Assembly (NCBI GenBank): GCA_948144175.1
Contig: CANXME010002528.1
Location: 558,001 to 622,000 of the forward strand
DNA length: 64,000 nucleotides
Origin: Closterium sp. NIES-65
Taxonomy: Eukaryota; Streptophyta; Zygnematophyceae; Desmidiales; Closteriaceae
Direction: 5' to 3'
Of the stretch, positions 1-64,000 are shown piece after piece. The notes beneath the pieces are model-generated. The model saw nothing but the letters and a program-made list of their open reading frames with translations, was not told where the DNA came from and made no database searches. Position 1 is the stretch's first letter; the number at the start of each line of letters is the position of its first letter. The translations under genes and the position numbers were made by a program.

Positions 1-2235
1 CAGCACTGGCGCGGGTGGCAGCAGCAGCAGCAGCGCGGGTGGGAGGGAAGGGGTCGTCCTTCTCCCCGCCGATGAGCATCTTGAAGAAGAAGCTGTTGAA
101 GAAATGCACTCTAGGGGGCGGCTGCCTCGCCCCACCTGCCTGCCTGCCACCACCTGCCTTCCCACAACCTGCTGATGCTGCTGCTGCTGCTGCTGCTGCT
201 GGGGGCAGTGGTGGTGGAGGCAGTGATTGGTCGGGCCCAGCAAGGGAGCAGGCGATGCGGCCCTGCTCCAACGCCTGCACCTTCAGATGCCTGCGAGTAG
301 GCAGGCAGAGGGAAAGATGTGACTTTATGAAATGTTCACAGGCACAAAATAGGCACAAAAGAAGGTCCGGGCTGATCTGAAAAGGAAACGATTGAACCAG
401 GCCAGGCCAGGTGAGGTTCGACTGCCTGGTCATGCCTAGACATAGAGCGCCGCTCGCTCATATGACTTCTCTTTAATATCCCATTATACCATCCAGCTCA
501 CCTCCGATAATTGTCAATGCGAGCATCGTAGAATTGAAGATCTCCTCTAGTCTCAGCAACCCCACCACCCTCATGGAGAGGGTGTCGTTGAGAAACTCCT
601 CTCTGGTCTCAGCCGCTCCACGTCTTCCCACCGCACACTCACGCTGGCCGTGCCCGTCGCCCGAAACACAAACGCCTCAACATTTTGAGTCAGCTCGAAA
701 GTCATTGTGAGCGGAGCGGCACTCACTTGAGAAAGAAGTCAATGAGGGTGTCATTGAGAAACTGCTCTGGCTTCAATCGCTCCACATCCTCCCACTGCAC
801 CGTCACTCTGTCCGTGCATGCCGCTGGAAACTCAAACGCCGCAAACCGCGCCCGGCACTCCGCCAGCCACTTCCTCTGTGCTGCTGCCAGCAGCGCGGCT
901 GCCCTCGTGCGGTTCTGGGCTGGTGGTGCAGGAGGAGGAGGGGTGGCAGCCCGTGGGGCGACAGCAGGAGGGGGAGAAGGAGGAGAAGCAGCACGAGTAC
1001 CAGCAGCAGGAGCGACTGGATGAGCAATGGGAGAAGCTGCAACAGTAGCAGAAGCAGCAGGAGGAGGAGGAGCAGAAGCAGCAGGAGAGGCAGGAGGAGC
1101 AGGAGGAGCAGGAGGCGGGGGGGAAGCGAGGGGCACGGGAAGAACAAGCGGCACAGGTGAGGACACAGGGGTGGAGAGGGATGCGGAGGGTGCAGCACGG
1201 AGAGCCGTGGGTTGTTGTGTCCTCGGTCTGAACTCCTGCAAGCTCTGAGCGATGGCAGCAGGTGCTGCTGTACGTGCCAGTGCAGCCCGTGCTTGCAGAA
1301 ATGTGGTGCGCTGCTGCTGCCGGGGCTGCTGGGGCTGCTGTCGTCGCATCTCTTCCCAAATCCCCCATGCCCTCTGCGCCTCCTGCATCGCCCGCTCCCT
1401 CTCCGTACTTCCGCCCTTCACCCCCCTTACCACACCACTCCTGCACCCACTTTCATCTCTATCGCCCCCCTTCCTTCGATCTCTTCCCCCTCCCCTCACA
1501 TCCCCTTTGACCTTCTCCCCTCCCACTTCACCTTCCTCTTCCTTCTTCTTTTCTTCCTCCCCCTCCTCCTTTTCCTCTTCCTCTTCCTCTCCATTCTCTT
1601 CCTCCCCCACCACCTCCACCTCCACCACATCCTCCTCCCCGTCCTCCTCGCTACTCCCATCTTCAGTCACCTCAGTGCTGGAAGGCGGCACCACCTCCGC
1701 CACGCCAAACATCTCCAACAGCCCGCCGCTTTGTAACCGCCCACTCACACCACGCCTGCTCGCCACTTGCACCGCACTTTCCCCCCCCCCTTCTCATTAA
1801 CAAATTATCCTTCCCACAACCATTTATCTCCCCAACTTCTCTCTCACCACCTGCTCTCACTGAACCCCCTCTCACTGAACCCCCTCTCACAATGCCGCCT
1901 CCTCGCACAGCACCCCCTCTCCTACCCACCTCTCTTCCACCCCTCCCCTCACAGCCTTCAGCGTTCCCTTCTTCTCTACCCCTGTCAGCACCCCCCATTC
2001 CCTGCCGTTGCCTCTGCCCGCCGGCTACCGCATCTGCCAGCACATCCCCTCCAGTAGCATCTCTCATCGCAGCTCTGTCCAGCAGAGCCGCACCCGGCAT
2101 GTCACACACATGTGGCCGTTCTGAACCAGCTCCACTGGTAACCCCACCAGCTCCAGTGGTAACCCCACCAGTGCAGCTCTCAATCTGCCGAGCGTTCTGC
2201 ATGACGCCAAGGCTTGGCGGATTCGAGAGAGTCAT
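1..2235 (-). CDS. ULP2/SENP6-7-like SUMO-specific cysteine protease, 5' part, runs off left edge
   Basis: Two coding segments are visible on the minus strand. The first ends at 727 with FLNDTLIDFFLK, preceded by a VQWEDVERLKPEQ motif, which is the usual entry into a C48 (Ulp1/SENP) peptidase domain. A GTGAGT donor follows at 726-721. The next exon starts at 290, after CTCGCAG, in matching phase (AA|G). It reads HLKVQALEQ, then about 45 residues rich in Ala, Gly and Pro, then RVHFFNSFFFKML, the typical ULP2/SENP6-7 motif. The frame stays open to base 1. The catalytic His, Asp and Cys lie outside the window. The region before the domain is disordered, with Pro/Ala/Ser-rich and acidic Glu runs. 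The likely ATG is at 2235, but a run of ten G on the coding strand (1781-1790) puts the first about 150 codons one base out of frame with the rest. By family the enzyme would cut SUMO chains or isopeptide bonds in the nucleus. Start and 5' exon structure are uncertain. Confidence 0.72.
577..680 (-). pseudogene. Decayed duplicate of the ULP2-like exon end, inside its intron
   Basis: This intron segment repeats the last about 100 bases of the upstream coding exon (744-845). It still encodes a recognisable VRWEDVERLRPE stretch on the minus strand, then loses frame through a 2-base insertion before the FLNDTL codons. There is no donor equivalent to the one at 726. It looks like a tandem exon duplication that has decayed. 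Confidence 0.65.
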
Positions 2236-4090
2236 ACGGTAACCTTACTTAATTCTTCAGATTTCCGAGCTAAGCGTTAGGTTGTCGAGTGATTGCAAGG
2301 CCAGCACGAACGGCGCTGTGGACTAAATCCGCGCAGCATTCAATTGAAACGACTGGACTGTATTATTCGAATGGACGCAGCTTAAATACCTGTTAGGACC
2401 AACGCCTGGGCAGGGCGCGCACGGCAGCTAGGTTACCGAATGATTCTCACGAAAGCGCTGCGAGGCGAGGTGCAATGGGAGGACCTGGCAGCTGCTCCGC
2501 GGGTGACTTGGCCGACGTCATTGGGATGCCATGGTCGAAATGGGGAAGGGTGGAAAGGTGTAACGTTACACGAAGAGAGGTGGATTCCGCGTTTCGCGCA
2601 GTTCTGTCTACCTGGTCGTCATCGAATGGACTAAATGCGATGCTTAGCCAAACTGCATGTCGTTTGGATATAGTAGACGAACATTGGAGATTCGGCACCT
2701 AGGAGGCATTCCTAACCTGGTTTGCTCAATGTGTTCGACCCCTGAAAGATCTGCTCAAAATGGTTACCGTATGTCTAGTTCGAGTCGACTCGCCCCCTCT
2801 TTGTTTGTGGGAAGTTCGTGATTGGGAGCGGTGGCGAAACGTGTTTCAGGTGTTCGCAACTGCCGACTTTGTAGGAATTTCGCGAAACATTTGGGCGGGA
2901 GTCGTGATTGTTACAGTTGCAACAAAAGGTTCGGTTTCTTGTTTCAAGCAACCTCAATCTTGCTACTGGAGTTTCGAGAAACAGGGTCGTGCCGATCTCA
3001 ACTTCAATTACATCTTCGGTTCGTCCTGACCTAATTCTTAAAATTACCCGCCTTCTGCCAAGCAGCGTATCGTGACGCGACTCGACTGACGTCATAGTAG
3101 AAAAGGCATTTCCCCATCATTAGGCAATAGTCTACTTGCTATTGCTATCGCCTATTGTGTTCTCCACGATCTCCCGAATCCAATAATATGCGCAGCTCTT
3201 CTTGAAGTGGTCAATACACACTTCAGAAATTTTCAAAATCTGATTGGTATCAATGTTGTATTTCCAGAATGAGTACAAACAGGTTTATAGTCAAGCAAGA
3301 CACAAAATGCGATTCGTAACTTCACTTGTTTCCCAAGTAACCGCGTGCGCCTCGTTTCACCCCTAGTCGCACACGCAACCGAACCGAATTCGGTGAACAC
3401 TCCGCAAGTCCGAATCCCGAACTTTCTCGAACGCGCCTTGGTCTCGAAGCACATTTTTCCCCTCGTCAATCTCAGTCTCGATGCTTCTCCTTCTCTCTCC
3501 CTCCTCCTAGCACATTTCTTCTCGATTTCTCTCCCGCTTCTCACGTCGTAGCCTCTATTCCCCACCGTAGGCCGATTTCCACCGTTTCACACACGCGCTT
3601 CCATTTCGCCGTCGTAGATGCGTTCGCCTTAGGTTCCGTGGTTGGGCGAACCAACCCTAACAGTCACTCGTTGCCGCTCGAGTCCTGTCCTCTCGGCGCG
3701 GCTCTCTCTTTTCCGCTCCTCGTCTGTCTCCCATTCTCTTGCACTTTTTGAAATCGCCAGCCTCGCCTCTCGCAGCACTCACTAAAGCTTGGCGGACTCC
3801 GAGAGCCGCGCGGAAACGCGATAGCCTAAGAAACCCTAAATACGGTACGATTCTGCTTCGACTCCTGAGCCTCGCTTTTCTGTTCCTGGTCTCGGTCTTC
3901 CGCATTGTAAGCATCACAAATTACGAATCCTGGTGCTCGTAGTTGTGGCAGAGCCGAATGCGCAAATTCTAGTAACATACCGAGTCGCTTACAAATTCAT
4001 CGCACCCCGCAGTACCCCTTGATTCATGTTGGCTTGGCGTAGTGCTGCTTTCCCTCGCGTTGGTTCAGTAGCCACGCTGCCCCTCGGCCA
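2236..4090. other. Intergenic stretch, no gene recognised
   Basis: Only short, unconvincing frames are present. The first 540 bases are bracketed by a perfect 12-bp inverted repeat (CATACGGTAACC at 2233-2244 and its complement at 2762-2773), with a partial third copy at 2430-2438. This may mark a small unclassified insertion. From about 3300 to 3900 the sequence is pyrimidine-rich on the plus strand and could be a promoter or UTR region, but nothing identifies a transcript. Confidence 0.4.
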
Positions 4091-4094
4091 AGCT

Positions 4095-5520
4095 CTGACC
4101 ACTTAGCCTGTGAACGAAATGACTGTCCCAGCCTCTGGGTGATTGCTCATGACGGGCCTAACACTGTTTTGACCAGCTTTGTACGACTGACCTATTCGTG
4201 AGGGACTCAGCTTGTGGCTTACCTAGCCTATGACCACCTAGCCTCTCACTATCATAGGCTCTGACTGACGTTATGAGGGACTTTGCCTCTGACTGACCTC
4301 TCACGAATATAAGACGTATCACCTCCAACTTCAAAATTGTCGCACGTTCAAACAGGTATCCAACTTCCTTAAAGATTTCGAACATGCTTCGGTGAGCTCG
4401 TAAGAACAGCGAACACGCTTACGAGGTGAAGCGAGGTTGGAAACCCGTCGCCCTGTTCGCACGTGCAACAGGATTAGGTGGTGACACGCCCTAAGTTTTA
4501 GTTGTTGTACAGATTGTGCGAGAAAGTGAGTGCAGCGAAGTGTGTGGACTTGCCGAGTAGGAAAATGCAGTAAGGCGTGCTTGAGGATGGTCAATGATTT
4601 GCGGGAAGTTATCGATCTGAATTTGGAGTGTTATGTTTCTTTTTTCTATATTCTAGAGGAAGAAAACAACTTTTTCTTAGCCAGCCTATGATATTTTGCG
4701 CAGTGTAATGTGTATTTCCAAGCTGGTCCCCGCTGAAGGCTATGAGTGACCTAGCCTGTGACTAATTTAGCCAGTGCCTGACCAAACTTGCACATGACCT
4801 AACCTCTCATGGACTTAACTCTGACCCTACCTTGTGGCTGCCTCAACTCGACTTGTGACTCATCGATCATGTTAGTGACCTGGCCTCTCTGATTGACTTA
4901 GCTTGTGGTCTGACTTAGCCTTTGACTGTGCGATGCTCCAACTTACCTCCTCTGTAAGTGACCAAACACGCGCTTTACATAGCTCGTGACTGACCTACCT
5001 AACCTGTGTCTAGCCTTACATATAGATGTCCTATACTGTGACTGCTTGCCCTGTGAATAACCTTGCCTGTGATTGACCACCTAGGGTGTGAGCAACGTAG
5101 CCTATGATTCACTTAGCTGACTGTCCTTTGACTAACGTGGCCCGTGATAGGTCTTGCCTGACAGTCTGACGACCTAGCTGTGACTCACCTAGCCTGTGAA
5201 TGAGTTCCTGTGAGCGACCTACCCTGTGGCTGTCCTAGCCTCACGTTGATGATTGACATAGCCTATTTGTGACCCCGCCAACAATACCTTGCATGCGTGA
5301 GACTCGACGTACATAGCATGTGATGTGGCTGACCTAGCCTGTGACCTACTTCTTCCCCAGGTTCTTGTCGTGAGGCGGTAATAGCATCTGTCTCAGCATC
5401 GGCCCTGACTGACCTAGCTTGTGAGGGAGCTAGCCTGGACCTAGTTGTCAAGTAGTAACCTTACTTCAACTGTCTTAGATTGTGACCGACCTAGCCTACA
5501 ATGCCCTAGCCCGTGAGTGG
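4095..5520. repeat. Degenerate tandem repeat built on CCTAGCCTGTGACTGA
   Basis: About 1.4 kb carries dozens of imperfect copies of words such as CCTAGCCTGTGACTGAC, GACTGACCTAGCC and TAGCCTATGATTGAC. Spacing is irregular, about 15 to 30 bases. Two blocks (4095-4300 and 4740-5520) flank a 400-base unique stretch. The array is much older and more diverged than the other arrays in this window. No coding frame survives. Confidence 0.65.
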
Positions 5521-5599
5521 CCAAGGCCGCACTGTGCTATGTATATGACATTCACTACCTATTTTGTCATCTCTTGCCCTCTACTTTCAGATCCCCTCT

Positions 5600-5850
5600 T
5601 TGTGTCCTTCTCCTGCCTGACTGTGGTAAGGAGAAGAGCTATCAGGGCCACAATTGCATGTTTCATGTCAGGCTGAGCAAAACCCTTCGCCTTCTCGTCA
5701 TTGCGACTCCGCATCCTCATGCAGCATCCTATCATGCTTCAAATTCTCCTCCCGGAATCTGCTTTGGCCAAGTGCTGTTGGTTCGACCTCCACTTTTCTC
5801 AACCCTCCTCACCCACTTGTGTTAAACTCAAGTTCTGGGGCAAGTGTCTA
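5600..5850 (+). promoter_or_regulatory. Conserved 5' block of CC-LRR paralogue A
   Basis: The sequence around 5615-5660 (TGGTAAGGAGAAGAGCT and following) matches 19100-19150 upstream of copy B and 48010-48060 upstream of copy C. A downstream part, around a GGGGCAAGTGTC-like word, also matches. The block lies about 1.3 kb before the ATG of A, 1.0 kb before B and 0.95 kb before C. It is therefore part of the duplicated unit and may be promoter, 5' UTR exon or intron. Confidence 0.5.
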
Positions 5851-6953
5851 TGTACCAGCCCTCTGCACCAACCCTCTGTGTGCCAGCCTGGTCTCCATTT
5901 TTTGTTGCTCTCTGTTATGTGATGCTATCATTTGCATTCACGTATGTCTGCCTCCCATCACATGTTCGTGCGTTGCATGCTTGGTGTGAGCGTGTGCAAG
6001 AATTTGTGTTTGATGTGGTTTGGATTTTCTGAGTGTGTGTGATTTTTATTTGACTTGAGCAGATATCTGAAGTGACTCCTGTGCTCAAGAGCTTTCCGAC
6101 GAACCAGGTATCGCTTCAATCGGAGCACGAACAAGAAAGTTACGAATGTTGGAAGTTCGTATGCTTTTGATATTTGGTTGTGGTGACTATGGGAAGTTGT
6201 GGGGTTGACTCCATAAGGGTTACAGACTTTTGGGGGTTGGGAAATTCGTCTTTTCTACTGTAGTTGTTGCCAAATGGTTGGGTGAAACCAAACCAGGTTG
6301 GCAAGTGTGGCCAAGGTGGCTTGAGGTGGATTGTGGAGGTTGAGATAATGACAAAGGTCAAAGTTGGGTTGTCTATGGGGAAGAGAATTGAATGGCATGG
6401 GGTTTCCTTGGTTGGGGACTCTCTTGGGACCTTCCCTCTCGTCCTCATCCCTTCCACCTGGTTTAGTGTGACTCCAATTCTCTTGTGTAAACTTGTGTGA
6501 ACTTTGTGATTGAGTTAAGTTCTTATGGCAGCATACCCCACTGTGCGCCGAAATTGATAAGTCGAGACTTACTTCACACGTTTCAACTTGGTAATTGTAG
6601 CCACGGAGTAGGTCTACAACATACATGAGTTTAGTGAAGTTTTGACTGTGCACGTTTCGTCGACGGCGTTTCTTGTGAACTCGACTTTTCTGTCCAGAAA
6701 TAGGGACCAACGATTTTGAGAAATTTAGGCACCTAATCTTCATAGACTCCGTCCTTAGTCTCTAACACTCTCATCCCTCCCACCCGTGTTATTGGTCTTG
6801 TTCGTGTGCGCACTGACCATGCCTCTTCTCCCTTTTTTCTGTTGTGCGCACCATGTAGGCTCGTCTGCTTTCTCCAGTCTGCGGTGAAAACGGCAGTTGG
6901 ACGTACAGATCAGTCTTTGAACGAGGGCTGTTTGAGGGGAGTGAGTGGATAAA
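5851..6953. other. Spacer between conserved 5' block and CC-LRR copy A
   Basis: No gene is recognised here. Most of 6000-6760 has no counterpart upstream of copies B and C and could be inserted DNA, but I see no terminal repeats. The bases just before the ATG (GGGAGTGAGTGGATAAAATGGCT) resemble the stretch before the ATG of copy B. Confidence 0.35.
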
Positions 6954-8169
6954 ATGGCTGAGAGGGTGACGAGTGGACTAAATGAGTCGATCAAAGAGGC
7001 GGTGCTTGCAGCAGTGAGAGAGGAGCTGGCTGCACGTAAGGAGGAGGTGGATGAGCTGCGGCACATGTTGACAACAGTGAATAGGGAGTTGGCAGCGTTT
7101 AAAGGGGACTTGGTAGTGGTGAAGGGGGAATTGGCAGTGGTGAAGGGGGGGTTGGCGGAACACGAGGACGCTATGGCAAAGAGATTGGCTGAGAGCAGTA
7201 GGGCATCGAATGCGAGAGGCCTGAGAGGGAATAGTAGAAAAAGAAAGCAAGAAACCACAACGGATTTTGCACGGGAGGAGGAGGAAAGGAGGAGGGAGGT
7301 ACAGGAGCTGGAGGGACTGGCGGCCTCTAAGGAAGGACAAATTATACGAAACCTGAAACAGAATGTTGCGGTGCAGATCACGCAAAGTGAAGGTGAACGG
7401 AAGATGGCATGGCAGGTGAGTGCGTATTGAGTGAACTGTTCAACAGTGCATGCATGTATTGCTTGCCACTTGGTTATCCATTTCCTTGCCATGTTTCCCC
7501 TCTTCATCCTTCTTTTCCATGCAATCAAGTCAGCGTCACAGAAACCCAATTTGAACCTCGAGTGTTTCCACGGCCTCTCAGATGGTCATTCCTCTGCTTG
7601 TCATTCATTCGTTCCCTCTTCATCCATCTCCTCCAGAACATCAAGTCAGCATCACGAGATGCCGAACTGACTCTGGCGAATTTTCAAAGCCTCTCGGATA
7701 TCATTATTGGGCATGTGTCCACACTGACCCATCTGACGAGCATTGACCTGCACTCTAGCTCAGGCTTCAGTGCAGAGGGCATCAAGCACCTCTACAGGCT
7801 GCCACGGCTGGGGAAGCTGGACCTCGAATGCACAGACATCTCAGGCGGTGCCTTGGAAGGGATCGGGTCGTTGACCCTCTCAAAAAGCTTTATCTAAATC
7901 AGACCAAGGTGACCGATGCTGGTCTGGCGCACTTGACAGCTCTGTCCTCTCTCAAAGAGCTGTGCTTGACTTCTTGCAAGGGTGTGACGAATGCTGGCAT
8001 GGTGCATGTGGGGAGGCTGACTGGACTTGCGGAGCTTGGCCTGGGTGGCACGGCAGCCACGGATGATGGGCTGCAGCTGTTGACTGCCCTGACCAAGCAG
8101 ACATTGCTCTGGTCGCCAAAAGGGGCTTATTTGAGGAACGATGATATATGGAGGCGGATAGGCGGGTAG
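6954..8169 (+). pseudogene. CC-LRR family copy A: coiled coil plus leucine-rich repeats, frameshifted
   Basis: Exon 1 (6954-7415, 154 codons, ATG in AAAATGGCT) encodes a charged coiled coil with the family signature EAVLAAVREELAARKEEVDE. The donor is CAG|GTGAGT. Exon 2 starts at 7637 after CTCCTCCAG with NIKSAS and carries RNI-type LRRs (LYLNQTKVTDAGLAHL, then CKGVTNAGMVHVGRL), ending in WRRIGG at 8169. Exon 2 is 533 bases, one short of a whole number of codons. At about 7876-7882 one base is missing between the GIGSLT and LKKLYL codons, compared with copies C and D. Either the copy is dead or the assembly dropped a base. By structure the product would be a cytosolic protein-protein interaction scaffold; no catalytic domain or F-box is seen, and the function is unknown. 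Confidence 0.75.
7521..7590 (+). pseudogene. Duplicate of the 5' end of the LRR exon, in the intron of copy A
   Basis: The intron contains a second copy of the exon 2 start (IKSASQKPNLNLE...HGLSD), placed 116 bases before the real exon together with its pyrimidine tract. Its acceptor AG reads AT (TTCCAT|GCA against CTCCAG|CAA in copy D), so it should not be spliced in. It is a decayed tandem duplication of an intron-exon boundary. Confidence 0.65.
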
Positions 8170-8460
8170 GGTGGTAGTAAGTGATGATGGAAGGGAGGTG
8201 AGGGTGAGTTAACTGCGACTGTACAGGGGAGACTGAGGAGCGACGTGGAGGCAAGGGGTGTAAAGAATGACGGAAGGCATGCATGCGGAGGAATGAGGCA
8301 TGGAATGGTGGTTGTGCTCGTCTCAGCTTGCATGCCGCAGAGAGTTGGAGATTGGTCAAGTGGAACTCGTGTCTTGCAGTTGGACAGCAGCAGGTACAGG
8401 GCTGGTTGTACCCGAGACCACTGTGTGCATGAGGGAGCTGCATGGGAAATGCTTGCATGG
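8170..8460 (+). other. 3' flank of CC-LRR copy A, conserved with copy C
   Basis: The 290 bases after the stop align with 51172-51420 after copy C: shared words are GGGGAGAC, GGCAAGGGGTGT, CATGCATGCGGAGGA and GTGGTTGTGCT. A weaker match lies after copy D. This is probably 3' UTR. The similarity ends where the copia fragment begins. The last 34 bases (8427-8460) recur in inverted orientation at 26699-26729. Confidence 0.55.
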
Positions 8461-9529
8461 CTTCTCTTATGATGGAGGGCGAGGCAGTCATCAGGAGGGC
8501 GGGCGGGGAAGGGGAAAGGAAGGGGGAGGCGAGGCAGAGCAGGAGCGGAAGCGGATGGCCGCCTCCGCCTCCACTGCTACCACTAGCACCCCCACCCCCA
8601 CCACCTCCTCCACCGCCACCCCCACTCCCTCCGCCGCCTCCACCGCCACAGCCACCGCCCCCGCTAGCCGCACCTGCTCCCTTGCCCCCCTTGCCCTTGC
8701 CAGGGCGACGTCTCCCGCTAGGGGCAGACGCCGCACCGACCGACTCAAGGCCAACGAGGTCGGCCGCAGCGGCAGAGGCGACAGAGGGCAAGAGAGGGGA
8801 AGGAGAACACCCCTCAAAGATGGGGGCGCGGGGGTCACCTCGAGAGGCACCTACAGCGACGATGCTCTTCTCCGCCGCTAAGAGGGCCTTCTCTAGGCTG
8901 TCGACTGTGAGAGTGGTGGGACAGACCGCAAGGAAGTGGTCCCAGACTACACGAAGGGAGTCAGGGAGGCGGGTGACTAGACAGTAGAGAGTGATGTACA
9001 TGGGGGGGGGGGTTCTTGGCGCAGAAGTCAGCAGGAAGCGCAGCGCGGTAGCGGGTGTCACTAGTGCGGAGGTGCGTAATGAGATCAGCGACTGTGGGAA
9101 AGGCGGCAAGGTCAGGGAAGAGGAAGGGTAGCATGAGGCGGCTCAGTGCAGCAGTGGCAGGGGAAGAGTAGCGTGCAACTACAGCGTCGTACAAGGTCTG
9201 AGCACTCTTGTACTGACTAAAGTGCGCGCGCTCAGCGGTAGGCAGGTGGCGACGCACAGCAAGACGTGCAGCTGCATCGCGGGTGGCCCACTGAGAGCGA
9301 ACAGTGGGGTCAGCATCAGCAGCAGGGGCAGGAGAGGCGCCAGAGGTGAGGTCAAAAAGAGAAAGACCGTCCGCCCTATCGCACTGTAAAAACAGCTGCA
9401 GGTCGTCGACCCAGACCTCAAAGTCAATGGCTCGACCCTCAGCGTCAAAAGCGAGGACACTAGGGGTAGTCATGACGACAGACTAGCAGTGCAAGCAGTG
9501 GGGGAAGGGCACGCAGTAGCAGTGGGGCT

Positions 9530-10450
9530 GTGCTCACCAGACAGGGCAGGTCGGGCGGCTCGGCAGTAGTGCGGCTCGTCTGCGAGGTGGCTCGGCGGTA
9601 CTGCAGCTCGGCGGCCCGGCGGCTCGGCGGCTGCTGCTGGGCGGCTCGGCTGTACTGCGGCTCGGCGGCCCGGCGGCTCGGTGGCTGCTGCTGGGCGGCT
9701 CGGCGGCTGCTGCTGGGCGGCTCGGCCGGGTTGCGGCTCGGCGGCTGCTGCTAGGCGGGTCGGCTGCTCCGGTACCGGGCGGCGTGGCGGGCGGCTGCTC
9801 GGGCGGCTCGGCAGGAGGGGAGACCGGTGGGGCCGCGACGGTGAAGGCGGCGGGGCCGCGTAGGCACGGGCGGTGAGGCCGAGAAGATGAGGGCGGCTGG
9901 GCCGCGAAGGTGAGGGCGGCGGGGCCGCGTAAGTGAGGGCGGCGAGGCCGCTACGTAAGGGCGACGGGGCCGCGTAGGTAAGGGCGGCGGGGCCGCGTAG
10001 GTGAGGCGGCGGGGCCGCAACGTGAGGGCGGCGGGGCCGCGACGTAAGGGCGGCGGGGCCGCGCAGGTAAGGGCGGCGGGGCCGCGACGTAAGGGCAGCG
10101 GGGCCGTGATGTGAGGGCGGCGGGGCCGCGACGTAAGGGCGGCGAGGCCGCGTAGGTAAGGGCGGCGGGGCCGCGACGTAAGGGCGGCGGGGCCGCGACG
10201 TGAGGGCGGCGGGGCCGCGACGTAAGGGCGGCAGGGCCGCGCAAGTAAGGGCGGCGGGGCCGCGCAGGTAAGGGCGGGGTTGGCCGCGACGTAAGGGCGG
10301 CGGGGCCGCGACGTAAGGGCGGCGGGGCCGCGTAGGTAAGGGCGGCGGGGCCGCGACGTAAGGGCGGCGGGGCCGCGTAGGTAAGGGCGGGGGGGCCGCG
10401 TAGGTAAGGGCGGCGGGGTCGCGTAGGTAAGGGCGGCGTAACGGGCCGCT
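9530..10450 (-). repeat. GC-rich minisatellite leader of copia element 1
   Basis: Between primer-binding site and gag lie two arrays. At 9560-9770 there are repeats of GGCGGCTCGGCGGCTGCTGC type. At 9830-10450 there are about 27 copies of a 22-bp unit centred on GGGGCCGCGACGTAAGGG, with variants in which CGACGTAA becomes CGTAGGTAA. Both are nearly all G and C on the plus strand. Apparent proteins across this stretch are repeat artefacts. Confidence 0.85.
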
Positions 10451-10553
10451 AGGGGCGACACGAAGGGTCGCTAAAAAAAAAGAACGCGCGCCTCGGAGCG
10501 CGCTTCGGTGGGCCCTAGCAACAGTCCCTAGGAGGGGACCTGCTCTGATTCCA

Positions 10554-10685
10554 TGTGAAGAAGTGAACGAGAATGAAATGACTATGAATGAAGTGAGTAC
10601 ATATAGGAAACCCTAATTGGGTTGTACCCCCTATGGGATACCCCACTATAGCCTACACAAATAAGTAAGCTATAATGTTCTGACA
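10554..10685 (-). repeat. Copia LTR, alpha type (132 bp), shared by elements 1 and 2
   Basis: On the minus strand it begins TGTCAGAACATTATAGC and ends CACTTCTTCACA, followed directly by the primer-binding site of element 1. It differs at about three positions from the alpha LTR at 32173-32304. It follows the shortened 3' UTR of element 2, so the same copy serves as 3' LTR of element 2 and 5' LTR of element 1. Confidence 0.85.
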
Positions 10686-10784
10686 GTTAAAGGCCACAAG
10701 GCCAGTTCACATGCAGGAGTACATATATATATAAGGCTAGACAAGTGAGAGCAGGTATATATATATGTAACAGTACAAACAAGG

Positions 10785-13700
10785 TCAAGAGGTGAGCAAG
10801 TGAGGCAAGACAGGGACAAGACCCAGCTGTGTGCAGAACCGCTGATGATCACAAGGCGGAAGTGCCTTGGTGAAGACATCAGCAGTGTTGGCCTCAGAGG
10901 CCACGTAAGCAAGCCGCAACTGTCCACACTGCTGTAGCTCACGAGCAAGGAAGTAGCGGAGAGCAATGTGCTTTGTTCTGTGCTCCAGCCGCTGCTCTCG
11001 ACACAAGGCCAGCATGGCCTTGTTGTCTACGTATAGAACTGGAGGAGAACGAGGCGGCTCTCCGAGGTCGGTCAGCAGGTAGGTGAGCCAGTGAAGCTCC
11101 TGTGCAGTCATGGCCCCAGCGTAGATCTCGACCTCACAACTGGAGCCGAGAACAGAAGACGAGCGAGTAGCCCGCCACGAGACAGAGCCGGAACCAAGGC
11201 TGAAGGTGTAACCCTGTGACGACCGCTGTGTAGCCTGGTCGTCAGCCCAAGAAGCGTCCGCGTGCCCAGTGAGGACCACTGGACGTCGCCCTCCAAGCAC
11301 TAGCCCCATGCCCGACGTACTGCACAAGTAGCGCAACACCCTCTTCGCTGCAGCCATGTGCTCTGGTCGGTGTCTCCCAGGAGTAACATAGCGTGCGATA
11401 ATGCTAAGAGGGTATGCAAGGTCAGGTCGTGTGCAGGTCATCAGGTACATGAGGCAGCCAACAAGCTCTAGATACGGGCCACTCGACTCTACGGACTCAT
11501 CCGAAGGCAGAGCTGAGAGCGAGTGGCGAGTAGGCAGAGGAGTGGCCTGAGGCGAGGAGTACGTAAAGCCGAAGCGCTGAAGGACGTGCTGCACCATGTG
11601 TGACTGAGTCAGGGTAATGGTGCGGCGTGCTCTGTCCCGGGTGATCTGCAAACCAAGGTAGCTGCGCAGTTCACCCAGGTCTGTGCATATGTGTCTCTTC
11701 TGCTGCTCGGACTTCACGTAGGCGAGTCCAGCAGTGTCAGCTGTGGCAAAGACCAAGTCGTTGACGTACACGAGGATGTAGAAAGGCGGCAGAGAGGTGT
11801 CGGTGCGCAGAAACAGCGACGGGTCGGCAGTAGAAGGAGCAAACCCAAGAGCCGCAAGTGTAGTCCTCAGTGTGTCGTGCCACTCACGGGGTGCCTGGCG
11901 GAGACCGTAGACTGGCCGCCGGAGGCTCCACTGGGTACCAGGAGGGAACGACCCAGTGAAACCAGGTGGGCGGCGCAGCCAGATCTCCTCGTGGAGGCTG
12001 CCCTGCAAGAAAGCTGTGCTGAAGTCGAGAGAGTGCAGCTCGTAGTCTCGGTGAGCAGCAACGTGCAACAGTACCCGAAGAGTGGTCATCTTCGGGGTGG
12101 GAGAGAAGGTCTGAAAGTAGTCAACTCCCTGCCGCTGACTGAAGCCACGAGCGACGTAACGCGCCTTGAAGACAGGCGGAGAACCCGGCGGCCGCTTCAC
12201 CCTGAAAATCCACATGCCACTGACGATGTTCGCCTCAGGAGGGGGGACAGTATCGACGTAGGTGCCTGTGGACTTCCAGGAAGCAATCTCTGCATCCATA
12301 GCTGCCTGCCACTGAGAAGAGTAGGGACCCTTTATCGCCTCCGCGTAAGAGCGCGGAGTCGGGATGTCAAGTGCATCCGGGTCTCCCTCAAGGGTAAGCA
12401 GTACGGACACGAGATGAGGTGAAGCAGCGGCCAGGCACTAGAACTCCTCCTGCCTGTCCTCAAGGACGTCCGTGCCAAGGGCACACTCACCCCCAATCGA
12501 CGGAGGACAGACAGACTCAGACTCAGCGACAAGACTCGCAGCGTAGTCTAGGCGACAGCGAGCAGCAAAGTCGACGAGCTCAGCAACTAGGGCAGACGCA
12601 GCAGTGGACTCGAAAGAAGGGTCAGTGACGACAGTAGCAAGGAGACGCGTGACAGTAGGACTGGCAGCACGAAGAGAGTCCGACTCCGGGTCGGCAAGAG
12701 CAGGAAGAGAGGACTCAGGAGGAGAAGACAAAGGGGCACACAGAGGAGCAGTGGACGGACGCAGAGACATCTGGTGCGTGCCAGGGACAGGAGGAGGACG
12801 CTGACGTGAACCGCGACCACTAGCGCGAGCAGCACGAACAGGTGACGCAGGACGAGACGCAGGCTCACGACGCTCAGCAAGACCTCCAGTAGGACCAGTG
12901 TAGGGAGAAGGAGCAGGCAGTGGGGAGGCAGGCTGTAAGTGTAGCTGTGACGGGACAGGCTGCGGACACTCTAAGGGAGGAGGAGGAGGACAAGTAGAAG
13001 GCGGAAGACCAAGAACCTACTGCAGGAGCGGAACAAAGTACGGTCGAGGCCGCGCGGCGACGCTAGACACAGCAGGGACAGCACCAGGACCTGAGCAGGA
13101 GCACCCGCTCCAGCAGCACCTCCAGCAGCTCCAGAACCTCCAGCAGCACCAGCAGCACCCACAGCAGAACCGGGAGCAGGAGGCTCAGCACCCTCGCCCG
13201 TAGTAGCACCAGCTCCAGTCGAACCCGCAGGCCCAGTAGCTCCAGTACTCCCAGTACGAGCACCTCCGGGACCAGCGGCACCAGCACCCTCAGCAGCCGA
13301 AGAACCTCCAGCTCCAGCAGCACGCCTCCAGCGCCGGGCAAACCACTCGCGCAGCTCGGGCGGAGAGAGTGGCTCCCGGTTAGAGGAAGCACCCGGAGGA
13401 CCTCCCGGCGTAGCACCTCCAAGCTCAGCACCCCCAGGTACAACACCTCCAGGCGTAGCACCCCCAGGCTCAGCACCCCCAGACGCAGCACCCCCAGGCT
13501 CAGCACCCCTAGGCGTAGCACCCCCAGGCTCAGCACCCCCAGTCTCAGCACCCCCAGGCTCAGCACCCCCAGTCGCAGCACCCCCAGGCTCAGCACCCCC
13601 AGTCGCAGCACCCCCAGGCTCAGCACCCTCAGCAGCACCAGAGTCACTAGTAACCTCGACAGGCTCGACTGCGTCTACCTGGGACACACCTGAAGGGGCA

Positions 13701-16553
13701 GGACCCTGAGGGGGGAGGGGGTCTACCAGGGGGGGACCTGGTACAAGGAAGAGCGGGGGAGCGGGGAGGGACGGAGTGCAGTAGGGGAAGAGGCGGTAGT
13801 AGGGGATCGACTCGTCAAACGTGACGTCCTGGGAGGACAGAACACGTCGGGAGGTGGGGTGGTAGAACTGCCACCCAGGCGCGTCAGGGGGGAACCCCAG
13901 GAAGACGCAAGGAGCAGCACGAGGGGACAGCTTGTCCGCAGACAAGTAGCGGACAAACGCCCGAGATCCCCAGACCCGGAACGCCGACGCACCGCCAACC
14001 TTCCCCGTCCACAGCAAGGCTGGAGAGGTCTCCGGCCTGGAGACCCTGGGGTGGAGGTTGATCTGATGCGCCGCGTACCTCACCGCAAACGGCCACAGAA
14101 AATGGGGGGCAGCCGCATGCATCATGGACGTACGAGCGACGTCCATGACCATGCCAATGCGGCGCTCAGCAATCCCATTTTGCTGCGGAGAGTCCGGAAG
14201 CATGAAGGTCTGACGGATGCCTCGTGCGCGACAGTAGGCTCTCAGAAGGCCAGAGGAAAACTCTCCGCCTCTGTCCGAGTGCAGACGCAGAACAGGAAAG
14301 TCCGAGCCAAAGCTCTGCCTGAGCTGGAGACGAGCTGCGGATCCAGTCGATCAGCACCTCAGTGACATCACCCTTGCTGCGCAAGGGGAAGATTGCGGTG
14401 TAACGCGAGTAGTCGTCAACAACAAGCAGGAAGTAGCGCTCGTGACCCTGTCCACGGACGCGGGCTGGGCCCCACACGTCCATGTGAAGCGTCTGCAGAG
14501 GGGCCTCTGTCGGAGGAAACTGGGAAGAGTGAGGGGCAGCCCTCTGGCGCCCCTCGACACAGGGGACACAGGAAGGGCCAGGCTCCTGAGGAAGGGGAGG
14601 GAGGGACCGGGGGAGACCAGAGACAAGAAGACGAGAGGCCATGCCTCTGAGCCGAAGCAGAGAGGGGTGACCAAGGCGGTGGTGCCAGAGGAGAGTCTCG
14701 TGAGAGAGGAGACGACACGAACAGGGGGCAGACTCAGGACCAGACCTGGACGCTGCAGCAAACACCTGACCTGACGCAGACACCCTACCAGACTCAGCAA
14801 CTGGAGGAGACGCAGTGGTCAGTGTGTACAGGCTCGACCCCGGCTGACGTGTAAACGTAGCCAGGTGTCGGCCTGTGCGAGCCTCTGTGCAGTGCGTCAC
14901 TCTCTGACGCGCAGGATTGAACTGGTGAACTCCCCCATCCTGTAGGTCAGCACCACTCACCAAGTTCATAGAGAACGAGGGGAGGTAGAGACAAGTCAGG
15001 GTGCCAGAGGGAGCCGCCGGACACGGGAGGACTGTGGAGAAGTGAGACAGGACAGGACCCCCAGAGGGGTCAGCCAGAGACACCGCAACCGGCCGACTGA
15101 GCGGCGTGAGTGTGGTGGGGTCCCGGAAGAAGGAGCTAGAAGCCCCAGAGTCAAGGGTGAAGGTGAGGGAGGCCGAAGCCGACGCAGTACCTGAGAGTGC
15201 AGACTCACCAGTACCTGACGATGCAGACGCACTAGAACCTAGAGCAGCAGCGTCGCAAGCACCTAGGGCAGCAGCCGCAACAGTACCGAGAGCAACAGGC
15301 TCAAGGCCCGGATCGGGCGGGAAACACCGGTAACAGTCACCCTCATCACTAATAGACACAGAATACATGGCAGACAGAATAGCATCAAAATCAAGATCAT
15401 AGATGGCAACTCCCGCCCTAGACAGCTCGCCCCAGCGAGGGATCTCGGTGGCCTTAGGGAACTGGTGACGCCACGCGTCCATAAGGCGGCCAAAGCAGCG
15501 CTGGGTGGGGTGCGCACCCTCACACTGCTCACCCGCACGGTCGCCGGTGCGCAGGACGTAGGTGCACGGACCAAAACCCCCACCCCGTTGGCGTGCAGTG
15601 TACCACTCACGGAGCTGCGAAGGGGACAGGGTCTCACGACCACGCTGCTGCTGCTGGCGCGGACCACCACCGGAGCCACTCCTCTGCGTAGACCCGCGAC
15701 CAGCTCCACCGCCACCTCCGCCGCCTCCGCCGCCACCTCCACCGCCCCCGCCAGCTCCTCCAGTGCCTTTGCCCCCCTTGCCCCTGCCTGTGCGGCGCTT
15801 CCCCGAAGGGGCAGACGCAGCGCCGACCGACTCGAGACCAACGAGGTCCGCACCAGCAGCAGAAGCGACAGAGGGGGGAGGGAGAACACCCCTCAAAGAC
15901 TAGGGTGTGGGGGTCACCACGAGAAGCTCCTACAGCGACTTTGCTCTTTTCCGCCGCTAGGAGGGACTTCTCGAGGAGGTCAATGGTGAGGGTGGTGGGG
16001 AACACAGCTAGGAACTGGTCCCTGACCACTCTAAGGGAGTCAGGGAGTCGGGTGACTATGAAGTAGAGGGTGATGTACATGGGGGGGGGGGGTTCTTGGC
16101 GCAGAAGTCAGCAGGAAGCGCAGCGCGGTAGCGAGTGTCACTAGTGCGGAGGTGCGTAATGAGATCAGCAACTGTGGGAAAGGCAGCAAGGTCAGGGAAG
16201 AGGTACGGCAGCATGAGACGGCTTAGTGCAGCAGTGGCAGGGGAGGAGTAGCGTGCAACTACAGCGTCGTACAAGGTCTGAGCACTCTTGTACTGACTAA
16301 AGTGTGCACGCTCGGAGGTAGGGAGGTGGCGACGCACAGCAAGACGTGCAGCAGCGTCGCGCGTGGCCCACTGGGAACGAACAGTGGCGTCAGCATCAGC
16401 AGAAGGGGCAGGGGAAGCGCCAGAGGTGAGGTCAAAGAGAGAGAGACCGTCTGCCCTATCGCACTGTAAGAACAGCTGCAGATCATCTACCCAGACCTCG
16501 AAGTCAATGGCCCGACCCTCAGCGTCAAAAGCTAGGACACTAGGGGTAGCCAT
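10785..16553 (-). pseudogene. Copia gag-pol of element 2, inactivated
   Basis: Order on the minus strand: gag (16553 to about 15900), Gly-rich linker, an unusual Cys/His motif (C-x13-C-x3-H-x4-C), protease LDSGAS, GAG-pre-integrase HRLGHPSLLRL and CVPC, integrase core (HMDVWGPA, HSD, AERRIG), a PGGAE repeat spacer, reverse transcriptase and RNase H, ending PHLLTS at 10785. Breaks: a 12-C tract at 16092-16081; an extra C near 15880; a 2-base deletion near 14345; a 1-base deletion near 13105; and TAG stops at 13019-13017 and 12437-12435, both where element 3 has CAG. The RT active site reads YVND instead of YVDD (near 11770), which should abolish catalysis. The copy cannot encode a working polyprotein. 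Confidence 0.88.
13420..13640 (-). repeat. In-frame minisatellite coding GGAEPGGA repeats, element 2
   Basis: Between integrase and reverse transcriptase the polyprotein has a run of Gly-Gly-Ala-Glu-Pro units, coded by 15- and 30-base repeats of the GGTGCTGAGCCTGGG type. The matching stretch in element 3 is 29100-29330, with a different number and order of units. It is a flexible, length-variable hinge. Confidence 0.8.
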
Positions 16554-16619
16554 GACGACAGTAGACTAGCAGTGCAAGCAGTAGGGTGAGGGCAGTGCAG
16601 TGAAAGAGGCGCTGTGTTG

Positions 16620-17550
16620 ACCAGACAGGGCAGCTCAGGCAGGTCGGAAGTAGGGCGGCTCGGCGGCTCGGCTGCGGGGCGGCTCGGTGGCTCGGCTGCA
16701 GGGCGGCTCGGCTGCTGGGCGGCTCGGCTGCTGGGCGGCTCGGCTGCTGGGCGGCTCGGCTGCTGGGCGGCTCGGCTACTGGGTGGCTCGGCTGCTCGGC
16801 GGCTCGGCTGCAGGGCGGCTCGGCTGCTGAGTGCTCCGGTGCCCGGGCGGCTCGGCGGTGCTGCTGCAGGGCGGCGCGGCGCTGCAGCAGGTGAGAGGCG
16901 GCGAGGCCGCAGTAGAGGGCGGCAAGGCCGCAGGTGACAGCGGCAGAGGCCGCAGTAGAAGGGCGGCGTGGCGGCAGCACGAGGCGGCGAGACTGCAGTG
17001 AGGGCGGCGAGGCCGCAGTGAGGGCAGCGAGGCCGCCGCAGAGACGGGCGACGACGGGCCGCGCTAGAGTGGCGGCGGGCCGCTGTGGATAGGGCGGCGA
17101 CGGGCCGCTGTAGGGCGGCGGCAGGCCGCTGGGGATAGGGCGGCGACGGGCCGCTTTAGGGCGGCGGCAGGCCGCTGCGGTGGGGGGGCGGCGTCGAGCC
17201 GCTGCGGAGCGGGCGGCGACGGGCCGCTTTAGGGCGGCGGCGGGCCACTTCGGAAAGGGCGGCGGCGGGCCGGTTAAGGGCAGCGACGGGCCGCTGCAGA
17301 ACGGGCGGCGGCGGGCCGGGTTAGGGCGGCGACGGGCCGCAGCAGAACGGGCGGCGGCGGGCCGCTTTAGGGCGACGGCGGGCCGCTGCGGAAAGGGCGG
17401 CGGCGGGCCGCTTAGGGCGGCGGCGGGCCGCTGCGGAAAGGGCGGCGACGGGCCGCCTTAGGGCGACGGCGGGCCGCTGCGGAAAGGGCGGCGACGGGCC
17501 GTCTTAGGGCGGCGGCGGGCCGCTGCGGAAAGTGCGACGGGCCGCTAGGG
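16620..17550 (-). repeat. GC-rich minisatellite leader of copia element 2
   Basis: From 16640 to 16830 there is a 16-bp unit (GGGCGGCTCGGCTGCT). From about 17040 to 17540 there are repeats of roughly 22-25 bp around GGGCGGCGGCGGGCCGCTGC. The position matches the leader of element 1, but the second array uses a different unit. Apparent coding frames here are artefacts. Confidence 0.85.
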
Positions 17551-17667
17551 GCCGCCGATAGATTAGGCGCGCTTCGGGCAGGGGGGCAGGACGCGCCCCG
17601 GGCAGGAAAAAAAAATCGGTCGGTGGGCCCTAGGAACTGTTCCCACGAGGGAACCTGCTCGATACCA

Positions 17668-17800
17668 TGAGGAAATACAAACGAGAATGAAATGAACTAT
17701 GAATGAAGTGAGTACAAGTACTAACCCTGATTGGGTTGTACCCCCTATGGGATACCCCACTATAGCCTACACAAAAGCATAAGCTATATATGTTCTGACA
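17668..17800 (-). repeat. Copia LTR, beta type (133 bp), 5' LTR of element 2
   Basis: On the minus strand it begins TGTCAGAACATATATAGC and ends GTATTTCCTCA, followed by the primer-binding site. It differs from the beta LTR at 32421-32553 at only about two positions, both near the start, and much more from the alpha LTRs. The adjacent host flank is GCGCG in element orientation. Confidence 0.88.
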
Positions 17801-17879
17801 CGCGCTCGCTCTTTACTCTAAGATCTATAATTTTTTCACTCATTCCAAATTCCTGCTGCCAGATACGCCTTTAGAACAG

Positions 17880-18075
17880 ATCCAGTTTCCCCATTGGACA
17901 GATTCAGTTTCCCCGTCCAGACAGAGTCAGTTTCCCTGTTCGGACTGATCAGTTTCCGTTCGGACAGATTCATTCTCCCCATTCAGACAGAGTCAGTATC
18001 CCTGTTCGAACTGATCAGTTTCCGTTCGGACAGATTCAGTTTCCCCATTCGGACAGACTCCGTTCCCCCATTCAT
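17880..18075. repeat. About 70-bp tandem repeat, 2.5 copies
   Basis: Words such as GGACAGATTCAGTTTCCCC, AGACAGAGTCAG and CTGTTCGGACTGATCAGTTTCC recur in the same order two to three times. This is unique sequence outside the beta LTR; no gene is evident. Confidence 0.7.
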
Positions 18076-18099
18076 ATCCCCTCTCCAGTTCGGCCTGTG

Positions 18100-20086
18100 G
18101 CATTGAGCCTTCCCAAAACCTTTCTCACGTTCACCCTTGGCTGCGCGGCTGCGTCAATCTGCCATCTGCCATCTTCCCATGTGCCCTGTCGCCCTCACCT
18201 GCGGAGCTTGTCAAACTGTCTCCTGAGAAGCGCCTGGCTCCTACTGGCACCTTGCTGCTGTCCTTCCACACACCAGGTACGCATGCACGCCCATCCTGTT
18301 GTCGGTGCTCTCCTCACTTTGCGTGTATTTTATTCATCTCATCCCTTTTCCGTGCTGTTTGTCTCTTAGCGTTTTATTAGCTCTACTACGTTTACATGTT
18401 CAATGCCACTCACCCCACCTACAACTTGCTGCTGCTACGTCTGTCACTAGCTTTGCGCTCGTTTCTTCCTTTTCCTCCTCTCCTTCTGGGCCTGCCATTC
18501 ACTTCGTCCGATTGTCGTGATGATTGATGAAAGAGAATCTTGCTACCCGCAAGCTTCGTGCCATGCCTTGCCATATGCCATCTTCGTGAAATTCACTGTC
18601 TTCTCTCTTCCATCTCCCATGCCTCCTGCATCTCTTCCACCCGCAGCCACTCACCTCCTCAGCTGCCCCTTTCCTACTGCTGCCAATCGTGCTTTACACT
18701 TCAGCCGCTCCGCCAGTTGCACTTCGCTCTGCTATCATCCTCTGAGGTGGGCATCCCCTGACTTTTGTACCTCCAGAATATTCAAGTATTCCCTCTCTGT
18801 CCTTTCTTGTTGCTGTGTCATTACCGCGCAGACCTCTATCTCCCTCTCACCTCACCACATTCAAAAGTGCACCTGTCAGCCCTTTCTACCACTTCCCCTG
18901 CTCCCCTCTCCACGTGCGACTCATCCCTATGTACTCATCCCATCCGTTCCTACCACTGAGTAGCTTACCGATCCGATCCGGGTGCTCTTGTTCACGCCAC
19001 ACCATCCAGTTCTCCGTTCACCTGTCACCTCACGTGGCTGGTTTCTTCTCTCTCAAAATCCCGCATTGCGTGCTCGCGTCGGCTTCCCTCACATGTGCGA
19101 TCGTGGTAAGGAGAACAGCTGGCAGGCACACATGGCATATCCCATGCCATGCTGAGCTCGTCGCCTTGTCGTATTGCTGCTCCGCCTCCTCGTGCAGCAT
19201 CGTATCTGGCTGCTTTCCTCCGTCTGGCTTCCTTTCTGATGTCAAGTTGTGGTGCAAGTGTCGTTATCAGTTCATACAGGATTGGATATGCCTATTATAA
19301 GAGACTTCAAAATGGAAAGTCATTGGTTTTCTCCTTTCAATTCCTTTCTTGGTTGCTTTTTCATTCGACTCACTCTATCTGACTCACGCTAATTGACGCT
19401 TTATATTAGCGCTCTGTGCACCTCTCCAACCTGCTCATAATCCCCCGTCCGTCTTATTTGGTTCCTCTCACTGTTTCGTTTGTTGTGCTTCAGGTTCACT
19501 CTTTCAGCAAGTTTCTGCCTGCTCCGTTTTCTCCTTCTACTATGCTTGGCCTTCAGGCCTTGCCAGTCTAAGTGAACTTCGGTTATACCACCACCCAATG
19601 CAGTCCCTGCGGCTCGCTGCCCTTTACGCCCTGCATTCGTTTTCGCCCCGTTGCAACCATTTGCAGATCCGCTTCTTGGCAGTCCTCGCTCGCACTTCTT
19701 GCCCCTCGTGACATCTCCTCCTAGCCTCCCCTTGTTCCATTGCCGCCAGGCTTCATGCCAAACGCATGTGTGTGTCTGCACAAGCTTTCTCCTCTCACGG
19801 CTGATCCAATCCACATATGCATCCCATTGTGTGTGCCTTGAATATCACCCGTCTGCCTCCTATTTTCGACATTTGAACCTAATTTATTCCGCCCTTGTCT
19901 TCTTCCACCAGGCTGCAGTGAAGGAGGAAGGCAAGGATCGTGTGAGGGGAGTGAGAAGATGATACGGCTGCCTACTCTACTCCGCCCTTGTCTTCTTTCA
20001 CAAGGCTGCAGTGAAGGAGGCAGCGGAGGAGGAAGGCAAGGACCAGCCGTTGAAGTCGGATCGTTTTAAGGGAGTGAGCGGACGAT
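18100..20086 (+). other. 5' region of CC-LRR copy B (non-coding exon and introns)
   Basis: At 18220-18276 a GAGAAGCGCC...CACACACCAG stretch followed by GTACGCA matches copy C (donor at 46322) and copy D (donor at 62043, minus strand). It is probably a shared 5' UTR exon ending at 18276. A second shared block covers 19080-19260 (CTTCCCTCACAT, CGTGGTAAGGAGAACAGCT, GTGGTGCAAGTG). At 19885-19930 and 19977-20030 a roughly 95-bp unit with GGCTGCAGTGAAGGAGG is tandemly duplicated just before the ATG. No protein is supported in this stretch. Confidence 0.5.
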
Positions 20087-21506
20087 ATGGCTGCTAAGAG
20101 AGCAAGGGGGCCAGTGGTGAACGAGGCAGTGCTGGCAGCAATGAGAGAGGAGCTGGCTGCACACAAGGAAGAGGTGGATGAGCTGCGGCGCATGCTGACT
20201 GTATCTGAGCAGAGGAATGGGGCAATCGCTGCTGCGATGGAGGAGAATAGGAAAGAGTTTATTGCAGTGAAAATTGAGTTTATCGAAGTGAAGAGGGAGC
20301 TGATTGCAGTGAAGATGCAGTTGTTTACAGTGAAGGGGGAGTTGGCTGAGCACAAGCAGTCAGCTACATTGCAGCTGGAGGAGGCTGAGAGAAGGCGAGT
20401 GGCAGAAACGAGTGAGACGAGAGGGCAGGTGGAGGAGAGGGAGAGGGAGTTTGCAGCATTGCAGGGGGAGGTGAATGCAGTGAGAAGGGAGGTGAAAGCA
20501 GTGACGGGGGGGGTGAATGCAGTGAAGGGGGAGGTCACTGATCAGACTTGTCGTGTGCTCAAGCTTGAAGCTGCCTTTGAGGAAGCTTTGGTCTCCCTCC
20601 CTTGTACGAGGCGATTGGGGAAGCACGCGAGCGTTTGAGGTAAGTTGTTCTTGCTAGAAATTGTTCTGTTTTTTTTTTTTTTTTTAGCTATAACTTGGTG
20701 CTAAACATCTGCAAAATATGCCGCAATGTTGCACCATGTTTGATCAAGGGTCATGATTTGATATGCTTTGGAAGCTCGTACGTTCTCTTGCTGCGGACTC
20801 CTCCAGGCTGTGTCGTCGGCATTCAGCGGGAAGACCAAACGCGTACGAGCCTGGATTTGAGAGATCTCCCCAACCTGTCAGACACGGCTCTTCATGTTGT
20901 CTCCACAATGGCCCACCTGAAAAATATCGAGCTGAACAGGTCTGCAGGCTTCAGTGCAGAGTACATCAAGCACATCTACAAACTGCTACATTTGATGGAT
21001 ATAGATCTCAGAGACTCGTCCATTTCAGATGGTGGCTTGGAAGGCATTGGGAAAGTGAGGAACCTTGAGAGGCTAATTTGCGACAGCACCAATGTGACTG
21101 ATGCTGGCCTGCTGCACCTCACTTGTGTTTCCTCAATCAAGGTCCTCTCAATTGCTGGTTGCAAGGGTGTCACATCTGCTGGCATGGAGCATGTGGGGAG
21201 GTTGAAAAGCCTTCAGGAGCTGTGGGTTGGTAGGACTGGAGTGAAGGATGAGGGGCTGCAGCATTTGACCTCCCTGGCCAGCTTGAAGAGACTCTCTCTA
21301 GGAGTTGGGATTACCGATGCAAACATGGAGCACGTCGGCTGACTAGTTTGGAAGGCTTGCAGATGTGGGGAAGCACAGTTTCTCTTGAAGTTGGGCTGAA
21401 ATGCCTGCAGAGCCTGCCCCACTTGAAGAAATTCAAGTTAAACGTCGGCGGCTTGGAGGCTCTTGTGACGACAATGCTTCCAGAAGTGACCGTTGGGTTT
21501 ATATAA
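20087..21506 (+). pseudogene. CC-LRR family copy B, disrupted
   Basis: Exon 1 starts ATGGCTGCTAAG at 20087 and encodes a long coiled coil with the family signature EAVLAAMREELAAHKEEVDE and heptad-like VKREL/VKGEL repeats. The donor GAG|GTAAGT lies at 20640. The frame meets TGA at 20636-20638, three codons' worth of sequence short of the homologous exon end. Exon 2 probably starts at 20807 after CTCCTCCAG and carries LRRs (LDLRDLPNLSDTAL, STNVTDAGLLHL, CKGVTSAGMEHVGRL). At about 21341 the frame breaks after MEHVG. The following repeats (LTSLEGLQMWGS, then LKCLQSLPHLKKFKL) continue in another frame to TAA at 21504-21506. The copy has one or two more LRRs than A, C or D. Probably a pseudogene; function unknown. 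Confidence 0.7.
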
Positions 21507-21556
21507 TGACCTTGTCATTGTTGCTTTCTCAATCTGACAAGCCCAACCGATGTTGA

Positions 21557-21787
21557 CCCATGGCTCCCTTTCTCATGGCTCCCTTTCTCATGGCTCTCTT
21601 TCTCATGGTTCCCTTTCTCATGGCTCTCTTTCTCATGGCTCCCTTTCTCATGGCTCTCTTTCTCATGGCTCCCTTTCTCATGGCTCCCTTTCTCATGGCT
21701 CCCTTTCTCATGGCTCCCTTTCTCATGGCTCCCTTTCTCATGGCTCTCTTTCTCATGGCTCTCTTTCTCATGGCTCTCTTTCTCCCA
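21557..21787. repeat. 15-bp minisatellite TTTCTCATGGCTCCC
   Basis: About 15 near-perfect head-to-tail copies start 50 bases after the end of copy B. Variants are mostly CCC to TCT. The 15-base period keeps all frames open, so the small frames here are artefacts. Confidence 0.95.
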
Positions 21788-21799
21788 TGACTCCACTGA

Positions 21800-23560
21800 C
21801 CCTTTCATTCCGGATTATTATCTCCTTATCGTCAAGTTAATTGTTTTAAATAGTGTAGGCAATGTGTGCTTGTGTATTGCGACAAAGCCCGCAATTCCAT
21901 TTAGTGCCAAATACAAGGGTAAATCTTTTGCAAGGAACACAATCTATTGCATTGTATGTGTGCTTGTAGTATTATGGCAAAGCCTGTAGTATCTCCGATA
22001 TCTCGTTCCACCACCCTCTGTTCCCCATTGCCTCATTTCTCTCCCGTGCTCCTCCCGTTTCCACTCCGCTTAAACTTCCCGCCACCTTTTTTTCCCTTCT
22101 CTTCTCCCCACCTATATTTTGGCACTCTTGATTTTCTTTGCCTCTCTTAATCTTCCCACTACAACTATGCATGTCGTTTCACCACCATATCTTTTCCCAA
22201 TCTCCCTTTGCATGTCTTTTGAAGAACTTCTCAAGCCTTGTCTCCATAACTCTCTCACGGCCCCTCATGACTTCTTTCCCTTCCTTTAGTTCCTCACGGC
22301 AGTGTGGTGTGGTGCACCGGCAATCTTCATGTGGAGGGATTTGCCTAGGAAGTGCGAGTCACTTTGCTTGGTCAGTACAATGTGAGTGGATGGACCAGGA
22401 GGGGTTGGTCAACCAGGCAGGGATACCGTTTGGAAGTGAGGAAGGGGGGAGTGGGGGTAAGAGGTTGGGAGGTACCAGGGGGGTGGGGAGGTGAGTCAGG
22501 GGGGGAAAGAGAGGGGTGGAGAGGGGGTTTGGCAGTGCAATGAAGTGGCTATTTATGGGAAGGGGGAGTGTGTTTTGGCGGAGTGCCGTAGCAGTTGGCT
22601 TGCCTTCTTAGCATGGTGTGGCAAAAGATGATGCTGGTGGAGAGGGCAAGTTGGGGTAGTTCATGCTAGTTGCATGGGCACAACCAATATGGCTGGAGCG
22701 GCCAGTATTTAGAAGCATGAATACAAATTTGAAAGTACCCAGCTTATGGTGGAAATAATCTAATTGTGACCGACACGACCAGCTACTTGTGCAAGAAACC
22801 CCATGCACATCTCACCCCATGTCACATCTCATACATATGTTCATCCCAAACCTAGTGACTTGCCCAGTCCGATACTGCCAAATCTCATTCCACATTGCTT
22901 GTATTACATCAGTGTCGCTCTCGAGTTACTTTGTTTCCCGCACCATCAATGCTTTGCCGTCTCGTGCAATGTGTCCATGGTTATGAGGTCGGTGGACGAT
23001 TATTCAATGTTCTCTATATATATCATTATTGAGATTGAAGCATCCAAAAAGCTGATTTTTTTACAATGTTGTTATGTTAAGGCTCCCACCCAAATCCTCC
23101 TGTCAATCAGTTGCTTTCCCATCTGCTCCCCCACTATCTTAGCCAAGCAGCAGCTCCGTGGCATTCACCTACCCAAGCACCGCAAATTGCATCGCCTACC
23201 CATTAGAACGGGATGAAGGTTATGGTTTCATTCACCTGCTCAATCCCTGCTTTTATCCCAAATTATTTTAGGCTACTCTAGCCTCTGTGTTTGTGCATCC
23301 TGCAATTCCTCCTCTCGAGCGTATTGCGTGTATGTAATTTCATATGTATGCGATGCAATCCCAGTATACGTGTAATGCATACATTCCAGCTTTGACAGTA
23401 GCGAATGTACTCCAAACGTGTTTAAAGTAATAATTGTTCTCATCCCACAAAGCCCATCTTTTGTTCCCCTTCCCTCCCTTATCCCCCCTTGGCTGCTTGA
23501 GGCAGTCTCAAGTCAGTGAGCCACATGACCAGCCATAAATGGAAAGGGTAGTGTCGGGAA
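21800..23560. other. Intergenic stretch, no gene recognised
   Basis: Pyrimidine-rich sequence with AT-rich patches and short frames lacking known motifs. At 22440-22540 there is a G-rich, imperfect GGGGGAGTGGGGG stretch. Nothing further is supported. Confidence 0.35.
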
Positions 23561-23576
23561 GAGAACGTGAACATGC

Positions 23577-24380
23577 ACCTCATCACATACCTCATCACAT
23601 ACCTCATCCCATACCTCATCCCATACCTCATCCCATACCTCATCACATACCTCATCCCATACCTCACCCCATACCTCATCCCATACCTCATCACATACCT
23701 CATCACATACCTCATCACATACCTCATCACATACCTCATCACATACCTCATCCCATACCTCATCCCATACCTCTTCCCATACCTCTTCCCATACCTCATC
23801 CAATACCTCATCCCATACCTCATCCCATACCTCATCCCATACCTCATCCCATACCTCATCCCATACCTCATCCCATACCTCATCCCATACCTCATCCCAT
23901 ACCTCATCCCATACCTCATCCCATACCTCATCCCATACCTCATCCCATACCTCATCCCATACCTCTTTCTGTACCTCATCTTATACCTCATCCCATACCT
24001 CATCCCATACCTCATCCCATACCTCATCCCATACCTCATCCCATACCTCATCCCATACCTCATCCCATACCTCATCCCATACCTCATCCCATACCTCATC
24101 ACATACCTCATCCCATACCTCATCCCATACCTCATCCCATACCTCATCCCATACCTCTTTCTGTACCTCATCGCATACCTTATCCCATAGCTCACCATCC
24201 CATGCCTCACTCACTAAACACCTCATTCCATCCCTGATCCCATACCTCACCCCATACCTCATGCCATCCCCCATCCTCCGCCTATCTCATACCTCATCCC
24301 TTACCTTCCATACCTTATCCTATACCTCAACATTGCAGACCGCATTTTTACCTCACCCCATACCCCATCGCATACCTTCT
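23577..24380. repeat. 12-bp minisatellite CTCATCCCATAC
   Basis: About 50 nearly perfect units run from 23577 to 24200, with sporadic variants (CTCATCACATAC, CTCTTCCCATAC, and two CTCTTTCTGTAC units near 23965 and 24155). The array degrades over the last 180 bases. The unit also occurs in inverted orientation at 52158-52245. Because 12 is a multiple of three, all six frames stay open; these are not genes. Confidence 0.95.
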
Positions 24381-24384
24381 CCCT

Positions 24385-26600
24385 ATGGCCAGCAGTCAGC
24401 AGTTTGATTTGATCGTAGAATCGCATCATGCCCTGAACTTCATAACATCACCTCTAGGATATGGGATGAGCACAGGATGCCCTTGTTCGTGTTCGCTCCA
24501 TGTATTAAACATCCTGTCCCTCCCTGACCTGGATCACGCTCCTGTTCCTGCCATCGCCCTCCCATCTTCTCCCCCTCCAATCTAGCCGAGCAGCACCGCA
24601 GTCATCGCACCCTCAGGCACCACCACTCCCACATGACATGCATCGCAATTGCCTTCCATCACCCGAATCCCCCCCGCCATGTCCCATTTGCGCTCCTGTG
24701 CTGCTGATACATATGTTTTGATGCTCTCTCCCCCCCTGTTTCACTTCCCACCTCACCCCCACTGTCACCCCTCCCCTCCCCTCCCATCTCCCCTCCTTCT
24801 TGAAGGTTGGCTGCTGCTGTCCGCAAAGGTGCCATGTGCACTAAAAATCGACTTTCAGTGATGTTTGTTTTCACCCCCAAACCCACTTTTTCTACCCCTG
24901 CCCTCCTCTAGCTGCTTCTCATTGTCGCCTCGCCATGATGGCATCTCGTAGTGGGAGGTGAGGCTGGTGAAGTAAGCCCACCACCACCCCCTGCCCCCCC
25001 TCCCCCCTCCCTACAACATCCATCCAACCTTCTCAACCCCCTTCCCTTTCAATCCCGTATCCCTCCTACCACTCCCTCCCTGCCATATCCCTATTTCTAC
25101 CCTCATTTCTCCCTTCGCCATCTCCGAGTTCCCCACTCAACCATCGCACCCACATTCAATTTAACTCACATTCAGAGTGGCAAGGAGGTAACGGCTCTGC
25201 CCTCCGTTGCTGCAGCAGAGGGGGCCTTGAGGTGAATGTGCATGGGGGTGGACCGCTGTGGGGCTAAAGGGCAGGGTTGAGCGTCATGGTTGAAAAAAGG
25301 ACAAGACGTGCTGCATCTGTTGTTGCGACTCGTGAGTCCATTGTGAAAACGGAGAATATGTGGGCCTTCATACGGGTGTAAGAGAGTGGACAGCTGATGC
25401 CGACTAGCGATCGCAGCAGCAAGGACAGCAGCAGCAGCAGCACGAGCAGCAGCAGCAGCAGCACGAGCAGCAGCAGCAGCAGCAGCCTTGCAGGATTCGC
25501 TCTCATTGCCTTGCTTTCCTCGAGCCAAAGATACCAGGGGTGATAGGAGGAACGTGTTTCACAATCAGCAAATCGGCAAGGTCGGCAACCTTGACAGATC
25601 CGGCATAGATACCACAGTTCCAAACACCCCACCCCACACCTCTTCTCACATTCCCGTTGGCTCATCACATACTACACAATGTCGTTTCTAAGCCTTCTGT
25701 TTCGCTACGTCCTTTTTCTCTCGTGTGTGCCCCTCGCACATGCTTTCCCTTCGCTCAGTTGCAGCATCTTCTTTAGCTCAGAGGGATAAGCCATACAGCA
25801 GCAGAACCCGAGTCACTAGTAACCAGCCATTGAGTGGGTGGTATGTGGCCGTGGTAACGAGGTACCAGCAGTTGGGATTCTGTTGCTTTCCAGTATGCTG
25901 GAACAGAGTGCATGGCTGCCTCCAGCCCATCTACCCATGCATCGTGGAGGGCGAATTGTTTGATGCCTAGTGGTGAATCAGATGAATGTGGTATGATACT
26001 TTTCATATCCTACTTGCCTACTGTATGCTAGTAAAGAAAAGAGCTGTATGGGTGGGTGATGCAGCAGTATGTGTGACTTGTACCCATTTCCATGCATGCA
26101 CACGCCCACTTCTGCTTCACCTCTTCCCTCTGTCCCACTCCCACCCATCGCACATGCGTAGACTACTGTACGATTTTATACAAATCAAGTGTGATGGAAC
26201 ATGGAACTTCTCATTTATACAGAGGCACTGATGAAATTCTCTAGAGCATTCTAAATTTGACAACAGACTCAAGTGGTGCATGTTTTATCTGCACCTAACT
26301 TCAGACCAACAAGATGAGAAGCTGAACCTCACCATCATGCATCTCTTTTCTGCTACCTTGTACACATCGTTGCAGTATGAGGTCAATGCACTTGTTTACA
26401 ACCAGTAAACCATCAGCTGTTCACAGGTGAAGCCTTGCCCAACCACCAAGTTTCAAACCATCCACTGACTCCACACTCCTTGCCTACAAGCCTCTCCTAA
26501 ACAGCATCAATTATCTCCCTTACCCCCATCATCACACCCTGCCCCCTATCTGCGAGCACAGATCCTCACTGCACACACCCAGTTCCCTTGCAGCAGCAGA
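24385..26600. other. Intergenic stretch with an AGC microsatellite
   Basis: No gene is recognised. A run of AGC triplets interrupted by ACG lies at 25417-25487. Elsewhere there are C-rich tracts and short frames without motifs. The part 26600-26729, read on the minus strand, resembles the 3' flank of the CC-LRR genes. Confidence 0.4.
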
Positions 26601-26945
26601 AGCATTCAGAGCAATACATAACGATGATCATTGAGGTGGTCCATCATACACTTCGCCTTTCCCCTGTGACGGCACTTGTACACCTGGCACCCAAACAACC
26701 ATGCATTTCTTATGCAGCTCCCCTCATGCAGTTACGCAAAACATTACTCACCCCTCATCTCAACCCTTACCGGCCGCCGCCGCTGCTGCTACTGCCACTG
26801 CTGCCGCCACTGCCGCCACTGCTACTGCACTGCTGCCGCCACTGCTGCTGCCACCACTGCGGCTGTCAACTGCTGCCACTGCTGCCGCCCGCAATGCTCT
26901 CAATGCTCCCTTGCTCGCCCTTCTCCCCAGCTTCCCCGCCTCCCG

Positions 26946-29900
26946 TCGGCGGCGGCGGTACTGGCGGGGGTGGCGGCGGTGGCGGAGGTGGAGGCGGTGG
27001 AGGTGGAGGTGGTGGAGGTGGTCGGAGTGGCACTTCACAGCGGAGCGGCACTGGGGGTGGTCAGCGCCAGCAGCAGCAGCAGCAGCGTTCTCGCGACGTC
27101 CCCACCCCTCAGCAGCTCCGTGAGTGGTACACGCAGCGTCAGCGTGGTGGGGGACTTGGTCCCTGCACCTACGTCCTTCGCACCGGCGACCGTGCGGGTG
27201 AGCAGTGTGGGGGTGCCCACTCCACCCAGCGCTGTTTTGGCCGCCTGACGGACGCTTGGCGTCAGCAGTTTCCGGAGGCCACGGAGATCCCCCGCTGGGG
27301 AGAGCTGTCTAGGGCTGGCGTAGCTATTTTTTATCTTGACTTTGATGCTATCCTTGCTGCCATGTATGCTGTGACCATTAGTGATGAGGGTGACTGTTAC
27401 CGGTGTTTTCCGCCCGACCCGGGCATTGAGACTGCTGCTCTAGGTACTGGTGAGGCTGCTGCCCTAGGTGCTTGCGACGCTGCTGCTCTAGGTGCTAGTG
27501 TGTCTGCGTCCTCGAGTACTGGTGAGTCTGCGCTCTCAGGTACTACGTCGGCTTCGGCCTCCCACACCTTCACCCTTGACTCTGGGGCGTCTTGCTCCTT
27601 CTTTCGTGATCGCACCACACTCACGCCGCTTAGTCGGCCGGTTGCGGTTTCCCTGGCTGACCCCTCCGGGGGTCCTGTCCTGTCTCGCTTCTCCACTGTC
27701 CTCCCGTGTCCGGCGGCTCCCTCTGGCACCCTGTCTGGTCTCTACCTCCCCTCGTTCTCTACGAACTTGGTGAGTGGTGCTGACCTACAGGATGCGGGAG
27801 TCCACTAGTTCACCCCTGCTCGTCAGCGGGTGACGCACTGCACAGAGGCTAGCACAGGTCGACACCTGGCTACGTTTACCCGTCAGCCAGGGTCGAGCCT
27901 GTACACACTGACCACTGCGTCTCCCCCAGTTACTGAGTCTGGTAGGGTCCCTGCGTCTGGTCAGGTGTTTGCTGCAGCGTCCAGGTCTGGTCCTGAGTCT
28001 GCCCCCTGTTCGTGTCGTCTCCTGTCTCACGAGACTCTCCTCTGGCACCACCGCCTTGGTCACCCCTCTCTGCTTCGGCTCAGAGGCATGGCCTCCCGTC
28101 TTCTTGTGTCTGGTCTCCCCCGGTCCCTCCCTCCCCTTCCTCAGGGCCCTGGCCCTACCTGTGTCCCCTGTGTCGAGGGGCGCCAGCGTGCTGCCCCTCA
28201 CTCCTCCCAGTTTCCTCCGACAGAGGCCCCGTTGCAGACGCTTCACATGGACGTGTGGGGCCCAGCCCGCGTCCGTCGACAGGGTCACGAGCGCTACTTC
28301 CTGCTTGTTGTTGACGACTACTCGCGTTACACCGCAGTCTTCCCCTTGCGCAGCAAGGGTGATGTCACTGAGGTGCTGATCGACTGGATCCGCGCAGCTC
28401 GTCTCCAGCTCAGGCAGAGCTTTGGCTCAAACTTTCCTGTTCTGCGTCTGCACTCGGACAGAGGCAGAGAGTTCTCCTCTGGCCTTCTGCGAGCCTACTG
28501 TCGTGCGCGAGGCATCCGTCAGACCTTAACGCTTCCGGACTCACCGCAGCAAAATGGGATTGCAGAGCGCCGCATTGGCATGGTCATGGACGTCGCTCGT
28601 ACGTCTATGATGCATGCGGCTTCCCCCCATTTTCTGTGGCCGTTTGCGGTGAGGTACGCGGCGCACGAGATCAACCTTCACCCGAGGATCTCCAGGCCGG
28701 AGACCTCCCCAGCCCTGCTGTGGACGGGGAAGGTTGGCGATGCGTCGGCGTTCCGGGTCTGGGGATCTTGGGCGTTTGTCCGCGACTTGTCTGCGGACAA
28801 GCTGTCCCCTCGTGTTGCTCCCTGCGTCTTCCTCGGGTTCCCCCCCGACGCCCCTGGGTGGCAGTTCTACCACCCCACCTCTCGCCGTGTTCTGTCCTCC
28901 CAGGACGTCACGTTCGACGAGTCGGTACCCTACTACCGCCTCTTCCCCTACCGCACTCCGTCCCTCCCCCCACCCCCGCTCTTCTTGGTACCAGGTCCCC
29001 CCCCGGTAGACCCCCTCCCCCCTCAGGGTCCTGCCCCTTCAGGTGTGTCCCAGGTAGACGCGGTCGAGCCTGTCGAGGTCACTGGTGACTCTGGTGCTGC
29101 TGCGGGTGCTGAGCCTAGGGGTGCTGCGACTGGGGGTACTGTGCCTGGGGGTGCTGAGCCTGGGGGTACAGAGCCTGGGGGTGCGGAGCCTGGGGGTGCT
29201 GAGCCTAGGGGTGCTGAGCCTGTGGGTGCTGTGCCTGGGGGTGCTGAGCCTAGGGGTGCTAAGCCTGGGGGTGCTGAGCCTGGAGGTGCTTTTCCTGGGG
29301 GTGCTGAGCCTGGAGTTTCTTCGCCTGGAGGTTCGCCGGGTGCTTCGTCTCGCCGAGAGCCACTCTCTCCACAGGAGCTGCGTGAGTGGTTTGCCCGGCG
29401 CTGGAGGCGTACTGCTGGTGCTGGAGGTTCTTGGACTGCTGAGGGTGCTACTGTCGCGGGTCCCGGAGGTGCTCGTACTGAGAGTACTGGAGCTGCTGGG
29501 CCTGCGGGTTCGACTGGAGCTGGTGCTGCTGAGGGTGTTGGTGCTGAGACTACCGCTGGCGGTCCTACTGGCGGTGCTCCTGGTGCTACTGGGGGTTCTG
29601 GAGCTGCTGGGGGTGCTGCTGGAGGTGCTACTGGAGCGGGTGCTCCTGCTGGGGGTACTGGTGCTGTCCCTGCTGTGTCTGGCGTCGCCGCGTGGCCTCG
29701 ACCGTACTTCGTTCCACTCCTGCAGCAGGTTCTTGGTCTTCCACCTTCTACTGGCTCTCCTCCTCTCTTAGAGCGTCCACAGCCTGTCCCGTCCCAGTCA
29801 CAGCTATAGCCTGCTTCCCCCTTACCTGCTCCTTCTCCCTACGCTGGTCCTACTGAAGGTCTTACTGAGCGTCGTGAGCCTGCGTCTCGTCCTGCGTCAC

Positions 29901-31957
29901 GTGTTCGTCCTGCACGCGCTAGTGGTCGCAGTTCGCGTCAGCGTCCTCCTCCTGTCCCTGGCACGCATCGGATGTCACTGCGCCCGTCCACTGCTCCTCT
30001 GCGTGCCCCTTTACCTTCTCCTCCTGAGTCCTCTCTTCCTGCTCTTGCCGACCCGGAGTCGGACTCTCTTCGTGCTATCAGTCCTACTGTCACGCGTTTC
30101 CTTGCTACTGTCGTCACTGACCCTTCTTTCGAGTCTTCTGCTGCGTCTGCCCTCTTTACTGAGCTCGTCGACTTTGCTGCTCGCTGTCGCTTAGACTGCG
30201 CTGCTAGTCTTGTCGCTGAGTCTGAATCTGTCTGTCCTCCGTCCGTCGGGGGTGAGTGTGCCCTTGGCACGGACGTCCTTGAGGACAGGCAGGAGGAGTT
30301 CCAGTGCCTGGCAGCCGCTTCACCGCATCTCTTGTCCGTACTGCTTATCCCTGAGGGAGACCCGGATGCACTTGACATCCCGACTCCGCGCTCTTACACG
30401 GAGGCGATAGAGGGTCCCTACTCCTCTCAGTGGCAGACAGCTATGGATGCAGAGATGGCTTCCTGGAAGTCCACAGGCACCTACGTTGACGCTGGCCCCC
30501 CTCCTGGGGCGAACATCGTCAGTGGCATGTGGATCTTCAGGGTGAAGCGGCCGCCGGGTTCTCCGCCTGTCTTCAAGGCGCGTTACGTGGCTCGTGGCTT
30601 CAGTCAGCGGCAGGGGGTTGACTACTTTGAGACCTTCTCCCCCACCCCGAAGATGACCACTCTTCGGGTACTGCTACACGTTGCTGCTCGCCGTGACTAC
30701 GAGCTGCACTCTCTCGACTTCAACACTGCGTTCTTGCAGGGCAGCCTGCACGAGGAGATCTGGCTGCGCCGCCCACCTGGCTTCACTGGGTCTTTCCCTC
30801 CTGGTACCCAGTGGAGTCTCCGGCGTCCAGTCTACGGTCTCCGCCAGGCGCCCCGTGAGTGGCACGACACACTGAGGACTTCGCTTGCGGCTCTTGGGTT
30901 TGCTCCTTCTACTGCCGACCCGTCGCTGTTTCTGCGCACTGACACCTCTCTACCGCCGTTCTACATCCTCGTTTACGTCGACGACTTGGTCTTTGCCACT
31001 GCTGACACTGCTGGACTCGCCTACGTGAAGTCCGAGCTGCAGAAGAGACACACGTGCACAGACCTGGGTGAACTGCGCAGCTACCTTGGCTTGCAGATCA
31101 CCCGGGACAGAGCACGCCGCACCATTACCTTGACTCAGTCACACATGGTGCAGCAGGTCCTTCAGCGCTTCGGCTTCACGTACTCCTCGCCTCAGGCCAC
31201 TCCTCTGCCTACTCGCCACTCGCTCTCAGTTCTGCCTTCGGATGTGTCCATAGAGTCGAGTGGCCCGTTTGCAGAGCTTGTTGGCTGCCTCATGTGCTTG
31301 ATGACCTGCACTCGACCTGACCTTGCATACCCTCTTAGCATTCTCGCACGCTATGTTGCTCCTGGGAGACACCGACCAGAGCACATGGCTGCAGCGAAGA
31401 GGGTGTTGCGCTACTTGTGCAGTACGTCGGGCATGGGGCTAGTGCTTGGAGGGCGGAGTCCAGTGGTCCTCACTGGGCACGCGGACGCTTCTTGGGCTGA
31501 CGACCAGGCTACACAGCGGTCGTCACAGGGTTACACCTTCAGCCTCGGTTCCGGCTCTGTTTCGTGGCGGGCTACCCGCTCGTCTTCTGTTCTCGGCTCC
31601 AGTTGTGAGGCTGAGATCTACGCCGGGGCTATGGCTGCCCAGGAGCTTCGCTGGCTCACCTACCTGCTGACCGACCTTGGAGAGCCGCCTCGTTCTCCTC
31701 CAATCCTGTACGTAGACAACAAGGCCATGCTGGCCTTGTGTCGAGAGCAGCGACTGGAGCACAGGACGAAGCACATTGCTCTCCGCTACTTTCTTGCTCG
31801 TGAGCTACAGCAGCGTGGATAGTTGCGGCTTGCGTACGTGGCCTCTGAGGCCAACACTGCTGATGTCTTCACCAAGGCACTTGCGCCTTGTGATCATCAG
31901 CGCTTCTGCACCCAGTTGGGTCTTGTGCCTGTCTTTCCTCACTTGCTCACTTCTTGA
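26946..31957 (+). pseudogene. Copia gag-pol of element 3, interrupted by three TAG codons
   Basis: One frame is kept from the Gly linker to the end: Cys/His motif (CTYVLRTGDRAGEQC, then GGAHSTQRC), protease LDSGAS, pre-integrase HRLGHPSLLRL, integrase (HMDVWGPA, LHSDRGREF, AERRIG), PGGAE hinge, reverse transcriptase with intact YVDD (near 30975), and RNase H (ADASWADD, YVDNKAMLAL, KHIALRYFLARE), ending PHLLTS. The only breaks are TAG at 27806-27808, 29807-29809 and 31820-31822; element 2 has CAG (Gln) at each. There are no frameshifts, so this copy decayed by point mutation alone, or the stops are read through. Apart from these stops the RT and integrase active sites look sound. Confidence 0.88.
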
Positions 31958-32172
31958 CCTTACTTGTACTCTCACTTATATATACTCTTGCTCTTGCTTG
32001 CTTAGCCTCTTGTATATCTATATATATGTGTTCTTGCATGTGAACTGGCCCTTTGGCCTTTGAACTTGTGCTCGGAATGTGTGGTGACTTTGTCATCCAC
32101 CCTGAGCTTTGCCTTGTTTTGCTTGACTGGTCTTGTGACCCCTTGTTCTCCCCCACTTTGCCTATGGGGGTG

Positions 32173-32304
32173 TGTCATAACTTTATAGCCTACTTATTTG
32201 TGTAGGCTATAGTGGGGTATCCCATAGGGGGTACAACCCAATTAGGGTTTCCTATATGTACTCACTTCATTCATAGTCATTTCATTCTCGTTCACTTCTT
32301 CACA
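32173..32304 (+). repeat. Copia LTR, alpha type, first 3' LTR of element 3
   Basis: It runs from TGTCATAACTTTATAGCC to CACTTCTTCACA and matches 10554-10685 at all but about three positions. The bases after it (TGAACTTGTGCTC) repeat the 3' UTR that also precedes it. Confidence 0.88.
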
Positions 32305-32420
32305 TGAACTTGTGCTCAGAATGTGTGGTGACTTTGTGATCCACCCTGAGCTTGCTTTGCTTTCTTTTGCTTGACTGGTCTTGTGACCCCTTGTTCTCCC
32401 CCACTTTGCCTATGGGGGTG

Positions 32421-32553
32421 TGTTAGAGCATATATAGCTTATGCTTTTGTGTAGGCTATAGTGGGGTATCCCATAGGGGGTACAACCCAATCAGGGTTAG
32501 TACTTGTACTCACTTCATTCATAGTTCATTTCATTCTCGTTTGTATTTCCTCA
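32421..32553 (+). repeat. Copia LTR, beta type, outermost 3' LTR of element 3
   Basis: It runs from TGTTAGAGCATATATAGC to GTATTTCCTCA, followed by GCGCG. It is nearly identical to 17668-17800 (about two differences) and marks the outer edge of the composite element. Confidence 0.88.
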
Positions 32554-32957
32554 GCGCGAGCATGGAGGGCACATAGAGGGGGTGAACGAGGGAGGACAGG
32601 GGAGGGATGCTATCCTTTTGCCTCTCCCCTCGCACGCCCATCCTATCTGTTCGCGCCGTGTCCTGGATGAGACGCATCCAACCGACGAGCACCGCACATC
32701 ACCTGGACCCCCACCCCCTGCTGCTGATTCGTAGCTTGCGTACCTATGGCGCGCCACCTTCAACGAGCGCATGCACGCATGAGGTCGATCGCGACAGCAT
32801 GAATTTTACCGCGTGACGTCGCTCATGGACCCATCGACCTTTTCGCGAGTCCCCTTGTAACGCCTTTAGCGTTTTGTCTCATCTTAGCCTCGATCGCCAC
32901 TAACAGTTCCTGCCGCACTCAGCACGCCGTGGTGCCAGTTTGCTTGCATGTTGAATG

Positions 32958-33470
32958 TTGGGTAAGTAGCTTTCGCGGGGGTACTACTAGAGACCCCGCG
33001 CTTTCTAGGGAGCTACAGTGCCAGCAGGGGGCACTTTCCGCCCCCCCGTGCCTCAGACAAGGGAATTATAGAAACAACACAGAACTCTTCCCCAAATTCA
33101 CCCACGTGTCACAATTTTGGAAAGTTTAATAAACGCACGGCAAAATAAAACCCATAGGGAACCTGGACTCATTTTCGGGAGGGATCAAACCTAAACACGG
33201 GAGCCCACATTTTTTTTAGGGTTGATGCCTCCCCGAGACGCATCCCTTACCGATTGGGTTTTAGTTTTTTTTTCGGTCAGGTAAAGGGATGTTTTTTCCC
33301 TTGGCTTGCGAAAATTGTGACACGTGGGTGAATGTGGGACCGAGTTCTGTGTTGTTGCCAAAATGTTCCTGTCGTAGTGGCGGAGTGGCGGAAAGTGCCC
33401 GCATATAGCACTGTAGTCCCCTTGAAAGCGCAGGGTCGCTAGTAGTACCCCTGTGAAAGCCACTTATCCT
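32958..33470. mobile_element. Foldback element: about 165-bp inverted repeats around a 180-bp loop
   Basis: The left arm (about 32958-33124) and the reverse complement of the right arm (about 33306-33470) share long blocks: GGGGTACTACTAG, GGGCACTTTCCGCC, CAACACAGAACTC and ATTCACCCACGTGTCACAAT. I estimate 75-80% identity. The loop has T runs and no coding frame. The transcript would fold into a long hairpin. A foldback transposon or inverted duplication fits; no target duplication was found. Confidence 0.7.
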
Positions 33471-34269
33471 TGAATGTTATCACGAGAAAACACATTGCGC
33501 ATCGATCTTGGGACAAGTTCAGCTGCAATCTAATTAAGCCAGCACGGTTCGCAAATGCGATCCCTAACAACCCGCCTGGAAGAAGCTGATGGGTCGTAAT
33601 CTGCCCTTGGTCAGAAACAAATAAACCCCTAATGGATGGCATGCAATTAGGGGAGCCCCAACCCTAAACACGGGGAGCCCCAACCGTAAACACGGGCAGC
33701 CGTGTGGTTCTGCCCGAAAAGATTGCATTTGCAAACCCGCACTGGAAAAATGAGATCGCATTTCGAATTGTCCGATCGATCTTCCGTCCTCGCACAGCCA
33801 ACAAGCCTCGCACGGGGAGCAGACCATGATGGCGTGGGTCATGATGCACCACGTGGCGTAACCAGGATGTCTTGTGAGATGTAGCCTGTGGGATAACCGA
33901 GTGAGAGCAGGGCTGGAGGGATCGGGCGATTCAAGGATGGCAGAGGCGTGCGGCCAGGTTGCAGGGAGTGCGCGTGCGGCCAGGTTGCAGGGAGTGCATA
34001 CTCCGCTAGTGAGTGATGCGATTCTTTACTTCTCGAAATTTGCTCAGTGCGACGCTATTTCAGACAGAGATTAGGGTTAGGAAGGCAGATGGCTATTGGC
34101 AGGGGGCGTATTTAGCAATCAGAGTACCGAGCTACGAGGTTGGCCTAGGTGCTGGCTTAAAAGCAAGAGTGAACATTCGTGGTGCTGTATTCTAAACATT
34201 GCAAAGTCAAGCTTGGCGGACGATACACTTCGGAATGGGACCCCGTGTTACCAACAAACCCCAACCCGT
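33471..34269. other. Spacer between foldback and LTR elements
   Basis: No gene is recognised. A short tandem duplication with GGGAGCCCCAACC and TAAACACGGG words lies at 33650-33705; a related word (CTAAACACGGGAGCCC) sits in the foldback loop at 33191-33206. At 33940-33995 a 26-base unit with GCGTGCGGCCAGGTTGCAGG is duplicated. Confidence 0.4.
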
Positions 34270-34545
34270 TGTTATGAATGATCTTGCAGAGTGCGCAGTA
34301 AAACGAATATCGAGAATGTTTGAGTACTGAATTCGTGAATACAATGGAAGTGACGAGGCCTAAATAGGGGAAGTCCTAGCAAGGCGGGGAGGTTGGGCGA
34401 GGATGGCTCAGTGATGGATGCGATTGGTGCGGAGGCGACTCGGGAGTGGTTCGGTGCGACGAAATAGGAAGGACAGGTTCGTCGCGTGACCCTCGAGATG
34501 GCCTCGCTAACGAGTGCCTCAGTAAGGATTGTGCAAATCCTTACA
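34270..34545 (-). repeat. 3' LTR of the non-autonomous element
   Basis: 276 bp, bounded by CCCGT on the outside and a purine-rich tract (on the minus strand) on the inside. Differences from its partner are scattered substitutions with no length change. Confidence 0.92.
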
Positions 34546-35999
34546 CTCTCCCACCTTCTAAATAAGGCAGCCCTGTACTGAAAACAGACCCCACATTAGC
34601 AAGGATGTCGTCGATCTCCCCTTCAGCTGAATCCGGCGGCTGAAATGCCTTTGACAATATTTTGAAAAGGTTGGAATGTAAGCCGTTGATGAAGTCCAGT
34701 TTCGATCTGACGGTCGACGATGAACTGACCCAAATTGAAGTAGAAGTTGGAATGTGGGTCGTTGATCGAGTAATTGCGAATCTAACGGTCGAGGCAGATG
34801 CGATTTTGGAGGGAACAGACTGACGCGAAATTCAATCGCAATCAATTTGGAGCCGTTGATCTTTTCGGTGTAATCGCGATCGTCCGTCGTGCTGACGCAA
34901 CCTGACAAAGGTCAAGAAGAAAGCCGAGAAAACGCCAAGGAAAGAAACAGTGCCGCGCACTTTCTCCCCCCTCTCCAAGAAAACACACCAGAAAATGTCA
35001 CTGCTGCGCGGAGAAGAAAACCACCAAAACCAGGTGTTGGCCCTGTTCGATAGGCTAACGCTAACGCTCGCGGAATCATCGCGGCTGTTTCGACGTAGGG
35101 TTTTTTTCTGCGGTCAGCCCGTAATTTAGTGGTAAGGGGCTTTAACGCTCTGGACTCTGGAGTGTTAGTGTTAGCCTTTCGAACGCTACTTTAGCCCTTC
35201 AAGATCATCCCCCCGAAAGCACCAAGACCCTTCTCACACGCACAGAAGTTAGCCTAGATTCAGCCCAGCCCTCGCACCCCCAAAATGGAGGTTGGCCAAG
35301 GGATAGGCTAGGGTTCCATACGAGAGGGGATACCCAGTCCATACCCCACGAAAGTTTTCCTAGCAGGGCCCATGCTCCAACCAACCTCACCCTTCTCTGC
35401 CCTGGAAAAGTCGCTTGCCTTTGCAACTCTTGACGCGTGAGAGATGTGCAGGTTTTTTTTTCTCCCCTGATTTACCCAGGTTCCCGTGGGGAGCGGTGTA
35501 AACGTTTGGAGCCTGCCCAACTTGACGCTGGTGGAAGGAGGGGTTGCAACATCGCCGAGACGACCCCCTCCTTCCGATCTCGGGATGGGCAGCTTCCGAT
35601 CTCGGGGGGAGGGGGTTAGCCCTTAAAAAATTTCTTGGAAGCCTCCTCCAAACGCTAGCCTAACACTAGCGCTGCAATGAGGTGGCTGCCTATCGAACAG
35701 GGCCGTTAAGTCCCAATGAAACAAGCGTTAAACCAGATGAGATTGCGTCGGTGTCGAAACTCGATGACAAAACCAGGTGCAAAGTGCAAAAGGGCGAACC
35801 CGAAGATGTAGACCGGAAACTGAAACTAAAATTATCGAATACTCGAACTGAACCGTTTTGTCTTCACGTCACCATAATCAGCCGATATCTTCAGCAGTTG
35901 CAGTTGGCAGCTCCTGACGTGGTTGAGAATTAATGCAGTTGTCGTGGGCGGGTCGAGTGGTGGGTTTGTCGTTAGTAGAGTCGGAATGGAGCCGTCCTG

Positions 36000-38330
36000 A
36001 AATCCTCTGGCCGTGAAATCAGGGGTGGTTCGAAATTGTCGGCGATGAATACGATTGATGGCGAAGTCGAAAACGAGACTCGACGAAAGTCGTCAAAGCA
36101 GTAACCATTGCGAATGTCATTCCGAAAATGTTGTCGAATGCCAGTCCAGTGTCAGATGATGTCAGCACCTCCAGCGGTTTTGTCCAGACTCGCCGAGAAG
36201 TTTGTCGCAATGCACCGAGGGCTCCTGGGCAGAGATGAAAAATTGCAGCTGTCTCTCCCACCCCTTCACTGTTGATGCCGCCTTCTTCAGTTCGTCGTAA
36301 GTCGTTCGTACCCCTGAAAACTCCGTGTAGTTCTCGCGGTGTTGCCCCACGTAATTGTTGCGCGCGTTTAGCCGAACGCCGAATGCTCCTCCGAAATTGT
36401 CGGCGCTCCTTGCCGTAAAACCTGTAAGTCTCCTCGTAAACACTCCGAAATTGTCGCTCGAATCAGACCCCGTAAATCCGCAGTTGCAGTTGCAGTTCGC
36501 CTCCGAAAACCTCGGACGTGCTATAGCTGCCCACTCCGTCACCATCAGTTTCCGTCGGTTACCCGACCCCAGCATGTGGGTTCAATCGAGAACCGGGGAC
36601 TGCCCCTGGGTTATTCCGAGATCGAATTTCACGGAACCTAGTGGCATCAACGCTGTTGACTCCGTAGTCAAAACTGCTCCCGCCGATGCTGTTTATAAAA
36701 AACCCACGTTTCTCCCACCAGCGCTTTGCAGATGTTTCACCGCATCGCTCGTCGCCGGTCGATAAGTTCCCGAAGCTACGACTGCTCCCACGCTCCCTTT
36801 TTTCTGAAGAATTTCCCGAGGTGTGCGTCTAAACACCGGGGGTCCTAGGTCTCCTTGCCGCTGTGTTTCTTGCCAGGCAACTTCGAAAAGTGCCCTTCAG
36901 GCGAGTCCCCCAACGACTCAACCGCACTCCAAGAAGCGAAGAAATACCCGCAGCTTCATATTTTTTTTTTTTGGTCGTTTCACCCCCCGACAATTCCGCT
37001 TCCCGCTGTTCACCCAGCGTCCGCATTTTTCGGATGAGGTCTAGTCGGTGTTGCCCGCACGAACCCAGCTACGGTGGAGAAGAAAAGTCTATCGGAGTCG
37101 GGTTTACCTTAGTTAAAAGGAAATCATTCCCAACCGCTTTGCAGCCCACCGTGTCGTCGCGCCACTAGAACTCCACAGCTCCCGGTTCCAGCTCCGCCGG
37201 TGCGCCGTCACCTCGTATAGACGTCCGGGTCAGGAGAAACCAGCGAACTGCACCGTTGTTGTCATGCGGCGCCCCGATTTTTTCGCGTGCTGTTTCACCC
37301 AGTCCGCTTTTGTCGGAGTAGAACAGTGCCGCAACTCCACCTTTTTTTTGTTTTTTCTGTACAGCTGTTGAACGAGCACCAACCCAGGTGCCTTTAACCA
37401 GCGCAGGGTAGGCCCGTGTTCACCCCCGTTATTCGGCCAAGCAAGTTGACTGCATGAGTCAGAACTAGAAACAGATCGTTCACACCGGCTTTTAACCTGC
37501 CCTTCACGCCATTCTTCAACCCTCGCTTAGCCGTCGGGCAGTTTCTTCTCGTGTGTCCCGGCGGCCTGTACCACTCTCCTCCGTAATTGTCGGCGTGGTA
37601 CCTTGAACACCGTTTAATCGTGGGCTGTTGAGGCTGTCCCCGAAAATGACTTCCTTACAGGGAATCCACTCTCAAAACTGTCGGCCAGCTATCAACAGTA
37701 CCAGGCACGCAGCGTCATCCGAGTGTTCTTCGCCGCCTGCGTCCCGAATTGCCCTCGCCGCCTGCGTCCCACTCCTCCTGAGTGCGATTTAGCCACTCCG
37801 TTTTTTGTTGCAACCCGTAAGTGTCGGCGGGTCTGAAGTTCCCGTCTGTCCACGTGCACTCCTGCCGAAATATTCGATGACGCGCCCGCCAATGCAGTAA
37901 AAGCCGCCGCACTTAACAGGTCGGGCGGGACGGCAGTTGACTCCCGCTCAGTCGGGCAGTCTTGTGTCGTCTCTCCTCGCCACCGACATTTTCGGACGCA
38001 AACTCCTTTTGCGCCTGGCGAGTTCCCCAGCCGACATTTCTTCACAGTAGCTCTGAGAATGTCGCCCACAGTGACGCACATCCATTGTCGCCAGCTGCCG
38101 AAACACATTCCGCGAGTCATGCGCGCAAAATGACGACGAGCCACCGTCGTAAATTGCCGCATCAGACGAACTCCGAAATTGTCGCGCAGCTGTTGACCCA
38201 GGTCCGACGGCGTCAACTGCCACACACGTTGACGACTCCGCGAATTTCGTGCAGGTGCCGACGCAGGTCCGCTGACGCCAGCTGCCACACAAAACTTCCG
38301 AAAGCGTCGGTAAATCGCAGCGGAAATTTA
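36000..38330 (-). repeat. Dispersed CGCCGACAATTTCGG words inside the non-autonomous element
   Basis: Variants of the plus-strand word CCGAAATTGTCGGCG recur at about 36031, 36390, 36447, 37581 and 38172, with weaker forms near 36980, 37985 and 38030. Spacing is irregular. The words make up much of the internal region and are absent from the coding elements nearby. Confidence 0.6.
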
Positions 38331-38590
38331 CTCACATTAACGTCGCGACAGCTACAGCTGCCCGTTGCCCGGGGGGAGGGAGGCCACGGTCGATCGCGAC
38401 CGTTCGAGGCAAGGATCTGGCGGTGCCGAAGGAGTACCTGTAAAACCATGGCTGCGAGGAGCAACTAACTCGTTCTCCTGGCCGGCCTACGCAACTCCTG
38501 GACCCCAAGACATCCTTCCTCGTCCCCCCCCCCGAGGGGTACTACACTCTAAAAAGCGGGGTAGGCTAGGAAAGTAGCTCTGATACCAGG

Positions 38591-38866
38591 TGTTATGAAT
38601 GAACTTGCAGAGTGCGCAGTAAAACGAATATAGAGAATGATTGAGTACTGAATTCCTGAATACAATGGAAGTGATGAGGCCTAAATAGGGGAAGTCCTAG
38701 CAAGGCGGGGAGGTTGGGCGAGGATGGCTCGGTGATGGATGCGATTGGTGCGGAGGCGACTCGGGAGTGGTTCGGAGCGACGAAATAGGAAGGACAGGTT
38801 CGTCGCGTGACCCTCGGGATGGCCTCGCTAACGAGTGCCTCAGTAAGGATTCTGTAAATCCTTACA
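38591..38866 (-). repeat. 5' LTR of the non-autonomous element
   Basis: 276 bp, with the initiator-Met primer-binding site two bases inside it on the minus strand and the CCCGT duplication outside. Transcription would start here and run leftward. Confidence 0.92.
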
Positions 38867-39329
38867 CCCGTTCCAACCCATAACGAAATCCAGAGTGCTG
38901 GGACTAGCAACACAATCGAGAAGCTCAAGGGTAATGTGACCGTGCTGATCAATCCACAGAGATAGACATAGGCGTCCCATAACAAGTACTCCCATATTAC
39001 CGCGTCGCGTCGATTCGATTACACCGTTAACGATGAGCATGGTTATAAGAACTGACGTCATACGCACAACACCTAGCTGCGCGAAGGAATGCATCGCTTT
39101 TTTTCCTTCGTGCAGTCCAACGACCGTAGTAGGGCGCACGCTGAATCCGAGGAGGATTCGACACGCGCGACCGCCGTCGCCATGCCTCATCTCGGCGACA
39201 TCGCGGCGGCCATGTGCAGCCATTCTGCCATTCTGCCACACGCCGCTTCTTCGTTCTCGTCGCACCTCGCCTCTCACAAGCTGCCATGCACCCAGCAATA
39301 CAGTCAATCTCCCTCCTTACTAAGGGTAG
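38867..39329. other. Host spacer between two LTR elements
   Basis: A minus-strand frame (39307-38870) contains LELLDCVASPSTLDFVMGW, which faintly recalls the end of a gypsy protease, but the match is too weak to call. No other feature is seen. Without the two insertions the flanks at 34269 and 45752 would belong to one locus. Confidence 0.35.
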
Positions 39330-40088
39330 TGTTGGAGTGGTTCGCGGAACCACACTAACGACGGCGCTCATAATTCGGACCGACGACTACGACGGACTGA
39401 CAGTGGCGTGTTGAAAGTGCCTTGGGAACCAGAGAGGAAGCTCGACATTGCTTGGGAGCTATGGCAAGAGAAACACGAAAGGAGTGAAGAAGATTATTGA
39501 CGGGTGAAAGAGAAGTGAAGAACCAGGGAGAAATTGGTTGACGAGGGAAAATGAGTGGGTCAACCGAGGCGTGTTCAACAAGGAACCAAATGCGGACTTC
39601 AGGCTCGTTCGACGAAGTTGGAAAAGGTTGTGTGTGCGACGCGGGATGAAATGAGGCAAGGCGTAACGTGTTGAACACGTTTGGTTACCTAGCTCACTTG
39701 TGTACCTTGCTTGAACCTATATATTTGTTGTACCAGTTTGTTGGAGTAACACTTTTTGGAAATTCTCTCGCTTCAAATTGTGCTGCACACTGATTGGTCA
39801 AAATTTGTGACACATCGTAAGACTCCCGTCAGATTCGCGTCAAACCTACAGAGAAGCCTTTGTGAAGGCTTAGGCAAGCAACAGTGATAGAAATTTAAGC
39901 TGCGAGACTCCCGTCAAAGCCCCGCGAAGGGCCGAATCTGTTTCACTCGAGTGTAGGGCCCGTGAATGCCCCGTGAAAAGCCACGCGAAGCTGATTTCGA
40001 AATCAGGACGCGTCAGGATCGCGTGAAGGGCCCGTTGAGGCCCCGTCAAGGCCGCGTCAGCCTCCCGTGAGGCATTTCGTGACTAACA
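39330..40088 (+). repeat. 5' LTR of the intact copia element
   Basis: 759 bp. A perfect 7-bp hairpin (GTGGTTC-GCG-GAACCAC) lies 8 bases from the start. A TATA-like box sits at 39718-39725. The last 260 bases carry about a dozen CCCGTGA/CCCGTCA/CGCGTCA-type words. Confidence 0.95.
39718..39725 (+). promoter_or_regulatory. TATA-like box TATATATT in the 5' LTR
   Basis: The only clear TATA-type box in the LTR, 389 bases from its start; the same box is at 45381-45388 in the 3' LTR. Transcript start would be expected about 30 bases downstream, leaving a 5' LTR remainder of about 330 bases. Confidence 0.55.
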
Positions 40089-40090
40089 GC

Positions 40091-40102
40091 TGGTATCAGA
40101 GC
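40091..40102 (+). promoter_or_regulatory. Primer-binding site for initiator-Met tRNA
   Basis: TGGTATCAGAGC, two bases after the LTR end. It is the standard minus-strand primer site of plant copia elements and is followed by TGGTTTAAGAGG. Confidence 0.92.
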
Positions 40103-40150
40103 TGGTTTAAGAGGCGTTAAGCATTCTTAAGAGCAAGCAAAACCTTCGAG

Positions 40151-43100
40151 ATGGTCGGCGTACAATCGGAGGTTAGCTCGGGCTCCTCTGTGAGTAGTGG
40201 AGATCCCCAAGTCAAGGCTCTTCTGGAAATGCTAGCGCAAGGAGGGGTGGTGACCAAGCCCACCATGGGCCTGAGTGAAGCCCAGCGGTTCCACGGCGAG
40301 CACTACAGCACGTGGCGATTGAAGTTTATAAGGAGAGCGAAGGAGGTCGGCTTGTGGAAGTACTACCGACCCGACAGGAAAGGCGACGAAGCCGAGCGTG
40401 CGGCGAAATCGGAAGAAGAACTTTTGGAATTCAAAAAACGGAGTGAGCTAGCATTTTTTCAGTTGTGTCATTCTGTTGCTGACGGGATTGCAGTGGATCT
40501 TGATGGGTTTGCAGAGCTTGAGAACTCTGCACAGGCGGCATGGGCGTACATGGAGTCTACATACCTTGGGCACATGGACGCGAACATCGCCGACGTGAGG
40601 AAGAAGTTGTTGTTGATGACTATGGAGCCGAACCAGAAGATCATTGACTATGTCAACATGGCGAGGAGCTACAACGACGACTTAACTGCGATGGGCGAGC
40701 CGGAAACCGAGCGGGCGATGATAGGGCACATCGTCAACGGACTTCCGGAGGATTGGGCGGGTGAGCGGCCGGCGTTGATCTGCCACCCACCAGAGAATAT
40801 GACGAAGCTTATTGCCATGCTTCAGGCATTGGAGCGAGCAAGAGATCATCAGAAGCGACGGGAGAAGTTTACAAGGGGCTTTGTGGAGGAGAAGCCTGCG
40901 TTGGTGAACGCGGCAGCCGCTGGAAGGGGCGCGGGAGCTTGTTACCAGTGTGGAAAGACGGGACACAAAGCGTTTGAGTGCGCGGAGAACCCGAGGAGCA
41001 GACACTACAAGGGGAACGGTGCGGGGTGGAGTGGAGCGCAGCAGAATGGTGCGGGAAATGGAAGGGGACCGAAAGGGAAGTTCAACGGAGCGTGTCATCA
41101 TTGCAAGAAGATTGGGCATAGGGCAATTGACTGCTACTCCAACCCCAACAGCCGGAGCTATAGGAGACCGCAGCAGCAGGGATCAGCACCTCCGAAAGCA
41201 AATGCAGCAGCAGCACCGACAGCAGCAGAGAATGACAAGGAAGATGCCATTCTGGGTGGCGCACATAAGGCGAATGTGGCGCGCGCATCAGGGGTGTGCA
41301 TGCTGGCAAAAGGAGGTGGAGTTGCTGCGTGGTTCATAGACAGCGGTTGCACTCAGCACATGACGAATCATTGTGAGTGGCTGACTGGCATGAGGGAGTC
41401 AAGTGTGCCGTATGTGATTTTGGGGAATGAAGGGAAGCTACCTGTGAAGGGTGAGGGGGAATTGGTGCTGCAAGGACAGTATGGGGAATTGAAGCTGGAA
41501 AATGTGCTGTATGTGGATGGATTGGCCTTGAACCTGATCAGCCAATCACAGTTGGACAGCACCGGGTGCAAGACTTTCAGTGACAAAGGGAAGATGTGGG
41601 TGTTTGACCATGCATGGAATGTGATTGCTAAGGGAATGAGGAATGATGGATTGTATGAGATGAAACTGAATGAGAAGGTCTTGGCTGCTGAGAAGGCTAC
41701 CTACCAGCCACCACCGAAGGAAGGAGTGATGGCAAGGGAGGAGTTGAAGGCGAAGCTGAAAGGAGTGCCCGTCGAGGAGCTGCAGGTGGAAGCTGTTGCA
41801 ATGGTGGCAGCAGCTGCAAAAGTGGATCTAGAGACCCTGCATAGGCGTTTAGGGCATGCGGGGGTGGAGCGGATTAAGGAGCTTGTGAAGAAGGGCATGG
41901 CAGCCGGTGTGGAGCTGAAAGAAGGAGATGGGAGTAAGGGGAGGTGCGGCAAGTGTGTGGAAGGCAAGATCTCAAAAACCCCGTATCCCATACACCAGGT
42001 TCAAGAGCCCTACGGTGCAATGGAGATAGTGGCAGCTGATGTGTGTGGGCCATTGAGGGAAAGTTCAAGGCACGGGAGCCGGTACTTCGTCACTTTCACT
42101 GACCTAGGGACTAGGCACACGTGGGTGACAGAAATCAAGGACAAGACAGAGGTGTTTTCCAGTTTCTTGGACTGGATGGCTGAAGCTGAAAGGCAGAGTG
42201 GGAAGCAGCTGAAGGTGTTAAGGACCGACAACGGTGGGGAGTTTGTGAATACGGAGTTCAACAGTTTTTTGCGCACGAAAGGAATACTAAGGCAGCTGAC
42301 GGTCCCATACACCCCACAGCACAACAGCATTGCGGAAAGGGTGAACAGGTCACTCTTAGATAGTGTGAGGACCATGCTAGCTGATAGCGGTCTTCCACTG
42401 AAGTATTGGGGAGATGCCTTGGCGATGGCATGCTGGGTGAAGAACAGGTTGCCTACCAAAGGCCTTGCAGCAGATGTGACACCGCATGAGGCATTCTATG
42501 GGAGGAAGCCGAACATGGGGTTTGCGAGAGTGTGGGGCTGCATGGTACAGTATAGGGAGCCAGCAGGACCGAATCACAAGCTTCTACCAAGGAGCAAGTG
42601 GGGAATCAACCTTGGGATGTGCACGGTGAGCAAAGGCTGGGTGATTAAAGACGTGGAGAAGGGGAAGACAGCAGTGACCAGGGATGCCATCTTCTATGAA
42701 GATGTCAATTATCTCCAGTGGAAGGGGGTAAACCAGGAGATAGCAATGGGAGTAGCAGCTGCGCTTGATAAGGTGGAGAAGCTGCTTGTGGAGAAGGAGA
42801 ACGAGGGGATAGGGTGTGATGAGGAGGAGACAGGAGGTGGTGCGGATAAACCTACCAAGGAACCTATATTTTCGGAGCCAGCGAAGAAAAGGGTTGTAGA
42901 GGCGGTAGCAGATGTGGAGGAAGAAGGGCGCCATGAAGGAGAGCTTGGAGAGACATGTGCCGAGGAGGAAACTCAGAGTGTGGAGGATGTGGAGAACAGT
43001 GATGGGTCAGCAAAGGAGGATGGGAGTAGCCCATGGAAGCTGATCGATAGTGTCGCTACTTGTGAAGCTGCTAAGGAGATAAATGAGCTGCTGGAGGATG

Positions 43101-44929
43101 GAGCCATAGTGATAGGAAAGGAACGAGGGCTTGACGAGATATACGCAGCGACAAAGGAAGTGAGTAAGAACGTGACACCGGCTGAGGAGTTGGGGCGCGG
43201 TCTGAGGGTCAAGAAGAAACCAGCTAAGTTTGTTCCACTGGTTATGACACCTTGGAAGGATGTGAGGACCCATCTGCTCTTGGCTGCAACTGCAACGGCG
43301 CTAGTGTCACAGGGGAGTTTGGAGAAGTATAGCCTGCCTAAGGAACCCGTGACTGTTGAAGAAGCCTTGGCAGGACCACAGAGGGAGCAGTGGATGGCTG
43401 CAATACAGGAGGAATTAGACACTCTAGCAGAGAGAGGCACTTGGGAGTTAGTGCCTATGCCGGAAGGAAGGGCAGCAGTGGGTGTGAAGTGGATTTTTAA
43501 GATCAAGACAGGGGATATGGGGCAGCTGGAGCGGTTTAAGGCAAGGTTAGTGGCAAAAGGGTATACTCAGGTCGAGGGGGTTGACTACAACGAGACCTAT
43601 GCCCCCGTGAGCAAGCTTACAACCGCAAGAGCATTCCTAAAGGTGGTAGCAGCAAGGGGTTATATCATGGTGCAGCTGGACATCAAGAATGCATTTCTGC
43701 ATGGGGTAGTGCGAGAAGAGTTGTACATGGATCAGCCAACCGGGTTTGAGGATGGCACGGACAGGAAGTGTAAGTTGTTGAAGGCGTTGTACGGGCTGAA
43801 GCAGAGTCCAAGAGAGTGGTATAAGGCGATGGATGAGAGGTTGCTGAAAGGAGGGTTCCATAAAAGTGAGTGTGACCGAGCATTCTATTGGAGGGGAGAA
43901 GGAGAGAAGAAGGTGTACTTGTTACTCTATGTGGATGATATCCTCATAGCAGGAGCTTTACCGACTGAGGTGGAGAGCGTGTGTGACCATCTTGCTGAGG
44001 TTTTTCAGGTGAAGCATATTCCTAGGGCAACGCTGTTTTTGGGGATGAACCTGGAGCGGAATGTGGAAGAGAAGAAGCTCTTCTTGTACCAGAAGAAGTA
44101 TTGCAACAGGGTGCAGCAGAGGTTTGGCCAGGGTTTCATCAAGGAGATCACGACACCACTCAGCGGCATGGCAGCAAATGATACCGAGCAGGAAGAGGAT
44201 GTGAAGCAGGGAGGAGGAGAAAAGAAGGCACTGCAGATGTACCAGTCGATGGTGGGATCGGTTTTTTATCCGGTTGCATGCACAAAGGTCGACATGGCGT
44301 ATGCGGCGAGTTATTTGAGGCAGCACGTGCAGCAGGGAAGGAAATGGCGAGAGATGAAGCGAGCACTTAGTTATTTGGTGCAGCATGAGGATGAGGGACT
44401 TCTCTTTGAGGGAGGAGAGGAGACTTTGCAGCTGGTGGGATATGCGGATGCCTCACATGCATCGGACAAGAAAACAGGGAAAGGTGCCTATGGGTATGTG
44501 TTCCTTCTTGGGGGCACTGCTATCATGTGGCAAGCGAAGAAATTGGCGGACATAGCATTGTCAACTGCTGAAGCGGAGTACATGGCACTCTTCTTTGCGT
44601 GCCAAGAGGGAGTGTGGCTGAGGAGACTGATGAAGGAGTTCGACATCACCATTGAAGGACCTACTGTGGTGAAATCGGACAGCAAGTCAGCCATTGACCT
44701 CGCTAGAAACGACAATTGGCACGGGAGGACCAAGCATATGAACGTGAAGTATCTCTGGGTGCGGGAGCAGCTTGAGAAGCAGCACTTCAAGTTTGAGTTC
44801 GTTCCCACTCAGGAGCAAGTGGCAGATTTCTTGACCAAGGTGGTACCTAGGTCTAACTTTGAGTATTGCAAGGAGAAGGTGGGGATGCGCAAGTTGCAGG
44901 AGCTTCAGGGGAGTGTGAAGCCGAACTAG
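40151..44929 (+). CDS. Ty1/copia gag-pol polyprotein, uninterrupted (1592 aa)
   Basis: ATG at 40151 lies 62 bases after the LTR. Approximate domain order: gag/UBN2-type capsid (residues 40-245); two CCHC knuckles, CYQCGKTGHKAFEC (about 264) and CHHCKKIGHRAIDC (about 316); protease with FIDSGCTQHM (about 395); GAG-pre-integrase LHRRLGHAGVERI and CGKC (570-625); integrase core with D in ADVCGP, D in RTDNGGEF and E in AERVNR (625-740); reverse transcriptase with VKWIFKIK, FKARLVAKG and YVDDILIAG (1085-1330); RNase H with YADASHASD, STAEAEYMAL and SDSKSAIDL (1430-1560). All key active-site residues are present and there is no stop or frameshift. The particle proteins, protease, integrase and RT/RNase H would be released by self-cleavage. 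This copy could supply enzymes for the non-autonomous elements nearby. Confidence 0.97.
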   Translation: MVGVQSEVSSGSSVSSGDPQVKALLEMLAQGGVVTKPTMGLSEAQRFHGEHYSTWRLKFIRRAKEVGLWKYYRPDRKGDEAERAAKSEEELLEFKKRSELAFFQLCHSVADGIAVDLDGFAELENSAQAAWAYMESTYLGHMDANIADVRKKLLLMTMEPNQKIIDYVNMARSYNDDLTAMGEPETERAMIGHIVNGLPEDWAGERPALICHPPENMTKLIAMLQALERARDHQKRREKFTRGFVEEKPALVNAAAAGRGAGACYQCGKTGHKAFECAENPRSRHYKGNGAGWSGAQQNGAGNGRGPKGKFNGACHHCKKIGHRAIDCYSNPNSRSYRRPQQQGSAPPKANAAAAPTAAENDKEDAILGGAHKANVARASGVCMLAKGGGVAAWFIDSGCTQHMTNHCEWLTGMRESSVPYVILGNEGKLPVKGEGELVLQGQYGELKLENVLYVDGLALNLISQSQLDSTGCKTFSDKGKMWVFDHAWNVIAKGMRNDGLYEMKLNEKVLAAEKATYQPPPKEGVMAREELKAKLKGVPVEELQVEAVAMVAAAAKVDLETLHRRLGHAGVERIKELVKKGMAAGVELKEGDGSKGRCGKCVEGKISKTPYPIHQVQEPYGAMEIVAADVCGPLRESSRHGSRYFVTFTDLGTRHTWVTEIKDKTEVFSSFLDWMAEAERQSGKQLKVLRTDNGGEFVNTEFNSFLRTKGILRQLTVPYTPQHNSIAERVNRSLLDSVRTMLADSGLPLKYWGDALAMACWVKNRLPTKGLAADVTPHEAFYGRKPNMGFARVWGCMVQYREPAGPNHKLLPRSKWGINLGMCTVSKGWVIKDVEKGKTAVTRDAIFYEDVNYLQWKGVNQEIAMGVAAALDKVEKLLVEKENEGIGCDEEETGGGADKPTKEPIFSEPAKKRVVEAVADVEEEGRHEGELGETCAEEETQSVEDVENSDGSAKEDGSSPWKLIDSVATCEAAKEINELLEDGAIVIGKERGLDEIYAATKEVSKNVTPAEELGRGLRVKKKPAKFVPLVMTPWKDVRTHLLLAATATALVSQGSLEKYSLPKEPVTVEEALAGPQREQWMAAIQEELDTLAERGTWELVPMPEGRAAVGVKWIFKIKTGDMGQLERFKARLVAKGYTQVEGVDYNETYAPVSKLTTARAFLKVVAARGYIMVQLDIKNAFLHGVVREELYMDQPTGFEDGTDRKCKLLKALYGLKQSPREWYKAMDERLLKGGFHKSECDRAFYWRGEGEKKVYLLLYVDDILIAGALPTEVESVCDHLAEVFQVKHIPRATLFLGMNLERNVEEKKLFLYQKKYCNRVQQRFGQGFIKEITTPLSGMAANDTEQEEDVKQGGGEKKALQMYQSMVGSVFYPVACTKVDMAYAASYLRQHVQQGRKWREMKRALSYLVQHEDEGLLFEGGEETLQLVGYADASHASDKKTGKGAYGYVFLLGGTAIMWQAKKLADIALSTAEAEYMALFFACQEGVWLRRLMKEFDITIEGPTVVKSDSKSAIDLARNDNWHGRTKHMNVKYLWVREQLEKQHFKFEFVPTQEQVADFLTKVVPRSNFEYCKEKVGMRKLQELQGSVKPN

Positions 44930-44959
44930 ACTCCATGAGGGCTGGAGAGGAGCAGGGGA

Positions 44960-44992
44960 GTGGAGGTGTGGTTCACGAACCACAGGGGAGGT
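44960..44992 (+). promoter_or_regulatory. Hairpin and polypurine tract before the 3' LTR
   Basis: GTGGTTC-AC-GAACCAC (44969-44984) can form a 7-bp hairpin. The purine run AGGGGAGG follows and then the LTR. The LTR itself starts with a near copy of the same hairpin. The purine run is the expected primer for plus-strand DNA. Confidence 0.6.
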
Positions 44993-45751
44993 TGTTGGAG
45001 TGGTTCGCGGAACCACACTAACGACGGCGCTCATAATTCGGACCGACGACTACGACGGACTGACAGTGGCGTGTTGAAAGTGCCTTGGGAACCAGAGAGG
45101 AAGCTCGACATTGCTTGGGAGCTACGGCAAGAGAAACACGAAAGGAGTGAAGAAGATTATTGACGGGTGAAAGAGAAGTGAAGAACCAGGGAGAAATTGG
45201 TTGACGGGGGAAAATGAGTGGGTCAACCGAGGCGTGTTCAACAAGGAACCAAATGCGGACTTCAGGCTCGTTCGACGAAGGTGGAAAAGGTTGTGTGTGC
45301 GACGCGGGATGAAACGAGGCAAGGCGTAACGTGTTGAACACGTTTGGTTACCTAGCTCACTTGTGTACCTTGCTTGAACCTATATATTTGTTGTACCAGT
45401 TTGTTGGAGTAACACTTTTTGGAAATTCTCTCGCTTCAAATTGTGCTGCACACTGATTGGTCGAAATTTGTGACACATCGTAAGACTCCCGTCAGATTCG
45501 CGTCAAACCTACAGAGAAGCCTTTGTGAAGGCTTAGGCAAGCAACAGTGATAGAAATTTCAGCTGCGAGACTCCCGTCAAAGCCCCGCGAAGGGCCGAAT
45601 CTGTTTCACTCGAGTGTAGGGCCCGTGAATGCCCCGTGAAAAGCCACGCAAAGCTGATTTCGAAATCAGGACGCGTCAGGATCGCGTGAAGGGCCCGTTG
45701 AGGCCCCGTCAAGGCCGCGTCAGCCTCCCGTGAGGCGTTTCGCGACTAACA
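44993..45751 (+). repeat. 3' LTR of the intact copia element
   Basis: 759 bp, same length as the 5' LTR, no indels. Differences are single bases such as GACGAGG/GACGGGG, GCTATGG/GCTACGG and GTCAAAA/GTCGAAA. Flanked by GGTAG. Confidence 0.95.
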
Positions 45752-45756
45752 GGTAG

Positions 45757-47676
45757 TACCCCCCATCCTGCTCTCCCCGCTCCGCTCCTTCACTGCTTGC
45801 AAGGATCGTAACTAGCACCATCCTTGCGTCGTTACAGACAGCGCCGTTAATAACCGATGCGTCGCGTTTGCCCAAGTGGCGATTCGCAGCAACGAGGTGG
45901 CATGATGCGGTGCTGCGCGCTGCTTGATGGGCTGGAAGCGCGCGACATTGATGCCTGACAACTAACGACGAGACGGGCTAAGCTCTGGAATGGGAGAGAT
46001 TGTGTAAATGGTGAGATGAATGAAGGGGAGTGCATGATGTGATGCCTCCCTCCTGTCCTTTCTCGTTCACCCTTTCCTCTGTCTGCTTCTCGACCCCTTG
46101 AGTGAAGCCTTGTTTCTCCAGCTCCAAATTTCTTCTTCACTATTTCGCGCCTGCTTCTAAATTCCGATTTATCCCATTCGAGTTTGTCTCCTCTCGTGGC
46201 GTTGCTCCTCTCCCCTCTGCCCCCTATCGTGGAGCGCTAGCAGTCGGTCTGTTGAGAAGCGCTTGTTTCTGACCCGCAGTTCGTTGTTGTGATCTAGCGC
46301 TCCTGCCACACACCACACCAGGTACGCACGGTCAGTCTACCAGATGAGTGCTCATCCAGTGCTGCTGCACCGCTCCTGCCTCACTCTAAGATCCGACCAC
46401 ATCCTGTCTCTCTTCACGTAAGTCCTGCTCTGCTCCTTATTTTCAACCTTGCGTAAGCCCGTACCACTTTTCAACTTGCTTGCTCTGTGCATTTCGTGCG
46501 TGCTCATGCTCGTCGTGCCCTCTTTCAGGTCGGCTTGCCTCTACCATGAAGTACTTTCCAGTCTGTTGTTCCGTCTTCATGTTATCCATCGACTTCGATT
46601 CTTTGTTCCTCGTTCTCCCCTTTGCTCAGCCAGCCACTCACATTCTATGCTTTTGACCATAGATCTTTAGGGATAGTAATGTGACACAAGAATAGAATCG
46701 TGGAATTTAACTTCAACCACTTTCGAAACCCCCATAATTGTGATTCGTACTCTGTCTGCCCCGTCCTGTGCCCCAATCTGCATGATATTTTGACGCGCTA
46801 GATTGTGCTTCTACTTGAGGTGCTCCACTCCACTCGATCCATTCCTTCGTTCTGCTTTCATCTCACGAGGTACGCATCTTCGTTTGGGATATTTAACTGT
46901 CTCCTTCATTCGTCCGTCTCGTGGTGTGGCATCAGTGTCGTGCATACTTCCTCCATGCACCTCTCTTTTCGTCAGTCTCAAAATGCATTTCGTTTTGTCT
47001 TCATCATCATTATCATCACCTGTCCACTCTTAGCCCATTCGTGCTCATTCCACGCGTCATCATCCCTCTCTAGTCTCCGCCTCTCAGTTCCTGGGTCTCC
47101 GCTGATACCTTGTTGCAAGCCCTGCTGCCTTTTTTCCCCGAAATTCCTTCACTGTAACTTCACTCTTTTGCTGCTGCTCGCCCTCAGCTGTCATCTTGTT
47201 CGTCCAAGCGATCCTGTTTTACCTGCCGCCAATCCCATCTCCGTGTCCACCTTGTCTGTTCGTCTCCATCCAAGGCCTGATTGCATGCTGAGCTGTGCAC
47301 TCAAACATGTCTGTTTCCAAAATTCTCAGTATCCGCGTTCTTATCTTCAAAATATAGCTGTTTTCCACCAGTATCCCTTTCTGCTCGTTTCACCCGTAAT
47401 TCCCCCCTCTTTCTACTCTCTGCCTTTGAACGCATGTACCTTGCCTTAGTACTTCCCCTCACCACCTCAATTTCTTGCCATCTTTGCTGCCCTGTTTTCC
47501 TGCTTCCTCTTCACTGCACCTTTTCTCGTTGGCCGCACCCGTTTTTAATCTCTGACCATCTTGTCATTCTTCCATGCAATCCACTCTACTCGCGCCCGTC
47601 TCGTCTCCATTCGCTGACCGGGAGGCCGTCCTCGCCGCCTCCTTGTCTTCCTTCTCCTTTCACGTATTCATTCCCC

Positions 47677-47713
<37 letters not shown>

Positions 47714-48959
47714 ATAGCGTCCTTCGCTGCTACATCTCATCCCCGCCTCCTCCTCCTGCGTCCTCCTCCCTCCTCTGATTTTTCAACTACACGCGCCCTT
47801 CTCGTCACTGCTTCCTTTCTTCCCTGCTCCTGCCGCATCTCGCTTCTCCTCGCTCACGTTTATGCAAGGAGGTCAAACCATGGTGACTCTTTAGCTTGAG
47901 TCAATTTCTCACTCCTAATATAGACTTGTCTTACCACTTTTGCTCTCTCTTGCGCTATACTTTCATATCTTCTCATAGCGTGCCTGCTGTGTGGCTTCCC
48001 TCACATACGTGACCGTGGTAAGGAGTAGAGCTTGCATGGCTACATCGCATATAGTCGTTGTCAGGCCTTATCGTGCCAGGCTGAGTTTTTTTGGTTTGTT
48101 ACCATGGCTTTCCCCCCGCCTCATGCACATCTATCCCGCCTTCCTCCTCCTGGCTTCCATCCTGGCCCATTCGTGCTGGTTTTACTGCCTCTCCTTGCGA
48201 CCCTCACCTCACCTATTTGCATAATATGAAGGTGTGGTGCAAGTGACGATATCTGTTCACACACTGGATGCAACAGTTTAGTTGTGGAAGAGTTAATAGC
48301 ATGTAGTTTTGTGCTTCTAGTCTTCTCTACCTCTCCTTTCCCTTCTTCTTACATCACTACTTTTTTCTTTACCGCTGTTGTACCTACGACCTTCGTACTG
48401 CCCAGCCCTGCTCTCGATACTTCTGACTGAAAGTCGGAGTGAACACCGTGTACATCACCACCCCATGCAATCCTGTGGCTCGCCACGGTTTACAACCCTT
48501 TCCACTCTCAGCTCGCCGCCCTTCATCCTCTGCCTTCATTTCCGCATTGCTTCAGTAGTTTGCAGTGTCCCTTTTTGGTAGTCCCCGCTTACATTTCTTG
48601 CCATTCTGCCTGTCTCCTCTGCTCCTCCTGTTTTGCTGCCATCTAACTTCATGCCACGTGCATGTGTATGCACAAGCATCTCCTCTCATTACTTGAGCTG
48701 AGTATGTGCTGCGATCATTCCCTCGCTTGTTATGCTTCTTCAATCCTCTCATATCCACATGTCTGCCTCGTTCCTTATGCCCGTGGAATAATTTCTTCTC
48801 TTGTGTGCATTCGTCCCCTTTTTTTTGCATTTCCGTCAAGGCACTTGACCCTACCTTATTCAGGCCTTGTCAAATTTCGAAGGGCTGCAGTGAAGGAGGT
48901 GGCTGAACAGAAGGATAAGTCATAGAACGAGGGTTGTTGTGGGGGTTTTATTGGAACAC
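45757..48959 (+). other. 5' region of CC-LRR copy C (non-coding exon and introns)
   Basis: A stretch at 46250-46321 (GAGAAGCGC...CACACCACACCAG|GTACGCA) matches the probable 5' UTR exon of copies B and D. A block at 47995-48245 (CTTCCCTCACATACG, CGTGGTAAGGAG, GTGTGGTGCAAGTG) matches upstream of A and B. At 47672-47712 a GCT/GCTGCT microsatellite of about 13 triplets occurs. The stretch just before the ATG (GGGCTGCAGTGAAGGAGG) matches copy B. Short frames in this stretch have no support. Confidence 0.5.
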
Positions 48960-51171
48960 ATGGCTGCTGAGAGAGTGATGGGTACATTGATTGAAGAGGT
49001 CAAAGAGGCGGTGCTGGCAGCAGTGAGAGATGAGCTGGCTGCACACAAGGAGGAGGTGGATGAGCTGCGGCACATGTTGACAGCAGTGAAGGAGGAATTG
49101 GCTGCGCACAAGCAGTCAACTAAGTTGCAGCTGGAGGAAGCACAGCAAAAACGAGTGGCAGAGATGAGAGTGCAGGTGGCGGAGAGGGAGAGGGAGCTGG
49201 CTGCATTGAAGGGGAAGCTAGCTGAGCATATCAATGCTGGCATGAAATTGGATGTTGACCAAAAGATTAGCCAGAGTGAAGGTGATGAGAAGTCTGCATG
49301 GGAGGTGAGTAAGACTGCAGGGGAGTGAGTAAGACTGCAGGGGAGTGAGTAAGACTGCAGGGGAGTGAGTAAGACTGCAGGGGAGTGAGTAAGACTGCAG
49401 GGGAGTGAGTAAGACTGCAGGGGAGTGAGTAAGACTGCAGGGGAGTGAGTAAGACTGCATGGGAGGTGAGTAAGATTGCAGGGGAGTGAGTAAGACTGCA
49501 GGGGAGTGAGTAAGACTGCAGGGGAGTGAGTAAGACTGCAGGGGAGTGAGTAAGACTGCAGGGGAGTGAGTAAGACTGCATGGGAGGTGAGTAAGACTGC
49601 AGGGGAGTGAGTAAGACTGCAGGGGAGTGAGTAAGACTGCAGGGGAGTGAGTAAGACTGCAGGGGAGTGAGTAAGACTGCAGGGGAGTGAGTAAGACTGC
49701 AGGGGAGTGAGTAAGACTGCAGGGGAGTGAGTAAGACTGCAGGGGAGTGAGTAAGACTGCATGGGAGGTGAGTAAGATTGCAGGGGAGTGAGTAAGACTG
49801 CAGGGGAGTGAGTAAGACTGCAGGGGAGTGAGTAAGACTGCAGGGGAGTGAGTAAGACTACAGGGGAGTGAGTAAGACTGCAGGGGAGTGAGTAAGACTG
49901 CAGGGGAGTGAGTAAGACTGCAGGGGAGTGAGTAAGACTGCAGGGGAGTGAGTAAGACTGCAGGGGAGTGAGTAAGACTGCAGGGGAGTGAGTAAGATTG
50001 CAGGGGAGTGAGTAAGACTGCAGGGGAGTGAGTAAGACTGCAGGGGAGTGAGTAAGACTGCAGGGGAGTGAGTAAGACTGCAGGGGAGTGAGTAAGACTG
50101 CAGGGGAGTGAGTAAGACTGCAGGGGAGTGAGTAAGACTGCAGGGGAGTGAGTAAGACTGCAGGGGAGTGAGTAAGACTGCAGGGGAGTGAGTAAGACTG
50201 CAGGGGAGTGAGTAAGACTGCAGGGGAGTGAGTAAGACTGCAGGGGAGTGAGTAAGACTGCAGGGGAGTGAGTAAGACTGCAGGGAGGCGAGTAAGTCTG
50301 CAGGGAGGCGAGTAAGACTGCAGGGAGGCGAGTGCTGTGTGAACTGTCAAACAGGGTAAGCATGGTTTGACAGAGTAAGCATGGTTTGACAGGGTAAGCA
50401 TGGTTGGACAGGGTAAGCATGGTTAGACAGGGTATGCATGGTTGGACAGGGTATGCATGGTTGGACAGGGTATGCATGGTTGGACAGGGTATGCATGGTT
50501 GGACAGGGTATGCATGGTTGGACAAGGTATGCATGGCTGGACAGGGTATGCATGGTTGGACAGGGTATGCATGGTTTGCTATGGTCATACCTTTTCTTGT
50601 CTTTCCCTCTTCATCCCTCCAGCGAATCAAGTCAGCATCCCAAGGAACCGTTCTTAGTCTAGCGAATCTCAATGGCCTCTCAGACGCCATCCTCGCCCAT
50701 GTGTCCACCATGACGCATCTGAAGAACATCGACTTGGTCTTTGCCTCAGGCTTCAGTGCAGAGGGCATCAAGCACCTCTACAGGCTGCCACAGCTGGAGA
50801 CGCTCGACCTGGATGGCACAGATGTCTCCGACAGTGCCTTGGAAGGCATTGGGTCCTCGACCAGTCTGAAGCGTCTCTATCTGCAACAAACCAAAGTGAC
50901 TGATGGTGGGCTGCGGCACTTGAGAGGCCTTTCCTGTCTCAAGGCATTGTTGCTTTCTCACTGTAAGGGAGTGACAGATGCTGGCATGGTGCATGTGGGG
51001 AGGTTGACAGGGCTGGAGAAGCTTGCTCTGGATGGCACGGCAGTCGCGGATGATGGGCTGCGTCAGCTGACTGCCCTGACCAAGCTGACTATTCTCTGGA
51101 CGCCAGATCATGGTTTCCTTCAAAATGATGCTGTACGCAGGTGGATAGGCAGGAAGGGCGGCAGGGGGTGA
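48960..51171 (+). CDS. CC-LRR family copy C: coiled coil plus leucine-rich repeats, intact (297 aa)
   Basis: Exon 1 (48960-49304, 115 codons) starts ATGGCTGCTGAG and gives a coiled coil (EAVLAAVRDELAAHKEEVDE, then LQLEEAQQKRVAEM and ERERELAALKGKL). The donor is GAG|GTGAGT at 49305. Exon 2 (50623-51171) starts after CATCCCTCCAG in the same phase 0 with RIKSAS. It carries about six RNI-type repeats: LANLNGLSDAILAHV, IDLVFASGFSAEGIKHL, LDLDGTDVSDSALEGI, LYLQQTKVTDGGLRHL, LSHCKGVTDAGMVHV and LALDGTAVADDGLRQL. The end is VRRWIGRKGGRG. The intron is 1318 bases, against 112 in copy D, almost all of it minisatellite. The product is probably a soluble interaction scaffold; pathway unknown. Splicing past the arrays needs transcript proof. 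Confidence 0.8.
49305..50340 (+). repeat. 20-bp intronic minisatellite carrying a splice-donor motif in every unit
   Basis: About 51 copies of GGGAGTGAGTAAGACTGCAG begin exactly at the exon 1 donor. Variants include GCATGGGAGGTGAGT units near 49460, 49577 and 49760, and three GGGAGGCGAGT units at the end. Each unit holds GTGAGTAAG, a good match to the 5' splice site, and ends in CTGCAG, an acceptor-like triplet. Large minus-strand frames over this array are artefacts. Confidence 0.95.
50352..50578 (+). repeat. 19-bp intronic minisatellite CATGGTTGGACAGGGTATG
   Basis: About 12 copies follow the first array in the same intron. The first three or four read TAAG and TTTGACAG, the rest TATG and TTGGACAG, so the array matured along its length. 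It ends 45 bases before the exon 2 acceptor. Confidence 0.93.
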
Positions 51172-52150
51172 TGATGTGAAGGTACCGTAGGTGAGGTGAA
51201 GGGGAGTTGGACTGTCTAGGGGAGACAGATGAGAGGCGTGGGGGCAAGGGGTGTGAAGATTGAGTGAACTCATGCATGCGGAGGAGTGGGGCAGAGTGGT
51301 GGTTGTGCTGGACTTGCATACTTGCATGGGATTGGAAAATGGTCTTAGATCCGTGCCTTGCAGCCGGACAGCTGGATGTGCAGAGCATTAAACCAGCAGG
51401 TGCATGATGAAAAGCTGCATGGTACCGGTATTTTGGTGCCTGCCTTGTCTTGAGTGCAGCAGGGTGTATAAATTCTCCTTACTCATTGAAACAGCAGACT
51501 TTGATTGCATAGTAGTGTCTGTCTTTGATTCTCTTCGAGTTAGTTGAGGTTTGTATGAGCTTTTGTTTCACAATACCGTATGAACAAATCCCGAAGTCAT
51601 GCATGCATGCATACCCTAACATTGTCCATTTGATAATACTCCACAAAAATATCATATGGTATAATCATCTGAAGACAACATGCACCACACCGTATCTCTG
51701 TTTACAAAGCTTGGCTGCTGGGCATTGTGAAGGTTGTGTTGGCTGGGGTGTGTGGCATGGCACAGATGGCAGAGGTGAAGCAGGAAGGAGTGGGCCTGCG
51801 TCTGCATGGGTAAAGGAAACATGTGATGGATGCTGCTGCGCACTTGGAACCTCACACTGAATGCCATGCTCGCTTCTCAAAAGTCAACCTTAGGCCTCAA
51901 TAATTCTTGCACCACTGCCTTCAACAGCTGTGAACATCAGCAGGTGGCAACACAGTGAGACGAGCTGCATCCCTGGTGCTGGAAGGAAGGGAGTCGAGTG
52001 GCACCCAGTTAATGAGGACCTCCATCTCACCCAATTTTTAGTATGTATGCGGAGTCTGTCACCCGCAGATCAGCAAAAATTGTGACGAGACAAATTGAAG
52101 GGCATGAGTGAAAGGGCAGGCATACAGTAAACAACGGGATGCGTTCTAAG
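51172..52150. other. 3' flank of CC-LRR copy C, no further gene
   Basis: The first 250 bases match the 3' flank of copy A and are likely 3' UTR. Beyond this the sequence is unique, with short frames and no motifs. A CATGCATGCATGCATA run lies at 51599-51614. Confidence 0.45.
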
Positions 52151-52157
52151 AGTCAAG

Positions 52158-52245
52158 TATGGGATGGGGTATGGGAATGAGGTGTGGGATTAGGTATGGG
52201 ATGACGTATGGGATGAGGTATGGGAATGAGGTATGGGAACGAATA
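52158..52245. repeat. Short inverted copy of the 12-bp CTCATCCCATAC repeat
   Basis: GTATGGGATGAG-type words repeat about seven times with 12-14 base spacing: the reverse complement of the array at 23577-24380. About 45 bases further on, ATGGCTGGTCATGTGGCT (52298-52315) is the complement of a word just before that array (23518-23535). Confidence 0.8.
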
Positions 52246-52249
52246 AGGT

Positions 52250-53001
52250 GCACATGCTGTCTACTCGTTATGAATGAGATCAAAACTCACGCACATGGCT
52301 GGTCATGTGGCTGGCATACAAGAGACTTCCAGCATAAGCTGACCCCACTCCCGCCACGCTTCTTCTGCCGGTGCAACAAACTTTACATCCACTGACGTGC
52401 TTTGCCACCATGACAATGGGGTAAGAATTGCGAGCCGTTTGCACCGGCTACTAGAAATAGCTAAGGAGAGACAGGTTTAGGAAAGAAAGGACAGCTGAGA
52501 GAGTAAGAATTTTCCATACTTGAAAGGCAATTGGAGTTTGTGCGGTGCGGCACCTCTCTGCTGCCACCAGCAACCATCCACCACAAAGAAGAGGGAGGCG
52601 TGTGTGAGGGCGATGGAGGGGGAAAGGGGTAGGTTGTAGGTTGAAAGATATGGGGGGAGCAAACAAACGAGCAGCAAAGGATGGCAAGAAGGCCAATGAG
52701 CAGAGGGACAAAAACACGAGCAGCACAACAGGAAGTCGTGATGTAGGCGGTGCCTACGGGTGCGATGGCTATAGTGCTGCTAGGCTCAGATGGGAAACAG
52801 ATGGGAAGGTGATGACGGGTAGGGAAGGAGGACTTGAGACGTATGTATATAAAGAACAATAACAAAGAAAAATAGAAACACAAGGGCAAGAAGGCAAAGA
52901 CAGATGAACGAGGGTGACACGGGGTGAAGTGATGGGCACGGTGCCAAGAGCTGAAGCGAGGGTGACAAGAGCATCTCACGTTGAGAAACGAGCAGTGTGA
53001 G
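52250..53001. other. Spacer, no gene recognised
   Basis: Purine-rich on the plus strand from 52440 to 52980, with no frame carrying a known motif. The last five bases (GTGAG) are one copy of the TRIM target duplication. Confidence 0.35.
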
Positions 53002-53372
53002 TGTAACGCCTGTGGGGCTTACACATAAGGGTATGAGAGCATCCGCTGCGCCTCAAATACAACCCTCGTTTTGACCCAGTGGGTAGCGAGGTGTTACATT
53101 TGGTCTCAGAGCCTGGGGTTTGACTCCCGGCTGGGTCACATTTGAATGTGCCAGTCGCGAACCCAGTGAACGATCCGCCGCTGGCCTGGCCCACCAGCGA
53201 AGTCGCTGTAGAGCGAGATTCAGGTCCTTGCGAGGGCCGACTCCCTGCCCAACGAGGACGTTGGCTCCAGGGGGGGACGAGTGTAACGCCTGTGGGGCTT
53301 ACACGTATGAGAGCATCCGCTGCGCCTCAAATACAACCCTCGTTTTGACCCATTGGGTAGCGAGGTGTTACA
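53002..53372 (+). mobile_element. TRIM: 371-bp miniature LTR retrotransposon (TSD GTGAG)
   Basis: Terminal direct repeats lie at 53002-53098 (97 bp) and 53282-53372 (91 bp). Both start TGTAACGCCTGTGGGG and end GAGGTGTTACA; they differ by a 6-base indel near the middle and one or two substitutions. TGGTCTCAGAGC at 53101-53112, two bases inside the left repeat, matches the initiator-Met primer site with one mismatch. CCAGGGGGGGACGAG just before the right repeat is a polypurine tract. GTGAG flanks both ends (52997-53001 and 53373-53377). The 183-bp interior cannot code for anything useful. This is a textbook TRIM layout and must be mobilised in trans. Confidence 0.95.
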
Positions 53373-53377
53373 GTGAG

Positions 53378-55935
53378 GAAGGGTTGATTGTGCTTCGTCA
53401 TCAGTCCCCCGCCATATCCACACAAGAGTTTGTGCATCACACAACGAGGGCCTTTCTAACCCTAGTGGTCACGCCCAATGATCGGCTTGTCGGTCGTTGA
53501 CTCGTGGTGGCAGCGAGGCACAGCAGATCCAGCCCCCAATTCATCGACGAATCTAGGCTACGTACGATGCAGGTGAGTTGGATGGCACGTCATAACACCT
53601 GGAGAGGAAGCACAGAACTGTGAATGCTTTTGATCATGTTGCTTTGCCGGAAGATGAGGGATGGATGGATGGGATGGGCGATTGGTGAAGTGGTGCTGCA
53701 AAGTCATGAGGAACGTTCATGGTGCTCAGCTCATGCAGCTAGTATACTAAGCCTGCAATCAGGCCAATAGCGATCAGCAGCCTGCCTGCCTGGACCTTGG
53801 CCAGGCATACACTAGGCCAGACACACCCAGGCATACAACCTAGGCCAAAGAGTTTAGCCTGGGCCAGACATACAGGGTAGATAAAAACATTCAGGCGAAA
53901 CCCGACATACAGGCTAGGTCAGGCATTTGTAGGTCGGGCATGCAGGTCCGGTTAGGCCAGGCATAGAGGATAGGTCAGGCGCAAATGTCAGGTCGGGCAA
54001 ACCCACATTAGGACAGATCAATCGCAGGGTAGATGAGCCAGCTGCCAACGGTAAGACCCACGCAGGCAAGACTGTGGTGGATAATGTGCTCCTATGGGGA
54101 AGTGGGGAAGGACTCGTTCAGCCACACACACCTTCAGACACGACATGTGATCATGGCATGTGCCCCCACCGCACCTCTTCATTCTTCACACGCCTAAAAG
54201 CCCTGCACGTTCAGTGTGCAAAAAAACGAGTGCAGATAATAGTGCTGTCACAATGTGGCTGCTGCCTTGCTACTCCCTCCCACGCCTCCCTCCTGCCTGC
54301 CTCCACCCCAATCGCCAGTGACCAACTTCACCGCCACCACTGCCGCTGTTGCTGCACCCCATGACTCTGCCATGCTACCCAGCCATGTGTCCCAGCGGTG
54401 AGTTGGTCTCCCTACTGCCCGCCTGCACCTAACCCAACTCGTGGCAGACCAGCTTCACCGCCACCACTACTGCTGCATTCCGTGTGACTCTGCCATTATG
54501 CGTAGCTGTGTGTACTCGCGATGAGTTGGCTTTCCACCACTAGCGCATGGTGAACGAGGAAGAGGGAGTGGAAGATAGCTGGTGATCGCATGCACAGGAA
54601 AATCATTCACTCTGCAGCATCTGGTGAGGAGATTTTTGAAGCGCCACGAAAAATCGCCTCCCATAAATTCCACCCACTTGTCCTGTAATGCTAGATGGCT
54701 CTGTCATGCTGCCAGGCTGTGTGCTGCAGGGAGATGGGCACCTCACGACTGGTTAATGAAAGGTTGGTGCTGGAAGAGAAGAGGAGGGGAGTTTGGGGGG
54801 GTAGTGCACAAGGTAGGGGAGTACTTCAGAGCAAGGAGGGGAAAGGTGAACAGCAGGTGCAGGTGTTGCATACTGAATGAATGCTGAATGGGAGGGACAC
54901 GAAAGACGGTGGACGGGAGCGGGGAGGGAATCATTTGAGGGTCATGAGGTGGTACCTTTTGCAACAGTACCTCTGATGCGATGACCTATACACCATCCAC
55001 GAGGGTGGTCAGCTCCTTGCGCCGCTTCACCTTCACTCTCTCCTCCACCCACCAAGGTGGCAAACCGACTACTGCTTCAACTAGACAAGGTTTGATGGAC
55101 CGTGCATGCTCTTGTATAGACTGGGAGAAGTGGCACAGCCGCAGCAAGTGAGCTGCTGGCTTTAGAAAGCAGAAGAGGGTTGTGGGGGGAAGGGGTGTTG
55201 ATGGGAGGAGAGGGGCCCGATGAAAGAGGGAGGGGGGAGGAAGGGGAGTGTGAGACAATTAAGGGAGAAGGGATACGGAAGGGGGTTGGGGTGAAAGGGA
55301 GGATTTTTCAGAGAAACAGGCAAAGGAATAGATGCTTAAAAAGGGAAATCATAATGCAGAAGGGCGAATCAATTCAATAGGCATGATGATGGTGGTGGAG
55401 ACACATGACATGTGGCACCGCAGTGCAGAAAAAACATAGATTCGCCTTACAAAAACAGGTGCATAAGAAGTGTGCGTGGTGAGGGGAGGAAGGGAGAGAA
55501 TGCAAGACATGAAGAACACTCATAGTGATCGGTTGAAGAGCACCTTTCAGTTCAGGGTTGAACACACCTTCAGACACGCCATGTACCTGCACCTCGTCAT
55601 TCTTCAACAAGCAACGAATGAGTTAACCGCACTCTGTCTCAAGCAGTTGTCGATTCATTCTTCCATCAACCCCACTATCGCTACACATCCACGGAGTCTG
55701 ATGCCTCGTTCTCCCTGTCATGCCTCCCTCCTATCCACCTCCCTCCTTCCCCCGCTGACCCACTTCACCCCCACCACTGCTCATGCTGCGGCCAGCGGCT
55801 CAACCAGAGCATGCCGACAGGAGCAGTGGCCAGCATATCTACCCAACAATACCGCCCACACTGCTCCTGTCGCCATGCTCACTGGTGGTAGAGATGAGTT
55901 GGTCCACTCACGGTTAGTACAGGACAGCAGCTGTG
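53378..55935. other. Intergenic stretch with degenerate repeats
   Basis: No gene is recognised. At 53750-54010 words like TAGGCCAGGCATACA and AGGTCGGGCA recur irregularly. At 54320-54420 and 54445-54535 an about 115-bp unit (CTTCACCGCCACCACT, CTGCATCC or CTGCACCC, ATGAGTTGG) is duplicated in tandem; a weaker third part lies near 55760. Small frames are not supported by motifs. Confidence 0.45.
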
Positions 55936-55937
55936 CT

Positions 55938-57466
55938 GAGATGAGACCATGGTGGTAGAGATGAGACCATGGTGGTAGAGATGAGACCATGGTGGTAGAG
56001 ATGAGACCATGGTGGTAGAGATGAGACCATGGTGGTAGAGATGAGACCATGGTGGTAGAGATGAGACCATGGTGGTAGAGATGAGACCATGGTGGTAGAG
56101 ATGAGACCATGGTGGTAGAGATGAGACCATGGTGGTAGAGATGAGACCATGGTGGTAGAGATGAGACCATGGTGGTAGAGATGAGACCATGGTGGTAGAG
56201 ATGAGACCATGGTGGTAGAGATGAGACCATGGTGGTAGAGATGAGACCATGGTGGTAGAGATGAGACCATGGTGGTAGAGATGAGACCATGGTGGTAGAG
56301 ATGAGACCATGGTGGTAGAGATGAGACCATGGTGGTAGAGATGAGACCATGGTGGTAGAGATGAGACCATGGTGGTAGAGATGAGACCATGGTGGTAGAG
56401 ATGAGACCATGGTGGTAGAGATGAGACCATGGTGGTAGAGATGAGACCATGGTGGTAGAGATGAGACCATGGTGGTAGAGATGAGACCATGGTGGTAGAG
56501 ATGAGACCATGGTGGTAGAGATGAGACCATGGTGGTAGAGATGAGACATTGGGGGTAAGAATGAACCCATGGTGGTAGAGATGAGGCCATGGTGGTAGAG
56601 ATGAGGCCATGGTGGTAGAGATGAGACCATGGTGGTAGAGATGAGACCATGGTGGTAGAGATGAGACCATGGTGGTAGAGATGAGACCATGGTGGTAGAG
56701 ATGAGACCATGGTGGTAGAGATGAGACCATGGTGGTAGAGATGAGACCATGGTGGTAGAGATGAGACCATGGCGGTAGAGATGAGACCATGGCGGTAGAG
56801 ATGAGACCATGGCGGTAGAGATGAGACCATGGTGGTAGAGATGAGACCATGGCGGTAGAGATGCGACCATGGTGGTAGAGATGAGACCATGGTGGTAGAG
56901 ATGAGACCATGGTGGTAGAGATGAGACCATGGTGGTAGAGATGAGACCATGGTGGTAGAGATGAGACCATGGCGGTAGAGATGAGACCATGGCGGTAGAG
57001 ATGAGACCATGGCGGTAGAGATGAGACCATGGTGGTAGAGATGAGACCATGGCGGTAGAGATGAGACCATGGTGGTAGAGATGAGACCATGGTGGTAGAG
57101 ATGAGACCATGGTGGTAGAGATGAGACCATGGTGGTAGAGATGAGACCATGGTGGTAGAGATGAGACCATGGTGGTAGAGATGAGACCATGGTGGTAGAG
57201 ATGAGGCCATGGTGGTAGAGATGAGACCATGGTGGTAGAGATGAGACCATGGTGGTAGAGATGAGACCATGGTGGTAGAGATGAGACCATGGTGGTAGAG
57301 ATGAGACCATGGTGGTAGAGATGAGACCATGGTGGTAGAGATGAGACCATGGTGGTAGAGATGAGACCATGGTGGTAGAGATGAGACCATGGTGGTAGAG
57401 ATGAGACCATGGTGGTAGAGATGAGACCATGGTGGTAGAGATGAGACCATGGTGGTAGAGATGAGA
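55938..57466. repeat. 20-bp minisatellite ATGAGACCATGGTGGTAGAG, about 76 units
   Basis: The 20-base period is strict across 1.5 kb with no indels; each sequence line holds exactly three units. Variants are point changes: GGCGGTAGAG in a dozen units between 56770 and 57055, ATGAGGCC in four, and one damaged unit at 56541-56570. Each unit contains the palindrome CCATGG. Long minus-strand frames of 523-644 codons arise only because the unit lacks stops; 20 is not a multiple of three, so the peptide repeats every 20 residues. Confidence 0.97.
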
Positions 57467-57899
57467 TGGACCCCTCCCAGTTAGGACAGGCCAGGTGCTG
57501 CTGGTGGGTAAACTGAAGGGAAGGGAGTGGTGGGAGTCGGGGTGAGGGCGAAGAGGGCCAGGGCATAGAGCAAGGAAGGGGGAGAAGATAGGTGATGGAA
57601 CTGCCCTCGAGAAATTGGTGCTCAGATTCTTTGTGTACCAACATATGAACACCAGAAGCACCATGCTGGGCGCGTATGGACCCAGGCAAAAGGACAGAGG
57701 TTTGAGCAGCTGCAATGGATGTAAGAAGAGAGAGAGGGTGACAAATGATTTAGATTATCGACTCAGCTTCTCTCACCTCCGCGTTGGCATGTCCCCCTGC
57801 GTGCCATCAATTGAGAAGCCATCTTCACCCATGGCATGTGCCGATACCAGCACACCTGCCTCCCATCTCTCTTCATTTCCACGTGGAGTTTACAATACA
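57467..57899. other. Spacer between two minisatellites
   Basis: Unique sequence without a supported gene. Confidence 0.35.
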
Positions 57900-58300
57900 T
57901 GGGAGCATGGGGGCATGGGGGCATGGGGGCATGGGTGCATGGGAGCATGGGTGCGTGGGAGCATGGGTGCGTGGGAGCATGGGTGCGTGGGAGCATGGGT
58001 GCGTGGGAGCATGGGTGCGTGGGAGCATGGGTGCGTGGGAGCATGGGTGCGTGGGAGCATGGGTGCGTGGGAGCATGGGTGCGTGGGAGCATGGGTGCGT
58101 GGGAGCATGGGTGCGTGGGAGTGCGTGGGAGCATGGGTGCGTGGGAGCATGGGTGCGTGGGAGCATGGGTGCGTGGGAGCATGGGTGCGTGGGAGTATGG
58201 GTGCGTGGGAGCATGGGTGCGTGAGAGCATGGGTGCGTGGGAGCATGGGTGCGTGGGAGCATGGGTGCGTGGAAGGGTGTGTGGGTGGGTGCGTGGGAGC
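57900..58300. repeat. 16-bp minisatellite GAGCATGGGTGCGTGG
   Basis: About 23 units. It starts with a simpler 10-base form (GGGGCATGGG) at 57905-57945 and then switches to the 16-base form. One 8-base partial unit occurs near 58110-58120. Overlapping frames are artefacts. Confidence 0.95.
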
Positions 58301-58880
58301 ATGATTCGAGCATGACGGTTTGAGAAGGGAGAAATGCAATGCGCTATATTGGGGGCGATGGAGCAGCATGCATGACATCTGCCCTTGCAAACACAATCTA
58401 ACATTTTTTGCTTCACATCTGCCTTCCGTCGCATCATCATGCCCTGCATCCTGGTCAGCTCACAGTGTTCTAAAAAAACCTCGTTCATGCCCGCTCTATG
58501 AGACAACGCAAAAGGCAAATCAGACATGCGTCCTTCGAGAGACGATAGTATCAAATATGTCTATTGCATTACAGATTGCACTAGGATATCTAGGCAGGCC
58601 TGCCCTATCTTGCCTGAGGGGCTGCAAGATTCTGAGTGTGATAGGCACAGGTCGATGCAGCAGCATACTACACCCAGGCAACATAACGCCCTCCAGCATC
58701 CTCATGCACACCCCTGCTGGGCCCAATATGTGCTCACCCCTACGACTCCCACTCCTTGCACACTCCTTCCATGCACTCCTCCATTCTTCACACCCCTTGC
58801 CTCCACGCCACTCCTCCAAGCAGTCAGTAAACTTTGCTCTCATGTCATCTCCCTCCCCCCTCCATCACCCCCTACCCACC
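58301..58880 (-). other. 3' flank of CC-LRR copy D
   Basis: On the minus strand, words such as GGCAAGGGGTGTGAAGAATGG (complement of 58781-58801) and GTGTGCATGAGG match the 3' flanks of copies A and C. It is probably 3' UTR and downstream DNA. No other gene is seen. Confidence 0.5.
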
Positions 58881-59955
58881 CTACCTCCCTATCCACCTTC
58901 GCACATTGGCATTGCAAGCAACATTTCCATTCGGCAGTTGGAGAGTTGTCAGCTTGGTGAGGGCTGTCAGCTGCTGCAGCCCATCACCCGTGACTGCCGT
59001 GTACTCCAGAAGAAGCGTCTCAAGCCCTGTCAGGCTCCCCACATGCACCATGCTGGCATCTGTCACACCCTTGCATTTAGAAAGCCACAGCACTTTGAGA
59101 GAGGGGAGACCTGTCAATTGTGCCAGCCCAGCATTGGTCAGCTTGGTACGATTGAGATAGAGCTCCTTGAGATTGCTCAAGGACCCAATGCCTTCCAAGA
59201 CACTGTGTGAGATGTCTGCGCTGTTGAGATCTAACGTCTGCAGCCATGGCAGCTTGTAGAGGTGCTTCATCCCCTCTGCACTGAAGCCTGAGCTCGAGGT
59301 CATGTTAATGCACCTCAGATGAGTCATTGTGGACACATGCCCGAGCATGGCGTCTGAGATGCAGCTGAGACCCGTCAGAAGCAAATCAGTTACTTCTGAT
59401 GCTGCCTTGATTTGCTGGAGGTGATGGATGAACAGGGAATGAATGAAAAGAAAATGATTGGTAATCAAGACATTAGCAAACAATGAACCATCCATACCCC
59501 GTGAAACATTTGCACTCAGCACTCACCTCCCATACTCTCTTTTGAACGCCTTCAACATCCATCTTCATGCCAGCATCCTTTTGCACCGCAACCAGCCACC
59601 CTTTCCCTGCCTTCTTCTCCCTCTCCCTCTCCTCCAGCTGCCCTCTCATCTCCGTCAAGTCTGCTGCTCTTCTCCTCTCTACCTCCTGCACCTCCCTCCT
59701 CCTCTCCTCCCTCTCCCTTGCCAACTCCCCCTTCACTCCTGCCAACTCCCCCTTCACTGCTTCCAGTTCTGCAGTCACCTCCCTCTCCCTCTCCTCCACC
59801 TGCCCTCTCATCTCCCTCATCTCTGCCACTCGTCTCCTCTCAGCCTCCTCTGAGTCCTTCTTGGCTGCTGCCAATTCCCTCCTCATCCCTTCCACCTGCA
59901 GGTGAAGTGCTCTCATCATCTCCATCGCCTCTTTCCACTCCTGTGATCCGGCCAT
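58881..59955 (-). CDS. CC-LRR family copy D: coiled coil plus leucine-rich repeats, intact (320 aa)
   Basis: Exon 1 (59955-59527, 143 codons) starts ATGGCCGGATCACAG. An in-frame alternative 23 codons upstream (60024) is possible but does not match the family start. It encodes a strong coiled coil (RRVAEMREMRGQVEERERE, VKGELAGVKGELAREREER). Donor GAG|GTGAGT lies at 59526, and the 112-base intron ends at CACCTCCAG. Exon 2 (59414-58881) begins QIKAAS and carries LRRs: LTGLSCISDAMLGHV, LDLNSADISHSVLEGI, LYLNRTKLTNAGLAQL, LSKCKGVTDASMVHV and LEYTAVTGDGLQQL, ending VRRWIGR. The coiled coil lacks the EAVLAAVREEL block of A to C, so D is the most diverged N-terminus. Intact and likely expressed; function unknown. 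Confidence 0.85.
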
Positions 59956-60183
59956 ACTCCACAAGTGGATGAAGCAACCTCTCCCACTCTCTACATCCCA
60001 GGACGGGCAGAAGAACGGTAGCAATGAGAGTGTTAGTTAGACGTGAATTCAAGGGCGAGGGTGGAGGGTTGGGAGACAAGGGCAGAGGAATAAGTTGAAG
60101 CGATGGAGGGGAAAGAGAAGCCACCCGGTTGACAGTGTAGCGAAGGGTTAGTTGGAGAAGGGAGATGGGCGATTGCACAATAA

Positions 60184-60328
60184 GGGCGCGTGTGATATTT
60201 CTTTGAACTTCCGAAAGCTCGACCTTTAGAAAGGTTATACATGGTGAAATACAATTGAGAGATTTTCGCCACGGTGCAAAGTGGTTGAAGTTCGAACTTT
60301 GACCAAAACCCTAAGATCACACGCGCCC
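60184..60328. mobile_element. Tourist/Harbinger-type MITE (145 bp, TSD TAA)
   Basis: Perfect 13-bp terminal inverted repeats GGGCGCGTGTGAT and ATCACACGCGCCC bound a 145-bp AT-richer segment with no coding frame. TAA flanks both ends (60181-60183 and 60329-60331). TIRs starting GGGC and a 3-bp TAA/TTA duplication are the marks of PIF/Harbinger-derived MITEs. It lies 229 bases before the ATG of copy D, in its presumed 5' intron or promoter. Confidence 0.88.
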
Positions 60329-60331
60329 TAA

Positions 60332-62250
60332 GATGCAGTAGGAACAGAGGTGAGCAGCCAAACCATAGAGGAGAAGGAGCAGCAGGGGAAGAAGGGGATA
60401 AGCAGCAGCAGAGGACGGGAGACGAAGCGGCGGTAGGGGGGGAGGAGGCAGGAAAGGGAGGGGGAGCGGGAGCAGCAGGGCAAGGAAGAGATAAGCAGCA
60501 AAAGCAGGGGAAGGGGGGGCAAGCTGCGGAAGTGGGGGAAGGAAAACAGCCATGCACCGACGGTACGAGAGGAGAAATGAGACCAGATAAGGAGTCAAAT
60601 GGAAATAGCAGGAGTGAGACATTCCAATGGGCGAAACAAGCAAGTGACAGTCAGGTGTGAACTGGTCGTGTTAAGGGGAATGGGGGGGGGGGGGGGGGGG
60701 GTCGGGAGGTGCAAGAAAAGGGCACTGAAATAAGTCCCACTCCCCGTCCCTCCTACCCCGTCTACTTCTGGACAGAAGTAGACGGGGAAGCAGTAGTGAG
60801 CCAGGCTGCGGAAGAGCGGCCTCAACGAGTACGAACGAGCAAGCGAGCACTAAGGAGCGAGCGACATACACGATCAAGCGAGCACGAGCGGACGAAGGGT
60901 GGACAGGCGAAGGGCAGGAAGGGCTAGTGGGCGAGAGAGAAGAGCAGGGTAATGGAACGGGATGCAGGAGATGCATTCTGGGTGATGGAATCGAAGCAGC
61001 AGCAAGGGGGGTATGCAGATGGAAAGGAGAGATATGCTGACAGGCAGAAAAGTGCAGAGAGAAAAAGCCATGAGGGTTGAGATTCCGACCTCATGAGGTG
61101 AAGGCGATCAAAGAAATGAATGGTATGGATTGCGGGGGTCTGGCAAATCAGAATGCACGCAGGGTATGGAAGCAGCAGCTGCGAACGGACGCAAAAGGAG
61201 TAACACGACATAAGGAAGGGCAAGAGAATGAAAGAGAAGAATCCATGAGGGTGGGCAGAGATGCCAACCTCATGACACAAGATGAAGGGAAGAATGACGC
61301 GGATTGCAGCACGCCAACTGGAAATCCAATATAGTAACAGGAGGAACGAATAGGATGCGTACAGGTAGGGATGACCGGATGCGGGCATATGTGACAACGA
61401 GTGGAGAAGTGGATAGAGGTCTGTGCCGTAGAGAAGGATGACGAGGAAATAGCTGGATATTATGAAGGAACGCCAAGGGATGCTCTGCTCACCTCACAAG
61501 ATGATAGCAGAGCGAAGAGCTATCTGGCGGAGTGACTGAAACGTAACGCAGGGTATGGTGGCAGCGGGGAAGTGGCAACCGAGGGGGCGTGCTACCGTGA
61601 GTGTGGCTGATAACCTGTGTGGATCGAAGGAATAAGGCACAAGGCATGGGGCTGAGATAAGAGGGAGGAGGAATGGGAGAGGAAAGAGCGGAGACAGTGG
61701 AATTTACGTCAGAAAAGAAGATCCATCCATGGCAATAAGCTTGTGGGTAGGAAGTTTTGCATTATAATAATCATCACGACGATTTAACGAGACAAATGGC
61801 CATCTAAGAAAGATGAGGCAGGTGCACAGGTGGTAACAGAAGTAGCAGCAGCAGAACGCATGGGAAGAGTACTACAAAACGGTAAGAGGCAAGCTGAACT
61901 GAAGCCGAATATAAGGCAGACGTAAGGAGCAGTTACAATGAGGCTGGGGTGGACGGGGAGGGGCAGGGCTCATGAAAAAGTGGAGCAGGGAACAAAGAGG
62001 GTACGACAGACAGCAGAGGCGCGGCAAATGGCCTCGTGCGTACCTGGTGTGTGTAAAGGTGGCAGGTGAGGCAGAGAGCCAGCTGTTCCGCAGCAGCAGA
62101 CCGACAGACACTTTTTCGTGGCCAGGCGCTTGACTGAGCTCCACTGCCGGCGAGGGTGAAGGGGCGCGCGGGGAAGGAGGCGCCGCTTCTCAAAAGAGGA
62201 ATCGACAGAGCTCCGCAGCCAGGGGGGAGAAAGGTGGTGAGAAACGGAGA
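60332..62250 (-). other. 5' region of CC-LRR copy D (non-coding exon and intron)
   Basis: On the minus strand, GAGAAGCGGCGCC (complement of about 62182-62194) through ACACACACCAG|GTACGCACGAG (donor at 62043-62042) matches the presumed 5' UTR exons of B and C. The rest is probably a long 5' intron. It contains a run of about 20 G (60679-60700) and a perfect palindrome at 60756-60787. Confidence 0.5.
60756..60787. repeat. Perfect 15-bp inverted repeat with a 2-base loop
   Basis: CCCCGTCTACTTCTG, then GA, then CAGAAGTAGACGGGG. In DNA it is a near-perfect palindrome; in RNA it is a strong hairpin. No T run follows, so it is not a simple terminator. Confidence 0.9.
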
Positions 62251-62743
62251 GGAAGTATGCTAACAGGAGGAAAGTGGCAGAAGAGAAAAATGACTAGATG
62301 TTTGACTATATTCCGAAGTGAAGGAACAAGGAGAGGAAGGCAGAGGAGGAGGATGAATGAGCTCATTCAAGGAGGACAGGAGAGAGGCATGTTTTGATCG
62401 GAGGTGCCATAAGTCAATCGCGCCGCACGCATGTCATCCGTTCGCCTCGCACGCCCTGTCATGCTTTCGCCTCACACGCCCATGCGTTTCGTGCTTTCCC
62501 CCCGGATGGGTAACCAATTCATCGCATCTGTTGGGCTCTTCGACTCTCAGTCGCCGTGGGCAAGAGTGACGTGACACCGTCGACATGACACGGCATACGG
62601 CGGTGCCACTGTTTCTCGGAGAATTCTCGAATACACCGCTTTGCATGCGGTGCGAGTGGGCCGTCATCGTTAGAAAGCAGACGATGTGAAGTGGACACAT
62701 TCCTCGCGCAGCTCACATGGAGCAATGCCACGTTTTGTCACAC
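62251..62743. other. Spacer next to the gypsy LTR
   Basis: No gene is recognised. The final bases before the LTR edge (CACAC on the plus strand, 62739-62743) would be one copy of the target duplication if the LTR limit is right; the other end is outside the window. Confidence 0.35.
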
Positions 62744-63238
62744 TGTTGTTGAAACGTTGCTGGCAGGGAAGTAGCAGCCTTAATAGTTTAGGAAAACGAG
62801 TTTAGAGTGCTCTCTGGAGTTCTCTGGAAATTGCACTATGACTTCAACAAATTTCACACACAATTTTACATGGTGCATTCACAAATCGAGTCGCACTACC
62901 AAGTCGCGACACTCTGAATTTCTTATTGGTAACTCTACCACTTGAAATGAACCTTGCCGTGAAATTCAGAGATTGATTGCGATGCGGGATTGGTCGGCGA
63001 GTTTGATTACGGGGCTGTAACTTCGTCGGCGTGGTTGACGAAGTCGGCGAGGCGTCGGAACTTGGGTGTTCTGCGTTTCGTAATTTTCGCGCGAGGGTTT
63101 GAGTTGGGCTGCGCGTCAGGACCTGGTCGCCCAGCTGCAGGTTGAGGCGCTTGACCAATCGGAGGTTTGGGTGAGGTGGCGGTTGACTTCCGCCCACCTG
63201 CACTGTACTTGGCAGCATTCGGCTGCCACACTGTTACA
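62744..63238 (-). repeat. Probable 3' LTR of the gypsy element
   Basis: Starts TGTAACAGTGTGGCAG right after a polypurine tract and probably ends CAACAACA. The pol frame continues about 230 bases into it before its stop at 63007. Confidence 0.55.
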
Positions 63239-64000
63239 TTACTTCCCCCTCCAAGTGGCGCCGTCCACGGCGCCAAACCGTGGCTGGTCAAGTACCCATT
63301 CACAGCAGTTGTGGCACGGTCAATTTGGCTCTCAGGTTCCCACGAGTCTTCACTAGTCGGCTGATCTTTCCAGCGAACGAGGAACTCACGACCATGAGGT
63401 GTGTCACGGTGAGCAGTGATAGATGCAACCTCAAACAGGTCGGGGCTGCCTTCGAACATTGGTGGCAGTTGGCGTGTGGCTGGACGGTCGTGTGAAGGTG
63501 CACGGAAAGGGCGGAGGCGCTGGACATGGAAGACGGGGTGAATCTTCATATAGCTGGGTAGTTGGAGACGGTAGGTGACTGGTGAGAGGGCTCGGGTGAT
63601 GGTGAACGGGCCGATGAAGCGAGGGGCGAGTTTTCTGGTTGTGCCTTTGCGTAGGAGAGGTAGGTGGTCAGTGGAGAAAAGCACTTGATCACCAACGTTG
63701 AAGCGGATGTCTTTGCGGTGAGAGTTGGCATAGCGGGTCTGCTTTGCTTGTACTTTAAGGATGGAGGTGCGAGCGGCATCAATGGCTGATTCGAGTGAAG
63801 TGAGGAACTCAAAGGCTGCTGGTGTGTGTGAGAGGTGGGAGGGTGGGGTTGTGGGGAGGCGTGGGTGCTGTCCGGTTGCGAGGTAGAAGGGTGACTGACC
63901 GGTGGAAAGGTGGGGTGTGCTGTTGTATGCGAGTTCAATGGCGGTGAGGTGGAGATCCCAATCAGTTTGGCGAGCGGTAACTTGTGCACGAAGGGCATCT
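63007..64000 (-). CDS. Gypsy polyprotein C-terminus: integrase end plus chromodomain (partial)
   Basis: The frame is open from the right edge to the TAA at 63007 or just beyond. First comes the integrase C-terminal half (WDLHLTAIELAYNSTPHLST, then SPFYLATGQHPRLP, and KQTRYANSHRKDIRFNVGDQ with VLFSTDHL). Then the GPFTITRALSPVTYRLQLP block that precedes chromodomains, HPVFHVQRLRPF, and a chromodomain (FEVASITAHRDTPHGREFLV, then RWKDQPTSEDSWEPE). A basic tail (KITKRRTPKFRRL) follows. Chromodomains of this type steer integration to marked chromatin. The last about 75 codons lie in the LTR and may be non-essential. No break is seen in this part. Confidence 0.9.
   Translation of the reverse strand, partial: DALRAQVTARQTDWDLHLTAIELAYNSTPHLSTGQSPFYLATGQHPRLPTTPPSHLSHTPAAFEFLTSLESAIDAARTSILKVQAKQTRYANSHRKDIRFNVGDQVLFSTDHLPLLRKGTTRKLAPRFIGPFTITRALSPVTYRLQLPSYMKIHPVFHVQRLRPFRAPSHDRPATRQLPPMFEGSPDLFEVASITAHRDTPHGREFLVRWKDQPTSEDSWEPESQIDRATTAVNGYLTSHGLAPWTAPLGGGSNVTVWQPNAAKYSAGGRKSTATSPKPPIGQAPQPAAGRPGPDAQPNSNPRAKITKRRTPKFRRLADFVNHADEVTAP

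Follow-up and report, generated by a model that had tools for sequence, protein, structure and literature searches.

Ty1/copia retrotransposons of plant genomes are generally known to occur nested, copia inside copia, each with its own 5-base target duplication. The same arrangement is found in the window, i.e., the whole 64,000-nucleotide stretch of Closterium DNA analysed here, but the Closterium pair appears to have been split later by an inversion, and its elements carry a long glycine (Gly) linker in gag and GC-rich arrays in their leaders. Inversions produced by breakage and non-homologous end joining are described for Drosophila (PMC3355041). As in those cases, the breaks in Closterium show no mutual homology and one event covers both junctions, but the inversion is only 18.4 kb long, is without an inverted duplication at its ends, and has an ancestral order that can be read from split nested transposons rather than from sister species. 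It also resembles the transposon-linked inversions of PMC12368964 in having a transposon at a breakpoint; it differs from them in having no partner copy at the other breakpoint, and the element seems to have been a passive victim.

As assembled, the locus contains a rearrangement that separates the two halves of one copia element (alpha), itself nested in a second (beta). Its history is very probably that of a beta insertion, a nested alpha insertion and an 18.4 kb inversion by straight breaks and end joining. The features are as follows (window positions):

8557..26946: inverted segment, 18,390 bp; both ends cut alpha or its flank, and re-inverting it restores both nested elements
8557..10553, minus strand: element 1, the 5′ part of alpha (leader, gag and residues 1-40 of the Gly linker, which is cut after residue 40)
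10554..10685, minus strand: alpha 5′ LTR, 132 bp, with 3 differences from 32173-32304
10686..10690, minus strand: left copy of the alpha target duplication, TTAAC (one change)
10686..17667, minus strand: element 2, the beta leader, gag-pol and first part of the 3′UTR, with broken frames (91.3% identity to element 3; Pfam domains)
17668..17800, minus strand: beta 5′ LTR, 133 bp, with 2 differences from 32421-32553
17801..17805, minus strand: left copy of the beta target duplication, GCGCG
26947..32172, plus strand: element 3, the 3′ part of alpha (remaining Gly linker, pol and 3′UTR; Pfam domains), with stops breaking the frames
32173..32304, plus strand: alpha 3′ LTR, 132 bp
32305..32309, plus strand: right copy of the alpha target duplication, TGAAC
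32305..32420, plus strand: remainder of the beta 3′UTR, resuming behind alpha and matching element 3's own 3′UTR
32421..32553, plus strand: beta 3′ LTR, 133 bp
32554..32558, plus strand: right copy of the beta target duplication, GCGCG

Both elements have the hallmarks of Ty1/copia. Pfam domains above the cut-off were found in element 3 for gag_pre-integrs, rve and SH3_retrovirus (all in 27809-29809) and for RVT_2 (29810-31822), while the pieces of element 2 gave gag_pre-integrs, SH3_retrovirus and RVT_2 above the cut-off and rve below it. The integrase precedes the reverse transcriptase in the pol of both, and the LTRs of beta and alpha have TG...CA ends and are accompanied by 5-base target duplications (GCGCG/GCGCG for beta; TTAAC/TGAAC, with one change, for alpha). 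Behind the 5′ LTRs lie TGGTATCGAGC (beta) and TGGAATCAGAGC (alpha), candidate primer-binding sites with a possible likeness to the end of an initiator tRNA. In a self-comparison of the window, elements 2 (minus) and 3 (plus) were 91.3% alike over 5.1 kb (10685-15767), and elements 1 and 2, both on the minus strand, 77% alike over 2.1 kb of LTR, leader and gag (8610-10685). The leaders contain GC-rich tandem arrays with units of about 16-46 bases (9554-10438 in element 1, 16653-17540 in element 2), and the two arrays differ. The family is abundant: one piece of element 2 had 6,802 related proteins above the threshold, and the best 120 of these are predicted proteins of Closterium strains NIES-53, NIES-54, NIES-64, NIES-65 and Naga37s-1. 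The bodies of alpha and beta both carry broken reading frames, which may reflect decay, transmission of already defective copies or residual assembly indels.

The LTRs fall into two types (87.8-88.5% identity between alpha and beta), and the partner of each can thus be recognised across the breakpoint at 26946. The alpha pair is 97.8% identical, with three differences in 132 bases (10554-10685, minus, against 32173-32304, plus), and the beta pair 98.5% identical, with two in 133 bases (17668-17800, minus, against 32421-32553, plus), i.e., the pairs differ by 2.3% and 1.5%, respectively. All five differences lie within the first 18 bases of the LTR; two other LTR elements in the window have 11 and 12 LTR differences, which are more widely spread. 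The 3′UTR of element 3 is continuous up to its own LTR. That of element 2 ends at 10686, where the alpha 5′ LTR starts, and continues from 32305 behind the alpha 3′ LTR; the rejoined beta flanks match the 3′UTR of element 3 throughout, apart from small differences and gaps (two seam bases were left out). The partners of both target duplications are found only when 8557-26946 is turned back. For GCGCG, the probability of a match is 0.0010 for two 5-mers drawn from both 1-kb flanks and 0.0013 window-wide, figures that assume ordinary sequence, while the flank is in fact GC-rich and repetitive (GCGAGCGCG). The one change in the alpha duplication counts against the account of a nested pair split by inversion. 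As a control, each of the two other LTR elements examined is bordered on both of its own sides by perfect copies of a 5-base duplication:

39325-39329 and 45752-45756: GGTAG, control element
34265-34269 and 38867-38871: CCCGT, control element

The first of these (39330-45751, with GGTAG on both sides) is of the copia type, contains an uninterrupted frame of 1,592 aa (40151-44929) and has LTRs that are 98.6% alike; it may be young. The second (34270-38866, with CCCGT on both sides) has LTRs that are 95.8% alike and presumably lies in the minus orientation, as suggested by a primer-site-like motif before its right LTR.

On this sequence evidence, two insertions are read, alpha having entered the 3′UTR of beta, an element of the same family and in the same orientation, and the order of events is beta, then alpha, then the inversion. 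The initial annotation had proposed beta LTRs at 17668-17800 and 32421-32553 flanked by GCGCG, an inversion of 8557-26946 and an uninterrupted composite of about 14.8 kb; the first is borne out by LTRs that are 98.5% alike, the second by four concordant matches across the breaks, and the third by a computed span of 14,851 bp for the un-inverted nested pair. Its single insertion yielding one gag-pol after restoration is not upheld: two gag-pols are present, that of beta (element 2, between 17667 and 10686) lying wholly inside the inverted piece, and each of the two insertions has its own 5-base duplication.

The gag of alpha gives a fourth point of agreement. Element 1 breaks off within the Gly linker near 8557, and element 3 starts within it near 26947, in the opposite orientation. 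That these two elements are complementary and opposite was recognised from the outset, but element 1 had been credited with only the part 5′ of the linker and element 3 with only the part 3′ of it; the split falls inside the linker, with 40 residues remaining in element 1. These 40 and the 57 in element 3 sum to 97 residues. Among 321 fetched proteins, the linker is 84-104 residues long in 56 of 57 measurable copies (31 in the other), and a smaller set of 120 proteins gave 84-104 residues in 19 of 20 measurable copies. The sum is therefore an ordinary length, and little can have been lost or doubled at the gag break. Of the 42 copies with the pattern, 39 have a landmark such as VGSSSG at offset 30-31 (the other three at 4, 20 and 33); a manual count puts it at offset 30 in element 1. 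For a body of about 6.1 kb, the probability that two cuts fall so near each other by chance is 0.012, given a 36-base tolerance that was chosen post hoc. When the alpha halves were compared by subfamily, the difference had the same sign in 66 of 68 proteins, a consequence of element 2 being the more derived copy, and the per-half differences were uncorrelated (Spearman -0.10, p 0.42, 68 proteins). Protein P0024 of NIES-64 was the sole best relative to top both alpha halves together.

Since target duplications, interrupted 3′UTR, LTR pairing and linker halves all agree across the breaks, there is strong support for a single inversion of 8557-26946, later than the insertions, as the explanation of both junctions. 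In the proposed sequence, beta inserted first and duplicated GCGCG, and alpha then inserted into the beta 3′UTR in the same orientation, duplicating TGAAC, as the interrupted 3′UTR, the LTR ends and the target duplications show; finally, two breaks would have occurred and the 18.4 kb between them been rejoined in reverse. One break would lie in the (GGN)n Gly linker of alpha and the other about 9.1 kb beyond the 5′ LTR of beta, beside LRR copy A, where 8556 was presumably contiguous with 26946. Straight breaks repaired by end joining are preferred because the breaks have neither long homology nor an inverted duplication, and a microhomology of a few GC-rich bases may have assisted, since both junctions lie in GGC/GCC-rich sequence. 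On the gag side, and on that side only, little or no loss, duplication or homology is found, to within about 12 residues.

If the segment had been flipped in the assembly, then the true chromosome would carry the nested pair intact. This is improbable. The genome is repeat-rich (64.4% repeats in NIES-64, PMC10407611), which would favour such an error, but the window contains no N, and the longest exact inverted word common to 8300-8900 and 26600-27200 is 11 bases, leaving no overlap to cause a flip. In the restored state, moreover, the repeats are direct, not inverted. According to PMC10407611, the NIES-64 assembly (703 Mb) was built with Canu, and the PacBio reads behind it total 107 Gb and have an N50 of 30 kb; this N50 exceeds the length of the segment, an argument that applies only if the window is from NIES-64.

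The same inversion could have arisen by staggered single-strand breaks and fill-in, as was first suggested, leaving inverted duplications at both ends, but this course is very improbable. The short inverted copy reported near both breaks does exist (8426-8455 against 26730-26700; 87% over 31 columns, E 3.8e-4), and in a separate alignment only 4 of 1,975 random window stretches scored equally high. However, the breaks lie a further 101 and 216 bases beyond it, the sequence in between showing no similarity, and no inverted duplication abutting the breaks was found. It is also more diverged than the LTR pairs, which predate the inversion (4/31 differences against 5/265; P 0.003, rising to 0.023 when the LTR rate is set at its upper limit), so that it is most likely older than the inversion, as judged from its divergence. 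Nor is the linker doubled.

Two further explanations are barely credible. Independent truncated insertions of elements 1, 2 and 3, matching by chance, would suit so abundant a family (thousands of related proteins above the threshold), but for elements 1 and 3 this is rejected, given the concordant duplications, LTRs, 3′UTR and linker cut. Ectopic recombination between oppositely oriented copies is known to produce inversions whose breakpoints carry transposons (PMC3355041, PMC12368964), but would leave two chimeric complete copies with exchanged duplications, whereas here one copy is cut in two, each junction joins copia to non-copia sequence and the breaks share no exact word beyond the 11 bases given above; with no partner copy and no inverted homologous copies at both breaks, it was rejected.

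The 3′ flank of CC-LRR copy A had been thought to end near the left breakpoint, but the match of copy A to copy C already stops some 154 bases ahead of the break, at 8402, and the end of this similarity therefore does not mark the breakpoint. A search for its continuation across the inverted piece gave only short, chance-like matches. The non-copia parts of both junction reading frames matched none of 321 proteins, these being the top-listed relatives of the copia parts. A predicted protein of NIES-64, P0213 (266 aa), maps to the element 1 gag (9473-8663), and its last 30 residues are identical to 8219-8130 on the same strand. Its exons (8130-9473) thus come from the element 1 gag and from antisense LRR copy A, and its predicted intron contains the left junction. 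P0213 looks like the gene model annotated for the present locus and is probably a mis-annotated chimera. Regular long minisatellites were seen at 49286-50325 (20-base units, inside LRR copy C), 55938-57466 (20-base units) and 23577-24329 (12-base units).

On either side of the flank break there is a G-quadruplex motif, one at a distance of 31 bases (8497-8526) and the other at 2 bases (26908-26944), and both are on one strand once the inversion is turned back. Of all window positions, 4.6% are within 31 bases and 2.1% within 2 bases of one of the 31 G-quadruplex motifs, a proximity that was noticed post hoc. The Gly linker itself contains no strict G-quadruplex motif. It is conceivable, but doubtful, that the (GGN)n gag linker and G-quadruplex-prone flanks form a fragile site that draws breaks, and that the copia family might thereby seed small inversions across Closterium genomes.

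Titles and abstract openings yielded no report of such an inversion in Closterium. Large copy-number differences between Closterium strains have been published (PMC10407611), and the main text of that paper uses the word "inversion" a single time, when its introduction refers to other work. The inversion is small and of an ordinary kind, although its record is unusually legible, and it reveals no new mechanism. Its history can be read from one genome alone, the nested insertions having provided two independent target duplications that fix the former joins and the order of events, and the locus could represent a rearrangement that arose recently between Closterium strains.
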